DNA of 64,000 bases. Origin: Mercurialis annua. Taxonomy: Eukaryota > Streptophyta > Magnoliopsida > Malpighiales > Euphorbiaceae. The notes below the pieces were generated by a model. It was not told the origin of the DNA, searched no databases, and saw nothing but the letters and a program-made list of their open reading frames with translations. The DNA is taken from positions 15,267,001 to 15,331,000 of the forward strand of contig NC_065573.1 of the NCBI RefSeq assembly GCF_937616625.2, given 5' to 3'. Shown in pieces: positions 1 through 64,000 of this stretch. A program made the translations under genes and the position numbers. How positions within the stretch are numbered: position 1 is the stretch's first letter; every line of letters starts with the position of its first letter.

Positions 1-1191
1 TTCCATTCTCCCAAAGCGATTTTCCAAATTGTTGAAACGGGAATCCACATTTGTTTCCAACAAGTTCATACGTCCAAACATCCGCTCATTTTGACTATAA
101 ATGAGCGAGAGCATTTGATTTGTGCTAGAGCCGGGAGGTGGGAGCCAAGTGGGATCCATTGCCGGTGCCGGAATTTCCGGTTCTTGAAAGCCGCCAAACG
201 CTTCTTCCTCAACTTGAGCTTGAAACACTTCCGGAGGAGCCGGTTCTTGTAGTTGCCTTTGCCTCTTCCTAGCAAGCCTATGAACTTCTTGTTGAATCCA
301 CCTTTCCCCAAAGAGATAAATATAATGTTGGTCATTTGTAACTTGAAAGGCATTGACCCTATTGACGAAATAGTCAAGATCGAGAGGAGAGTCCTTCCAA
401 GGGAATACAACACCCGGAGCTTGGCGAAGAGCGGGAGTGTAGGCCCTTGCCTTCTTGACCATGGCGGTGACATACGAACCAACTCGAAGAGTTCCCTTTT
501 TCTTGCCAAGGGAGACGAGATGCTCCATAAAGTAGCGAGCACATGAAAATTTCTCGCCTTTAACCGCACACCATAAGAAGAAAAGGTCCTTGATGGGGAC
601 TTTTTCGTTTCCCTCATGCCGCCCGTTGATGGAGTAAGTGATAATGCGATGAAACACAAAGAGCGGAAGAGAGGTGATAGACTTAGCAATTGCGGTTCTC
701 GGTTCATGCTTCACATCGGCACTAATTTCCGCCCAAAACTCGTGAATGTGAAATTCCTCAACCCGGAGATAATTAGTGGCGAAACCTTCTTCAAAACCGA
801 AGCAATCATCAATGTCTTTGGGGGTTAGCTTGTAGGTAGTACCTTTAACTTGAAAAGTGACCCCATAAAACCCGGAACGATGATTTTCGTTAGTAATGAT
901 ATGGAGAGTAGATAGTACCTCTTTCATCAAATCCTCTATAGTGTCTTCACGGTTTCCGCACACAAATTTTCGCCAACCCAAGGCATCAATGTAGGCATAA
1001 ACTTGATCCGCAAGCCCATCAAAGGTCATGTTGGATAAATCGGGAAACCGAGTGCCTTCTACTTCGGCAATTTCCAAATTGGCACGGCGAGAAGCAATTT
1101 CTTCCATGTCTAAAGTCGGAAGTGGAGATGCCGAAGAAGTTTGCCCCATAGGGCGTTTGCCTTTTGAAGGAATGACTTTCTTGGGAGCCAT
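1..1191 (-). CDS. Env-position ORF of the Sirevirus-like element (putative plant transposon protein domain), partial
   Basis: An uninterrupted reading frame of 397 codons starts with ATG at 1191 and is still open at the left edge. It begins MAPKKVIPSKGKRP and has a globular part with GWRKFVCGN, a hydrophobic SLPLFVFHRIITYSI stretch and DLFFLWCAVKGEKFSCARYFMEHL-like wording split over about residues 175-215, which resembles the domain annotated in plants as putative plant transposon protein (Athila/Sirevirus third ORFs). The tail is rich in Pro, Glu and Gln and ends in an amphipathic, coiled-coil-like segment. It lies about 700 bp after pol on the same strand, with its own TATA box. No signal peptide or clear transmembrane anchor is visible in this part. 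The family call is from recall; the true function of these ORFs is unknown. Confidence 0.65.
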   Translation of the reverse strand, partial: MAPKKVIPSKGKRPMGQTSSASPLPTLDMEEIASRRANLEIAEVEGTRFPDLSNMTFDGLADQVYAYIDALGWRKFVCGNREDTIEDLMKEVLSTLHIITNENHRSGFYGVTFQVKGTTYKLTPKDIDDCFGFEEGFATNYLRVEEFHIHEFWAEISADVKHEPRTAIAKSITSLPLFVFHRIITYSINGRHEGNEKVPIKDLFFLWCAVKGEKFSCARYFMEHLVSLGKKKGTLRVGSYVTAMVKKARAYTPALRQAPGVVFPWKDSPLDLDYFVNRVNAFQVTNDQHYIYLFGERWIQQEVHRLARKRQRQLQEPAPPEVFQAQVEEEAFGGFQEPEIPAPAMDPTWLPPPGSSTNQMLSLIYSQNERMFGRMNLLETNVDSRFNNLENRFGRME

Positions 1192-1323
1192 GATATGAGT
1201 GATATGATATGAGAATGAGAAAAAGCAAAATTTTGAAGTGTAAGGATTAAAAGTGAAGAATTTTGTTGAAGAAAAAGATGGAAAGATGGGAGAAAGGTTG
1301 TAAATGAATGTAGCCCTCAAAAT

Positions 1324-1336
1324 GGCTTTTTATAGG
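1324..1336 (-). promoter_or_regulatory. TATA box for the env-position ORF
   Basis: On the minus strand the sequence reads CCTATAAAAAGCC, about 135 bases upstream of the ATG at 1191. A start about 30 bp downstream would give a leader of roughly 105 nt. The dyad array at 1437-1681 lies about 100 bp upstream, the same order as in the LTR. Inference: an internal promoter. Confidence 0.55.
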
Positions 1337-1436
1337 CCTTTAAAACCCTTAAAACGGTCATAAACGGCTAGTTTTTGAAAATCTAGCCGTTTTGACAAGT
1401 GTTAAAAACGGGCAAAAATTTGAAAAAAATTAACGT

Positions 1437-1681
1437 ATCACGCCCGTGATACATGTGTAACGCCCGTGATATAGGAAAATAGCCGTTATTTTCAAAAGCT
1501 GCCTATATCACGCCCGCGAAACACGAATCACGCCCGAGATTCAAGCAGTGGCAAAAAGATTTGCTTACTGTTTGAATATCGCGCCCGTGATATACACATC
1601 ACGCCCGAGATTCAAGCAGTAGCAAAATTCTTGCTTTCTGGTTGAACATCTCGGTCGTGATTTATACATCACGGTCGTGAT
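1437..1681. repeat. Array A: eight CGNNCG dyads in four ~70-bp units
   Basis: Eight 14-bp sites of the form ATCACGCCCGTGAT (6-bp arms around CC) start at 1437, 1457, 1507, 1527, 1578, 1598, 1648 and 1668. Within each pair the offset is 20 bp; pairs recur at 70, 71 and 70 bp. Variants keep the CG..CG core: ATCGCGCCCGTGAT, ATCACGCCCGAGAT, ATCTCGGTCGTGAT. Units two and three also share the segment after the second dyad (TTCAAGCAGTRGCAAAA), so this is a tandem array of about 70 bp. It lies between pol and the env-position ORF. Confidence 0.9.
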
Positions 1682-1892
1682 ACATGATATTTAAAAAAAT
1701 GCAATTTTAATGCAAAAACACAATTTTTCACAATGTCAAGCCTTAATTCCAACACATATGGATAATTAATGAGCAGGAAACACCAAAATATATGAGTATC
1801 ATAAAATGGGATACATATACGTATTGGTCCAAGCAATGAAATCGGTAAGACAAGTAAAGTAAAACATCAAATAGGCAAACCAATCATGCAAT

Positions 1893-4800
1893 TCAATTCA
1901 AAGTGCTCCCATCAAGCATACCAAGCTCTCGAATGATAAAATTCATACGCTCTTCATTTAGAGGCTTGGTAAAAATATCCGCAAATTGGTTAGTTGTATC
2001 GATGAATTCGACTACAACGTCTCCCTTTTGCACATGATCACGTATAAAATGATGACGGATATCTATGTGTTTACTCCTAGAGTGTTGAATAGGGTTCTTG
2101 GATAGGTTAATTGCACTAGTGTTGTCACATTTGATGGGAATATGACTAAGTGTAACACCATAATCCAAAAGTTGTTGCTTAATCCAAAGGATTTGAGCAC
2201 AACAACAACCGGCCGCTACATATTCGGCTTCCGCGGTTGACAAAGCCACAGATACTTGTTTCTTACTACTCCATGAGATCAAGCTATGACCCAAAAATTG
2301 GCAAGTCCCGGAGGTACTTTTACGGTCTAAAAGACAACCCGCATAGTCGGCATCGGAGTAGCCAAGCAACCTAGGGTCTACATTTCTAGGGTACCAAATT
2401 CCTAGGTTTAAAGTGCCATGCAAATACTTGAAAATACGCTTAACTGCATGCAAGTGGGATTCCTTAGGACAAGCTTGAAAACGAGCACATAGGCACACAC
2501 TAAACATAATATCGGGTCTACTAGCGGTAAGATAAAGAAGTGAACCGATCATACCTCTATACATTGTAATATCAATGCATTTACCCGATTCATCCTTGTC
2601 CAACTTCGTGGTGGTACTCATAGGTGTCTTGCTACTTGAGGAAGTTTCCATGCCAAATTTCTTGAGCATTTCCTTGGTGTACTTGGATTGATTTATGAAA
2701 ATGCCATCCGCATTTTGTTTGATTTGTAGTCCAAGGAAGAACTTGAGTTCCCCCATGAGACTCATCTCAAATTCCCTAGTCATACACATAGAAAAATCTC
2801 CACAAAGAGACTCATTAGTAGCACCGAATATGATATCATCAACATAGATTTGGACAAAAAGAATATCATGCTTATGAGTTTTTGTGAAAAGAGTTGTATC
2901 AACTTTTCCTTTGGAAAAACCATTTGAAAGCAAAAAATTACTCAACCTATCATACCAAGCTCTAGGAGCTTGTTTTAAACCATATAAAGCCTTGTTGAGT
3001 TTGAAGACATATTGTGGATGCCGAAAATCTTCAAAACCGGGAGGTTGTTTAACATAAACTTCCTCTTCTATAAAACCATTTAAAAAAGCACTTTTGACAT
3101 CCATTTGAAAAAGTTTGAAATTCATGCATGATGCATAGGCTAACAACATACGAATTGCTTCTAATCTAGCAACCGGAGCAAATTTCTCCTCATAATCAAT
3201 GCCTTCCTCTTGGTTATAGCCTTGGGCAACCAATCGGGCCTTGTTTCGAGTTATTGCTCCGCTTTCATCCAACTTATTCCGATAGACCCATTTTGTTCCA
3301 ATAATGGTGTGACCATTAGGAGGAGGGACTAACTCCCAAACTTTATTCCTTGTGAATTCATTGAGTTCATCTTGCATAGCAATCACCCAATGTTCATCAA
3401 CTAGGGCTTCACTAACTTTAGTGGGCTCGAATTGAGATAGGAATGCAACATTTGCAAAAGAACGAAATTGAGAGCGAGTGCTTACTCCCCTTGAAGTTTC
3501 ACCGATAATCAACTCTTGAGGATGACTTTTGTTAAAAGCCCAATCTTTAGGTAGATCATGAATGAGTTGAGCCGAAGGAGGAGATTCGGATTCCACCTTG
3601 GACTCCTCTAGAGGTGTTTGAGTTTCCTCCACTTGACTTGTAGTAGCTCCTTGATTTTCAACCAAAGAGAGATCCTCAAAAGTACCTAAAAAGTCACGAA
3701 CAAACGAGTCCTTTTCCGGAAAATCCTTGGAGGACTCATCAAATACCACATGCATAGATTCCTCAACAACTAAGGTGCGCTTGTTGAAGACTCTAAAAGA
3801 CTTGCTATTAGAGGCATAACCCAAAAAGACACCTTCATCCGTTTTGGAATCAAATTTTCCAAGGTTATCCTTGGTATTTAATATGAAGCATTTGCATCCA
3901 AATACTCTAAAGTATGATATCTTGGGTTTTCTTCCTACCCAAAGCTCATAAGAAGTTTTGTTTAAAATTGGTCTTTTAAAAATGCGATTTGAAACATAGC
4001 AAGCGGTGTTCATAGCTTCGGCCCACAAGTAATGAGGTAAGTCATACTCATTGAGCATAGATCGAGCCATTTCAACCAAGGTTCGGTTTTTCCTTTCAAC
4101 AACCCCATTTTGTTGAGGCGTTCTAGGAGAAGAAAAATTATGAAAAATGCCATTTTCTTCACAAAAAGATTTGAAAGATTCATTTTGAAATTCGGTTCCA
4201 TGATCACTTCGAATACTTGAAATAGATAAATCTTTTTCTTTTTGAACTCGCTTTGCAAAACTTTTAAAACCGCTAAAAGCTTCATTCTTATGAGCCAAGA
4301 ATATAACCCAAGTGAATCTAGAATAGTCATCAACTAACACAAATGCATAATGCATGCCACGCAAACTAGCAACTCTCATAGGTCCACACAAGTCCATGTG
4401 AATCAATTGTAATGGTCTAGAGGTAGAAACAACATTTTTAGCTTTAAAAGAAGACTTGTGTTGTTTTCCCATTTGACAAGGTCCACACACTTTGTCTTTT
4501 GAAAAATTTAGCTTAGGCAAACCTTTAACAATTTCATCCTTGCTAACCTCATTTAAGAGGTCTAAGCTAGCATGACCAAGTCTACGGTGCCACAACCAAG
4601 ATTCGTCGCTAAGTGATAGTAAACACTTGCCATCTCGGTTTTCAAGCGTATCCAAGTCAATTATGTAAGTGTTTTGTCTTCGATTTCCTTTGAAGATAAC
4701 CGTGTTGTCCATTGGTTGGATAACATAGCAAGCCTTGGAATCGAAGTTGACATTATAGCCCTTATCACACAATTGACTTACACTTAAAAGATTATGTTTT

Positions 4801-5018
4801 AGACCATTAACAAGCCACACATTTTCTATAGAAGGAGAAGAAGAGTTACCTATCTTGCCTATCCCCACAACTTGACCTTTGGCATCATCACCGAAGGTGA
4901 CATTTCCCAACTTTTTATGTTCCAATTGGGTGAAGTTGGAGATGTGGCCCGTCATGTGCCTAGAAGAGCCGCTATCGACGTACCATTTGGTTTTATTCAA
5001 CACGGTTTCTTTTGGCAC
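1893..5018 (-). CDS. Copia pol polyprotein (protease, integrase, RT, RNase H)
   Basis: The open frame is about 1041 codons with no internal stop. Aspartic protease motif [10 protein letters not shown] is at residues 15-24. A GAG-pre-integrase zinc motif follows with H144, H149, C178 and C181. The integrase D,D-35-E triad is D209, D272 and E308 ([14 protein letters not shown]). Reverse transcriptase shows LVAQGYNQ near 597, [12 protein letters not shown] near 637 and the catalytic YVDD at 725-728. RNase H has YSDADYAGC and STAEAEYVA. The end ADIFTKPL is typical of copia pol. All catalytic motifs look intact, so it could be active or recently so. There is no ATG at the start; the frame opens after a TAG codon (5019-5021), so it is likely expressed as a gag-pol fusion rather than from its own start. 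Confidence 0.95.
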
Positions 5019-5036
5019 CTAGAATAAACAAGCTCA
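5019..5036 (-). promoter_or_regulatory. gag-pol junction with two in-frame stop codons
   Basis: Gag ends with TGA (5034-5036); four codons later comes TAG (5019-5021), and pol then continues in the same frame with no frameshift. Gag ends in WVPKG and pol opens with VPKE, so the copy may carry a small duplication or mutation at the junction. Related elements usually read straight through here. Whether the stops are suppressed or simply inactivate this copy cannot be told. Confidence 0.8.
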
Positions 5037-7142
5037 ACCTTTAGGTACCCAAATCACATTGGGTCCTTGGAAGTTAGCACTAGAATAGTCCAAGGGAATT
5101 AACCTCAATTGGACCTTTCTAACATAACAATCAACATTCTTATGACCATATCTCATGCAATAAACACATTGAAGTCTAGGGGATATGTGAGCATAAGATG
5201 GATAGGTCTTGGCTCTAGGAGCCTCACATGAGTGAGCATAGCAATGTGCACAAGAGTGATCATAAGTATATGCATGAGCATTGTTGTGAGAATGAGCATA
5301 GGGATATGAATGAACATGATTCTTTTTCATACTTCTCTTCTCCCATTTGTGACTATATTGAGAGGCATGGGTATGTCTAGGGGGTCTTGTACCCACTTTG
5401 CTCTTAGACTTAGAAGCCACAAATGACTTAGTCTTGGGAGCTTGAGCATACCTCTTATTCACCTCTTTTGGTTTGACCAAAGAAGGAGGAACTTCTATAG
5501 AAGAAGTTTGAGGTGAAGAAGCCTTCACAAAAGTAGTCACACTTGAGGAAGAGGAGTTGTGACTATAGCCAAGTCCAAATTTTATGGTTGGGTTTCTTTG
5601 GGAATCAAGAAGATTGTCCAAAGATTCCTTCCCTTTGTGAAATCTTGAGATAGAGCTATTTAGAGAAAGAATTTCACTCTTTAGTGTTTCATTTTCCTTT
5701 AGCAAAATATTGACATCTTGCTTAGGGATAGATTCTAAAGAAGACTTTAAGTCTTGAATTTCTTTCTTCAAATTGAGCATCTCAAGTTTAGCCATAGAGG
5801 CTTCCCTTTTGAAAAGTTTTATTTTGGCATGATAGTCACTACATTTGTTAGTTAGTTCATTTATCATGTCATGACATTCATCATCAATCTCATACACCAA
5901 AGAATCATCAACCAACACATTCTCAACATTTACAACACAAGAGGCACTAGGGTTATTTTTCACAACAACAATATCACTAGAGCTATCATGAGGTTCTATC
6001 CCTACACCATCCCAAGAAATAAAAGGTAGAGTACTTACCTCGGATGGGGACTCATCAACTAGAGCCATGAAGCAAAGATTTGCTCTTGCCTCTTCTTGGC
6101 AATCTTCATCGGATTGATAATCACTTTCATCATCCCAAGTGGTGATGAATCCTTTCTTATCCTTTTGAAAGGGTTTCCTTTGCCCTTGTCGACATTCCGG
6201 TCTAATATGACCCGGTTTGCCACACCCATGACAAGTGACATCTCTTCTAGGAGTAGGAGTCTCTTGTTTGGAGTTGGATGATCTCTTGAAGTTTGAGGAC
6301 TCACCCTTTTGCTCATATTTTTGAACTTGAGACTTCTTCCTTGTTCTCCATTCCCTTACTTTCTTAGACAATAGCACCATCTCTTCATCATCTTCTTCAT
6401 CACTTGCATTAAGCTCCTCTTCAACCTTACTTTCAATTGCTTTAGCCTTCAAAGCAATTCCCTTAGTTTTCTCTTCTTGAGACTTCTTCAACTCTTGAAT
6501 TTCCTTCATGTAGGTCATCTCATGAAGAAGTAGGTTTCCGATAAGCTCATCGGTTCTCAAATTCCTTATGTCATGTGATTCCTCAATGGCGGTTATCTTC
6601 GGTTGCCAATCAAGGAGAGGCAATGAACGAAGAATTTTGCCATTGATTTCACCAAGAGTATAGTGCTTACCAAGCTTCTTGAGATTGGTGGTAATGCCAA
6701 AAAGTCTATTGGTAGTCTCGGTGACGGTCTCATTTGGCTTGTTCTTGAACCCTTCATATTCTCCAATGAGAAGCTCAACCTTCTTGTTCTTTACTTGAAC
6801 CGTTCCTTCATGGTAGTTCTCAAGAATCTTCCACATATCATGAGCCGTTGTGCAATGTTGAACCCTTCCTTGCTCTTCTCTACACAAAGATGAAATGATC
6901 ACACAAATAGCCTTCCGGTTGAGAGCATTAGCTAGAACTTGATCCTTGGTCCAATCTTTTCTTGGCCAAGGTATAATAGCACCATTCAACTCTTGAGTAG
7001 GAGCCACATAACCATCAAGAACCATATGCCATAAGTTCACACCATCCATATCGAGATAGTTTTCCATACGAAATTTCCAATTTGGATAATCCGTTCCATC
7101 AAAGAAGGGACGAAGAGTGTGAGTAAAGTTTTCGGTAGCCAT
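5034..7142 (-). CDS. Copia Gag capsid-nucleocapsid protein
   Basis: The frame is 702 codons from the ATG at 7142 (MATENFTHTLRPFF). This start is preferred to the longer open frame, which begins in the primer binding site without an ATG. The N-terminal half is the plant copia gag domain: W-rich start, then HDMWKILENYHEGT near residue 101 and the NETV..TNRLFGITTNLKKLG segment. A CCHC zinc knuckle, CHGCGKPGHIRPEC, spans residues 304-317. Downstream there is a long low-complexity and coiled-coil-prone region, then a His/Tyr/Ala-rich stretch near residues 615-660 and a second Cys/His-containing segment CVYCMRYGHKNVDC near 665. The length suits Sirevirus Gag, which is longer than in other copia lineages. 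Confidence 0.92.
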   Translation of the reverse strand: MATENFTHTLRPFFDGTDYPNWKFRMENYLDMDGVNLWHMVLDGYVAPTQELNGAIIPWPRKDWTKDQVLANALNRKAICVIISSLCREEQGRVQHCTTAHDMWKILENYHEGTVQVKNKKVELLIGEYEGFKNKPNETVTETTNRLFGITTNLKKLGKHYTLGEINGKILRSLPLLDWQPKITAIEESHDIRNLRTDELIGNLLLHEMTYMKEIQELKKSQEEKTKGIALKAKAIESKVEEELNASDEEDDEEMVLLSKKVREWRTRKKSQVQKYEQKGESSNFKRSSNSKQETPTPRRDVTCHGCGKPGHIRPECRQGQRKPFQKDKKGFITTWDDESDYQSDEDCQEEARANLCFMALVDESPSEVSTLPFISWDGVGIEPHDSSSDIVVVKNNPSASCVVNVENVLVDDSLVYEIDDECHDMINELTNKCSDYHAKIKLFKREASMAKLEMLNLKKEIQDLKSSLESIPKQDVNILLKENETLKSEILSLNSSISRFHKGKESLDNLLDSQRNPTIKFGLGYSHNSSSSSVTTFVKASSPQTSSIEVPPSLVKPKEVNKRYAQAPKTKSFVASKSKSKVGTRPPRHTHASQYSHKWEKRSMKKNHVHSYPYAHSHNNAHAYTYDHSCAHCYAHSCEAPRAKTYPSYAHISPRLQCVYCMRYGHKNVDCYVRKVQLRLIPLDYSSANFQGPNVIWVPKG

Positions 7143-7186
7143 TTGAATCGAAGAACTCGCAATTAAGCAATGAGATGAGTAACTTA

Positions 7187-7198
7187 GCTCTGATACCA
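7187..7198 (-). other. Primer binding site (tRNA initiator Met)
   Basis: On the minus strand TGGTATCAGAGC, the standard complement of the 3' end of plant initiator tRNA-Met, sits two bases inside the LTR end. It fixes element orientation and the inner LTR boundary. Confidence 0.93.
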
Positions 7199-7630
7199 AT
7201 TGAAATCCCTAAATAGCTACCTTAGAGGGGGTGAATAAGGTTTAGTGAGTAATTAAAATTTAGTAGGAGTTTAAGAGAAGAGAAATTGACACAAGCAATT
7301 TAGAGTGGTTCGGATTACAAACCAATCCTACTCCACTACTCAATCAAGGATTGAGATTTTAGAATTCACTAATGGATTGTGCTTTAAAGCTAAACACAAA
7401 CTTTACAAAAGAGATTTCCAAGAGATAATCTCAAACTCACAAAATGTTTTTCTAAGGGTAAACAAAAACCTACAACACTAATAATTGAATCACAATGATT
7501 AATCAATCAACAAAAGAGATAAGCAATCAATTAATTGATGCACAATAAATGTAGAGAGAATAAATTGAATGCTTGAGTATATGTTTTGTTGCTGGAGTGT
7601 CTAACCTCATAAATGAGGTAGACAAGGGGT

Positions 7631-7638
7631 ATTTATAA
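7631..7638 (-). promoter_or_regulatory. LTR TATA box
   Basis: The minus strand reads GGGGTTATAAATACCCC, itself nearly symmetric. It is downstream of the dyad array, so transcription toward gag would begin near 7600. Confidence 0.65.
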
Positions 7639-7700
7639 CCCCAACAACAAACCCTTGAATCTTCTAGAAGAAAACTCAAGTTTGTGCTGAAAAGCACCCT

Positions 7701-7980
7701 GTCGCGCCCGTGATTCCTATGTCGCGCCCGCGATATTCAAATGTCAGGAATTCAACCAATGGTTGAAGGCCACTTGTCAAGCAACCGATGGAGGGCTCTG
7801 ATATAGCCGTTGGACCTTCAACGTTCATATTCATCGCGCCCGTTATGTACATGTAGCGCCCGCGATACATTTGGAAAACCAAAGCTGTTTGATGAGTGGT
7901 GTATCGCGCCCGTGATGTTATGTATCACGCCCGAGATTCATGTATCACGCCCGTGATGGAAAAGGGATCTCGGGCGCGAT
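7701..7980. repeat. Array B: eight CGNNCG dyads in the LTR U3
   Basis: Sites of the ATCRCGCCCGTGAT type start at 7701, 7721, 7833, 7853, 7903, 7924, 7944 and 7967. Neighbours are offset by 20, 20, 21, 20 and 23 bp within groups, and 7833 to 7903 is 70 bp as in array A. The two arrays share motif and spacing but not the intervening sequence. Confidence 0.88.
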
Positions 7981-8127
7981 ATGCTACTGGAACTAGTCGG
8001 AATATGGAATTTTCGATTCTCGCTAGAAAGCTCCGATTCGACCCGGGATGGTTTCTATATGTTCCTACACACTAATAAACATGATTAGGCTCTTTAAATT
8101 GATTGTCAAACTCAAAATTAGGGTTCA

Positions 8128-9929
8128 AATGGGACTTGGTCCAACAACTAGATATGGGGACTCCATACTACACCGTAGCCGAGTGCTCACTCGTATCGAA
8201 ATCAAAGTGTGAGTCCAACTCACTGATGGGTCCAACCCACTGGTGGGCCCAGCCCACTAGATACGGGGCTCAGGTTACACCGTAACCGAGTTCACTCTCG
8301 TATCGCATTCGTATCATATCATGCATCAATATATTAAATCTTAATCACCAAGTCAGGCACTCTAGACTGACTCACTAATGATCATGCAGCCTATTGACAC
8401 CCAATTGGTAGTTGGTCTCTCCGGACCGCACATTAGACACTCATTTTCAAAACAACGAATACAACAACATCTATATAATCAAATTCATCGACCTATCATC
8501 TCATATAACAGTTCATATAAATGCAATATACGGGTAATAATACTAATAAGGTATGAAAATAACTTTCATAATAATACGCAAAAGTAAATTTGCCACTCAC
8601 TGTGACCGCTATCCAAAACTGCATAATCATCACCCGAACACGTAGATTTCGTGCGTCGTTTGGTCTCGTAGCTACTCCAGCTCGACGTCCTGATAGCTTG
8701 TCGATACATCCATTTCCTATTTACATCATACGTACGTTTAATTCATAAACGTAAACTTAGCATTAAAATCCTAAGTTATAAACTTAGGTTAATATAATCG
8801 TATTTCAAATACGATTCTTAACTTTAATCGTATTCTAATACCTAATCAAGATATTTGATATATCTTTTATTCGTCGATTCTTAAACTTATGCTTCGTATA
8901 TCCCGAAACCCTAATCGAATTCCTTATGTTCGATATCCAAATTTTCGTTTTCGGGGTCCGTAATTTACTTTTAATGTCTGACGTACTTTCGGAAATCTAG
9001 GTCAAAACGGATCAAAATATTCAAACAGGCGCGGTAGCTGGCTGTGCAAGCTCACGAAAGGTTCCGTGCGTTCGCACACTGCAGTTTGCGTTCGCACACC
9101 GCACTCAGCTCTCGGAAAATCCATTTTCCGGGCGCTTCTCCGCTCGCCGACACTCCCGACATGCTCCCACTCCACTTTAACACATATTCCAATTCAATTC
9201 TCACCAAAAACAACTATAGAAACGCGATTACGACTCGTTTAATTCGTTAAAACGCATTAACCCTTATTTACTAATTCTCTCAACAAAAACGTCGAGCTTA
9301 CCTCGATTTAAAGCTTAAAATCGATAGAAAATCGAATTCTGAACAAATCGATATAAAGAACGCTCGATTTGGACGAGAAACGGCAAAACCGCGACGGATC
9401 ATAATCGTTCGTCAAATCTTTCTTTTCTCCTTCTGGAGACTTCATGCGCCTTTTAACTCTATTACATACGTATTATTTATATCCATATAAATAATACTAA
9501 CTCAAAATTATTATTTTCCGTAAATAATCTCTTAATTACTGTTCTCGAGATTTAATTGGCTAATTTGCACTTTGGTCCTTGAACTTTTCAAAAGTTGCAA
9601 TCTAGCCTAAAACGCATCCGCGTCCAAATTTTAAAAGGTCTCCAATTGACCCGAAACGTTTACCACAGATGCTATAAAACATTTCGCGGACCTTGGCGAA
9701 ATAATTTTCATTTCGAGATTTATATGGTTAAATTACCACTTTAGTCCCTGAACTCTAGTTTGAGACTTTTCTTGACATTTTTCCTTTTAATTTAAATTCC
9801 AACTTTAGAACTGGAATATGATATTAAATTCCTTTAATTTCTTGGAAATTATTTCCGATATCGCCACCCTGGCGAATCAGAACTGGACACGTGATCCAAT
9901 TAAATACTTAAATATTTTGGGGTATTACA
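8128..9929 (-). mobile_element. Truncated gypsy-type LTR (Tekay/Del-like), split by the Sirevirus insertion
   Basis: It aligns along most of its length with the complete LTR at 12207-14809, in the same order: GTGAGTCCAACTCACT block, CCACTCAC-TGTGACCGCTATCC, the CTCGATTTAAAGCTTA block, GGCGAAATAATTT, and the terminal TTTTGGGGTATTACA. In element orientation it would start TGTAATACCCC. The other part of this LTR should lie beyond the left edge, past the Sirevirus 3' LTR. No coding sequence is present. Confidence 0.8.
9064..9099. repeat. Two CGTTCG dyads in the truncated LTR
   Basis: GTGCGTTCGCAC and a second TGCGTTCGCA site lie 20 bp apart centre to centre. This is the counterpart of the four-dyad array in the solo LTR, with two sites only. 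Confidence 0.7.
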
Positions 9930-10282
9930 TATATGATGAAATCAAAATAGAAAGCCACGAAAGTAACAACGAGCAAGGAAAATAATTTTGATAACGAGAC
10001 AAAAATGGAACGGCAGAGGCAGAGCACGAAGAACAGATCTGAAGAGCCGATCTATTGGATTGAAGGTAAAAAGCTGATGATGAAGAAGAAAAAGAAGTTG
10101 TATAAAAGGTGAGTTGAGAGAGAGAGAAAGGAGAGAGAAATATGAGGAAAGTAAAAATAATTGAAATTATGAGGATTTATTTGAGATGGGAGTATATATA
10201 GTACCGTATGTATAAAAGAAAGAATTAGCTCTGTTTACCGTATTTTAAAGATGCAAAAGTAACAACATTATAAAAATAAAAA
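9930..10282. other. Non-coding repeat-like segment sharing a ~45-bp block with 62345-62395
   Basis: The block AAAGGTGAGTTGAGAG followed by GGAGAGAGAAAT and GAGGA recurs near 62345, as does a purine-rich GGAACGGC-GAGGC stretch (10008 and 62285). The flanks also look alike. It is probably another copy of the element at 61183-62549, but ends were not found here. Confidence 0.4.
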
Positions 10283-10647
10283 GGCCAAACCCTAAAAAAA
10301 TACCAAACTCTTGCGATTTTTGTCAATTATGACCAAAAATCTTTCAAAACTTGCAATTATAACTCGTTGTGGCAAATTATGTTAATTTTATAGTCATTTT
10401 TGAATCGGTTTGATTTTTTTATTGTGATTAAACCTTTTATTATGACACAACAAGAAAATGTTTCATATTTTATTATGATTAAATCTTATATACATGGTTG
10501 TCATGTTGGCAAAAAAATCGGTTTAATTCGAATTTAGTTATAAAAACAACATAATTTGTCAAAACAAGTTATATTTATAAAATTTGAAAGGATTGGTCAT
10601 AACTGATAAAAATCGTAAAGGTTAAACATTTTTTTGAAGGTTTGGCC
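10283..10647. mobile_element. Foldback MITE with 9-bp target duplication
   Basis: The ends are inverted repeats: GGCCAAACCCTAAAAAAAT on the left and its imperfect complement ending GAAGGTTTGGCC on the right, with further inverted matches inward (CGATTTTTGTCA-TTATGACC). AAATAAAAA is directly repeated at 10274-10282 and 10648-10656. A 9-bp duplication suggests the Mutator-like superfamily. No coding capacity. Confidence 0.8.
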
Positions 10648-10656
10648 AAATAAAAA

Positions 10657-11744
10657 AACTGGTAAGCTTGATTATTGAAAAAATTACGGAATTAGGCTAA
10701 ATGCGGGTCTTTTTAAATAAATGCTAACTTTTTAATTTTCTTTCATTAATGCTAACTTTTAGTATACATTTATTAGTTAATAACAAAATATGTTTACATG
10801 TTTATTTGATGCATATATGCCCTCCACATGTTCGTTTGAGTTAATTTTTCTTTTTAATAGATCAACACATTCAGTTTATCTTTTTTTCTTCCCCTTAACT
10901 TTTACCATTTTCTTCTTTCTTCTATTAAATGTCATTGCTAATCTTTCAACATTTTGAATTTCTTTCAAAAAAATTTATCACTATCGGTTTAATCTACTTT
11001 TTATTTTCTAGCCACGATAGCATTTTTATCGCTTCATTTATTTTTATAATTGTTCCTTTTTTTCAAAAAAAAAAACTTCTAGAGTAATATATAAACTATG
11101 CAATGGCTGTCTCTACTAGATTAACCCTAACTTCAGATAGAAAAAAAAATCTAGCATGTGAAATTAGTAAAAAAAAGGAAGTGAAAATGGTGACGTTGAT
11201 GACAAAAAAAATTTCGAATTCTAAAATGAAGGGTAAGGCACTAGAGACCGGTTCTTCGGAAAATAAATTGCAGTTTGATGTTGTTTCTACTGGCAAGGAG
11301 GAGAAGCAAGTTGTGATTAGAGAGTTTACTCGGATTGTGAAAATAATTTCATTTTATCATATTTTGCAAAACTTGTATTCAAGTATTTTAAGATTTAAAA
11401 AATTTCAAATTATTTTATCATTTTTATATTTGTATTTTTTCATGTTTAGATCTGCTATTTTATTTTGATATAGTTTTTATTTTTGTTTTTATTTCTTTAT
11501 AAGATGTGCATATTATATTACTATTTGATTCTTATTATGTATATGATATTGTTTTTGTATGTATATTTTACGTATTTAATACTTACTTTGTTTGTATGTT
11601 TTCATACGTAATACTGTTATAGGGTTTTGAATTTTCTAATGTTTTTTGTCCATGCAAATAAAATATGTGAGACTTTTCTGAACTTAAAACCAATGTTTAA
11701 TCAGTGTCAACTTCTGTATTCCATTTTAAAGTGTGAGATGAAGC
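10657..11744. other. AT-rich spacer, nothing recognised
   Basis: Short open frames occur (for example 11103-11468, Lys-rich then Phe/Leu-rich), but their composition follows the AT-rich sequence and no family motif is visible. Confidence 0.5.
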
Positions 11745-12071
11745 TGTTAGAATTACATGTGATTAATATTCATATAATCACCCAAAAACAGAAGCAAAGA
11801 ACAGCGTACCTCCGGCCATTGTTGATGGAAATGAAATTTTGAAATTGTTGTGAATTTATGATTTCTTTGATCTTCCAAATCTAGATGGTGTATGAGGAAA
11901 TGTAATGAAAGTATTGAATTGGACTTGGGGACCAAAGATATATATAGACAATATATTCCATAACCACCCCATCAAAAGTTATGTATGTGCCTATTCCAAA
12001 AGGTTGCAATTGGCATCCATTTAAATGGGTGCATTGGTTCAAAGATCACTTAAAGGAGAAAATAACTAACA
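11745..12071 (-). mobile_element. 3' LTR of the second copia element
   Basis: A 327-bp segment is bounded by TGTTAG and CTAACA, a perfect inverted pair. In element orientation it is preceded by the polypurine tract AAGTGGGAGA (12073-12082) and has a TATATATA run near 11935-11950. The pol remnants upstream at 15000-18200 are on the same strand. The 5' LTR was not found on the right. Confidence 0.72.
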
Positions 12072-12072
12072 T

Positions 12073-12082
12073 TCTCCCACTT
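12073..12082 (-). other. Polypurine tract of the second copia element
   Basis: AAGTGGGAGA on the minus strand directly precedes the LTR start TGTTAG; GTGGGAGA next to the 3' LTR is usual in plant copia elements. Confidence 0.65.
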
Positions 12083-12206
12083 GATCTACATGAACCTCAA
12101 TTCCCAACAATAAGAAACAAAATACATGAATCATGGTGATAGGTCCTTTGAAAAAACAAATATTATCTTCCACGTATCACAAGCACTAAATTTCTCATTA
12201 ATAACC

Positions 12207-14809
12207 TGTCACGACCCAAATTATTGAGCCGAGACCGGCGCTAGGGAATGGGAGTGGTAGCTCCGAAACCCGTAGCAAGCCTAAAACCACTATTAATTTT
12301 TCGCAATTGAAAACATATTATTATATATAAAACGTTTTCAGAAAACTCTTTTAAATAATATAATTGTAGATATTAAAATATTATATTAAAGTTTACATTC
12401 AAAACTAATTATTTGAAATCCAAATGTCTATCTAATACTGACATCTACTGACTACTGCAGCTTTAGGAACCCAAACTTGTGCAAGTCTAATGACTTCTGG
12501 CACAGTGGAGATGGTTTGTCTGATCCGACTCTGCTTACCTGCAAACATCAGAGTGAGGGGTCAGTATTTGGGAAAATACTGAGTGAGTTTGCAAGTTACT
12601 TATAGTATTATCAAAATATAGCGTCACACGCTTATTACATATATAAATTCCATACATAATATAAGCACACAGTAAACGTTCCTAATTAACAGACTCTATC
12701 AAAACTCTAATCCTTGATTCGCTAAACTTATATAATCGAATCAACTTGATCCAAATGGTCCAACCCGGGAGTGTTCACACTCGACCACGTCAGTCGCAAC
12801 CAATCTCTTAATCCCAAAGTGTGAGTCCAACTCACTGGTGGGTCCAACCCACTAGATACGGGGCTCAGGTTACTTAACCGAGTTCACTCTCGTGGGGCTC
12901 AGGTTATTTTAACCGAGTTCACTCTCGTATCGCACTCTTATCGTATGCGCATTTCGTAATCTCATAGACAATCTAGACACGCTAGAATGACTTACTGATA
13001 ATCTCGTAGCCTATTGATACTCAATAGGTATTGACTTCTATAGATCTCATACTAGCTATTCATATTTAAACAATGAATACAAGAACGTGCATAATCAAAC
13101 TCATCAAGCACAATATCTTATATGAACAAATCATATAGATACAATGTATATAATAATAACATTCATAATATAAGAAAATGACTTTTATAATAATACGTGA
13201 AAGTAAATTGCCACTCACAGTGACCGCTATCCAAAAACTGCATTATTATAATCCCGCAAGCGTAAGCTCCATGCATTGTCCACTCACGTAACCACTCCGG
13301 CCCAATGGCTTGGTAGCTCGTCGATACGTCAGTTACTTAGTCGAGTTACCTGTACGTTTAATCCATAAACGTAGGCTTAATATCAAAACCCTAAGTTATA
13401 AACTTAGGTTAATATAATCGTAGTTCAAATACGACTTTTAACCTTGATCGTATTCTAATACTTAGTCGAGATACTTGTTATATCTCTTAGTCGTATTCCA
13501 ATACGTATGATACCTTCAAACTTTAGGGTTTAGTTTCATTCCGATGAAGTTTCAAATAGTTTTCAGGACAATGCGCAGGTGCTGCCTGCGCACTGACACT
13601 GTTTAGTAAAACGACGATCTCTCCCAATTGAACCGTTGGATCGAGATAAAATTGGACAGAGGCGTTCCTAAGAGGCAAATCTATAAACTGACCGTAGGGT
13701 TTCTGAATCTGGCAACATTTGGGTAGTGTGCGAACGCACACAATGAGTGTGCGAACGCACACCCCAAAATTCAAGGAGTGTGCGATCGCACACTCAATGT
13801 GTGCGAACGCACACCCTTGACAGCCCCCGGAAAAGTCATTTTCCGGGCGCTGCGCCGCTTTCCGACACTCCCGACATGCTTACGCTTCATTTTAACATAT
13901 AATCCAATCTAAATCTCACCAAAAACGAGTATAGAAACGCGATTACAATTCGTTTAATTCGTTTAAACGAAATAACCCTAATTTACTAATTCTCACAATA
14001 AAAACGTCAAGCTTACCTCGATTTGAAGCTTAACGATGATAGAGAATCGAATTCTGGACGAATCGATATAAAGAACTCGCGATTTGGACGAGAAACGGCG
14101 AAACCGCGACGGAACGTAACGATCGCCATTTCCTTCTTCTGTAACCTTCTGCTCCTTCTTCTTCTTTTCTTAATTCATTTGGTTTCCTTAATATATCATG
14201 GCTAATTAGCCACTTTGATCCTTCATTTCTTTAACTCCAACCAATTCTCTTTTAAACTTTCTAATTTAACCTAACGGTTAAATTATCCTTTTAACTTAAT
14301 TACTTATGTATTATTTATATTCAAATAAATAATACTAATCCATAATTATTATTTCCCGTCAATAATCTTTTAATTACTATTCTCGAGATTTATTTGGCTA
14401 ATTTACATTTTGGCCCTTGAACTTTCCAAAAGTTGCAATTTAGCCCAAAACGTATCCGCGTCCAAATTTTAAAAGGTCTCCGATTGACCCGAAACTTTTA
14501 CCACATATACTATAAAACATTTCGCGGACCTTGGCGAAATAATTTCCATTTTAAGTCATAGTGGCTAAGTTACCACTTTAGTCCCTGTACCTCATTTCGA
14601 GCTTTTCTTGACATTTTTCTTTTCTAATTTCAATTCCAACTCTAGAACTGAAATATAATGTTAGGTCTTTGCTATAATCTCTTTCAAAACCGATCTACTA
14701 AAACTTATTTATCTTATTTTTATCGGAAGACTTTCCGTTATCGTCACTCTGGCGACTCAAAACTGGGCACGTGGTCCAATTAAATACTTAAATATTTTGG
14801 GGTATTACA
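12207..14809 (-). mobile_element. Complete solo LTR of a gypsy-type (Tekay/Del-like) retrotransposon
   Basis: The 2603-bp segment begins TGTCACGACCC and ends GGGGTATTACA on the plus strand, so TGTAATACCCC...GGGTCGTGACA in element orientation. It is flanked by a perfect 5-bp direct repeat, TAACC, at 12202-12206 and 14810-14814. No primer site or internal region follows, so it is a recombination product. It contains a short tandem duplication (GGGCTCAGGTTA..CTCTCGT) near 12855-12930 and the four-dyad array at 13726-13814. Long LTRs with these ends are typical of Tekay/Del chromoviruses; that lineage call is inference. Confidence 0.92.
13726..13814. repeat. Array C: four 16-bp dyads spaced 5-15-5
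   Basis: GTGTGCGAACGCACAC occurs at 13726, 13747 and 13799, and GTGTGCGATCGCACAC at 13778. All four are symmetric (7-bp arms around AA, or a perfect palindrome around AT). Spacers are 5, 15 and 5 bp, so centres are 21, 31 and 21 bp apart, close to two, three and two helical turns. Confidence 0.95.
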
Positions 14810-15358
14810 TAACCGAAATAATTTAATGAATAAACCCGATGTTTATTTTTGGTCCTAACTTAATTTGACTATTCTCATAATTAATTAAAATAATAATATA
14901 ACTAAATGTGTACACAAATATAAATGAGAATACATCATAACAAGAGTTTCATAAATAACATCGTTCTAACAACGAAAAGGTCACAACAAGGAACCAAGTC
15001 CCGTGCCTTTCACATGATCCTTAAATTTTCCTGGTGGCATGCCTTTAGTTAAAGGATCAGCTAACATATTATCAGTACTTATATGCTCAACTACCACTGC
15101 TTTGTCTTTCACACGTTCTCGTATGGCTAAATACTTAATGTCGATATGCTTGCTTCAACTACCACTTTTGTTGTTCTTAGCCATGAAGACAGCAGCTGAA
15201 TTATCACAATCCAATTTGAGCGGTCGATAAATAGAATCCATGATTCTAAGTTTGGGAATGAAACTCTTAATCTATACACCTTGAGGAGTAGCCTCAAAAC
15301 AAGACACGAACTCAGCTTCCATAGTAGAAGTAGTAGTCAAAGTTTGCTTCGCGCTCCT

Positions 15359-15613
15359 CTATGAAACAGCTCCACCAGCCAACATAAAAATATAACCAGA
15401 AGTTGATTTACGTGAATCAACACAGCCAGCAAAATATGAGTCTGAGTAGCCAACCACTTCTAAGTTGCTTGAATGTCTATACATGAGCATGTAGTCTTTA
15501 GTCCCCATAAGGTACCTCAATACCTTCTTTGTAGCTTTCCAATGCTCAATGCCTGGATTACTTTGATATCTCCCCAACATTCCGATAATAAATGTAATAT
15601 CGGGTCTGTGCAA
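15359..15613 (-). pseudogene. RNase H fragment of the second copia element
   Basis: Encodes MHRPDITF..GMLGRYQSNPG, then VVGYSDSYFAGCVDSRKSTSGY, the copia RNase H signature. The following part toward 15000 is broken (the STAEAEF-equivalent region near 15320 is in another frame). It belongs to the same minus-strand element as the RT and integrase pieces. Confidence 0.85.
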
Positions 15614-15619
15614 ACCTGA

Positions 15620-16620
15620 GCATACATTAAGCTTCCAATAATTGAAGCATATGGAATGTTTCTCATTTGTTCCTATTCGAAATCATTTTTCGAACATTGA
15701 TTCAAGTTAAACTTGTCACCTTTCACAATAGGAGCTACACTTGGCGAACAATCTTTCATCTGAAATCTCTCCAAAACTTTGTTGATATATGTCTCTTGAG
15801 ACATACCCAGAGTATAACGAGTTCTGTCACGATGTATCTTAATCCTAATGACATAGATGCATCGCCTAAATCCTTCATATCAAAGTTTTTCGAGAGAAAT
15901 TGTTTCACCTCAAGTATCATATCCATATTGTTACTTGCAAGTAAAATATCATCCACAAATAGAATTAAGAAACAAATCTTGCTCCCACTAATTTTCTCGT
16001 ATACACAACTATCCACAACATTCTCTTCGAAACTGAATGAAGATATAACATCATGAAATTTCAAATACCATTGGCGTGAGGCTTGTTTCAATTCATATAT
16101 TGATTTCTTAAGCTTGCAAACCAAGTGCTCACCGATACTGGAAGGAAATCCTTCTGGTTGTTTCATGTATACCTCTTCCTCCAGTTCTCCATTTAGAAAA
16201 GTTGTTTTCACATCCATTTATTGCAACTCTAAGTCAAAATGTTCAACTAATTCCATGATTATTCGAAGAGAATCTTTCTTTGATACAGGAGAGAATGTCT
16301 CCTTGTAATCAATTCCTTCTTTCTGAGTGACTCTTTTAGCAACGAGTCTAGCCTTGTATCTCTCAATGTTACCTGATGAGTCTTTCTTTGTCTTAAAGAC
16401 CCATTTACACCCTATGGCTTTCTCCCATTTAGGTAACTCAACAAGGTCCTATACCCCGTTTGATGACATAAAATCCATCTCATCATTCATAGCATTATGC
16501 CATAAGCTTGCTTCATTACTACTCATGGCTTGTGAAAATGTCTCGGGATCATTTTTGGCTCCAACATTAAAGTCTGACTCTTGTAGATACACATAGTAGT
16601 CACTAGGTATTGCTGGTCTC
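15620..16620 (-). pseudogene. Reverse transcriptase region of the second copia element, degraded
   Basis: In element order the frame shows ELPKWEKAIGCKWVFKTK, then YKARLVAKRVTQKEGIDY, a TAA codon near 16217, then MDVKTTFLNGELEEEVYMKQPEGF and the polymerase motif FVDDILLASN. A frameshift follows after SLGLRY. The stop replaces a codon just before the conserved QMDVK, so the copy is inactive. Confidence 0.88.
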
Positions 16621-16848
16621 CTTATTCTAGTAGATCTCCTTAAAATTATATCAACATTCTCTTAAGGATCGTGTTGATCAACTAGTTGTTTAGTTATTTG
16701 TGGTTCTTCTTGAACAACTTGATCTACTAGATCAATATCAGCATGTGGAATTTCTTCTTGTCTTTCATTGCCCACTTGAACTTGAGGGGCAATTCTAATA
16801 ATGACTTGATCAATCGACGAGGAAGGTTGGGTACCAACATGACCATTT

Positions 16849-18200
16849 TCAGAAATAGAATCTTGAAATATCCCTCCCACTAATCATATCATTTTTAAGA
16901 AATTTGGCATTTCTTGATTCCACAATCCTAGTGCTATGAGATGGACAATAGAATCTATATCCTTTGGACCGTTCAGCATATCCAATGAAATACCCACTAG
17001 TGGTTCTAGGCTCTAATTTCTTTTCTTGTGGGCTATGCACTCTTACTTTAGAAGGACATCCCCAAATGCGTACATGATGCAAACTATGTTTCCAACCTTT
17101 GAATAATTCAAATGGTGTCTTTGAGACAGCCTTGGTTGGAACTCGGTTTAATATGTACGTTGATGTCTTAAGAGCTTCAGTCCACAAGGTTATTGGGAGT
17201 TCGGCATTACTGCACATACTCCTTACCATCTTTATCAAAGTCCGATTTCTTCTTTCAGTTACACCATTCTCACTAGGAGATCTTGGATTGGTGTATTGAG
17301 CAACTATTCCATGCTCTTGAAGAAACTTAGCAAATGGACCCGGTGTTTGACCACCTTCCGTGTGTCTACCATAATACTTTCCTCCTCTATCAGTCCTCAC
17401 GATCTTGATTTGTTTTTCACATTGTTTCTCTACTTCTGCCTTGAAAACCTTAAAGGCATCAAATGCTTCACTCTTATGATGAAGCAAGTAGACATACATG
17501 TATCGTGAGAAATCATCAATAAAGGTGATAAAGTATTTTGGACCACTTTCTGGACAACAAATATCTGAATGGATGATTTCAAGTAGTTCAGAATTTCTGT
17601 GTGCACCCTTTTTGGATATTTTGGTCTGCTTTCCCTTTATGCAGTCCATACAAATCTCGAAATCAGAAAAATCCAGAGTACCAAGTATTTCATCATTTAC
17701 TAACCTTTTGATTCTATCCTTAGAGATATGTCCTAATCTCCGATGCCACAACATAGAAGATTCTTCATTTTCAACACATCTTTTTATGCCAGCTTTAACA
17801 TAAATAACTGAATTAGCGGTGTTGCTTTGCAAATTAAGCATAAATAGACCATTGGATAAAATTCTATTTCCAATAACATCTGAATTATAAATTAAATTCA
17901 ATGATGATCTTTTATGCAAATTGAAATCAAAACCCAAAGGCAATAATTTAGATATAGAAATTAAATTCCTAGAAAATCCAGGTACATAAAATACATCATG
18001 CAAAGACAAAATAAAACCACTAGACGAAGTAATTTGGCAAGTTCCAACAAATTCAACATCTGAGCGTATTTTGTTTCCTGAATAAATATTCCGCTCACTT
18101 TCCGCAGGTTTGTCATATCCTGCAAAGTTGTTGTAATATGGATTGTAGAACCAGAGTCAATCCACCATGTGTTACAATGAACATCAACCATATTAAACAC
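16849..18200 (-). pseudogene. Protease and integrase region of the second copia element
   Basis: The protease site WWIDSGSTIHIT starts the region at about 18170, with a frame change before the integrase frame (16849-18009). The integrase part has WHRRLGHISKDRI, C..C pair CMDCIKG, the acidic triad in HSDICCP, VRTDRGG and SPSENGVTERRNRTL, and the C-terminal GYFIGYAERSKGYRFYCP segment. The usual GEYYGR is written GKYYGR here. It differs clearly from the element at 1-8127, so this is another copia lineage. Confidence 0.9.
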
Positions 18201-18790
18201 TTGGATTCTTTAGTAATTCCTCCTTTAATGGGCATTTCCCTTTTCCTTTAGGTTTCTTATCACCCTTCTTATTGGTCGTCAATAATACAGTCTCTCCATG
18301 CTCCATCATCAACCGACTTTCCTCCTGAACACACATGGTCAAAAGTTCATTCATGGACCACTTATTTTTATGTATGTTGTAGGATATCCTAAAGGGTCTA
18401 TATTGATGAGGAAGAGTATTCAAAATGTAATGGACCAAAAAAGTGTCAGACATCTCAACCTCTAATGTTTTCAGTTTAGCTACAACGCCCCTCATTTTCA
18501 TGATGTGCTCACGCGCACCTCCGAGACCGGTAAGCTTTAGTAACGAAAACTTTCCAATGAGAGTACTAGAGAGTGACTTGTCTGAAGTTTGGAATTGTTC
18601 ATCAATCGCCATAAGTAAGGATTGAACATCATTATACTTTTCCACTGAACCCCTTAATCTAGCAGATATATTGGTCTTTATGAACATAACGCAGAGACGA
18701 TTGGACCTCTCCCACTTTTCATAAATATCAACATCATCCTGAGTGCTGAATTCATCAACAGGTGGTGGGAGGAAGAGTTGCTGGAAAGTG
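18193..18790 (-). pseudogene. Gag fragment of the second copia element, 5' truncated
   Basis: The frame reads FQQLFLPPPVDEF, WERSNRLCVMFIKTNI, ARLRGSVEKY..VQSLLMAIDEQF, then KLTGLGGAREHIMKMRGVVAKLK and WSMNELLTMCVQEESRL, the gag-polypeptide (UBN2-type) domain of plant copia elements. A Lys/Gly-rich stretch follows where the zinc knuckle should start, but the knuckle is lost. Similarity stops near 18800 and no 5' LTR is seen. Confidence 0.82.
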
Positions 18791-18800
18791 ATTGTAGGAA

Positions 18801-18902
18801 AGAAACTTATGCAGTATTTTATGTGTTTTTATTTCAATTTAAACTCTTTTGTTCATGATACAATTTATGCTTTGGATTTTTAGTTAACGGTTTGTTTACG
18901 TA

Positions 18903-18946
<44 letters not shown>

Positions 18947-21050
18947 TATCTAAGAGTTTCATACCTTTTCATGTTAATTTTATATATTTTGATTAATGAT
19001 GCGCCATATGTACCAATCTAATAAAACAGGTTGGCAATGAAATGCTTTCGGTACCAAATCAACTTTTTATTACGCTCGAGAGAGTGTTAGGAAATGAAAC
19101 CATCGATAAACCATCCCATAATACATTGCAGACTGAATTTTTTTTTAAATTATAAATATTTTTTTTATATAAAATAAGTGTTAATTTATGATACAATGCA
19201 TATACCTCTTTGATATAAAATTTATACATTATAATGTTTATATAAAAATAGATGTATTATTAAAATTATATTTAACATGTATTATTTATGTATTGAAGAT
19301 GTATTATTAAAATTGTATTTAATATATATTATTTGTATATTTTGAGATATAATGTGTATTAATAGTGTATCAAAATGTATTATTTGTGTATTTTGTATGC
19401 ATTATGTGATATCTATTGACATGTTTAGAGCATGTGACATATTTTTTGATTTTAATTATGCTATAGATATTTCAGCTACCCATAAATTTTATATACAATA
19501 TTCAATGCGTTAAATATACAGCTCAGATATAAATTTTGTACATATATGATGTATATTTTATACATATCAGAAATAGCTCAACTGCATTCTCGTTCACATA
19601 TAATTTAATTTATGAGACGTGCGTGAGATGTGTTAAAAGTGTATTTGACAGATATATCATTGATACCTGATGTATACAATTTTTGATATATAATAAATCA
19701 TACATAGTTTTTTAATGTATAATTTATAAATTTTTATAACATTTAACGCATATTTTTTTGATATGATATGCTATAGATACATTTCAGATACACGTCATAT
19801 ATTTTGATAGATATATGGAAAAACAGTGCTCAAAATATGGTAAAAGTATCTTCCATATACATAAAAGATACACATAGTTTTTATTTAATGCTTTTGATAG
19901 GTATATTTAAAATGTATCATACATGTATCGATAAGTATATGAGATGTATCACTTACGCATTTGAAGTATTTATATTGATTCATTATCGCGCTGACATATT
20001 GGCGAACTGACTAACGCGCCTGACATATAAGACGTATCTTTTATTTTTCATTCATCGACAACGTAGTCTTTCTGATTATTTTTTAGAGTTAGTCAACTAA
20101 GTCAAAAAATGCAAGGAAAAAACCTAAACTTGAATTGAGTCATAGTCTTTAAATTTACTATTGTACGAATATTAATAAAAATTATTAATTTATAAAATTC
20201 AATGACTTTATCAATTCAATTTATATAATATTTGTTTCTTCTTTTTTGTTAATTTACTTCATTTAGTATTTTAGACTAAATGAATTTAATTCAAAAGAAT
20301 TATTTGTTTCAAAACTTAAAATAGTAACTAACAAAAGAACAAGAAAAGCATCAAACATGTGATAGAGATACACATTTTTTAAATACATAGGTCGAATCCA
20401 CATTGGAAATAATATATATATTAAATATTTTTTGTAACATAATTTATGTATTTTTAAATATATGTGATACATGTATTTTTTGTTTTAAAATATGTTATAC
20501 ATACACCTTAAAGGCACATAAAATAATGTGTTTGTGTGTATTTGTTTTAAAAATATAAGAAATTGATAATTAAATTTGATCTTGATACATTTCTAATACA
20601 TAACAGATACATAAATGACATGTATTTGAATATTTTTAATACACTGATGCACTCTCCTGATGCATGTGCCAGACGCATGTTAGACGTATTTCTGATGCAT
20701 TTTTGACACATTTTTAACTTTTTTTATTTATTTTGAGTGTGCCATGTGTTGCATCTTCATTGTAAAGGTATAAAATGTAAAGTTTCATTTTTTTTAAATG
20801 CTGATGTTATATTCCAACAATTAGTATTTTTGTTATTTTTTTCCGCTTTTTATATATTTTTGTCATTTTGTTTATTATTTAGGTAAAAAGCTCTAAAAGA
20901 TATTAATGTCCTAAATGAGAGGCGGGTTAGATATTGAGCCAAATTTGTTTGCATAATGTTGAAAATGGAAACTAAAATGAAAAGGGCAGGTAGTGTCATT
21001 TTCCAAAAAGAAGAAGAGTTGGAGGGCAGTTTGGGAAGATAAAAAAGAAA
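18801..21050. other. AT-rich spacer with TA microsatellite and degenerate GTATTAT repeats
   Basis: A (TA)n run occupies about 18908-18942. Around 19251-19345 a 47-bp unit starting GATGTATTATTAAAATT is repeated twice. Many imperfect TGTATTATTTGTGTATT-like and GATACAT-like words follow to 20720. No coding sequence is supported. Confidence 0.6.
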
Positions 21051-21055
21051 GAGGG

Positions 21056-21066
21056 TTTAGGGTTTA
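21056..21066 (+). promoter_or_regulatory. Telo-box upstream of the PPR gene
   Basis: TTTAGGGTTTA (complement of AAACCCTAAA) lies about 110 bp before the start codon. Telo-boxes are common near the transcription start of plant genes for translation and organelle biogenesis. A similar TTTAGGGTTTTA occurs in intron 1 (21364-21375). Confidence 0.55.
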
Positions 21067-21068
21067 AG

Positions 21069-21200
21069 ATGGGTAGTAGCACTGTAGTAGTAGTGTTTCC
21101 ATATTCATATTCATTTTCCACATTTTTGTCTGTGTTTTCTTCTTCTTCTTCTTCTTCTTCACCACAGCTATTCAATGTGGGCTTTACGTCGAGCTTCTAA
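21069..21200 (+). other. Possible upstream ORF overlapping the PPR start codon
   Basis: An ATG at 21069 opens 43 codons in another frame, running through the (TTC)n tract as poly-Ser and ending at TAA 21198-21200, beyond the PPR start at 21175. If transcription begins upstream of 21069, this would compete with the main start. Confidence 0.35.
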
Positions 21201-24200
21201 TCCTTTCAAGTATGTCCTCATCTCTCTTTACCTTCAATATCATCTCATTTTGTTTTGCTTTATTACTGCTGTTTTTCGACGATTTAGGGTTCAAACTTAG
21301 TCTCTTCATTTAGCTTCTTTTTTTGTTGATCTTCGTTTAATTTACTAGTAAAGTGATTTCAACTTTAGGGTTTTATTTAAAAATCGGAGTTAGATTGTAA
21401 ATGTTTTAGTGATTGTTTTATTAATTTGATCATTTCTATATCCAGGTTCCGGGTGTTGAGTTTAGGAGCTTCGCGGGTATGCTGTTCTAACCCGGAGCCA
21501 ATTTCCGGCTGTTCAGAACGCAATTCTGCTGTATTCGAGTCTCTTCAAGCAGCATGTGAGAGATGCAGGTCTTACCACACCTCAAATGTCTGTCCAAGCC
21601 TCTATGTGGCGAGGCGTAGTCTGTCTTCCCAAGCTGGCGCTGAGAGCAGTGAATCAGATGATGACTTGCAGGATGGATTTTCTGAACTGGAAGCACCCGC
21701 CGTTGAAGAGAGCAATTCAGCAGGTGCAAATGAAGAGGAGCTTGTCTCCGAACCTGAGCTTGATGAGGATGTCGATGATAATGAACCTTCTCATGCCTTG
21801 GAAATGCTGGATAACGAAGCTGATTTGGTTGGAAAAACAACTATGAGGAAACGGGTTTCCTCTGAACTGTTTAAGACCATCATTTCTTCTCAAAGTGTGC
21901 CTTTGAATACTATTCTCGATAAGTGGGTGGAAGAAGGAAACGCTCTGGGCCGGTCTGAGCTCTCAACAACTATGCTTAATCTTCGTAAACGTCGAATGTA
22001 TGGAAGGGCCCTACAGGTAGATTGACTTGATGCTTTTCTATCTGCAACTTGTTTTGTTTAGGTGTTATTATATTGTTCTGCTAACTTAGAACCATGGTTT
22101 GCCATCAATTTTACGGTGTTTGCACCTATATCTGTGCAAAAGTGTCGCAAATTATTATGCCTATCCGCTAAGATTCTTTTTTGACATTTTATGACACACT
22201 GCTGTTATTCTCAGTTTAGGCATTTCTGCTTAATACCATAGACCTAAAATGTTTTGTCAGTATTGCTTATAAGATGATTCTTCTAGTTTTTTTTAAAGAT
22301 TTCTCTTGTATTTTTGGGTTATCTCCCAATTAATAAGACTACTCGCCATAATTATTAAAGGCGCGCCTCAGGCGAGAGGCGGCGGGCGATGTCACAAAGG
22401 CGCGCGCCTCAATCGCCTCAGTAGTTGCAAACCTTTTGTATTTACTTATTAATTATGTGTTCTGATAATCTTCCCATGATTTTGTTACTACAATCAGTGT
22501 CATAGTTAGTGATGAGATATAAGATGATTGTTGCATTCAATTCACGAAACCTAGTTTTTATGTTTTGGTATAACCTTCAAAAGTGATATAGACAAAAAAT
22601 ACAAATGTCTGCAATTGTGTTTTTTTTTTTTTGGGAAAAGATCTCTGTGCTCAACTCTCTAGATTCCTTGAAATTGCTTCTGAAGAATTCATTTTGCACT
22701 CTTCCTGGATGTTTTTGTGCAAATTTGTTATATGCAAATATGTGTGATTGATTTGTATCGATTTATTTAGTTTTTAGGCATCTACATTTTTTAAGCTTTT
22801 GCTAGGTTTTCCAGTCAGACTTGGGCATTCATTTTGTTTTAATATTTGTTTAGCTCCACAACCAGCTTTAGCTGAATCTTTTCTACCGTTAGATGCATTA
22901 CAAAAGGTGTTTCTCATTTTCTATTACATTGCATGGTTACCTAGATCACCTGATTCAGGCGTGTGAGGCTTATGTCCTTTTTTTGCTAGGACTTTAGAAG
23001 AAAGAACAGTGTGTTACTTTTTCTTTGTTTATGATCACATGTAAGATTAAGCAATTCACTTCATAGCCGGAATGTTTGGAAGTTATTTTGTTGGCCCTTT
23101 TTTGGTCACTCCAATTTCTTGAATGACTCTGCTCTCGTTAGCATTTTATTTATGTTTTTCTTGCTTTTGCAGCTCTCGGAGTGGTTGGAGGCCAATAAAC
23201 AGCTTGATTTTGGTGAGAGGGATTATGCTTCTCGCCTTGATTTGATTGCAAAGGTACGCGGCCTCCATAAGGCAGAAACCTATATCGAGAAGATCCCACA
23301 ATCTTTCAGAGGGGAAGTAATCTACCGAACACTGTTGGCTAATTGTGTGTCTGCAAACAATGTGAAGAAAGCGGAAGAAGTATTTAACAAGATGAAGGAT
23401 CTTGAGTTTCCAATCACAACATTTGCATGCAACCAGCTGCTGCTTCTGTATAAGAGGCTTGACAAGAAGAAGATAGCGGATGTATTGTTGCTAATGGAGA
23501 AAGAAAATGTTAAGCCTTCTATTTTCACTTACAAAATCTTAATCGACACCAAAGGGCAATCCAATGACTTAGCAGGGATGGATCAAATTGTAGAGACAAT
23601 GAAGGCGGAAGGGATTGAACCTGACATCAACATTCAAGCAATCCTGGCGAAGCACTATGTTACTGGTGGCCTGAAAGAAAAAGCTGAGGCTATTCTGAAA
23701 GAGATGGAAGGAGGAAATTTAAAAGAGCATCGCTGGTCTTGTAGGCTTTTGCTTCCTCTTTATGCTGCGCTTGGAAACGATGATGAAGTAGGGAGAATTT
23801 GGAAGATCTGCGAGTCAAATCCTCGGCTTGAGGAATGCACTGCTGCAATTGAAGCTTGGGGAAAGCTGAAGAAAATTGATGAAGCTGAGGCAGTTTTTGA
23901 TAAGATGCTGGCGACATGGAAGAAGCTCTCTTCTAAGCATTACTCTGCTCTTTTAAAAGTTTATGCAGCCCATAAAATGTTAGCCAAGGGGAAAGATCTG
24001 GTGAAGAAAATGGCAGACAGTGGGTGCCGGATTGGCCCATTGACTTGGGATGCACTAGTGAGGCTTTATGTTGAAGCAGGAGAGGTTGAAAAAGCAGACT
24101 CTTTGTTAAATAAAGCAGCGCAGCAGAACCAGCTGAAGCCAATGTTCAGTTCTTACCTTGCTATTATGGAACAGTACGCAAAGAGGGGCGATGTGCATAA

Positions 24201-24420
24201 CGCTGAGAAAATGTTTCACCGAATGAGACAAGCTGGTTACGTGGCTCGACTGAGGCAGTTCCAAGTTCTGGTGCAGACATATATTAGCGCCAAGGTACCA
24301 GCTTACGGGATTAGGGAGAGGATGAAAGCCGATAATATATTCCCTAACAAGGGATTGGCTGCCCAACTGGCTCAGGTGGATGCATTTAGGAAGACAGCAG
24401 TGTCAGATTTGCTGGACTAA
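21175..24420 (+). CDS. PPR596: P-class pentatricopeptide repeat protein, PPR596/At1g80270-like, three exons
   Basis: Exons are 21175-21209, 21446-22016 and 23173-24420, joined at GT-AG sites in phases 2 and 0, giving about 617 residues. The start MWALRRASNPFK gives an Arg-rich mitochondrial-type presequence. Exon 2 adds an acidic linker (ESDDDLQDGFSELE...ELDEDVDDNE) and the first helices (LNTILDKWVEEG). Exon 3 carries about ten degenerate PPR motifs, such as TFACNQLLLLYKRL, SIFTYKILID, EPDINIQAILAKHY and PLTWDALVRLYVEAGEVEKA, with no E or DYW editing domain at the end (SDLLD). The architecture and exon layout match the Arabidopsis At1g80270/At1g15480 group, where PPR596 affects mitochondrial rps3 RNA editing. 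Family assignment is confident; exact orthology is inferred. Confidence 0.88.
22357..22420. repeat. GC-rich direct repeat in PPR intron 2
   Basis: In an otherwise AT-rich intron, AAAGGCGCGCCTCA and AAAGGCGCGCGCCTCA recur about 39 bp apart, with GGCGAGAGGCGGCGGGCG between. It looks like a transposon remnant end, but no target duplication was found. Confidence 0.6.
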
Positions 24421-25345
24421 ACATTCCTTACTCTCAAATATCTATTCATGTGCAGCTCTCATCCATTTTTATAAGTTTTTGGCACTCTCTTGTGTAGACA
24501 TTTTCGTTAGTTCGGCAGCTAGTTATTCTGTTTTTCGATCTTTTATCCGACTCTTCCCCATCTTTTAAATCGCAATTATCCGGGTACAGTTCATCTTTAT
24601 TTGGAAAAAGGCCAAAAAATAACCCTAATGTGTTTAGGCTGAAGATTATACTTAAGATTATATTAATTTCTACTTGTTGCATGTGATGCACCACAAAACA
24701 ATGGCAGATGGAATGCTAAATAGAGTTAAATCTATGGAGACAAGGGAATGACTTGAACAAATGTCAGAGGAGAAGCTAGATTTTGTGGTTTCTGATTCGG
24801 GCGTCTTTTTTGCCATGCTGGTGGTCTCTCTGGCTTTTCCGCCATCTGAAAACAGACTCATCGTGGTGGGTCTGTTCCGGCTAAAAAAAATTTAAAATAT
24901 ATTATATTTTTTAAAAATAAATATTTAAATATTTAATATGTAAAGAAATTTATTTTAAATATTTATTTAATTTTTAAATGGATTATTTTCCGGTGATGGA
25001 TGGATGACGGTGACCAGAAAAAGTAGATGGCGGTTTTTCGGTTGAATAAAATTATTTAATGATGGTTTTTTTATTTAAATTTTAATATTGGGTATTATTT
25101 AAAATATTTGTTGAAATATAAAGTATTGATTTGAATTTTTTCTAGTAAAAAGAGGTTAATTTAATACTTCGAGGGTGAATTGATAGACAGAAGGTGCACA
25201 TTTAAATAAAATTGAAAATTTTGTAATGTGAGGGCGCAAATGAATTGGGGTTAAAAGGTGAGGGGATTTAAAACATAAGCCTAAATCTTTAATCCAACTA
25301 AGCAAATATTTCTTATTCAAAGTTAACCAAATACGATCAGTAACT
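24421..25345. other. 3' flank of the PPR gene and spacer
   Basis: The first 150-200 bp are probably the 3' UTR. Beyond that the sequence is AT-rich with no recognised element or gene. Confidence 0.5.
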
Positions 25346-25351
25346 ATGGAT

Positions 25352-25841
25352 TTTAATTTTTTTTTTTATGAAACCAAGATTAATATTAAGCTCAAACAGC
25401 AAAAAGACAACAAGAGTCTGACTCAGACTCACTCAATCAGAAAGGCTACAAACTTGCCATTTCTGGTACAATCTCAAGAAACTAGCAGAATTACATCTGA
25501 AAGAAAAACAGTTTCAATAGGACATCCTGTCTAATCCAATAATAAATCAGTTCAGCATCCACTCTTTCATCCTTAAAGATCACTCTATTTCTGGTTTTCC
25601 AGATGTTGTATATAATGCAGCAAAACATAATTCTTCTAATCTTTGCCAGCATGCTCTTGCCTTTTGCTTTCTTGCTGAACCAGGAGCATTCTCTCTTCCA
25701 AGAGCAAACTTCTCGGTTAATCAAGCAGTTTTGAATTGCTTTTCCAAACACCCTTTTAAATACACAACACTCAAAAAATAAATGCTCATGGATATAAATG
25801 AAATGGCAGGACCATGTGGATAATGAATAAATAGCCACCAT
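25352..25841 (-). pseudogene. 3' end of a LINE: RT zinc-binding domain and poly(A) tail
   Basis: On the minus strand the frame includes HEHLFFECCVFKRVF and IIYNIWKTRNRVIFKDE, the zf-RVT region that closes the RT ORF of plant L1-type LINEs. It stops near 25491. A T-run on the plus strand at 25357-25368, that is a poly(A) tail in element orientation, marks the 3' end. The 5' end is truncated near 25841, as usual for LINE insertions. Confidence 0.72.
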
Positions 25842-26288
25842 TCAATTTTGGAACATGAGAAAGCAAAGAGTGATGCAGAAGACGATAGTTAATGCAATGC
25901 AGTATAAAGAAAAGACAATCCTTAATTTACTTTGGCTAAAGTTATATTTTAATCCTTTAACCTATTATTACATAGTATCTTCTACAGTTGTAGACAGATA
26001 GATGAACACTATAACGTCTATTATTGTTTTTTTTTAATGTGAACTTAAAGGTGTACTACAACCATCTTTGGGCAATGACAAAATTGGAAGCGTAATTAAA
26101 GGAACAAAGGGTCAATTCACCCCCTTCAAATTGGCATGAAATATCAAAAGAATCATTTAGAAGTTTTTTGGGTCAAATAGGTCCGCAACTATGTCAAAGT
26201 GTATCAAATCAGCCTCTCTTTCATCCTCGCTCACTCTCAACTCGCGTTTGAAACACTCTCTTGATACTATTTGTGAGCGGAGCGGAGT
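25842..26288. other. Spacer, nothing recognised
   Basis: No gene, RNA or repeat boundary could be supported here. Confidence 0.4.
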
Positions 26289-28728
26289 TCGGGGGCCGCT
26301 TGCCCAAGTCTTATGGCTAACTTCTCGATCTGAAAATGGTTTGACAAATGGAGTTGCCACCTAGTTTAACTAAAAAATGCTTTTTAACCGACTAGATAAC
26401 CTTACTCGTTTATGGGTAAGATTACCGTGCATCGGATCAAAGTGGGTTCGTGGACCTCCCCGAGACTCTTGTGTTTGGCTTATCTGTTACCGACTTTATT
26501 TAGTGGACATATTTGTTTTATTCTCATCTCAATAGTGTTATACAGTTCATGGGATATGAAAGCTGTAAATAAAAAAGTATGAAAATAGTAAACACGTTTG
26601 ACGTGCATATGACTCGATTTGGACTGACATTTGAGGCAAGTATCAGGTACTCCTAAACATACATCTAACCTTAGAGGTTTCTAACAAGTAGCAAAGTCTG
26701 GCCGGTCTGGATGATTAAATGCACAAAGCCTAAAACCGGATGTCTAAGTGAGATTGATTTTATTAGGTGATCTTAAATAACCTGTGGTAGTCCTAAGATG
26801 TCTAAGTGAATGGATGGAATTGCATTGTATGGCTAATTTATGTGATTAGTCCTCTAACTGGTTAATTGATATCTTTTGGAAAGCGGTAAACAGTATCGAC
26901 TAGCCCATGTACAATTGGTATACATGCAAGGTTAGAGATACTTTTAAACCTCGTTGACATTCTAAGTGCCTTGCACTCGCGCGGGTTTGACTGTCGATGT
27001 GGCCAGAATTGGCTCCCGGTCATAACATAGAAGCTGTTCGTCTCATCGATACAGTTCAGTCGGTTTAAACTGCGGTTGATTTCAAGTTCTGGTGAACCCT
27101 GAATCTGCTCTGGAAGTTGCTGGGTTTGCGGGCCCCGGGCTCGTGGGCCAGTTTATACTTTATGGTACATCAGTGGACTTCGAGGTCCGTTTTACATCGG
27201 GTCTGGCCCGTTACAATACATAATATTAAACTGTATTAAATTCTCTCTTATTAACCAATTTTGTAGCTTTAGCAATTTGTTAAATACTTTATGTAAGAAC
27301 ATATAGCGTGCTCAATATGAAAAATTGCTTATCAAGCTGGCAACAGCCTACGACGGTTTCCATTTTGATTTACGTCTAGGTTCAAACCGGGCCTAATTCT
27401 GAGCCTGGAAACGCATCTAGAAGTCTCAAAAATCTGAGAAGCAATTATGGGGATCTGGGTGCGATGAACACAGCGCGGTGTGACTGTCGGCGCCGGTAGG
27501 TTGGAGTGGTGGCGCCGTCACCTTGCTCTGGCAGCGCCGCCAGTTACAGGGGTGGCGGCGGCGGTGCAGGCAATAGTTCCAGGGTTTCATTTTTTGGTCC
27601 GTTCTCACTCGTTTCAGCTCCGTTTTTCGTGCAAAAGTAGTCAAAAACGCATGATATCAAACAAGGAATCCAAATACATCATTTATAAAGCATTTAAACG
27701 TGATTTGGACATCAAAAATATGGATTTACGTCAGTTATTATAAAGTATGGAATAAAAAACACTAAAAACACCTAGAAACATGGATTCTAAGGCACCTAAT
27801 CAATTATTTTCTGGGTTTAAACATAAAAACAGTTAACCAACAATGATTAACATTCTTTTTCATCGAATTCATGGCAATTTGACAATATGGCAATTTAGTT
27901 AAACATGGCAATTTTACGGCAAAATAGCAACAAAGTCTAAACATGCATCCTAATGACATACAAAATCAAAGGGATAAAATAGAGGGTCCTCAGAACTATC
28001 GGTCTGAGTCCTTAACTCATTTGCTGGCGAATTGGATGCGGAATCCAGCTTCGAGTTTGTGCAGGGCTGTGTTCTTGTAGAATCAAAGCATTATTTAGGT
28101 GTTTTTAGGACTGGAATTGAGTGATTTATGTGTGTGTTGTGCTAGGGGGTTCGACCAACTTAGGGTTTTTCCTAGGGGTGTCGAATTTTGGTTGTCTGAT
28201 TTTTACCTTTCTGGTCCGACCTCTCACTCAGTGAGATAACAGTAGTATTTATATGGGAATGGGTGACCTAGGGTTAGCTTAGAGTCTTCTAGGTTTTAAA
28301 CTGCTAAAGAATATGTCATGAAGTATTAGGATTAGCTTTAAACTCTTTTTAATTATTTAAATTCGGATTACAGCTTGATGTCTAATAAAAGGTGCTAAAA
28401 GTGCGTTTTGATGTCCGAAAGTGTTAAAAAGGGCTACTAAGACCATATAGATTTGTTTATGGTCCATTCTAGTCCGTAAAACTTGCAAATTGACCCATAA
28501 ACTTCTAAGATATTGCAATTAGTCCGATTTCCAGAATTAGACTGCAATCCCTTTGGATTTTTATAGGCTATTTGCGGCTAAATACATTTTGATCCTCCAA
28601 GTTTACAACTATATGCAGATTTTGCTCGCTTAGATTCCAACAAGCAAATTGATAGCTCGTCACCCGTACCGATTTCTCTAGATCAGTCCTTTATCGCTTT
28701 TTACCTTTCTGGAAAATAGGTGTCTACA
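26289..28728 (-). mobile_element. Ogre/Tat-like LTR with adjoining primer-site region
   Basis: In element orientation the segment starts TGTAGACACCTATTTTCC (28728 leftward) and runs to a degenerate primer site GGTGGCAACTCCATTTG near 26345-26365, like the TGGCGACTCC (tRNA-Arg) site of Ogre elements. A second copy lies at 49640-51828 and a fragment at 47753-48006, all in the same orientation. The copies share the CCATAAACTTCTAAG, TTTGGATTTTTATA and CTCGTCACCCG blocks. No coding sequence was seen. Lineage is inferred from the primer site. Confidence 0.6.
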
Positions 28729-29199
28729 CTATTTTAAAAAAAATTACAATTTAATACCTAAATTTAAAAAACCAAATTGGAGGAGGAGCTCCTTCGGCGA
28801 GGAGCACTTCTCTGCCAACGGAAGCAGACCCTGGGTCTGCTATAATGGAAAAATAATCTGGCAGCGGTTTTCGATGGATGCGGCGGTTGGCAGTGGAATG
28901 AAGCAGTTTCCGGTGGGAAAGGAGGGATGAATTGATCCAGTTTTATATAGTTTAGGGGGATGATATCTCCACTCTCTTTGGGTGTTTTTGATACAAAAAC
29001 ATAAGTTGCGGGTTAGTTTTACCCAACAACTTCCAAAATAACTATTTTCATATTTTGTGCCAAATTGAAGGGGAATTGACCGTTTGTTCGTTGTTAAAGC
29101 AAATGGACACTTAAACAATTTAAATAAATTTGTTTATCGTTGTGGGAGTTGCATGTTGAAGAAAAGAGAAAATGCATTGAAAAAAAGGAATAGAGTAAA
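28729..29199. other. Spacer, nothing recognised
   Basis: Short GC-richer patch near 28780-28910, but no motif or element end could be identified. Confidence 0.4.
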
Positions 29200-29695
29200 C
29201 ACTACAAGAAATCAGCCAATTAGGGACGGAAATTTCTGTCGCTAATTGGCTATAATCCGTCGCCAATTTTGATTAGCGACGGATTACCGTCGCTAATCAG
29301 TTAGCGACCAAAAATAACGAACCGTCGCCAAATTGCTCGACGGAGGTTCAGTCGGTATTTTGGTCGGACCAGCCGACCAAATACCGCCTCAATTGCGACG
29401 AATTTGTCCGTCGCTAAATTAGCGACGGAAAAATTATTCGCTATAGTAGTCGCTAAATTGAGCTATTTAGCGACGGATATTCCGTCGCTAAATAGCTCAA
29501 TTTTGTCGTTTTGATTGAGATTTAGCGACAGAAATTCCGTTGCTAAATAGCTCAATTATGGTCGTTAATTCATCAGTTTTTCGGCTGAAAATTCCCGTTT
29601 TTGGGCATTTTTTGACTTTTCCTGTTTTTTAATAGACCAGTTCAATCATCAATCACAGACACGACAGAAAACAAATATACATAAACTGAAACACA

Positions 29696-29697
<2 letters not shown>

Positions 29698-29761
<64 letters not shown>
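29698..29761. repeat. (TA)n microsatellite
   Basis: About 64 bp of uninterrupted TA repeats lie just beyond the left subterminal region of the outer CACTA element. The Ile/Tyr-rich open frame through it is an artefact. Confidence 0.95.
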
Positions 29762-29765
<4 letters not shown>

Positions 29766-30664
29766 TAAAATGTATACAATTCAAAAATACTAAATAAGAC
29801 AAAATATACAAAGTGTATTACAAAAACCAAGTCCAAACACTATACTACCCCAAACTAGTAGTGTCATCAGCAAGTGATGGTGGAGGTGGGGGGAACTGCG
29901 GTCGTAACTCTAGTGGGAGTGAAGTCATCAGCCGCGCAAGCTCAGTTCGGATCCGCTCGTCGAAACCCGCCTCCACAGTGCAGATCCGCTGCTCGACCCG
30001 CTCGTCGGAACCCGCCTCCACAGTACGCATCCGCTTCTCGACCCGCTCCTCAACCTCTCTGGCAATGCGCTGCTCGATCTCCTCACTGACGACCGCTGGC
30101 TGCTGCTCTGTCTGGGATAATCAGCTGCTATGGCCGACGTAGGATGCTGAAGCCGAACCAATACCGTAGACTCACTGCTTCTTGATTGCCTCGAGAGACA
30201 AAAATAGCCCGTTCTCGTCGATCGGCTCCGGAGTCGACGAACTCCCCTCCTTAGCCGCTTGAGACTGGGTCGCTGCAGCAAGCTCTGCCTGGAAACGGTC
30301 CTGAGATAAAAAATACAAATTCATAGTTTAGTCAAACTTTGTAAAAATACTTAACAAATATTAGTTTAAACCTGTATTTCTAACTAAAATTCGGCAGCAT
30401 TTCCTCTAAAATACGACCATCACCCATTTTTCAGGGACATCCTGCAAAAACTATATACAACTCTGTTCAACTATATGTAATAACAATCACAACAACCACA
30501 ACAATCACATAAACATCCTATAAACAGCTATACAATTATATTTATAGAAACAGCTCTATAACTCTGTTATACAACTATATTACGACAGTTATAAAAACAA
30601 TTACACAATGCGATTCAATACAACTATATAACGTTATATCTATATCATATTTAATAGTCACTTA

Positions 30665-32689
30665 CACTACTAGAAATCTGTCATTTAGCGACGGAAAAAT
30701 AGCGACGGATTTTTCCGTCGCTAAATGGCATAAATCCGTCGCTAAATGACATTAGGGGTGAGCACGGTTCGGGGGAGTCCGGGGATTGACAAATCTCCGG
30801 AACCAAACCGAAAATCGGGAATATCAAAAATTGGATCTCCGGATCCGTACCAATAATCGGTTCGGTTCGGTTCGGAGATTTTATTTTCAGTACGGTTCGG
30901 TACGGGAATTCGGTCCTAATGGTTCGGTACGGTTCGGTACAGATATAACTAAAACCACAGATATTGTTTTATTTAAAATGTGATCTCTATTATACTATAA
31001 TATATTATTTTGACTTTTAAATTAATTAGCTATTCATTCATTCATTTCTTTATATATTTTCAACTATCACAAATAAATAATTATCAATAAATTAAAAAGG
31101 CACAACATGTATATTATCGTTCGATTTAATATTAATTTTTTAATAAGGGTATTTTTATATATTCTCAAGTCTAAACATTTTCGTTAAAACTATGTAATTT
31201 GGTCAATAATAGAAAATAATGAATATGTGTTGTTCACATCAATTTATAAAAAATATTTTTAATAATTATTAAATATTTAACAAATTCATATAATTTCCAT
31301 TGAAATATATAAGTAATTTTAATTTTATGTAAATTAATAATTTATATATATATATATAGACTAATATTTTTAATATATATTATTTAATTTTATAAAACAA
31401 TTTTAATGTTTAGTAATTCAAAATTAATACGAATATAATAATCAAATAAAAAATAGAATATATATATATAAAATTTCGGTTCTTCGGGTATAAATTCGGT
31501 ACTTCGGTTCGGTACGGTTCGGTTCTCGATACGGTTATTTATAAAAGATCTAGAACCGTACCAATAAAATATTCGGTACGGTTCGGTTCGGGAAAAGTCA
31601 ATGGTCAACGGATATTTTTCGATCCTGAATATTTTCGGTCCGATTTTCGGTTCGGTTTTGGAGATATCCAGGATCTGTGCCCACCCCTAAATGGCATTAG
31701 CGACGGATTAAATCCGTCGCTAAATTCCTGGTCGCTAAATCATTTAGCTACGGAAAGAAAAAATTAGCGACGGATTTTAAAAAATTTAGCGACGGATTTT
31801 AATCCGTCACTAATTTTTTTTAAAAATAAAAATAAAAAAACAATGTTTTTAATTAAAGCTAAAAATGAAATATTATTTAATCTATAGCCCCACGATCACC
31901 CACCCACACGCGATAGGTCACCTATCATATCCTCCGGCAATTTTCGCAAACTTCCCAGTAGGTCACCCATTCTTCAATTGCTCTCAGCCAAACCTCTTTA
32001 ACCTTCTAGTTCCCCCGCGCGCAACACCATCTTATCCAGCTCAAATTCTTGATACATATCTATGTATATTATATTTAAATATAACTAAAAGGAACGAATA
32101 TTTATTCCCGCAATTAACAGCCACATTATAAAATAATTATTTTTTCATACTAATATTTTTTAAATAAATAATTAATAAATTATTTTTTTAATAATTATTT
32201 TAAATAAAAATAACAAATTATTACTTTTACACGTTACTACCGCATTCTAATATAATAAAATTTCTAATAGTAATTTTTTTAATAAATAATTTTTTTATGA
32301 ATAATTATTTTTTATAAATAATTATTTTTTCATAAATATTTATTTTTTTCATAAATAATTATTTTTTTATATATAATTAATTTTTTAATAAATAAATATT
32401 TTATCCATAAATAAATATTTTTTAACAAATAAATATTTTTAAATAAATAATTAAATAAATAATTGTTTTTTAATAGAATTAATACTTTTAGCGACGGATT
32501 CTGAAATCCGTTGCTAAAAGTGAAAAAAAAAATTGGCGGGATTTGTCCCGCCATTTTAGTGACGGAAAGTTGGCTGGATGAATCCCGCCAATTTTTTTAA
32601 TGATTTAGCGACGGATTTCAAAATCCGTCGCTAAATCTGATTTTAGCGACGGATTTGATCCGTTGCTAATCGACAGTTTTCTAGTAGTG
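30665..32689. mobile_element. Inner CACTA element, non-autonomous, nested in the outer CACTA
   Basis: The termini are CACTACTAGAAATCTG and CAGTTTTCTAGTAGTG, with the 3-bp duplication TTA at 30662-30664 and 32690-32692. It is 2025 bp and has the same TTAGCGACGGA subterminal motif as its host, so the two belong to one family. No transposase sequence is present; the right half is very AT-rich. Confidence 0.93.
30753..31689. mobile_element. hAT-like non-autonomous element inside the inner CACTA
   Basis: The ends TAGGGGTGAGCAC and GTGCCCACCCCTA are inverted repeats of hAT type. The flanks AATGACAT (30745-30752) and AATGGCAT (31690-31697) form an 8-bp target duplication with one mismatch. Both subterminal regions contain many GGTTCGG/CGGTACGG words in opposite orientations. 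It has no coding capacity. Confidence 0.85.
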
Positions 32690-34249
32690 TTAAGGTTAAA
32701 ATAAACTTACATTTTTATCCTTTGATCTCTTGTCAACGAAGACCGTCCGATCAGGTTAGGTCAGGTGCAACCGTACATGCAACTCAGCCAAAGTGGGCTT
32801 TCGACCGAGCTCCTCAGTCTATCATATGAAAAGAAAAAATTAATTAGTAGATAAAGAGAATATATAACACGATTATTAATATTAAAAACATACCATTACT
32901 GTCTTATGCCTCGTAGCCGATCGCGATCCTGCGGTATGTCGAACCGGTTCGGTGCCAGCTCTGGACGGCTCACTCATCCGATTAGCTCGTGCTATATCAG
33001 ACTTCTTCTTAGGGTCAGCAGTATCCTAGACTCGCTTCCATGACGCCCAAGTATCAGCACTAACACTGCCCTCTTTTTTATCTGGCCTCATATTGTGGAG
33101 AGTATCTTTGTACCGATTGGTCGCATGTATATAGAAGACCCCTCTAATCAGGTCCTCAGGGTAGGTCGAGCCCCAGCAAAAACCCTTCTGCAAACCATTA
33201 ATAAAAACAATTAGAAATCAAAAAGAAAATAAAACTTAAATTTAAAATATGAATTTAACAACCTTGAACTCCATAAAGTAGAAGCTCTTATGCTCTAGTG
33301 TCAGCTTCTTCCATGAGGATCCCTCATCAAACCAGCAAGATTTGAAAATGGGCAGGATCGCCCTAGATGCTGTCCCACTATCGTTCCTGCTATCTAGTAA
33401 CTTTTCTCTGTATATTAAAAAAACACTTAGTTTTCACATTTTTCGAATAGTAATATTTAAAAATAAGTGGTCAATCATACCTTGCAGCATCAAGTGTAAC
33501 TCTAACCCTCCCAGTCTCATCCGTCGTTGGCGGCTGGTCCTGTGGCTGCTGATGTCTCGCCGGTCTCCGCTGCGCGGGTCTACCCGCTACCACATATTGC
33601 TCAGCCCCAGGAGCCGAGCCCTCAGGGGGATCCTGCTCTGGGTCACCACGTCCGCATCCCTGACCTGTGTCCCTACCCCGGCCTCGGCCGGTAGAAGAAG
33701 AACCTAAACCTCTCATATCTGCAAACAAAATTACAAAACAATATTCGACAAGAAAAAAATAAACATATCTATTATACAAACCATAACACATAATTTATTA
33801 ACAAAATAAAGTCAATACATCAACAAACGTAAATAAAAGTCAAAAATCTACAAAAATGACACTGAAACGAATCATGCAATTTCTATATCATTTTCCGCTC
33901 CAATGTCATCATCGTCTGATGAGGATGGTGGATAATCAGCTTCCTTCTCTATTATTGGAGGGTTGCGCCATTCGGATCAACTAAATTTGTCGGATGGTTA
34001 TTCGTTATGACATCGAGCAAATGTTATGCACTATCATCTTGTAAAGATGGAACAACTGTTTCAGGCATGCCTAGCATGATATTTCTTGTTTCATATGCCC
34101 TGACACATTACTAATTCCCCTGGCGTAGATCTACTTATTGTTAATGGATTGGAGAAATCTCTGGAAGATCTGAAAAAACCTTGCACACCAAACCTCCCCA
34201 CCAATGCCAATTCGGTCCGTGTTTCGTCCGATGGTTCACGGTGCGATGG

Positions 34250-35259
34250 CTAAGGCTAAGAGATCAAACGGAGCTCGATTAGTTTCTGCTAGACAAGAAA
34301 TGAGCAAAATCTGTATGCAACTCACTGAACCGTTTTCAAGCCGGAGAGTCGGAAGGATGACACATCTTCTCGTCTTCCATTTCATGTTCGGAGTGCCATG
34401 TCATATGTTTAGTCGTGGCTTTGGAAGCGTTCAACCTTTGCAGCCTTGGAGTTAAAGAGAAATAAAACATTTTTTTATACGGAACGTTAGCCCTTCTTTT
34501 GGCCGAATTTCTTTTCGTAACAGGTTTCCACTGAGGAAATGTACAAACTTTACAATGGGTTAAATCCTCGTCCGCCCCCCAGTAAATCATACAGTTGTGG
34601 AAACAACAATCAATAATCTCGACCAGCAACCCGAGACCTTTCACCAGCTTCTTGATATTAGCAAACATTTTCGGCATTTTGTTGTTCTCTGGAAGCAGTT
34701 CTTGTAATAAACGGCAGGTGTCATCAATCAAAGATATCGAACCCTGATGTCAACACTTAATATCCAAAATTTCCACAGATGCGGACAAGGGTGAGTGTCT
34801 GCTATTTCCGGTCCATATTTCTTCTTCTGCCACACTCATCATATCAAAAAACTTCCGAGCTTCTTCATTCGGGGTCTCTTCCTCAAAAACTTCAGGACCA
34901 GCAGCATCAATAACCATTTTCTGACCGGAGTTTAAATCTCCCCCTCCCTCATTATAATAATCATATTCATTAGCCGGCTGCTGAACAACAGGAGGGACAT
35001 TCACCTCATCGTGGTGAATCCAGACATAGTAATTTGGAATAAACCCAGACTGCAAGACATGTAGTTTCACAACTTCTACATCTCGAAAATTCATATTTCT
35101 ACATTTTGTCCTAGAACATGGCCATTTGATCTCTTCTCCACTCATACACTCGGGATGTTGTACACCAAAATTCACAAACTCTTCAAGATTAGGGAAAATA
35201 TATGGCGGCAGGAAGCCTTTGTCATGCCTCGTATACATCCAACTGCGGTATGGATTCAT
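34250..35259 (-). pseudogene. TNP2-type transposase gene of the outer CACTA, 5' part only
   Basis: The N-terminus MNPYRSWMYTRHDKGF, then GEEIKWPCSRTKCRN and FIPNYYVWIHHDE, is the transposase-associated domain. After an in-frame TGA (34750-34752) the same frame continues with LLQELLPENNKMPK, CCFHNCMIYWG, DLTHCKVCTFPQWKP and YFSLTPRLQRL, the N-terminal half of the TNP2/Transposase_21 domain. A second TGA at 34336-34338 stands where the conserved DSPAW tryptophan should be, followed by a few recognisable residues (KRFSELHTDFA). The catalytic half is missing. Confidence 0.9.
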
Positions 35260-36407
35260 TTCTGAAGGATGTACAATTAGGTACTAGTTCATAAGCTCAA
35301 CGTAGCAAAGTCAATAATTGACTGCTAAAAGGGTAGGGTCCTATCTCATTCGCAAAATTGGCGCCCCATAATTCGATCACGATATATGCATGAATATGGA
35401 AAACATATTCGGCAGCCTTCCGGCGTCGTTCCCCAAGCTCATTTTATAACATAGGGTGTGTAACGCTAATTATATATTCCGTAAGGAATAAGCGTTACAC
35501 ATCCTACATTAAATAATCACCCAGAGAACATACGTCAGAAAACTACCAAATATTTTTCTATCATATCCATACATATATGTTTTCCGTGATCAAATTACGC
35601 AGACTACGACAGTTTTACGAACTGTACACACGTACAATCCCGTGTCGTCCAATCTCTTGAACACACGAGACGTGTTTCTACGGCTAGGTAAGATTTTATT
35701 CGGTGGGAATAAAATATTGTTAATTAAATTTAACTGTTATTGAATTTACTCGAACTAGTTAAAATAAAATACAAAAATGCATTAACACTTACTTGTTTAA
35801 GAGCAGAACCGCAAATGAGAAGACTCCTGAGTATCAACAACAAAATCCTGTAATAAGGGGTTTTTATTAGTTTTTAATATTTTTTTTTTAAAAAAAACGG
35901 CAGCATTTCCCCTAAAAAAAGCATCACCCATTTTTCAGCGAAAAAAAACAATAAAAATTCGAACATAACCAACAAGCCATTTCATCTCAATTTTTTTCTA
36001 ATTAAAAATACTATTAATAAATTATTTAATCAAATGAAACAATTGAATTAATCTAATAAAACATTTAAACTAAATTATAATTAATTTAACCTACTATTCA
36101 TCAATTTAACTAACCTAATCATATATAATATACTTAACTTCAATTTAATTGATTAATAAAATAACCTAATAAAACAAAACAGAACATTATTAATAACGTA
36201 ATAATATTAAATAATAACCAAATTTCTTAAAATATAAACAATTAAAATAATTAATTATTATTTAAAATAATTACATATGAAATTACTAAAAACTAATATT
36301 TCAAACAATTTCAATTTAACCTAATTACAATCTAACCTAATTATAATATAATCCAATACACAACTAAACTTATTAAAATATAATCTAACTAAAAATTAAC
36401 TTAATTT

Positions 36408-36571
36408 TAATAAACCCTAACTAACAATTTACCTAATTTAATTAAACCCTAACTAACAATTAACCTAATTTAATTAAACCCTAAATAACAATTAACCTAA
36501 TTTAATTAAACCCTAACTAACAATTAACCTAATATAATTAAACCCTAATTAACAATTAACCTAATATAATC
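36408..36571. repeat. Five copies of a 32-bp repeat within the CACTA element
   Basis: AAACCCTAA recurs at 36412, 36444, 36476, 36508 and 36540, an exact 32-bp period, each followed by CTAACAATTAACCTAAT-like sequence. It lies upstream of the TNP2 gene. The core equals one plant telomere unit plus two bases. Confidence 0.92.
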
Positions 36572-37620
36572 TAATATCAATAAACCTAATTTTAAATCTA
36601 AAAACCAAATTATAAATCTTATTAAACCCTAATTTAAACCTAATATATAATTTGAAAATAAAATAAATAAAATAAAAATAAGAAATCAAAGAAAACCTTA
36701 CCTTAATTGCAGATGACGGCGGCAGGCGCCTGTGAGCGGACAGCAGCCGGCTGCGTGGGGAGGAGAGGACATAGATGGAGTGGAGCGGGCGGCTGTGAAC
36801 GGATAACGCCGGTGGCGTGAAGAGCGGTGAACGGTGGTCTGAGAGGGAAGGGAGACGGGTGATGGTGGTCTGAGAGGGAAGAGAAAAGGGTCTGAAAAAA
36901 GAAAAGAAAATATAAGGGGGAAGGTCTGCTCGCGCTCGGTTTATTAATTGATATTTAGCGACAGATTCTTAGGTCTTTCGCTAAATATCAAATAATAAAC
37001 CAAACTTAGCGACCGATTTTAGGTCGGTCGCTAAGTTTAAGCCTGAACACTGCTTTTGGACTTAAATTTCGCGACCGACTTTAAATCGGTCGCTAAGTTG
37101 AAGCCCAAATGTTGCGTTTGGGCTTGCCACCATATTTAGCGACGGATTGGCTATGTCCGTCGCTAAATTTTGTACTTTAATTGGCGGGGAAGCTCCCGCC
37201 AATTTTAATTGGGTATTTAGCGATGAATTGGCCTTATCCGTCTCTAAATTTTGATCTAATTGGCGGGGAAGCTCCCGCCAATTTTTATTGGGGATTTGAC
37301 GGAATGGCATTCCGTCGCCAAATCCGTCGGTCATTGACTGAATTAGCGACGAAATGGTCATCTGTCGCTAATTTCGGTCGTTGATCTCATGATTTTTGGT
37401 AGTGAAATGGGTCGCTCAATCCCATCAAATTAATTATAGGTCTGTGATAGGATATGGAAGTTGATGAAAAGAAGGTAAATTGCAAATGCATATTAGACAA
37501 TAATTGTAATCTTGCCCTACACACTACACAATATTTTCAACCCTTGCAAATCCACAAAATTTGCAGAATTCTGTACAATGCACAAGGTTTTGCATTTCAA
37601 CTTTAGATTTTAAAATATGC

Positions 37621-37925
37621 TAAACCCATTTTGGGATGTTAAACTATATGATTTTAGTTTATCTGGTCCCTCATTTTTTATTTGAATTTCTCAGGTTTTT
37701 AAACTTTCACTTTTTGATTTATTGAATCTTTAAATGGATCTCTTTTGGTTCATTAGGTACTTAAACTTTCACTTTTTAGTTTATTGGGTCCTTAAATGGA
37801 TCTCCACTTAAGGACTTAATGAATCAAAAGGAGAAAGTTTAAAGATTTCAAGAAGCCAAATAAAAAATGAGGGACCTTATAAAATAAATTTGTATAGTTT
37901 AGGGACTCCAAAATAGATTTACCCC
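37621..37925. mobile_element. Foldback MITE
   Basis: Long imperfect inverted repeats: ATGTTAAACTATATGATTTTA with GGTCCCTCATTTTTTATTTG on the left, CAAATAAAAAATGAGGGACC and GTATAGTTTAGGGACTCC on the right. Flanks TAAAATA are repeated (37611 and 37926). The centre has a tandem duplication of about 60 bp (TTAAACTTTCACTTTTT). Confidence 0.65.
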
Positions 37926-38244
37926 TAAAATACTAATTTTGCTTATATGTTGCGTACATGCTTTATAACATGACTCGCCAATTTCTATTTGAATTAAATT
38001 CTATATAGTTATTATATGCTACGCACATGTTTTATAACATGACTTGTCAATTTCTATATTAATTAAATTCTATACAGTTATATTAATATTAAATTAATTA
38101 CGATTTTTATTGGAAATAAATACTTCCTCCATGCAATAATTACAGATTTTTTTTAGCTCTTTGAAATTGTACATGGATTATGAAAATGATTTATGATATA
38201 TGCTTTTTTTTACTAACATTTCAAAAATAACTCTTATATTTATT

Positions 38245-38542
38245 AGGCTTAAATGTACCAAAAATCACCAACTTTCGCGTGTTTTTGGTATTTGACACGA
38301 ACTTTAAATTTTGTCATATAAATACACGAACTATCAAAGTTTTGCATATATGACCAAGTTTCCATTTTAGGTGAAAAACGGTGTCGTTTTAGGTATAAAA
38401 CGTTGCCGTTTTAGGTCAAAAACGGTGCCCGTGTTATATATGCAAAAAATTGATAGTTCGAGTATTTATATGCCAAAATTAAAAGTTCGTGTCAAATACC
38501 AAAAACACGCGAAAGTTGGTGATTTTTGGAGCAATTAAGCCT
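38245..38542. mobile_element. Foldback MITE with 7-bp target duplication
   Basis: The left arm begins AGGCTTAAATGTACCAAAAA and the right arm ends with a near-complement (TTTTTGGAGCAATTAAGCCT). ATTTATT is duplicated at 38238-38244 and 38543-38549. The inner part has three copies of AAAACG-TGCCGTTTTAGGT-like words. Confidence 0.78.
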
Positions 38543-38549
38543 ATTTATT

Positions 38550-38635
38550 ATAGTTAGTATATAATTGATAATACCATAAAAGGGTATTTTTGTCAAAAAT
38601 AAATAAATAAGAGCATTTTGAGTATAACTAAAGTA

Positions 38636-38668
<33 letters not shown>

Positions 38669-40030
38669 CTATCCAAAATAGATATTTTTTTATATAATTA
38701 TGGGATGGAGGGAGTATTATACATTAATTTATTAATTTTATAAAATTAATTGACGTAATAACTTTTATTTATAATTTATTATAGTAATTAATTTTTATTA
38801 TAATTTTTTTTTGACAATCGAATAATCTTCCATTAATAATAAAGAGCAGTTACAGGTGTAAGAATTCAGAAAGGGTATAACCGTTTCTAATGACCTGACA
38901 TGGAACAAGATATAAATCTTGATTCGCAGATCGCCTTACAAAATAAAATCAAAATTACATAACTGCTCTAACACAATAAGATCCAATCCTTTTCTGTCTA
39001 ACAGAACACTCACAAACTCTTCATAAAAAACAACAACAAATCTTTCATATAGAAAGAACAGTAAAACTTTCAAAAAGAAAGTCAATCGCTGTAAAATAGT
39101 TATAAAAAAAAACTAATGTAACCTATAACGATTTCATCTTCAATCTTGAAAGTTCTTGATCCATCTCTGATTTTTTATTTATTGAAATTGATGCGCCTCG
39201 TCGATAGATTTACCAATCAAAATGAAAAAGAGTCGGTCATTTATTTTATTCTAAAGCAACAAAAAAGAAATGGCTACCGTCAACGGCAAAAATAAACCAT
39301 TGACGGCAGCCGAAGCGAAAACAAGAGGAGAAACGTTTGACGACTAGGGTTTTCTATTTGAGAGAGAGGGGAGAGGAAAATAAATATAAAGGAAGGAAAT
39401 ATAAATTTTATTATAATTACAAAAATGTATTTTGTGTATAAGTGAAATCAAGAATATTTCAGCTTTTCTCACTTCTTTCGGCGCTAGATAACAACCTGAA
39501 TGTTATTGTACGCCGTCATCAATGGTGAAAAAGTAGGAGAAGAAAGCAACTTCTGATCAAGCTAAGAGAAACAAAGATTAAAATCAATTGATTGATAGAG
39601 GGATTATTAATGAGAAAGAAGTTAATAGAGAAGATTTAGAAAAAAAAGTTTGAGGTAATTATTATATCGCAGAAAGACAAGACCAACCAATAAGATAAGA
39701 GTAATAATGAAGAAAATGGTGATAAGAAGGAAATAACAAGAAGTGGGTGGATCTATTGAAGACTAACATGAATAAGGATTAGGAATTTTATATAAAATAT
39801 ATTTCTCTTGTCAGTAATGATATTTGGGTTGCTGAAGTCTGTCAAAAGGATGCTATCAAAGAAGAAAAACATTTGAATTATGCAATCTTATAATGTATTT
39901 ATGGGTTAATACCATAATTTAACAAATTGCATAACTGTATAAGAAATCGATGTGGAAAGCTAGGGTTTATTGATTTTCATCAAATCAAATCTGGTATATT
40001 TGTCTTTTTTTTTTGACTCTAGAGAAGAAA
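38550..40030. other. Spacer with a TA tract and a T-run, nothing firmly recognised
   Basis: A TA-rich patch is at 38637-38670. The T-run at 38806-38814 could be the tail of a minus-strand retroposon, but no coding remnant was found beside it. Confidence 0.4.
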
Positions 40031-40039
40031 AGTTGAAAG

Positions 40040-40290
40040 CGATGGCAGATGGGCCAATAACCTTCGACAAATGTCCTCTGGTTCTTCAGGAAAGAAATAG
40101 ATGAATGTCCTTTGATTCTACAAAAGTTGCGTCTGTTCTAGTGTGGGTAAAGGTTCCTTTACTTCTATGGGAGTTCTAGAGTCCAAACTCACTAAGTTCC
40201 ATGGCAACACATTAGGAAAACCTGTTTGTTGATAGATGTACAAGAGCGAGAACTAAGCTGGATTATGGAAGGCTGAGGTGGCGGCATATA
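40040..40290 (+). pseudogene. Relic of a LINE ORF1 (DUF4283 type)
   Basis: In shifting frames the sequence gives CPLVLQ, VLVWVKVPLLLWEF, SPNSLSSMATH, GKPVC and DRCTRARTKLDYGRL. This order matches the DUF4283 domain of plant L1 ORF1/zinc-knuckle proteins (VWVKFPxLPLEFW, GKPxxxDxxTxxxxRLDYAR). Stops and frameshifts show it is dead. Confidence 0.6.
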
Positions 40291-40462
40291 ACATCACATT
40301 GCTTCTCTCTAGTGCCCAATTGGATACTTTGCGATGCTGGAATTTAAGGAGACGATTCACGTGCAATCTAGCGAATCATCGAAAGAATAGGAGCCTCCAC
40401 TTGCATACGCTCTATCACATCAGCCTGTCAAAAATGAGAATACAATGAAAAAGTGAGTGACG

Positions 40463-41045
40463 TTACAATCAATATGAAATCGGTAATTTAGTACCATAGA
40501 TATAAAAATTACATAACATAATTAAGCACATGCGCTCCGAGCTCACACCGCTAGGTATCACCCATTTCCGCGTGATTTTTCGAAACCATTCCATGTACTG
40601 AGAATGATATTTATTACGTTCTTGTAGTGGGGGGTCCCTCATAGACATAATCCAACCTACGGTTCCAAAGGTCAATATAGTGAGCATGCGTGTGAGTCTA
40701 GTCGTTACTATTCCTAAGCCTCAAACTATGCACCCTTTGGTCTTGTATAAGTCGGGATGGAATAGGCTTCTACAACCAAACTGTTGCAGTACTCTGTCGG
40801 GCTGGTGCCACTCCACGATATGGAAATAGATGAGCGATACCACTTCCTGCCAATTATGTCGGCCCTCCAAACAGTACGTTGAAATGAATCTGAGTACTTT
40901 GTCACTATACGGCTCCCAAATGATTTGCACCAAAGAAACTGAAGATCATTATAATATCATTGCCCAAAAATATTCAAAACAAAACTGAGGACATAATTTA
41001 AATAATGCGCATGTGGATGACTTACAATGCGTGTCTCGGGACCTA
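40463..41045 (-). pseudogene. Plant mobile domain (PMD/MAIN-like) pseudogene fragment
   Basis: In element order the frames give IWEPYSDKVLRFISTYCLEGRHNWQEVVSLIYF, HIVEWHQPDRVLQQFGC, then HAHYIDLWNRRLDYV and HSQYMEWFRKITRKWV. This is the conserved C-terminal half of the plant mobile domain, known from MAIN/MAIL proteins and from many transposon-borne copies. Frame changes near 40720 and the missing N-terminal half indicate a pseudogene. A Mutator-like element lies about 1 kb upstream. Confidence 0.72.
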
Positions 41046-41588
41046 TCTGCTATCCATATGCCCCCTATATGTAAAATTTCAAATTTTAACATATTACTAA
41101 CATCCCGAACAATAAATAATCGAGCAACATTGAAGTTGTATAAAAAATAAAAAGTGTGGGTCTTTGGTCTCCGTCTCTCTCACTAGGGCCATGATTATGC
41201 ATGTTGATACTGTAATATCACATACGAATGACTCTGGATAGTTCTGTATGTATGATAGAGATGTTGCATGCGAATGTCCAACTCATGGAAGTCCATAAGG
41301 GAATGCCCCGTAGTACTACGTGATGTCAATCCCCTAATGTCGTTTTGCACATAATTAAAGAAAAGAACGTTATATACACTTTGCATTCCTTTAAACTGAA
41401 TAAAGGTATTCATAATAGTTATTTTACCTCGCCATCCCAAATAGTCTGAAATCTATGATCATTATGTGCATGCAAAACAATGTCAAACTCAGGTAGGAAA
41501 GCTGCCATATCTGCATGTGAGAATGATGACAAATAAAAATTACATAAAAAGAATAGTCTACTATTTATTCATTCATTCAATGACAACA

Positions 41589-42059
41589 CTAACTTTTATC
41601 ATAAACAATACTGTATTTATAATGCCGCACTGCAAAAACATTTATTACATAAAAAAGTAGGGGGTTACAATTTTCATTACATAACATGTGTTTAACAGCG
41701 TTTTGGCAACCAAAGTCACCTGAATCACTACAGTCAACATCAGCTATAATAGTAGAATCATAAGAAATTGTAGTTGCTTGGTATCCAAAAATATTGTCAA
41801 TGCCAGGCTTGTTATGGAAAAGCTGCAATTTTTGGATCGTGACTTTAATTTACTTTCTCAAATGCTCCATTATAGCCTCAATTTTTGGAATCAGATTTTC
41901 TTCGACATGTTGCCAAAATTTCTTAGGGAATATTATGTCACGAAATTCACAATATGCCTCTAGCTCGCATCTAATTTCCCACAACCTTGACCGCTGAGTC
42001 TCACTTGATATAAAAGCATCTACAAAAATCATGCTTATGTTGTGAGTGATGGCCAACAA
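41589..42059 (-). pseudogene. Unrecognised degraded ORF
   Basis: One frame of about 155 codons with a single TAA (41850-41852) runs FVDAFISSETQRSRLWEI, IIFPKKFWQHVEENLIPKI, then LQLFHNKPGIDNIFGYQ and an Asp/Ser-rich end. I do not recognise the family. Its upstream side is cut by the foldback element whose target duplication is 42058-42066, so the 5' part may be on the far side of that insertion. Confidence 0.3.
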
Positions 42060-42066
42060 ATATATG

Positions 42067-42716
42067 GGGTTTTTGACGGATTTGTTCCTACGGAATTAAA
42101 GAAATTCCAATTTTATGCCTGTCTTAAAAAAAAATCCAATTTAGTGTCTGGGCCCACCCAATTCGCATTCTTAAAATGCGGATTGGGTGAGCCATCCGCA
42201 TTCAACGAAAGTGGATTAATGATAAGCAGCAATCCGCAATATAAGAATGCGGATTGTATGCAAACTATTTGATAAAAATAGTGTTTCAGTCCTTAACTTA
42301 AACCAATAATTTATTGATTCCGTCTTATTTTTGTCTTTATTATCAATATGAATTATGGTTAATATTTTTTTCAATTCTTTATTTCTTTAACATACATAAT
42401 TTTTCATACAAACTTTTTTTAACTTAATGATCAAATATTCGATTAAACTCAATTACTTAGTATTATTTACGTGTAAAATTAATTTATAGGTGTCTTACAA
42501 AGTAGATCGTAATTATAGAAATTTAAAATAAAAATTTGAGAGTTTAAATTTTAATAATCGGTTTTAAACGGAACAAATGAAGTTTAGAGGGTAAATATAT
42601 TAAAAATTAATATATCAATGTACATCTCTAAATGTAGATTTAAAAGTTTCGGATAAAATCTCAAAATTAAAATGTCAAAATTTGAAAGTTTCGACCTAAT
42701 ATGAAAGTATATAAGT

Positions 42717-42778
<62 letters not shown>

Positions 42779-43570
42779 GTGTAATAAATAAATAAAAAGG
42801 AAAAAAGGTTCAATTTAAGGATTATGATGAGGGAAGGAAGTTTAGGTATTAAATTGAACCTTTTTTTCCTTTTTATTTATTTATTATATATTTATAAATA
42901 TAATTTTTATATATTTATTAACTTATATACTTTTATATTACGTCGAAACTTCCAAATTTTGACATTTTAATTTCGAGGTTTTATCCCAAATTTTTAAATC
43001 TACATTTAGAGATGTATATTGATATTAATTTTTAATATATTTACCCTCTAAACTTCATTTGTTCAGTTTAAAATCGATTATTAAAATTTAAATTCTCAAA
43101 TTTAAATTTTAAATTTCTATAATTATGACCTATTTTGTAAGACACCTATAAATTAATTTTACACGTAAATAATATGTAAGTAATTGAGTTTAATCGAATA
43201 TTTGATCATTAAGTTAAACAAAGTTTGTATGAAAAATTATGTAAGTTAAAGAAATGAAGGATTGAAAAAATTATTAACCATATTTCATATTGATAATAAA
43301 GACAAAAATAAGAAGGAATCAGTAAATTATTGGTTTAAATTAAGGACTGAAACACTATTTTTACCAAATAGTTTGCATACAATCCGCATTCTTATATTGC
43401 GGATTGCTGCTTATCATTGATCCGCTTTCGTTCAATGCGGATGGCTCACCCAATCCGCATTTTAAGAATGCGGATTGGGTGGGCCCAGGCACAAAATTGA
43501 AATTTTTTTTAAGACAGACACAAAATTGAAATTTTTTTAAATTTCGTAGGAATAAATTCGTTAAAAACCC
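42067..43570. mobile_element. Mutator-like foldback element, 1.5 kb, 9-bp target duplication
   Basis: The two halves are long inverted repeats of about 650-700 bp: the left begins GGGTTTTTGACGGATTTGTT and the right ends with CGTTAAAAACCC, and blocks such as GCATTCTTAAAATGCGGATT, CAATCCGCAATATAAGAATG and AGTGTTTCAGTCCTTAA reappear complemented on the right. The centre has a (TA)n run at 42718-42775 and a short palindromic GGTTCAATTTAA..TTAAATTGAACC. AAATATATG is perfectly duplicated at 42058-42066 and 43571-43579. There is no coding sequence. Confidence 0.93.
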
Positions 43571-44037
43571 AAATATATGGAGGCCCCCTTGAAAAAAATA
43601 TTTGGAATGTAATCGAGCCTAATGGTTGATCAAGTGAATGGACTTCACTTGACTGGACTGGATATTGAAGGTTGACCAAGTGAATGGACTTTACTTGATC
43701 GAATATGGTATTTAAGGCTGGCCTAATAGGATGTTTTTTTATAAAAAAAAATTATTTTGAAAACTAGAAAAGTTGTTAGGCCTCACCTAAGACTGAGGTG
43801 AAACTGGATATTTTGAAAAAACGGATTCATAATTCTTACATTAACATCATGCCTCAAATATAGACATTATATTGGTATTTTCTTAGAGGATAACGTCTAA
43901 GCTGGAATGCATGTAGGTTGAGTCGATGGGTATTGGTAGTAATTGGTTTAAGGTCCCCACAAACAAATATACCTTTAATAGGTCTCCTCAATCACGAGTA
44001 CAAGCGACCAAGGTACTGTGCTGTTAGTGATGTACTC
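43571..44037. other. Spacer with a short direct repeat
   Basis: A TTGA(T/C)CAAGTGAATGGACTT word recurs about 45 bp apart near 43625 and 43672. No gene is recognised. Confidence 0.4.
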
Positions 44038-44214
44038 TGATAGGAGTAGAACTACTCCTATTTTGCAGGTCTATTTGTAGCATTTTATAATGAGTTTGTA
44101 TGCTTTTCGAGTCACATGTTGCTTATTTTTATATCAAAGTGTTTGAGGTGCAAAACGAGGAAATATAGGAAAACGCTAAGCTGAAAAGCAGTGGGAGGAA
44201 TCAAAGAGCTAGCC

Positions 44215-44303
44215 CGTCTCGATCAAGACAGAGTGTGTTTCGATCGAAACACACCCAAAAAAGGCTTTTCTCGATCGAGACAAGCTGTGTTTCAATCGAG
44301 ACA
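44215..44303. repeat. Array D: four 16-bp dyads spaced 5-15-5
   Basis: Sites at 44215 (CGTCTCGATCAAGACA), 44236 (TGTTTCGATCGAAACA, perfect), 44267 (TTTCTCGATCGAGACA) and 44288 (TGTTTCAATCGAGACA). Spacers are 5, 15 and 5 bp, centres 21, 31 and 21 bp apart, identical to array C although the dyad sequence differs. It lies about 200 bp upstream of the TATA box. Confidence 0.93.
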
Positions 44304-44503
44304 ACGACTGGGCAAACATAGGCAGTTATGGTTAAGCCTATTTCAAAAGAAACTCCCCTATTTCGAAGGAAGCACGTCATTAATGAGGACACGTGGTGAA
44401 AAGATGAAGCTGAATATGTGGGCATCTTCTTAGTCTATTCTCATTGGTAGCTTTCAATCAGACTTGTACTAGGATGTAATTTTATTCCTTTTTTGTCCTA
44501 AAC

Positions 44504-44513
44504 CTATATAAGG
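44504..44513 (+). promoter_or_regulatory. LTR TATA box of the Athila-like element
   Basis: CTATATAAGG, in the middle of the LTR, where U3 meets R is expected. Confidence 0.65.
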
Positions 44514-45390
44514 ATCCTTATATTCCTATTACACGGTTGGCACTTACTTTGAGAATTTGTAGCCTCCAATACTATTTATTCTCAAATTTAATTCTTTTAA
44601 TCCCTACTTATGTCTTATGCTCTTTATTATTCTTGTTTTGTTATGAATTGCTTTGACATGAAAAGCCAAGTCCCTAATTTAGGGGTTGTTAATGAATACC
44701 ATGTTGTGTTGATTAGGGTTGATTAATTGATTTGGGGTTTGTTATGATTTTAGGGCTTAATGCTTAGATTAACTTGATCTATTAATATATATTTATGGTT
44801 TAATTAATTGAACGAGAGTTAATTAGTTAGACGAACCTAATTAATCATAAATCTAGGACTTAATCACGCGAGAGCGGTTTAAGAATCAGGTGGTTGTTGA
44901 GTTTGCATTTTAATTGCGTTTAATTGGTGTTGGCAAAATCTAATTACACGAGAGAGATTTAGATTTTGACTTATTAATCAAATTATGATTCTATCAACTT
45001 TAGACTCGAGAGAGCAAAATTGATGCTTTAGGATAGCTTGACTCGAACCAATATCATAATCGGCCCCGGTTACATAGGATTCATGTTGGTATAAGTTAGC
45101 AACCTCTAGGCGCCTTTTTAATTTCTGACTTAAATCATTTAATTGTTAATCGTTTGTTTTATTTAGTTGATTGTTTAGTTCAATAATTGATTGCTTGTAT
45201 AGTCAAATTATCACTTGTTCAATTTGTGCTCCGCTTAGTTGTTTAATTGCAATCTTATGCTCATTTGCTAAACGATTTGATATTCAAAATCGGTTTTCAT
45301 TCTCATTCTTGTGGGTTCGATACCTGACTTTTATCCACTTTATTATGCGTTGCGATACCGTGCACTTGCGGTAAATGGCCAACAACTTTT

Positions 45391-45408
45391 TGACACCGTT
45401 GTAGGGGA
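45391..45408 (+). other. Primer binding site (tRNA-Asp type), degenerate
   Basis: TGACACCGTTGTAGGGGA corresponds to the Athila/Tat site TGGCGCCGTTGCCGGGGA with four transitions, all of the kind expected from deaminated methylcytosines or simple decay. Confidence 0.75.
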
Positions 45409-45558
45409 TGGAATTGTATTTGATTGATTGAAAGTATTCTGAAGCTTGGTCGAGTTAGCTTTATTTTTTGTGTTTACTTTTTTTATTTCTATTTTCTGTT
45501 TTTGATTTTTCACATAGGTGCTCTTATTTTTGTTTGTGTAGGATTTTACTCGTAGTAT

Positions 45559-47767
45559 ATGCACAATACACGTCGGGTCAAACTCCCTCTCAAACCGTAT
45601 CGAGAGGACCTTGGAAGCTTCGAAAGGAGTGTGCATAGAGCCAACCGTCAACCCGTTATCATGGAGGGTGATAGAGAAGAATATCACATAGAGGGATCTA
45701 ATCCTTAAGGTGAGGAAGGGGGACACCTATACCCACCCTCTCCTCTTATTGAGGATGGAAACCCACAACGAGAACATTCCCCAAGACAACAAAACTCAAG
45801 GGATGATCGTCCTCAACAACCTCAACTACTTCAAAGGCGAACCTTGGGTGACTTTTTCTTGTCAGATGTTGATAACGGGAACAATGGATGCTTTGCCCAA
45901 CCGGTTCAAGCGGCTACATTCGAGAACAAGACGAGTACCATCCGACTCATGGAGAATCAGTGTGCTTACTATTGGTTAGGTAATGAGGATCCAAATGCTC
46001 ACATTGCCAAGTTCCTAGGAGTGCTCAACACTTTCAAGCTCCACAACATAACCGCGGACCAAATCAAGCTCTGGATGTTTCCCTTATCATTAAGGGGACA
46101 AGACAAGTTTATGGCTACAATCTCTTCCCAAAGAGTCAACCCACACTTAGAGGGATTTGGCCCAAGCGTTTCTCACTAAGTACTTCCTAATGGAAAAAAC
46201 CAGAAAGTTGACTAAGGAGATCATAGACTTCTTGCAATATGATGGGGAGTCATTGAATGAGGCTTGGGAAAGGTTCAAAGATCTTCAAAGGAACTGTCCA
46301 TACCACCATTTCAAAAAGGAGCATGTCATTCAAATCTTTTACAATAGCATGGGTGAGACTACTAGAACTACAATTGATGCGGCCTCAGGTGGATTATTAA
46401 CACAAAAGACTTATGAGGAAGCTCTTGCTTTATTGGATCAATTGGAAATGTTTAGTAGTGCATGGCCATCGGAGAGAAGAAGACCACCGGGTCAAAAGTC
46501 GTTATAACTTTAGATGAAGTGCAAGAAATGGAAGCCATAAAAGCCAAGAATGCTTCGCTTCAATCTCAATTGGATGCTCTCAAGAAGCAAATGAACATGA
46601 GGAATGCGTCGGTTGCTTATGTGTCATGTGGGTTGTGAATTTTATGGTGACTACAATCATACGGGAGGAGAATGCCTCGTTACGGGTCAAGCTATGAGTG
46701 AACAAGTCAATTGCATTGGGAGGCAAAGGCAAGCAAATGACCCTTACTCCAAAACTTACAATTCGGGTTGGAGAAACCACCCCAATTTTGGTTGGTGAAA
46801 AAATGAAAGGCAAGGTAATTCTCAAGGGAATTAAGGTCTGATTCCTAGTTTTCAAAGTTGAAACCATCGACCACCTCAATAAGAGAATTACAATGCCAAT
46901 CCTAGGCCTCAATATCCTCCCGGATTTAAGCCTCATAGACATCCAGATGGGGGGAGTAAAATTGACAAAGTGCTTGAAAGGTTGGAGACGATGGAAATGG
47001 GAGCTAGGCAAAAAGACAAGAACCAAGCCGCTACCATTCATCACCTTGAGACCTAAATTTCTCAATTGGCTACCACTCTTCAAGGTAGAGCCCAAGGCGG
47101 TTTACCTTCCACCACAGAATCAAATATGAGGGAGCATGTTAAGGCTATTGAGCTTAGAAGTGGGAAGACACTTGAGAAAACAAATGGAAAGAAGCCTAGA
47201 ATTGCAGAAGAGGAGCCTATTGTGGTTGAGGACATTATAAGTTCTAGCAAGGAGATTCCAAGCGCAAGTGAGGAGGCGGAAGTGGAAGTTGAGATCCTAT
47301 ATGTAAGACCACCACCACCACCACCATTTGTACCAAAGGTACCTTTTCCGGGTAGATTGAAGAAAGTGCCCGATACTAAAAAATTCAACAAGTTCTTTGA
47401 AATATTCAAGAAGATCCAAATCAACCTTAGTCTTGCGGATGCCTTAAGGGAGATGCCTCAGTATGCCAAGTTCCTCAAGGACATTATAATGAATAAGAGG
47501 AGTTGGGAGAAAGATGGCACTATCTCCTTAAAAGAGAGTTGTAGCTCCATCATACAAAGTGATTTGCCAACAAAACTAAAAGATCCAGGGCATGTTGCTA
47601 TTCCTTGTACTGTTGGCAATATGAACTCTATTAATTGCTTGTGTGATTTGGGTGCTAGTATTAATTTGATGTCTTCGTTTCTTGTTAGGACTTTGTTTGG
47701 TGACCAACTAGTGAAGTGCACCTCGATGGTATTGCAACTTGCTGATCATTTTCCCATAAACTTCTAA
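45559..47767 (+). pseudogene. Gag-protease remnant of the Athila-like element
   Basis: From ATG 45559 the frame reads RRVKLPLKPYREDLG, meets a TAA near 45706, then continues to FENKTSTIRLMENQCAYYWLG, HIAKFLGVLNTFKLHN and IKLWMFPLSLRGQDKF. A one-base shift near 46150 moves the frame to AQAFLTKYFLMEKTRKL, NEAWERFKDLQRNCPYHH and AASGGLL..TYEEALALLDQLE, the Retrotrans_gag domain. Further breaks precede KAIELRSGKTLE, PFPGRLKK and the aspartic protease CDLGASINLM (about 47640). It ends abruptly inside the protease domain at the junction with an Ogre-like LTR piece. Clearly inactive. Confidence 0.88.
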
Positions 47768-48006
47768 GATATTATAATTGGTCCAATTTCTTAGACTTAG
47801 CTCGCAGTCTCTTTGGATTTTTATAGGCTATTCACAACTAATTACGTTTCAATCTTTCAATTTTACAACTACGCGCTGATCTAACTAGCTTGAATCTAAA
47901 CAAAGCGGACCACAAGCTCGTCACCCGGACAAATTTCTTTGGAAATCATCAATGGACGCTTCAATATCTTGTCACTTTTTACCTGTTCGGAAAATGGGTG
48001 TCTACA
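47753..48006 (-). mobile_element. Ogre-like LTR end fragment
   Basis: From CCCATAAACTTCTAAGATATT to GGTGTCTACA it aligns with 28494-28728 and 51596-51828, including the TTTGGATTTTTATAGGCTATT and CTCGTCACCCGG blocks. The left end is fused to the Athila-like protease remnant. Confidence 0.75.
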
Positions 48007-48437
48007 TGTATATTGTGATTTTCAAATTTGTACAATTTGTGTTGCATTTAAAGGATCCGTAGTATTGGCGTTAGCTTCTGTCAGTTGGATTGTTTGTATA
48101 TTTTGGATGATTACTATTGTTTTAGTTGTATGTATGTTTAGCATGTTTGTATGATATAGGTATGTGTTTGATGTTTATAAGAAATGGTTTTCCATGCTTA
48201 GTGTGAGATGATTTGGCAAAGGTGCATACTAACATAATTAAAAGAAAGAAATATCCACGAATCTGTAGAGTTGATAACGTGCTTGAGTAGTATGACATGA
48301 TCATAAAGAAAAATGAAATCGAGGCGTTTTCATGAGTAACATGATTAAAAATTAACGAAAGAGGTTTAAGAAATTTGAAAATGAGATTATTTAATCATAA
48401 AGTGTTATGCATATGTGAGAGGAATCAATAGATCATT
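48007..48437. other. Spacer between LTR fragments
   Basis: AT-rich; it may be part of the LTR whose end follows, but no clear homology to the other copies was seen. Confidence 0.35.
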
Positions 48438-48510
48438 AGGCTTGCTACAGGTTCCAGAGCAACCGCTCCTGTTCCCTAGTGCCGGTTGTGACTCATGGAT
48501 TTGGGTCGTG
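48438..48510 (+). mobile_element. End of a Tekay/Del-like LTR
   Basis: AGGCTTGCTACAGG..TTCC, CCTAGTGCCGGTTGTGACTC and TTTGGGTCGTGA match, in inverse orientation, the first 90 bp of the solo LTR at 12207 (GGGTCGTGACA end). About 75 bp are recognisable. Confidence 0.65.
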
Positions 48511-48515
48511 AAAAA

Positions 48516-48575
48516 TTGGCCCATAAACTTCTAAGGCATTGTAATTAGTCCAATTTCTTAAACTTCTATCATAAG
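48516..48575 (-). mobile_element. Short Ogre-like LTR fragment
   Basis: GCCCATAAACTTCTAAGGCATT and AGTCCAATTTCTTAAACTTC match the other Ogre-like LTR copies. It directly follows the Tekay-like end. Confidence 0.6.
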
Positions 48576-49639
48576 AACTTAATCAACAAAAATACACTGA
48601 AATGATGGATTTGAAAGAAAAAAAGAAAGGTCATAGTTTTATATGGCAATTTTTAAAGTCGTGATTAAAATGAAAGTTCGTGTAAAGGTTATCACGTTTT
48701 ATGGAACTAACCCTTTTTAAAAACTATATGGCCATATTTAAAATTTAAAAATGATTGAGTATCTATTTAAAAAATGAACTAAATATTAAGAACCATTTAT
48801 ATTTTAAAATGTAGTGTATCTCACTCGAGGAGGTGAGAATGGGGAGGGCTTTTTCGATATGAAAGTGTTAAGCTGCATGTTAGTTTGACTATTTTCCTTC
48901 AAAAATGATTCATTAGATACAAAAACTAACCGCCGCCATTATACCAACACCAACCACCGTCTCCATCTCATCACCCACAAATCTCCGTTCTTCAATTCAA
49001 TTAACCGGCAACTCCTTCGTCATTTTAGCAACAATAATGCTGTTAATTCCAGCAGCAACCACCTCCGCCTCCCTCACCATGAAACCCAGCAATAGCAAAA
49101 ATCAAAAGCAAAAAATCAAAATTGAGAGCAACCACCACTAACAAACTTAATAAAATTAAAAGCATAAATCAAACAAATCAAACCAGCCATCATTCTGTAC
49201 CACTTACCACCATCACCATCGTCATTTCTAAAAAAATCAAGAAATGGAGAAGGACAAGAAGCGAGGAGGACAAGCAATAAATAGTGAGGAACCAACAACA
49301 AAAGTAGTAGCAGTAGAGAAAGCTTATTTGATGGTGGTTGCTTCAATGGTTACCACTTGATGTTCGGTTCTCAAAAGATGAACATGCGAGTTCATCTATT
49401 TTCATACGAGAATAGACATAGATTAATTATGCTCTCATCTAAGAATAAAAAGATGAAATCTATTCTCGTTTCAGAATATACGAAGATAAAGTCAATTCTT
49501 AAACGAGAATAGACGGAGGAGAACGATAGTGGCGACATCAGATCGGCGTTTGCCCAAAGTTGACGGTGACGGTAAAAAATTTAGTTTTAGGTTTAAAGTT
49601 TTAATTTTTAGGTTTAAGATAGAAGGAAGGTGAGAGCAG
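48576..49639. other. Spacer, nothing recognised
   Basis: A Leu-rich open frame at 49116-49346 (minus) comes from CAGCAG/AACAAC-like low complexity and is not credible as a gene. Near 49380-49510 there are inverted copies of GAACGAGAAT-like words. Confidence 0.4.
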
Positions 49640-51828
49640 ACTAGTTTCAGGGGCGCTCATTCATGCTTATGGCTGATCTTAGTCTAGTTAGTTTTGAAAT
49701 AAATGGAGTCGCCACCTAGCTCAGATAGGAAATACATTTTATACAGACTAGATAATCTCGTGTGCATATGGATGAGATTATCATGCATCAGACCAAAAGA
49801 TCGGGTTCATGGACACCATTAAAACTCTTTTACTTGACTTATTGATTTAATTAAAAGACACATTTCAATAAACATCTCATCAAAGCAGGAAATCCAAATA
49901 ACAACAGATTGAAAATAAAGAGTTGAAAATGTAAATAATTGGAAAGTAAAGGGCTGGAAAGTAAATACAAAAATATAAACATGTATTTTGAGGCGCACAT
50001 ATGACTCGATCTGCACTAACATGTGAAAAAGTAGCAAGGACTCCTAAGCAAGCTTATAATCCTAGGGTTTCTGGCATATAACATATATAAATGGATTTTA
50101 TTCAATTTTCATGCATAAAGCCTAAACCGGATGTATATGTGAGATTTATTTTAGTTCTACCATCTTGAATTCTTATACAATCATTAGTTACATTTTCATG
50201 GCAGTCTTTAATTTTCTATGTGATTTGATTTGTTTTGAACTAAGTTAGCGTGATTATCTTGATTAAGCCTGTTAATAATGGATCTGGACATGCATGGAAA
50301 TCAATAAACAATGTAAACATTCCCATTTGCAGTGATATACATACAAGGTTAAAAAAACTTTTGAACCTCTTTTCTAGAGTGTTTGGTGATTGTGTGTCAT
50401 TTGTCTGTTGATACAGTCGGATTCAGGATCTGGTCAAAACACGTAAGTTGTTCCTTTGGTCGATGTAAACCCACTGGTCTAAACCGGAGTCAATTTCGTG
50501 CCCAAACGAATTAAGTAACTGCTGTAGAATTTGTTGTCTTGCGATTTGGGCATCAAAGCCCATGATTGCATAACAAATCCACTATTGCTGACGTTGCTAG
50601 AAGATGCTGATTGGGAAGGGTCCGGAAAGTTATAGAAAACAACCCTACAACTAAATACTAGTCCGTGGGATTACACGAGGCCCAATTTTGAGCTCAGATG
50701 AGCCTAGAAAAAACAACATTTGGAATACATTGAAATATTTGGAAGAGTTTGGAGATGAAGAAAGACGGCGCTAGAAGGACAGGCAGCGGCGGCACCATCA
50801 AGGCAGAGGTCAAACTTGGTTCGGGATTTGTCCAAAAAACGTGCAAAAACAGTCAAAACACATAATGAAAGGTCTGGAGTCGGTAAATAGTCAAAATAAA
50901 GATAAAAAAACAATTATAAACATCCTAAATATGGATTTAAAGTGAAAAAGCATGAAAATCATGGTTGTTTATATAGTTATGGCAATTTCATGGCAAGAAC
51001 AGTAAAAATTACTAAACAAGCATCCTAATAATCAAAATTGAAAACATCATATCATAAACAATGATAAAGAAAGTGATAGGATTATGGGTTCTCAGAAGTA
51101 ATGTTCTAAGTCTTGGGGTCGTTTTCTGGCGATTCGGATGTAGAATCCAAGTCTGGATCGAAGTACAGCAACGTTCTTGATTGATTGAAACATTTAAGCT
51201 TGATTTAGTAGACTAAAATTAATTAGAGTTGATCCCTGTTGGGTATATATGGTTCGTCCAAAAGCATGTAGAATTTAGGGTTTTTGTTCTTTTTTAGAGT
51301 ATGTGTTTGATTGTTAATTTCGTCCTCCCTTTTAGGATTTCATAAAGTTGTTTATATAGTGGTTAGGGTTAGATTAGGGTTTTCTATAGTCTAAGTTAGC
51401 TTGAAACGGTTTTTTATGTGTTTAGATTAGGTTAGATGTCTATCTTATGTTATTATTTTATTAAATTCATATTTATCAATATATGCCATAAAAAGACGAC
51501 AAAAAGATTGTTTTCGTCTCTGAAAGTCTCAAAAAGGGTTTTTAAACTAAAACTTAGTTTTGGTCAATATAGTCCGTTAAACTTATATATTGGACCATAA
51601 ACTTCTAAGCCATTGTAATTAGTCCAATTTCTAGACTTCTATCACAATTTCTTTGGATTTTTATAAGTTAGTTGCGGCAAATTACGTTTCAATCCTTCAA
51701 ATTTGCCGCTGGGCAGTGATTTAACCCACTTGAATTCTAACATGCAGATCGCTACCTCGTCACCCGACCGGGTGTATCTGAAAATCATCATCAGGTTTCT
51801 ACCTGTCCGGAAAAGAGGTGTATACTGA
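49640..51828 (-). mobile_element. Ogre-like LTR with adjoining primer-site region, second copy
   Basis: The left part contains GGAGTCGCCACCTAG, in element orientation the primer-like TGGCGACTCC, better preserved than at 26289. The right part ends GGTGTATACT in place of GGTGTCTACA. Shared blocks with the first copy run throughout (CATATGACTCGAT, AAGCCTAAACCGGATGT, CATACAAGGTTA). No coding sequence is seen. Confidence 0.62.
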
Positions 51829-52177
51829 AGGAGAACAATTAGGTTAAAATGGAAAAAGGGCAAAAGAGTCCCTAATTTTTATTTAAGAAATAAAATGGTT
51901 TTTTGCATTTTTAATATTATAGGGCTATATTTGAAATTTAGAAGTCTATTTAAAAAATAAACTGAGTACTAAAAATCAGTTTAAAACGAAAGTTGTAGGT
52001 TAGTTTGACTATTTTTTTTTTAAAATAATTGATTCTTGGTTCATTAAGTTTAGGTGTAGAAATGACGAAAACTCTAAAGTTTAGGGGCAGAAACATCATT
52101 TTGTCTTAATTATAGGTATTATTGGTGGTAATAGATTCTTAAATTCTTTTTCAAGACCAATTCAAGTGAAGCCACTA

Positions 52178-55100
52178 ATGATGGATTCTCAGCTGCTGTC
52201 TTTTAATCGGAGCAATTCCTTAATTAGACTAAATTTACCTCGTCGTTCCACATTGATTCCTGCTCCTCTGCACAAATTCTCTCAAGGTTTGCTTGATTAT
52301 ACATGCGTTTTGACTTGTAGACAATGTCGTTTTATGAGTTTTTCTATGTTGAATTCTTGTTTAATTAGATTGTCAGAGGAATTTTAATTTCATGCTGTGT
52401 AGATTAATGATGAAGGAATCTAGTGCTAAATTTATGGTTTGATATTGTCTAGTGTGTTGTTATCTTAACAGGATTACGTTTGAACAGAGTAATGTGTGCA
52501 ATGAAGTCTTATCGCTTATCGGAACTTACTCGTAAAGAGGTTGACGGCCTGAAAGCTCGTCCTCGAATAGATTTCTCTTCGATCTTTAGCACTGTAAGCT
52601 TTGCTTTATTGTTTTTTTGTTTAAATTTTTCATGCTTGTGTGTTTGGAAGATGATATATTTTTGTGACTTTTTAGGTTAACCCCATTGTTGATGCTGTTC
52701 GCAGCCGAGGTGATGCTGCTGTTAAAGAGTTGGTGCTCCATTTTTCTATCTTTTCTTTGTTGTTATCAGTATCATTAGTGTTTTTGGTGCTGAGAACTCT
52801 TCAATATAATACATAGTTGAAAAAAAATTAGTTGGACTTCTATACTTTTAATGCTCTTAAAGTGTTTTTTGTCATACTTGTACACCCCACTTTTCTTCCT
52901 ACCTTATAGTATAGATGGTTTACAAGCATGTTGAAGCAAGTGAGTCTGATTAAAATTACTCAAACATGGTATTTTTGTGTTTTTACTGTTAGGAAGGTCT
53001 CTTAGTTTATCATACATCAGTTCCCTTCAAATTCTTTCTTTCTCTAATTTGCACTTTGTCTGAAATAAACAAATCTTTTAAAGTATACGTTCTTCTCTTA
53101 AGATTTAACAGAACCAAGTATCTTTTACATTTGGGGTTTGTAGTGTCTATAAAAGTTTCTTTGTGTATAGACGAAGACAAACAAGGTCAAAGTAAGAATG
53201 GCATTTCTACCCAAAACTTATAAGATCTTAGTCTATTACGCCTTCTTCTGTTTCCCGTGGCGACTTTCATTTCAGAGGCTACTTCTAAATTTTTTGTTTT
53301 TTTTTTTGTTTCTTTCTTTTAGTGGCTTCAATATCTTAGTTTTTGTTGGGTCTGCATAAATTTATCAAGTGGGAGCTTGCCTTCAAAAAAACAAGCTTCT
53401 TTTGTTCTTTGTTGCGTTGTTTGTATGTTATTCTCAGGAAAAGCCTTACAGTCTCATGGAGTGTTCCATGCCTAAAGCATCTGCAGTACTTGTTTTTATT
53501 CAGAATTTTCACTTGACTTGTTGCATGTTTAGAAAGAATTTTTGAATTTTAAAAGAGTCAAACGGTCAAACAGAGTCAAAGAGTGAAAAACAATGTAGTC
53601 CATCTGAGCAAAATCAGTAGACATTTGAGAATATCCGTCCATGTTTTTGAGTGTTGTGCTCGCGTTGCAGCCCTAGGACCTTAGGGGTCTATTGGTTACA
53701 GCCTATGAAGCACCGACACTCCGTCGGAGTGCCGTATCTAGGGGGTCGACACGGGGACACGCCGGGGATACGTACCCGACGCGCCACGTGGCGTGTCCCC
53801 ATACTTTTGACTGGTCAAAGGGGGGGACACGCCGGGGACACTTCGAGGACACGCCGGGGACACTTCTAGTGGCATTTTAGATTTTTTTTGTATGGATTTT
53901 CTTTTATAAAAATATTAAATAAATGGACCCAAACCAAATATAAAAAAATTAATAACCTAAAGTAAACCCTATTTTTAATTTTAAAAAAAAAATACAGCAG
54001 CCCCCTATTTCAAAAAAGAAACGGTAGGCTGTTTTAGGAAGGGAAAAAAAAACAACAGCCCCTATTTTAAAAGAAACCTTATATACGATTAAATATATAT
54101 TTTTAGAAAATAAAAAAATTGCTGTGTCCCCGCCGTACCCGTGTCCTATTTTTTTTTAAATGCCGTTCCCCGTACCCGTACCCGTGTCCGTACCCGTACC
54201 CGTATCGGTGCTTCATAGGTTACAGCCCTGGGCTTTTAAAGGTTAATTGGTAGGTTTGGAAAAAAATTATGCTGCCACTAGACTTTCTCTAAAAGGTTTA
54301 GGATGCATTTGCGATGTTAAATTGTATTTGTTTTATCAACATGTCTCCTCTTGATGAGGTTAACCGATACTTATGTGAATTACTTGCAGGTACACTACAA
54401 GATTTGACAAGGTCAAGTTGGACAACATTGTTGATCATGTATCTGAACTTCCTGACCCAGAGGTAATTTTCTTTTTCATATCTTCAAAATGAAAAATTTC
54501 TTTTACTTCTACATTATTATGCTTTACATAATTTTGCTTTAATTCCTTGGACCCAAATGATCTTTCTGCTGAGTGTTGATCCTCTGGTTTATTTTACCCA
54601 TTACAGATTGATCCTTCTGTTAAGGAAGCATTTGATGTCGCATATGATAATATTTATGCATTTCATCTTGCTCAAAGAGCGGCTGAACAAAGTGTCGAAA
54701 ACATGAAAGTAAGTTGATATGACTGCCTGTCTCATGGTGTTACATTTTCTTTTATGAAGTCCATTGACTTATAAAGAAATTTTTTCAGGGTGTTAGATGT
54801 AAACGTGTGGCAAGGAGCATTTCTTCTGTAGGTCTTTATGTTCCTGGAGGAACTGCAGTTTTACCTTCAACAGCTCTGATGCTTGCAATTGTAAGTTGAT
54901 TTGATATTTCATATTAATTGCTATGCCTGGTCGAAGTTCTTGTAGACTCTATAATCACATTATATCGTCCATTTGGGTGCATTTGTTTGATTTTTTGTTT
55001 ATTTCTTAAAAAAGCCTGCACAGATTGCCGGGTGTAAGACCGTTGTACTTGCAACTCCGCCAAGTCAGGATGGCACCATATTCAAGGTACTTAACTCCAT

Positions 55101-58100
55101 GTGAAATTTTAGAGTGTACCAAGAGGGCACTGCACAGATTACCTACTGCAATTGTAGTTTCCTTCAAAGTTAATAAAAGTAACTTAATGTATTCCTTTCT
55201 AGGAAGTACTGTACTGTGCCAAGAAAGCTGGTGTCACTCACATCCTTAAAGCCGGAGGAGCTCAGGTTTACAACTTTAAAACTTATAACCATATCTAATG
55301 GTATTTTTGTATCTTTTATGTATATAGATAGAAATAATGACAGGATATAGTTATTATTTGCAGGCTATATCAGCCATGGCTTGGGGGACAGAATCCTGTC
55401 CTAAGGTAATAATTCTTTATAATCTTGTTTCTTAACTATAGATATCTGGATTTTATGACAAACATACCAGTGGAAAAATATCTTAAATTACTATAAAACT
55501 TTTTCCCAAACTTGATTTGGGCCCAAAGTGAAGTTTGACAACTATAATAGACTCAAGTTATAATTTAACACCAATATCCAATTAAATTGAAACCTTATAT
55601 GTAGTCTACTACTGAAAGCTAAACTACAGAGATTTGAAACTTTTTAATAAGCCTACTAGTGGTATCTACTTGGCAAAGTTTGGTCCAAAACAGTCCATAG
55701 AAGTTTCAAACTCCATTCATTCGATCTCTTCTTACAATTCAAGCTATTTCCAATAGTCTAAAAGACATAAGTTTCTCGTTAAAGGTCTAGAGAATGTAAC
55801 GGCTGCAGTATTTCAATTGATGAAAATTGATGAAATGGCCATTTGCTATTGTCTGAGCTTTTTCTCTCATTTATCATTTTATTCTCTCTCTCTCTCCACT
55901 GATGTCTCTTTTTCTTGTTTTCTTCTCTTGCTCTACATCTATAAATTGTACCTTGGTGCAAAGTACAGGAGAGAAGATCGAGCCCTTGTCCAATTTGAAA
56001 TATTTTACTGATGCCTTGGTTGTGAATGCTTGTATATTCTCTTTGTAGTTCATTAATGAAATACTCTTGTTGTATTTGATGATTATATCTAAGTGGGTAT
56101 CTCCTTCTAACTGTTCATCTGTGAACATATTATGAGGTTAAATCCAGTCAATAGTAATTTGATAAATCAGCTAAAGTAACTATAGCATCTAAAGCCAATA
56201 TTACTCATATTAAAAATATCAAATATGACAATGCTAAATTGATGAATTAGAAAGTCTGTTCTTTCAGTGGTTTATTACAAATTTACAGCCATTAATGTAC
56301 GAAATCACAAGTTTGTAGTTTATCTTAAAAACAAAAGATTATGAGGAATCTGCAAAACAATTAAACGTTTATCAGGCAGTGTAAAGCTGTCCTGTTTGAT
56401 TCATTAATTAAAAAAAAATTAAAGTATGTGATGGAACCCTATGATAAGAGAGGGAAGGTTGTTATAGTTTCTCCAAAATTCATTTTTGATATTGTTTATT
56501 AACATCTCAATTGACCAAAAAAAATTGTGCAAAAACTTGAAGATATCTATAATATTATTGTAACCTTCATTGCAAGGGTTGATTACTGTGGATGTGCAGG
56601 TAGAGAAGATTTTTGGACCAGGAAATCAATATGTCACAGCTGCCAAAATGATTCTACAAGTACGTACATCTCTGATTTGTGGAACTATGCACACATGTGG
56701 CCAGATATCATTAGTCGGCAATTTCTCCAATCTTAGGGATTTTCGGAAGGAGAGTTAGGCGAATGTTGTTCTGTACAGTTTCTTTTGCATGAAGTGTCTG
56801 AACTCCATTAGCTAGATAAATTTGCATCATTCCTGATCTAATGTGGCTAATTTATTTTGTTTCTCCATTTGCTTGATTCCTCCATCTTCTTATTTTTCAA
56901 ACAGAACAGTGAAGCAATGATATCAATTGACATGCCTGCCGGACCTTCTGAAGTTTTAGTTATTGCTGATAGCCAGGCCAGCCCTATACATATAGCTGCA
57001 GATTTACTGTCACAGGTCCTTAACCTCTTTTCTTTACTAGTATTGTATATTATTGGAAAAAGATAATGATAGCTTTTGGTGAACTAATTGCATAACCACT
57101 TGTTCTCGCTGCCGCATACATTTCTTTCGTGAAGCTGTACATTGTTGATTGTTTGTTGTGACTAAACCAACATTAAATAAATATATGAATACATCCTATT
57201 AACCATGAAGTAATTTACTCTTGTTTCTATGTATCTCATGTTTTCTTAAAAATAAATTCTATTTTGGCAGGCTGAACATGGCCCTGATAGCCAGGTTGTT
57301 CTTGTAATTGTTGGGAATGATGTTGATCTTAAAGCCATTGAAGAGGAGATTGGTAAGCAATGTCAAAGCCTACCAAGAGGAGAATATGCTTCGAAAGCAT
57401 TGGAGCATAGTTTCATTGTAGTTGCTCGTGATATGGTTGAGGTTGGTCCTCTGCTCCTGCCTGAATACTTCAAGTTTTATTAAGGTCTTTATTTCTGCAC
57501 TACTGCAAACCTATAGAACAATAGATGGTGGTTAGTTTTTGAAGGCATAAAAACATGCAGGTTTTGAACCACAGTACTAATATGCCTACATGATTGCTGA
57601 TGTTGGTATACTGTGCAGATTGAGTCAACCCATTAGAAAATATCTTTTGCAAACTCAAAATTTCACCTCTTATTTATTTTTATGGACTGCATGGGGTTGT
57701 TTGATAACCCAACTTAACACTTAGAATTAAAACATTGAGCACTGTTAAGATAATACTATAGTTGGAGATTCACCCAACGACTTGAGCTATTGGGTGAATT
57801 GGTTATTTGTGGTATCAGAGTTAGGAGTTCGCAAAAATCAAACCTGACCGAAAAACTGAATTGGACCGAACTAAAAATATGGGTTCGGTTTGGTTTTTAT
57901 AATGAAAATATGAAAGAAATCGAACTGCCCGAAATAATTATATTATGTATTTGAAAGTTTATCTTTTGAACAAATCATTAAAGCGGTAAGAGAGGTAGAT
58001 GGTTCTTTTAATGTGTCTGAGGGTGAAGGTTTGAATTTAAGCCTATCAATTCTTTGTTTTTTCTTGTTTAATCTTAAAAGATGGAGCATGATGCTTTTGG

Positions 58101-60116
58101 CGGGATTCAAAACTTGGGATAATTAACAACTTGCGGATGATCCTTCCATGCATGTTACATTTTATCATATTTACTATATATCAGTGACAGTCCGTACAGA
58201 ATCAAATTTTTTCACTTATTTCGTTTCGGTTTTCTATTATCCAAAAAACCAATTGGTTTTGGTCTACCTTACCTTGTGGTCAAATATTTTAGGAGTTGCC
58301 AAGGATTGAAATTTATACCTTTCAATTATAGAGGCTCTGATTAGGGGTGTGCGTAATGACCTGTGGATGGATCCTTCCCTGCATGTTATATTTTATCATT
58401 TTTACTATATGTCAGTTACTCCGAATAAATTTTTTGCACTTATTTCGGTTTGGTTTCCTATTATCCAATAATCTGATCAGTTTTGGTCCACCTTAGCTTA
58501 TACTGAAATATTTTAATAAACTAAACGGGAGTTGCCAAGGATCGCACTCTATACCTTTCAATCATAGAGGCTCTGATTAGGGGTGTGCATGATTAAGATG
58601 GACATGTGTGCTTGTTTGTTCACACTTGAAGCCCGATGAGCATTTGCGTACAGGGATATATTAAGATAATACTATGTTTGGAATCTCGCCTAACAAGTTG
58701 AGCTATTGGATGAATTGGTTATTTGACAAGCGCTTAATACTTTTAAATGTGTTTCATAACCCTATATAGACCCAATTTTCATTTTCTAATTGCTATTTGT
58801 TAGAGAATGACTTGTATGCCCTTAGCATATTTTTAATTCACAACTAATATACCTTAAAACTCTAATTTTAATCTTCATACAATTTATCTGCGTAAACTAT
58901 TATTGACTACTATATTTCACATTGACTATTTTAGCACTTAATTTTCAGTTTTTCCAAATGCTTATTTGTCTGTTTGGATCTTGCCACCTCAAAGCTTTGA
59001 TCGTTGATTTTTGTGGCGTTTGTAACTGTGAACTCTGCTGTTTTTGGTCTCGCAGGCCATCTCCTTTTCAAACTTGTATGCACCTGAGCACCTGATTGTT
59101 AATGTAAAAGATGCGGAAAAGTGGGAAAGGTCTATTGAGAATGCAGGTATTGTCCTACTCACTATATATTATATCTTTGTTAACACATTTGATTTATTTA
59201 TTGCTCTCAATTTCCTTCCTGCACTTATGTTGTCGTTTCAAGACCAGTTCCATGCTTGTGTGAGCTGAAAATATTGTTTGGTAAAGGGATTTAATTTGAT
59301 CATTGACGTTAAAGTTGCTTTTGTGAACTGATGGATTCATTAAGGTCAGATGGCTACTGTCTATAGCCGAATGGAACTATAAGAGTGAAAATTTGTTTCC
59401 AAAGTGCTAGGACTTTATTTCTTGTTTCTATATATTAGCCTGCCTGTGTTTACCTTAGGGATACAAAAGGAGATCCATTGTGGCCAAATTTTGTTTCACA
59501 TTTTAAAAGATTTAGCAAAGTCCTAGCATTCATATCTTTATTTTCATCTTTGCATCTGTTGTGAAGAAGAAAAAAAGTTACTTCTGCCTTCTAGACTGAT
59601 CAATTATGACCTGTGGGTTTGGCTATGTATTTTAACAGCTGAAGTATATTGAAAGTGGAAGAGGCATATTAAGGAACAAATTATACAGCTTGTAACTAGA
59701 TTGCGTAGTTGAACTGCCATACAAGTCTAATAGAAAGATAAAGAGTTATCAACGTGTTTATGCTATGAAAGCAGTAATAACTGTAACGTAATAAAATTGA
59801 ATATAAAGTTTGTTTGATTGGCGATGTAGGTTCCGTATTCTTGGGGCAATGGACGCCAGAGAGTGTTGGAGATTATGCAAGTGGGACAAACCATGTATTA
59901 CCAACATATGGTTATGCAAGGATGTACGGCGGGGTTTCCTTGGATTCATTCCTTAAATACATGACTGTACAGTCACTGACCGAGGAAGGTCTGAGAAACC
60001 TCGGTCCGTGTGTCGCAAAAATGGCTGAAGTCGAAGGACTGGAAGCCCACAAGAGAGCTGTAACTCTAAGACTCGAGGATATTGAAGCCAGACAAGTTAC
60101 AAGCAACATGAGATAA
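52178..60116 (+). CDS. HISN8: Histidinol dehydrogenase, plastid, fourteen exons
   Basis: Catalyses the last two steps of histidine synthesis, L-histidinol to L-histidinal to L-histidine with NAD+, in plastids. Exons: 52178-52286, 52472-52593, 52676-52728, 54390-54462, 54607-54708, 54789-54890, 55015-55086, 55203-55265, 55364-55405, 56600-56659, 56905-57015, 57271-57441, 59056-59146, 59830-60116. All junctions are GT-AG and the frame is open over 1458 nt (485 residues). The Ser/Arg-rich start [14 protein letters not shown] is a transit peptide; the conserved enzyme begins at MKSYRLSEL. By comparison with the bacterial enzyme, zinc ligands are Q303, H306, D405 and H464, and the catalytic pair is E371-H372 (YAPEHL). 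[12 protein letters not shown] and [12 protein letters not shown] are family signatures. Length matches other plant HDH proteins. Introns 3 and 12 hold transposons. Confidence 0.96.
53704..54217. mobile_element. GC-rich MITE in HDH intron 3
   Basis: Terminal inverted repeats TATGAAGCACCGACAC and GTATCGGTGCTTCATA bound a 514-bp element, with the 10-bp direct repeat GGTTACAGCC at 53694-53703 and 54218-54227. The left arm has tandem GGGGACACGCC words and the right arm GTACCCGTACCC words, in keeping with inverted subterminal repeats. Duplication length suggests the Mutator-like superfamily. Confidence 0.9.
57743..58728 (+). mobile_element. TRIM-like element in HDH intron 12
   Basis: A 70-bp direct terminal repeat (TGTTAAGATAATACTATAG...GAATTGGTTATTTG) occurs at 57743-57809 and, diverged, at 58659-58728, the second ending ..TTTGACA. 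The first is followed at once by TGGTATCAGAG (57810-57820), the tRNA-Met primer site. Flanks AGCAC and AGCGC may be a mutated 5-bp duplication. There is no coding sequence. Internally a block of about 230 bp (CCTTCCATGCATGTTA; GGAGTTGCCAAGGAT..GGCTCTGATTAGGGGTG) is tandemly duplicated (58136-58350 and 58365-58590). Confidence 0.8.
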
Positions 60117-60332
60117 CAGTTTGAGCTTGCAACGCAATGCTACGGGTTCATTTTAGATTTGAGGATAGCCAATTGTTATGTCATTAATTGATATGGGTTG
60201 TGCAATTTTCTGGGGAAAATTAAATTAGTACTAAAAATTTGCAAATATCAAAGCTCTTTTGAAACACAAGTGAGCACCTATGCTTGCAGCAGTAGTTGCA
60301 AGCTGACAGTCCTGAAAGGCTGAAACTGTGAT

Positions 60333-60338
60333 AATAAA
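60333..60338 (+). terminator. Poly(A) signal of the HDH gene
   Basis: AATAAA about 217 bp after the stop codon, a plausible near-upstream element for 3' end formation. Confidence 0.5.
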
Positions 60339-60440
60339 CTTTCCATCTAAGATGTTAAAGACTCGTAATTGAGCCAAGAAAGAAACTTTTGCTTAGCAAG
60401 AAAAGGTTTTAAAAAAGGCAAGAGAAAATTTAAATATTAT

Positions 60441-61053
60441 GGCTTAATTTCTTAAAAAACTCCCACCTTACACTTTTTTTTTCGTTTATACCATGACTTT
60501 GTAAAACACCATTTGTACCCAATTTTGGGTTTTTATGTTTCATTCCTACCCAAAAGCATTAAATTGTACTCTTTTCATTTAGAAAAGAGTCATTTTTTCT
60601 ATTTTTAAAAATACAAATAAATCTTTAAACTTAAAAAATGATCAAATATATTCAAATAATTAATTAATTTTTTTAATTATATAAAATAAAAAAAAATAAA
60701 AAAATTATTATTATTTTTAATTTTTTTGTCAGAAATATTTTTAAAAAAAATTAAAAAAATAAACAAAAAATTCGGAATTATTTTTAAAAAAATTTAAAAA
60801 AATTATTATTATTTTTAATTTTTTGAAGAAGATGGTATTTTTGTACTATTAATAATTTTAATATCTAATTAGTATATAAGTTAAAAATGAAGGATTGTTT
60901 TAAACTCTTTTTCAAATGAAAAGAGTACAATTTAATATTTTTGGGTAGAGATGAAACATAAAAACTCAAAATTGGGTACAAATGGTGTTTTTACAAGGTC
61001 AGGGTATAAACGAAAAAAAAATACAAGGTGGAGGTTTTTTAAGAAATTAAGCC
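60441..61053. mobile_element. Foldback MITE with 9-bp target duplication
   Basis: GGCTTAATTTCTTAAAAAAC at the left is answered by TTTTTTAAGAAATTAAGCC at the right; inner blocks (CATTTGTACCCAATTTTG, AAAGAGT) are also inverted. AAATATTAT is repeated at 60432-60440 and 61054-61062. No coding capacity; the middle is A/T homopolymer-rich. Confidence 0.9.
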
Positions 61054-61182
61054 AAATATTATTGATGGAACTTGGACTTCTTCAAAAAGGCTTCTATGAA
61101 GCAAATTAAATCAGTTTGCTCATCATATGATAATTGTCTGATAAGCTTTCTGATGTGTAAGTATTTGAGCTTCGTAAGTTTT

Positions 61183-62549
61183 AGGGCTTTTTATATAAAA
61201 TACTGTTTTTTCTCCAACATTTACTTTTTTACCACCCTTTCTAAATCTTTACATTTCATACCAGATTTCTTTTCTTTTATACTACTTTTTGAAAAAACTT
61301 TACTTTTGATATTAATTCACATTTTCCATCATTTTCTTTCATCATTTTTAATTATTTTTTTCACCATTATATTTCTGCACTTAATATTTATCACATATTT
61401 TAATTTCAATTTTTTTTAATTTTTTTGATTTTTTTAATTTTTTTGGATTTTGACTTTTTTTTTACTGCTGATATTTTTCGTCAGTTTTAATATCAACATG
61501 AAATCAACACGAAATCAACATATGTAATAAATTCACTAATTTAAGTTTTTCAATCTTTTTTTGCACTAATTTTTATTTTTTAAACATTTTTTCAATTTGA
61601 TATCAATTTTTTTTATTTTATTTCACATATAATGTGTTCTTTTTCGTTAATGTTAAATCAAGTAAATATCAACATAATATCAACACAATATCAACATAAG
61701 ATCAACACTGTAACATTACAATAATTTAACATCATTATTGTCTTCTTCACCGATGATAAAATCAACAAAATATCAACCGAAAATCAACACAATATCAACA
61801 CTGTTATATTACAATAATTCAACATCATTATATGTCTTCTCCTTAATGCTACCATATCATTTATAGTCTCAATTTAATTTAATTTTTTTAGTTGATTTCA
61901 CAGACAATATTATCTTATTTTTCAATATTAAAATATAAAAAAAATCAGTTGATATCAACATAAAGTCAACATAAAATCAACAGCACTGTAACATTATAAT
62001 AATTCAGCAATCAATCATCATCAAGAAATCGTTTTGCAGAATAAAAAAACACAGAAACACAAAAAAATGCAGAAACAACAAAATTTTATTCTATAAAATC
62101 ACAAAATTATTCTACATAACATGAAATAAGTATTAGATTCTTTAAAGATACTCTTTATACATGTTTAATTGTGAAAAACAGTAATAAATAAACAAATTAC
62201 AGATCTGAAAATAAAAGAAAGAACAAAAAATTTCAGATCTGAAATCAAAACGATAAAAGAAAGATAAGAGCGAGATGAAGGCGGAACGGCGGAGGCGGAA
62301 CGATGAAAATGGAACGGCGGAGGCGGATTGATGCAAAGAACAAAAGGTGAGTTGAGAGGGAAAGGAGAGAGAAATCTGAGGAGAGAGAAAATAATCTTGT
62401 TTATGAGGGTTTGTGCTATTAGGATTCTATTTATATGAATGGTATAAAAGTAATAAATTCTTTTTTGTATGGTAGTTTTAAAATGTCAAATATGAGTCAG
62501 TATAAAAGTAAATCAAACTTGAATGTTGGTTATTTGAGTAAAAAGCCCT
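61183..62549. mobile_element. Non-autonomous DNA element, 1.4 kb
   Basis: The ends AGGGCTTTTTATATAAAA and ..GAGTAAAAAGCCCT are inverted repeats, and AAGTTTT is repeated at 61176-61182 and 62550-62556. A purine-rich stretch near 62260-62390 matches part of 9970-10160. No protein is recognised. Superfamily not assigned. Confidence 0.7.
61490..61990. repeat. Dispersed AATATCAACA decamer repeats
   Basis: Clusters of ATCAACA words, often as AATATCAACA in tandem, at 61490-61520, 61674-61710, 61759-61803 and 61948-61985, three of the clusters ending in a CACTGT word before an AATAATTCA/TTTAACA segment. The whole block is therefore a degenerate repeat of about 90-190 bp units. Confidence 0.7.
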
Positions 62550-62656
62550 AAGTTTTACATATTGTATGTAACTAGATGTAAGTCTCGTATATTTATGCGG
62601 AATCAAATTAATAATTTATTTAAGTAATAAATTTATTAAAATATATATATCTATAA

Positions 62657-63142
62657 TCTATATATACACTATATATAAAAGCACGGATGGGGGGGGGGGG
62701 GGACAGGCAAATTTACTGAATAATCCTTTTCAGTTTACTACTAAATAGAGGTTTTATAGTCATTAACTAATTAGTTATTTAATTAATCACTATTGTAATT
62801 AAAGTCCTAATTAGAATAGGTAGCTAAATTATCTCCAATTTAGTTTTTAGTATATAAAATTAACTAAATTGTCTCCAAATTAGTAGGAATACCTATCTTT
62901 TAGTTTGATTGAACTACAAAATTAAAAATACTGTATTTAATCAATATATTTTTATTTAAATTTCTATCTTATTATTTAGTATGGAAAAATATTTTTTACC
63001 GAATATATTATATTTACTTTTACAAAAATTCTTAACTAATTTAATATTAATTATAAATAAAAAATTGATATAATTATATTAAATTTACTAATATGTTACG
63101 TTACGTTACGAGCCACGTGCATAGCACGTAATGCGAAACTAG
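62657..63142 (+). mobile_element. Helitron-like element 1, non-autonomous
   Basis: The 5' end is TCTATATATACACTATATAT, followed by AAAAGC, typical of plant Helitrons. The 3' end is the hairpin ACGTGC-ATA-GCACGT (63115-63129), nine bases, then CTAG (63139-63142), with T next. There is no terminal inverted repeat and no coding sequence. A run of 14 G lies at 62689-62702. Confidence 0.75.
62689..62702 (+). repeat. Poly(G) run
   Basis: Fourteen consecutive G, where the neighbouring Helitron-like copy has GGCGGGGGA. Length may be an assembly artefact or a slippage product. Confidence 0.85.
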
Positions 63143-63899
63143 TATATATAAAAGCATGGATGGCGGGGGAACAAGTAAATTTACCGAAGTATCCTTCTAA
63201 AAAATATCTAATTAATTATTATTGGAAGGTTTTATTGTCATTACAAAGAAAAATTATTCTATCTAAATATTAGCTTTATGCTACTTTTAATACAATTAAA
63301 ATATTCACCTATTTTATTGTAGGCTTAATCCATATAAAGGTCCCTGTACTTTATACATTTTTTTCCATAGGTCCTTATACTTCATTTTTGTATTATTTGG
63401 TCCCTCTTCTTACCTATTTTTGATTTTCAGGTCCTTTATAAGTTTCTTCCGGTCCTTTTGTGTGGCTGGAGGAAACAAAAATTGTAAATAGAGGGACTGA
63501 AGGAATCAAAAATTGTAAGTAGAGGGACTGGAAAAAACTCACAAAGGACCTGAAGATCAAAAATAGGTAAGTAGAGTGACCAGATAATACAAAAATGAAG
63601 TATAAGGACCTACGGAAAAAAATGTGTAAAGTACAGAGACCTCTATATGGGTTTGGCCTTTATTGTATTTTATACTACATCTACCACTACAGACTATTGA
63701 ATATCAATTACATACTTCCTAAATTAGATGGACTATCGGATATTTACTAGTACATGTCTCATTAAATTTTAACTATTTATTGATGTTGGTAATAATTAAA
63801 GTATGGACAGTGGACAAGATTGATTAATGTAATAATATATTAATAAAATTTGAGGAGTCAGGTTACGAGTCGCGTACGTAATACGTAATGAGAAACTAG
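63143..63899 (+). mobile_element. Helitron-like element 2, abutting the first
   Basis: Its start TATATATAAAAGCATGGATG matches the interior start of element 1 (TATATATAAAAGCACGGATG), then both share ..AAATTTAC(T/C)GAA.TATCCTT. It ends with the small hairpin TACGT-AAT-ACGTA (63875-63887), eight bases, then CTAG (63896-63899), T next. A MITE is inserted in it. Confidence 0.7.
63321..63659. mobile_element. Foldback MITE inside Helitron-like element 2
   Basis: Inverted ends AGGCTTAATCCATATAAAGG and ..CTATATGGGTTTGGCCT, with inner inverted blocks (GTACTTTATACATTTTTTTC; GTCCTTATACTTCATTTTTG). TTATTGT is repeated at 63314-63320 and 63660-63666. Confidence 0.85.
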
Positions 63900-64000
63900 T
63901 ATATATAAAAATGTGAAAAGAAATTCATAATATGCAGACTAATAAAATAAAAATACAGTTTAATGTTAATAATAGATTACTTAAAAATACTGATGATAGT

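Follow-up and report, generated by a model that had tools for sequence, protein, structure and literature searches.

Palindrome arrays and their retrotransposon carriers

The window, by which we mean the whole stretch of 64,000 nucleotides of Mercurialis annua DNA analysed, contains retrotransposon sequences in which short dyad-symmetric sites (dyads) form arrays A to D and a reduced pair (Table 1). Arrays A and B belong to an element with copia-type gag and pol, recognised by domain matches without an RT tree. The Sirevirus junction CA-ATTGG-TATCAGAGC is matched exactly in this element (7202-7187, minus strand). Sireviruses carry repeated motifs (RM boxes), which are CpG-rich palindromic dyads located in the LTR upstream of the TATA box and again upstream of the envelope-like gene, as described in the part of Bousios et al. 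(2010, PMC2829016) covered here. Arrays A and B closely match these boxes as that part presents them, with eight dyads in the LTR and eight upstream of a candidate envelope-like ORF. The RM core CGG-CCG is not found in A and B, where the core is mostly CG-CC-CG; the same source, in part, gives one Sirevirus exception to the CGG-CCG rule, Tnd-1.

Array A, as defined here, excludes a weak match at 635 (three mismatches, 3/8 pairs, 808 bp off) and precedes a separate ORF rather than gag. Judging from its position, this ORF (1-1191) may be envelope-like; a search for its homologues returned 1503 candidates, 0 of them at 1e-10. In viral contigs, two protein queries gave 3 stretches each by pattern, 0 of which were confirmed, and the array patterns gave 0 stretches. 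Of the polypurine tracts AGGGGGAG that Sireviruses carry in several copies before the 3′ LTR, the window has a single octamer, at 34945, and this is not part of the copia element, whose 3′ LTR lies beyond the window.

Table 1. Features of the window discussed in the text (gaps are centre-to-centre distances in bp)
Feature	Position	Strand	Description
Extra ORF behind array A	1-1191, cut by window edge	-	Pfam ATHILA ORF-1 match
TATA box TATAAAAA	1327-1334	-	~100 bp downstream of array A
Array A	1436-1681	-	eight ATCNCG-NN-CGNGAT dyads between pol and extra ORF; gaps 20, 50, 20, 51, 20, 50, 20
Copia gag + pol	1893-7199	-	RVT_2, Retrotran_gag_2 and rve matches
CAATTGGTATCAGAGC	7187-7202	-	16-bp Sirevirus 5′ LTR/primer-binding junction (per PMC2829016, in part)
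TATA box TATAAATA	7630-7637	-	~60 bp downstream of array B
Array B	7700-7980	-	eight ATCNCG-NN-CGNGAT dyads in 5′ LTR; gaps 20, 112, 20, 50, 21, 20, 23
Homologous sister LTR	8190-9929	-	starts with TGTAATACCCC at 9929; low-coordinate end approximate
Sister-LTR dyad pair	9064-9099	-	counterparts of C dyads 3 and 4; gap 20
Del/Tekay-type LTR with array C	12770-14809	-	starts with TGTAATACCCC at 14809; low-coordinate end approximate
Array C	13726-13814	-	four GTGTGCG-NN-CGCACAC dyads, gaps 21, 31, 21; in Del/Tekay-type LTR
Array C dyads	13726-13741, 13747-13762, 13778-13793, 13799-13814		7, 7, 8, 7 of 8 pairs, respectively
Fifth, different dyad beside C	13829-13844	-	GGAAAA-NNNN-TTTTCC, centre 30 bp past C dyad 4
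Array D	44215-44303	+	four TYTCGATCGARA-type dyads, gaps 21, 31, 21; in Athila-type LTR
Array D dyads	44215-44230, 44236-44251, 44267-44282, 44288-44303		6, 8, 7, 6 of 8 pairs, respectively
Two-dyad unit, twice inside array D	44217-44303	+	52-bp period; 31/36 aligned columns identical
TATA box TATATAAGG	44505-44513	+	~200 bp downstream of array D
Retrotrans_gag (PF03732) fragment	46151-46504	+	downstream of D-bearing LTR; 1.7e-9

The LTR with array D precedes a Ty3/gypsy-type gag (PF03732), as expected of an Athila LTR, whereas the copia gags of the window match PF14223. A position near 45383 resembles what we take to be an Athila-type primer site. Array C lies in an LTR whose U3 end, TGTAATACCC, is one change from TGTAACACCC, the commonest Del U3 end in maize and sorghum (PMC4029996); with the Del-type end as the one feature assigning its class, the LTR probably belongs to the Del lineage. 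The initial annotation called it a solo LTR. This status is not secure, given a similarly oriented homologous LTR at about 8190-9931 (Table 1) that is 74-83% identical to it in three blocks. Looked at for a Del-type reverse transcriptase or chromodomain integrase, the interval between the two (9900-12800) holds no minus-strand reading frame above 85 aa. At the place equivalent to array C, this sister LTR has only two CG-NN-CG dyads, with a gap of 20 rather than 21. It also has a counterpart of the fifth dyad (9114-9129), likewise 30 bp from the neighbouring dyad. The gypsy-type sample of the window comprises two LTR families with one array apiece and one reduced copy.

Arrays A, B and D, three out of five in all, each have a TATA-box sequence about 60-200 bp downstream; C and the sister pair do not. 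No TATAWA occurs within 500 bp downstream of C (the nearest is at 13189, with one upstream at 14319), so that C may sit in a transcribed part of its own LTR.

Geometry and sequence core of the dyads

Spacers of 5, 15 and 5 bp had been claimed for both C and D and were found again by direct reading and by a script, the centre-to-centre steps being 21, 31 and 21 bp in each array. Dyad centres in C are AA in three cases and AT in one; in D the outer dyads are imperfect (6/8 pairs each). The letters initially given for D hold in part, TGTTTCGATCGAAACA being correct for dyad 2 only and not for dyads 1 and 3, which are of the TCTCGATCGAGA type.

Groups of four dyads (quads) were called at a threshold of at least 6/8 pairs in each dyad, a sum of at least 27/32, G+C of at least 0.3 and gaps of 16-60. 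Six quads in the window pass. Array D accounts for one, and the other five are overlapping combinations at C that draw on the fifth dyad near 13836 as well. The Sirevirus arrays A and B, both below this threshold, were located separately. A comparison with shuffled sequence had been proposed along with the initial annotation; when 200 dinucleotide shuffles were scanned, 5 of them yielded quads, 6 in total, and the 21/31/21 geometry was absent from all 200.

CG-NN-CG forms the centre of 24 of the 26 dyads over all arrays (Sirevirus 16/16, Del-type 6/6, D 2/4), and each of the two D dyads that do not have it is one CpG-to-CpA change away. The earlier view that the arrays share their layout and not their letters is right about the identical geometry and too strict about the letters, which are partly common. 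Short neighbour gaps measure 20-21 bp in 13 cases out of 14, in three retrotransposon families including both Sirevirus-type copia arrays. The window has 11 neighbouring CGNNCG sites at 20-21 bp, many of them mutual duplicates; 300 shuffles, in which CpG clustering is lost, average 0.04 and never exceed 2. Taken together, the dinucleotide shuffles and the CGNNCG-neighbour counts rule out a chance origin of the C/D layout. The pair, not the four-dyad quad, is the general rule. The exact values 21 and 31 are not universal numbers: the Del-type sister has 20, and in the Sirevirus arrays most gaps are 20 or 50.

Spacing that is kept while spacer letters drift, as had been suggested, reappears in arrays A and B, where inter-pair spacers are 36-37 nt in 4/5 cases and their letters are unrelated. 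Of the six comparisons among these four spacers, one shows similarity (0.76 per base) and five give 0.34-0.42, all as raw scores without a shuffled baseline. Within pairs, seven 6-nt spacers have a mean pairwise identity of 0.44 (B's short gaps of 21 and 23 are left out) versus 0.80 for the 16 Sirevirus dyads; they are still more alike than shuffled spacers (0.27). Array B is imperfectly paired, with its last four dyads at 21, 20 and 23 and one inter-pair gap of 112.

Neutral tandem duplication would explain part of this regularity: if a two-dyad unit born by slippage was doubled, the repeated 21 would be automatic and the rest a functionless coincidence. Array D does consist of two unit copies with a 52-bp period, and its second 21 is therefore not independent; for this part of D, the initial dismissal of simple duplication does not stand. 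Part of array A is tandem as well (71-bp shift, 79% identical), and in C the third dyad with its spacer aligns to the first with 2-bp indels. Yet duplication cannot yield an equal 21 and an equal 31 in two families, nor the Sirevirus gaps of 50-51 over three kinds of unlike spacer, and it leaves the common CG-NN-CG core unaccounted for. We consider it a highly improbable account of the arrays as a whole.

Predicted protein pairing, predicted RNA folding and a possible common origin

Our main reading, drawn from sequence and given a probability of roughly one half, is that C and D would be promoter-associated arrays of predicted binding sites for paired protein dimers. Every palindrome would hold one dimer, and dimers would work in twos. 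Their separation of about two helical turns would let them make cooperative contact on the same face of the DNA. The half-sites TGTGCG, TYTCG and ATCNCG would be targets of a dimeric host factor or of related factors. The CpGs in the dyads would render binding methylation-sensitive, and the array would promote transcription in an unsilenced element. The 31-bp inter-pair step of C and D may represent a second permitted distance, or else a relic of common descent. In favour of this reading are the geometry beyond chance, the CGNNCG-neighbour counts, the widely kept CG-NN-CG core, the Sirevirus spacers that vary more than their dyads, arms that do not covary, and the TATA boxes. Counting against it are the reduced sister (gap 20, two dyads), C without a TATAWA in the 500 bp downstream, 6-nt spacers above shuffled similarity, and the small gypsy-type sample of two families.

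The distances had been read as helical turns from the beginning. This fits C and D at about 10.4 bp, and one repeat does not fit all arrays: the phase score at 10.4 bp is 1.00 for C and D and 0.12 for A, and at 10.1 bp, the best value for A, A scores 0.97 and C and D score 0.87 (the analysis used 6/8 dyads of array B). A single helical pitch for all arrays was rejected on these scores.

The arrays might instead function at the RNA level. Being symmetric, the 5-15-5 layout would let dyad 1 pair with 4 and 2 with 3, and the resulting long hairpin would be a source for small-RNA silencing, a role already proposed for the palindromes of maize Sireviruses. Folded as RNA, arrays C (-72.5 kcal/mol, z -11.3) and D (-45.3, z -5.95) each fold into one long hairpin, and two parts of array A fold at z -9.1 and z -5.0; 0/200 shuffles were as good in each case. 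In C, spacers 1 and 3 are reverse complements of each other in 4/5 letters, and a small-RNA excess at palindrome clusters is reported for maize Sireviruses (PMC10760457, in part). In D, however, spacers 1 and 3 are complementary in only 2/5. The B part 7830-7973 is just slightly ahead of its shuffles (z -1.5, 18/200 equally good), and the sister pair of the Del-type LTR is not ahead (z -0.6, 50/200), despite having, like B, the core and near two-turn gaps. Moreover, compensatory arm changes are absent from the 16 Sirevirus dyads, in which 86/112 arm pairs are Watson-Crick versus 84.9 expected after re-dealing the right halves; at position ±4, six dyads have Watson-Crick pairs, four G-T and six neither. 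Del-type arms likewise show no excess (39/42 pairs versus 39.0 expected). RNA structure kept by covariation was tested for in these arm-pairing counts and none was seen, which fits half-sites read singly rather than a stem. A role of the arrays as RNA appears to us unlikely. The C and D hairpins, the want of a common helical repeat and the imperfect pairing of B count, for their part, against the protein-array reading.

C and D could also descend from one ancestral array cassette that recombination or template switching carried from one LTR family to another and whose arm letters then diverged. Their geometry is identical, and their spacers and near flanks are alike (GAGTGTG...CACACCC(C)AAAA...AAGG). 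The likeness scores 39, whereas 300 plain shuffles average 19.6 and never exceed 34; with the dyads kept, equal scores arose in 10/2000 pooled and 38/2000 within-spacer shuffles. Because this likeness exceeds the nulls with gaps allowed, a common origin of the arrays stays live. The likeness nevertheless requires 3-bp gaps flanking a core, anchored spacer identity being 1/5, 6/15 and 0/5, the two LTR stretches match each other weakly (best E 0.009), and the long gap is different in the Sirevirus arrays. We find the transfer of such a cassette rather improbable.

Relation to known arrays and significance

The C/D arrays are best read, from their sequence features, as akin to Sirevirus repeated motifs, yet in Ty3/gypsy LTRs. 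Both are palindromic dyads repeated in an LTR. The core in C and D is CG-NN-CG, not CGG-CCG; there are four dyads per LTR, the unit counted here, and not at least eight per element; and the carriers look Ty3/gypsy rather than Ty1/copia Sirevirus. Pair spacing is strict in C and D, whereas for RM boxes spacing is undescribed in the part of PMC2829016 covered here. As in the maize Sirevirus palindromes of a 2016 study (via PMC10760457, in part), clusters of LTR palindromes coincide with strong predicted RNA structure; unlike in those palindromes, as partly reported there, folding potential, as predicted from sequence, is not kept throughout the arrays of the window. CpG-rich LTR stretches like that of the C-bearing LTR were described by Cruz et al. 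(2014, PMC4029996) as CpG islands in the Del lineage, 'no CpG island' being the predominant pattern in the cluster holding eudicot elements. A term search of the text of PMC4029996 did not find 'palindrom', 'tandem repeat' or 'inverted'.

A literature text search for the dyad letters gave two papers, both unrelated by title and abstract. Neither paired spacing nor arrays of this kind in LTRs of Del or Athila were reported among the matches listed, in a search with subscription literature mostly outside its scope. A Rhodobacteraceae genome record in which TGTGCGACCGCACAAGGCGCA is directly repeated at 21 bp was a candidate relative and was rejected as not being a plant array. In one study, LTR retrotransposons reportedly insert at palindromes.

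Going further, three lineages (copia Sirevirus, gypsy Del and gypsy Athila) might share one grammar, in which CG-NN-CG dyads pair two turns apart, further pairs follow at three or five turns, a single family of factors does the reading and the outer arm letters alone are specific to each element family; we offer this as a tentative and somewhat doubtful extension. No common binding factor for the Sirevirus palindromes is named in the part of the 2010 paper (PMC2829016) covered here, and a dyad pair at 21 bp would supply an exact DNA bait for factor hunting. An action of silencing on these sites, by CpG methylation or small RNAs, would become testable. A paired layout in two Ty3/gypsy-type families would generalise a Sirevirus feature into a rule. 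If the palindromes are indeed docking sites for paired regulatory proteins, as seems likely, mobile elements without close kinship would have their control layout in common.

Spacing and core letters of arrays C and D

Array C and array D are runs of four dyads (short palindromic sites) within two gypsy-type LTRs. Both direct reading and script scoring gave centre-to-centre gaps of 21, 31 and 21 bp in each of them, in agreement with the identical spacing of the two arrays given in the initial annotation. With the threshold for a four-dyad array set at 6 or more of 8 pairs per dyad, at least 27 of 32 summed and G+C of at least 0.3, arrays C and D were the sole calls across the window. In the shuffle comparison proposed earlier, any array at threshold appeared in 5 of 200 dinucleotide shuffles of the window, and the 21/31/21 geometry in none. 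The sample comprises a single array per gypsy-type family and a single reduced copy, in the sister LTR (homologous to that of array C and in the same orientation). The LTR of array C is probably Del-type, judging by its end motif, and that of array D probably Athila-type, judging by a gag match; both names draw partly on general lineage features, and not on reverse transcriptase. The window appears to be plant DNA, judging by a PPR gene and plant-type retrotransposons.

Coordinates of dyad-bearing elements and of their dyads in the window
Feature	Position	Strand	Remark
Array C dyad centres	13733, 13754, 13785, 13806	minus	base left of axis counted
Array D dyad centres	44222, 44243, 44274, 44295	plus	base left of axis counted
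LTR with array C	start 14809	minus	begins TGTAATACCCC
Sister LTR	start 9929	minus	same opening letters, TGTAATACCCC
Sister LTR dyad centres	9071, 9091	minus	gap 20 bp
GGAAAA-NNNN-TTTTCC dyad	9114-9129 and 13829-13844	minus	30 bp past last CG-NN-CG dyad in both probable Del-type LTRs
Copia element with gag and pol	about 1-8000	minus	arrays A and B inside

It had been suggested that the layout, not the letters, is shared. The layout is indeed identical, but the two arrays are also related in their letters. In array C every dyad is centred on CGAACG or CGATCG. Array D has CGATCG twice and CGATCA and CAATCG once each, the latter two each differing by a single CpG-to-CpA change. Thus, a CG-NN-CG core is common to both arrays together with the layout, and the arms are family-specific (GTGTG in array C; TCT or TTT in array D).

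The geometry was likewise thought unlikely to come from chance or simple duplication. This holds for chance, but duplication accounts for part of the array D layout: its half-units are identical in 31 of 36 aligned columns at a 52-bp shift, so the second 21-bp gap follows from the first. The dyads of array C are nearly identical to each other; its spacers 1 and 3 share 0/5 letters in direct register and 4/5 as reverse complements. Spacers of C and D do not match when anchored on the dyads (1/5, 6/15 and 0/5 identical), yet with gaps allowed they resemble each other: with the dyads kept, scores as high came up in 10 of 2000 shuffles that pooled the spacers and in 38 of 2000 made within each spacer. 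The two arrays may thus have a common origin.

Among Del elements of maize and sorghum, the U3 end is most often TGTAACACCC (PMC4029996). In the sister LTR there are just two CG-NN-CG dyads, counterparts of array C dyads 3 and 4, with a spacer of 4 bp vs 5 bp in array C. This LTR keeps a pair at about two turns, without the exact 21 bp or the four-dyad form.

Upstream of array D, a 1.5-kb stretch (42051-43585) aligns with its reverse complement at about 87% identity; this long inverted repeat is possibly a foldback element. Tandem 62-bp units with GCGACCGA/TCGGTCGC inverted repeats (37002-37125) have CGNNCG gaps of 15, 47 and 15. A Rhodobacteraceae contig (L001:3390-3424) contains a 21-bp direct repeat whose units have the dyad TGTGCGACCGCACA; the 21-bp spacing was preset in the search pattern.

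Dyads of a Sirevirus-type copia element

The same dyad habit is present in a third family. The copia element exactly matches the Sirevirus junction CAATTGGTATCAGAGC (PMC2829016). Its 5′ LTR carries eight ATCNCG-NN-CGNGAT dyads (array B) with a TATA box about 60 bp downstream. Eight more (array A) lie between pol and a further ORF, with a TATA box about 100 bp downstream and one additional TATA match inside the array at 1666. The ORF spans at least 397 codons up to the window edge and matches Pfam ATHILA ORF-1 (3.2e-9), a name otherwise from a gypsy family. The minus-strand region 1-1681, holding this array, TATA box and ORF, looks like an internal promoter for a putative envelope-like gene. 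Dyads in the LTR and before a further ORF agree with Sireviruses, in which repeated motifs sit in the LTR and ahead of the envelope-like gene (Bousios et al. 2010; PMC2829016). That study describes the motif as absent from classic retrotransposons, meaning Ty1/copia; its dataset description names no Ty3/gypsy elements. A second, broken copia element (15756-18687, minus strand) retains gag, integrase and reverse-transcriptase pieces, and the cluster scan of the window found no CG-NN-CG cluster near it.

Array A has gaps of 20, 50, 20, 51, 20, 50 and 20. In array B they are 20, 112, 20, 50, 21, 20 and 23, so that its last four dyads follow one another in a row without clear pairing. The expectation that spacing is kept while spacer letters drift largely held in this one copia element: mean identity of the 6-nt pair spacers (n = 7, excluding two short gaps that differ in length) was 0.44, vs 0.80 for dyads and 0.27 for shuffled spacers. 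Inter-pair spacers are 36–37 nt in four of five cases; among these, one pair is alike (0.76 per base) and five other comparisons gave 0.34–0.42, as scores without a shuffled baseline. CpG density of arrays A to D is 7.9–9.3 per 100 bases vs 2.4 for the window.

Helical phasing and position relative to TATA boxes

The initial annotation placed the sites on one helix face. Phase scores are highest at 10.4 bp per turn for arrays C and D (1.00), at 10.1 for array A (0.97, falling to 0.12 at 10.4) and at 10.2 for array B (0.85, six of eight dyads entered). Since these peaks differ, a single face along the whole array is supported array by array only, with no common pitch. The two-turn step is the robust part of the phasing: short neighbour gaps are 20–21 bp in 13 of 14 cases and 23 bp in one.

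A TATA box lies about 200 bp downstream of array D. The TATA scan revealed no TATAWA within 500 bp downstream of array C and one upstream of it, at 14319, so array C may be situated where its LTR is transcribed. Such a placement speaks against array C as a simple upstream enhancer.

Candidate readings: protein site versus RNA stem

The 16 Sirevirus dyads all keep CG-NN-CG, along with T at –6 and its A at +6. At position ±4, 6 dyads have a Watson-Crick pair, 4 have G-T and the other 6 have neither. Across positions 2–8, 86 of 112 cells are paired vs 84.9 expected when right halves are dealt anew, indicating no arm covariation in these dyads. Del-type dyads (39/42 vs 39.0, n = 6) and array D dyads (23/28 vs 22.0, n = 4) showed no excess either, with variation too small to judge. 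A role as RNA stems would fit the strong predicted folding of array C (z –11.3), array D (z –5.95) and the two tested stretches of array A (z –9.1 and –5.0), but folding is weak in the tested part of array B (z –1.5) and absent in the sister pair (z –0.6). The core and the near two-turn gaps are thus kept more widely than the fold, which favours half-site recognition by a putative protein dimer while leaving room for an RNA role in some arrays.
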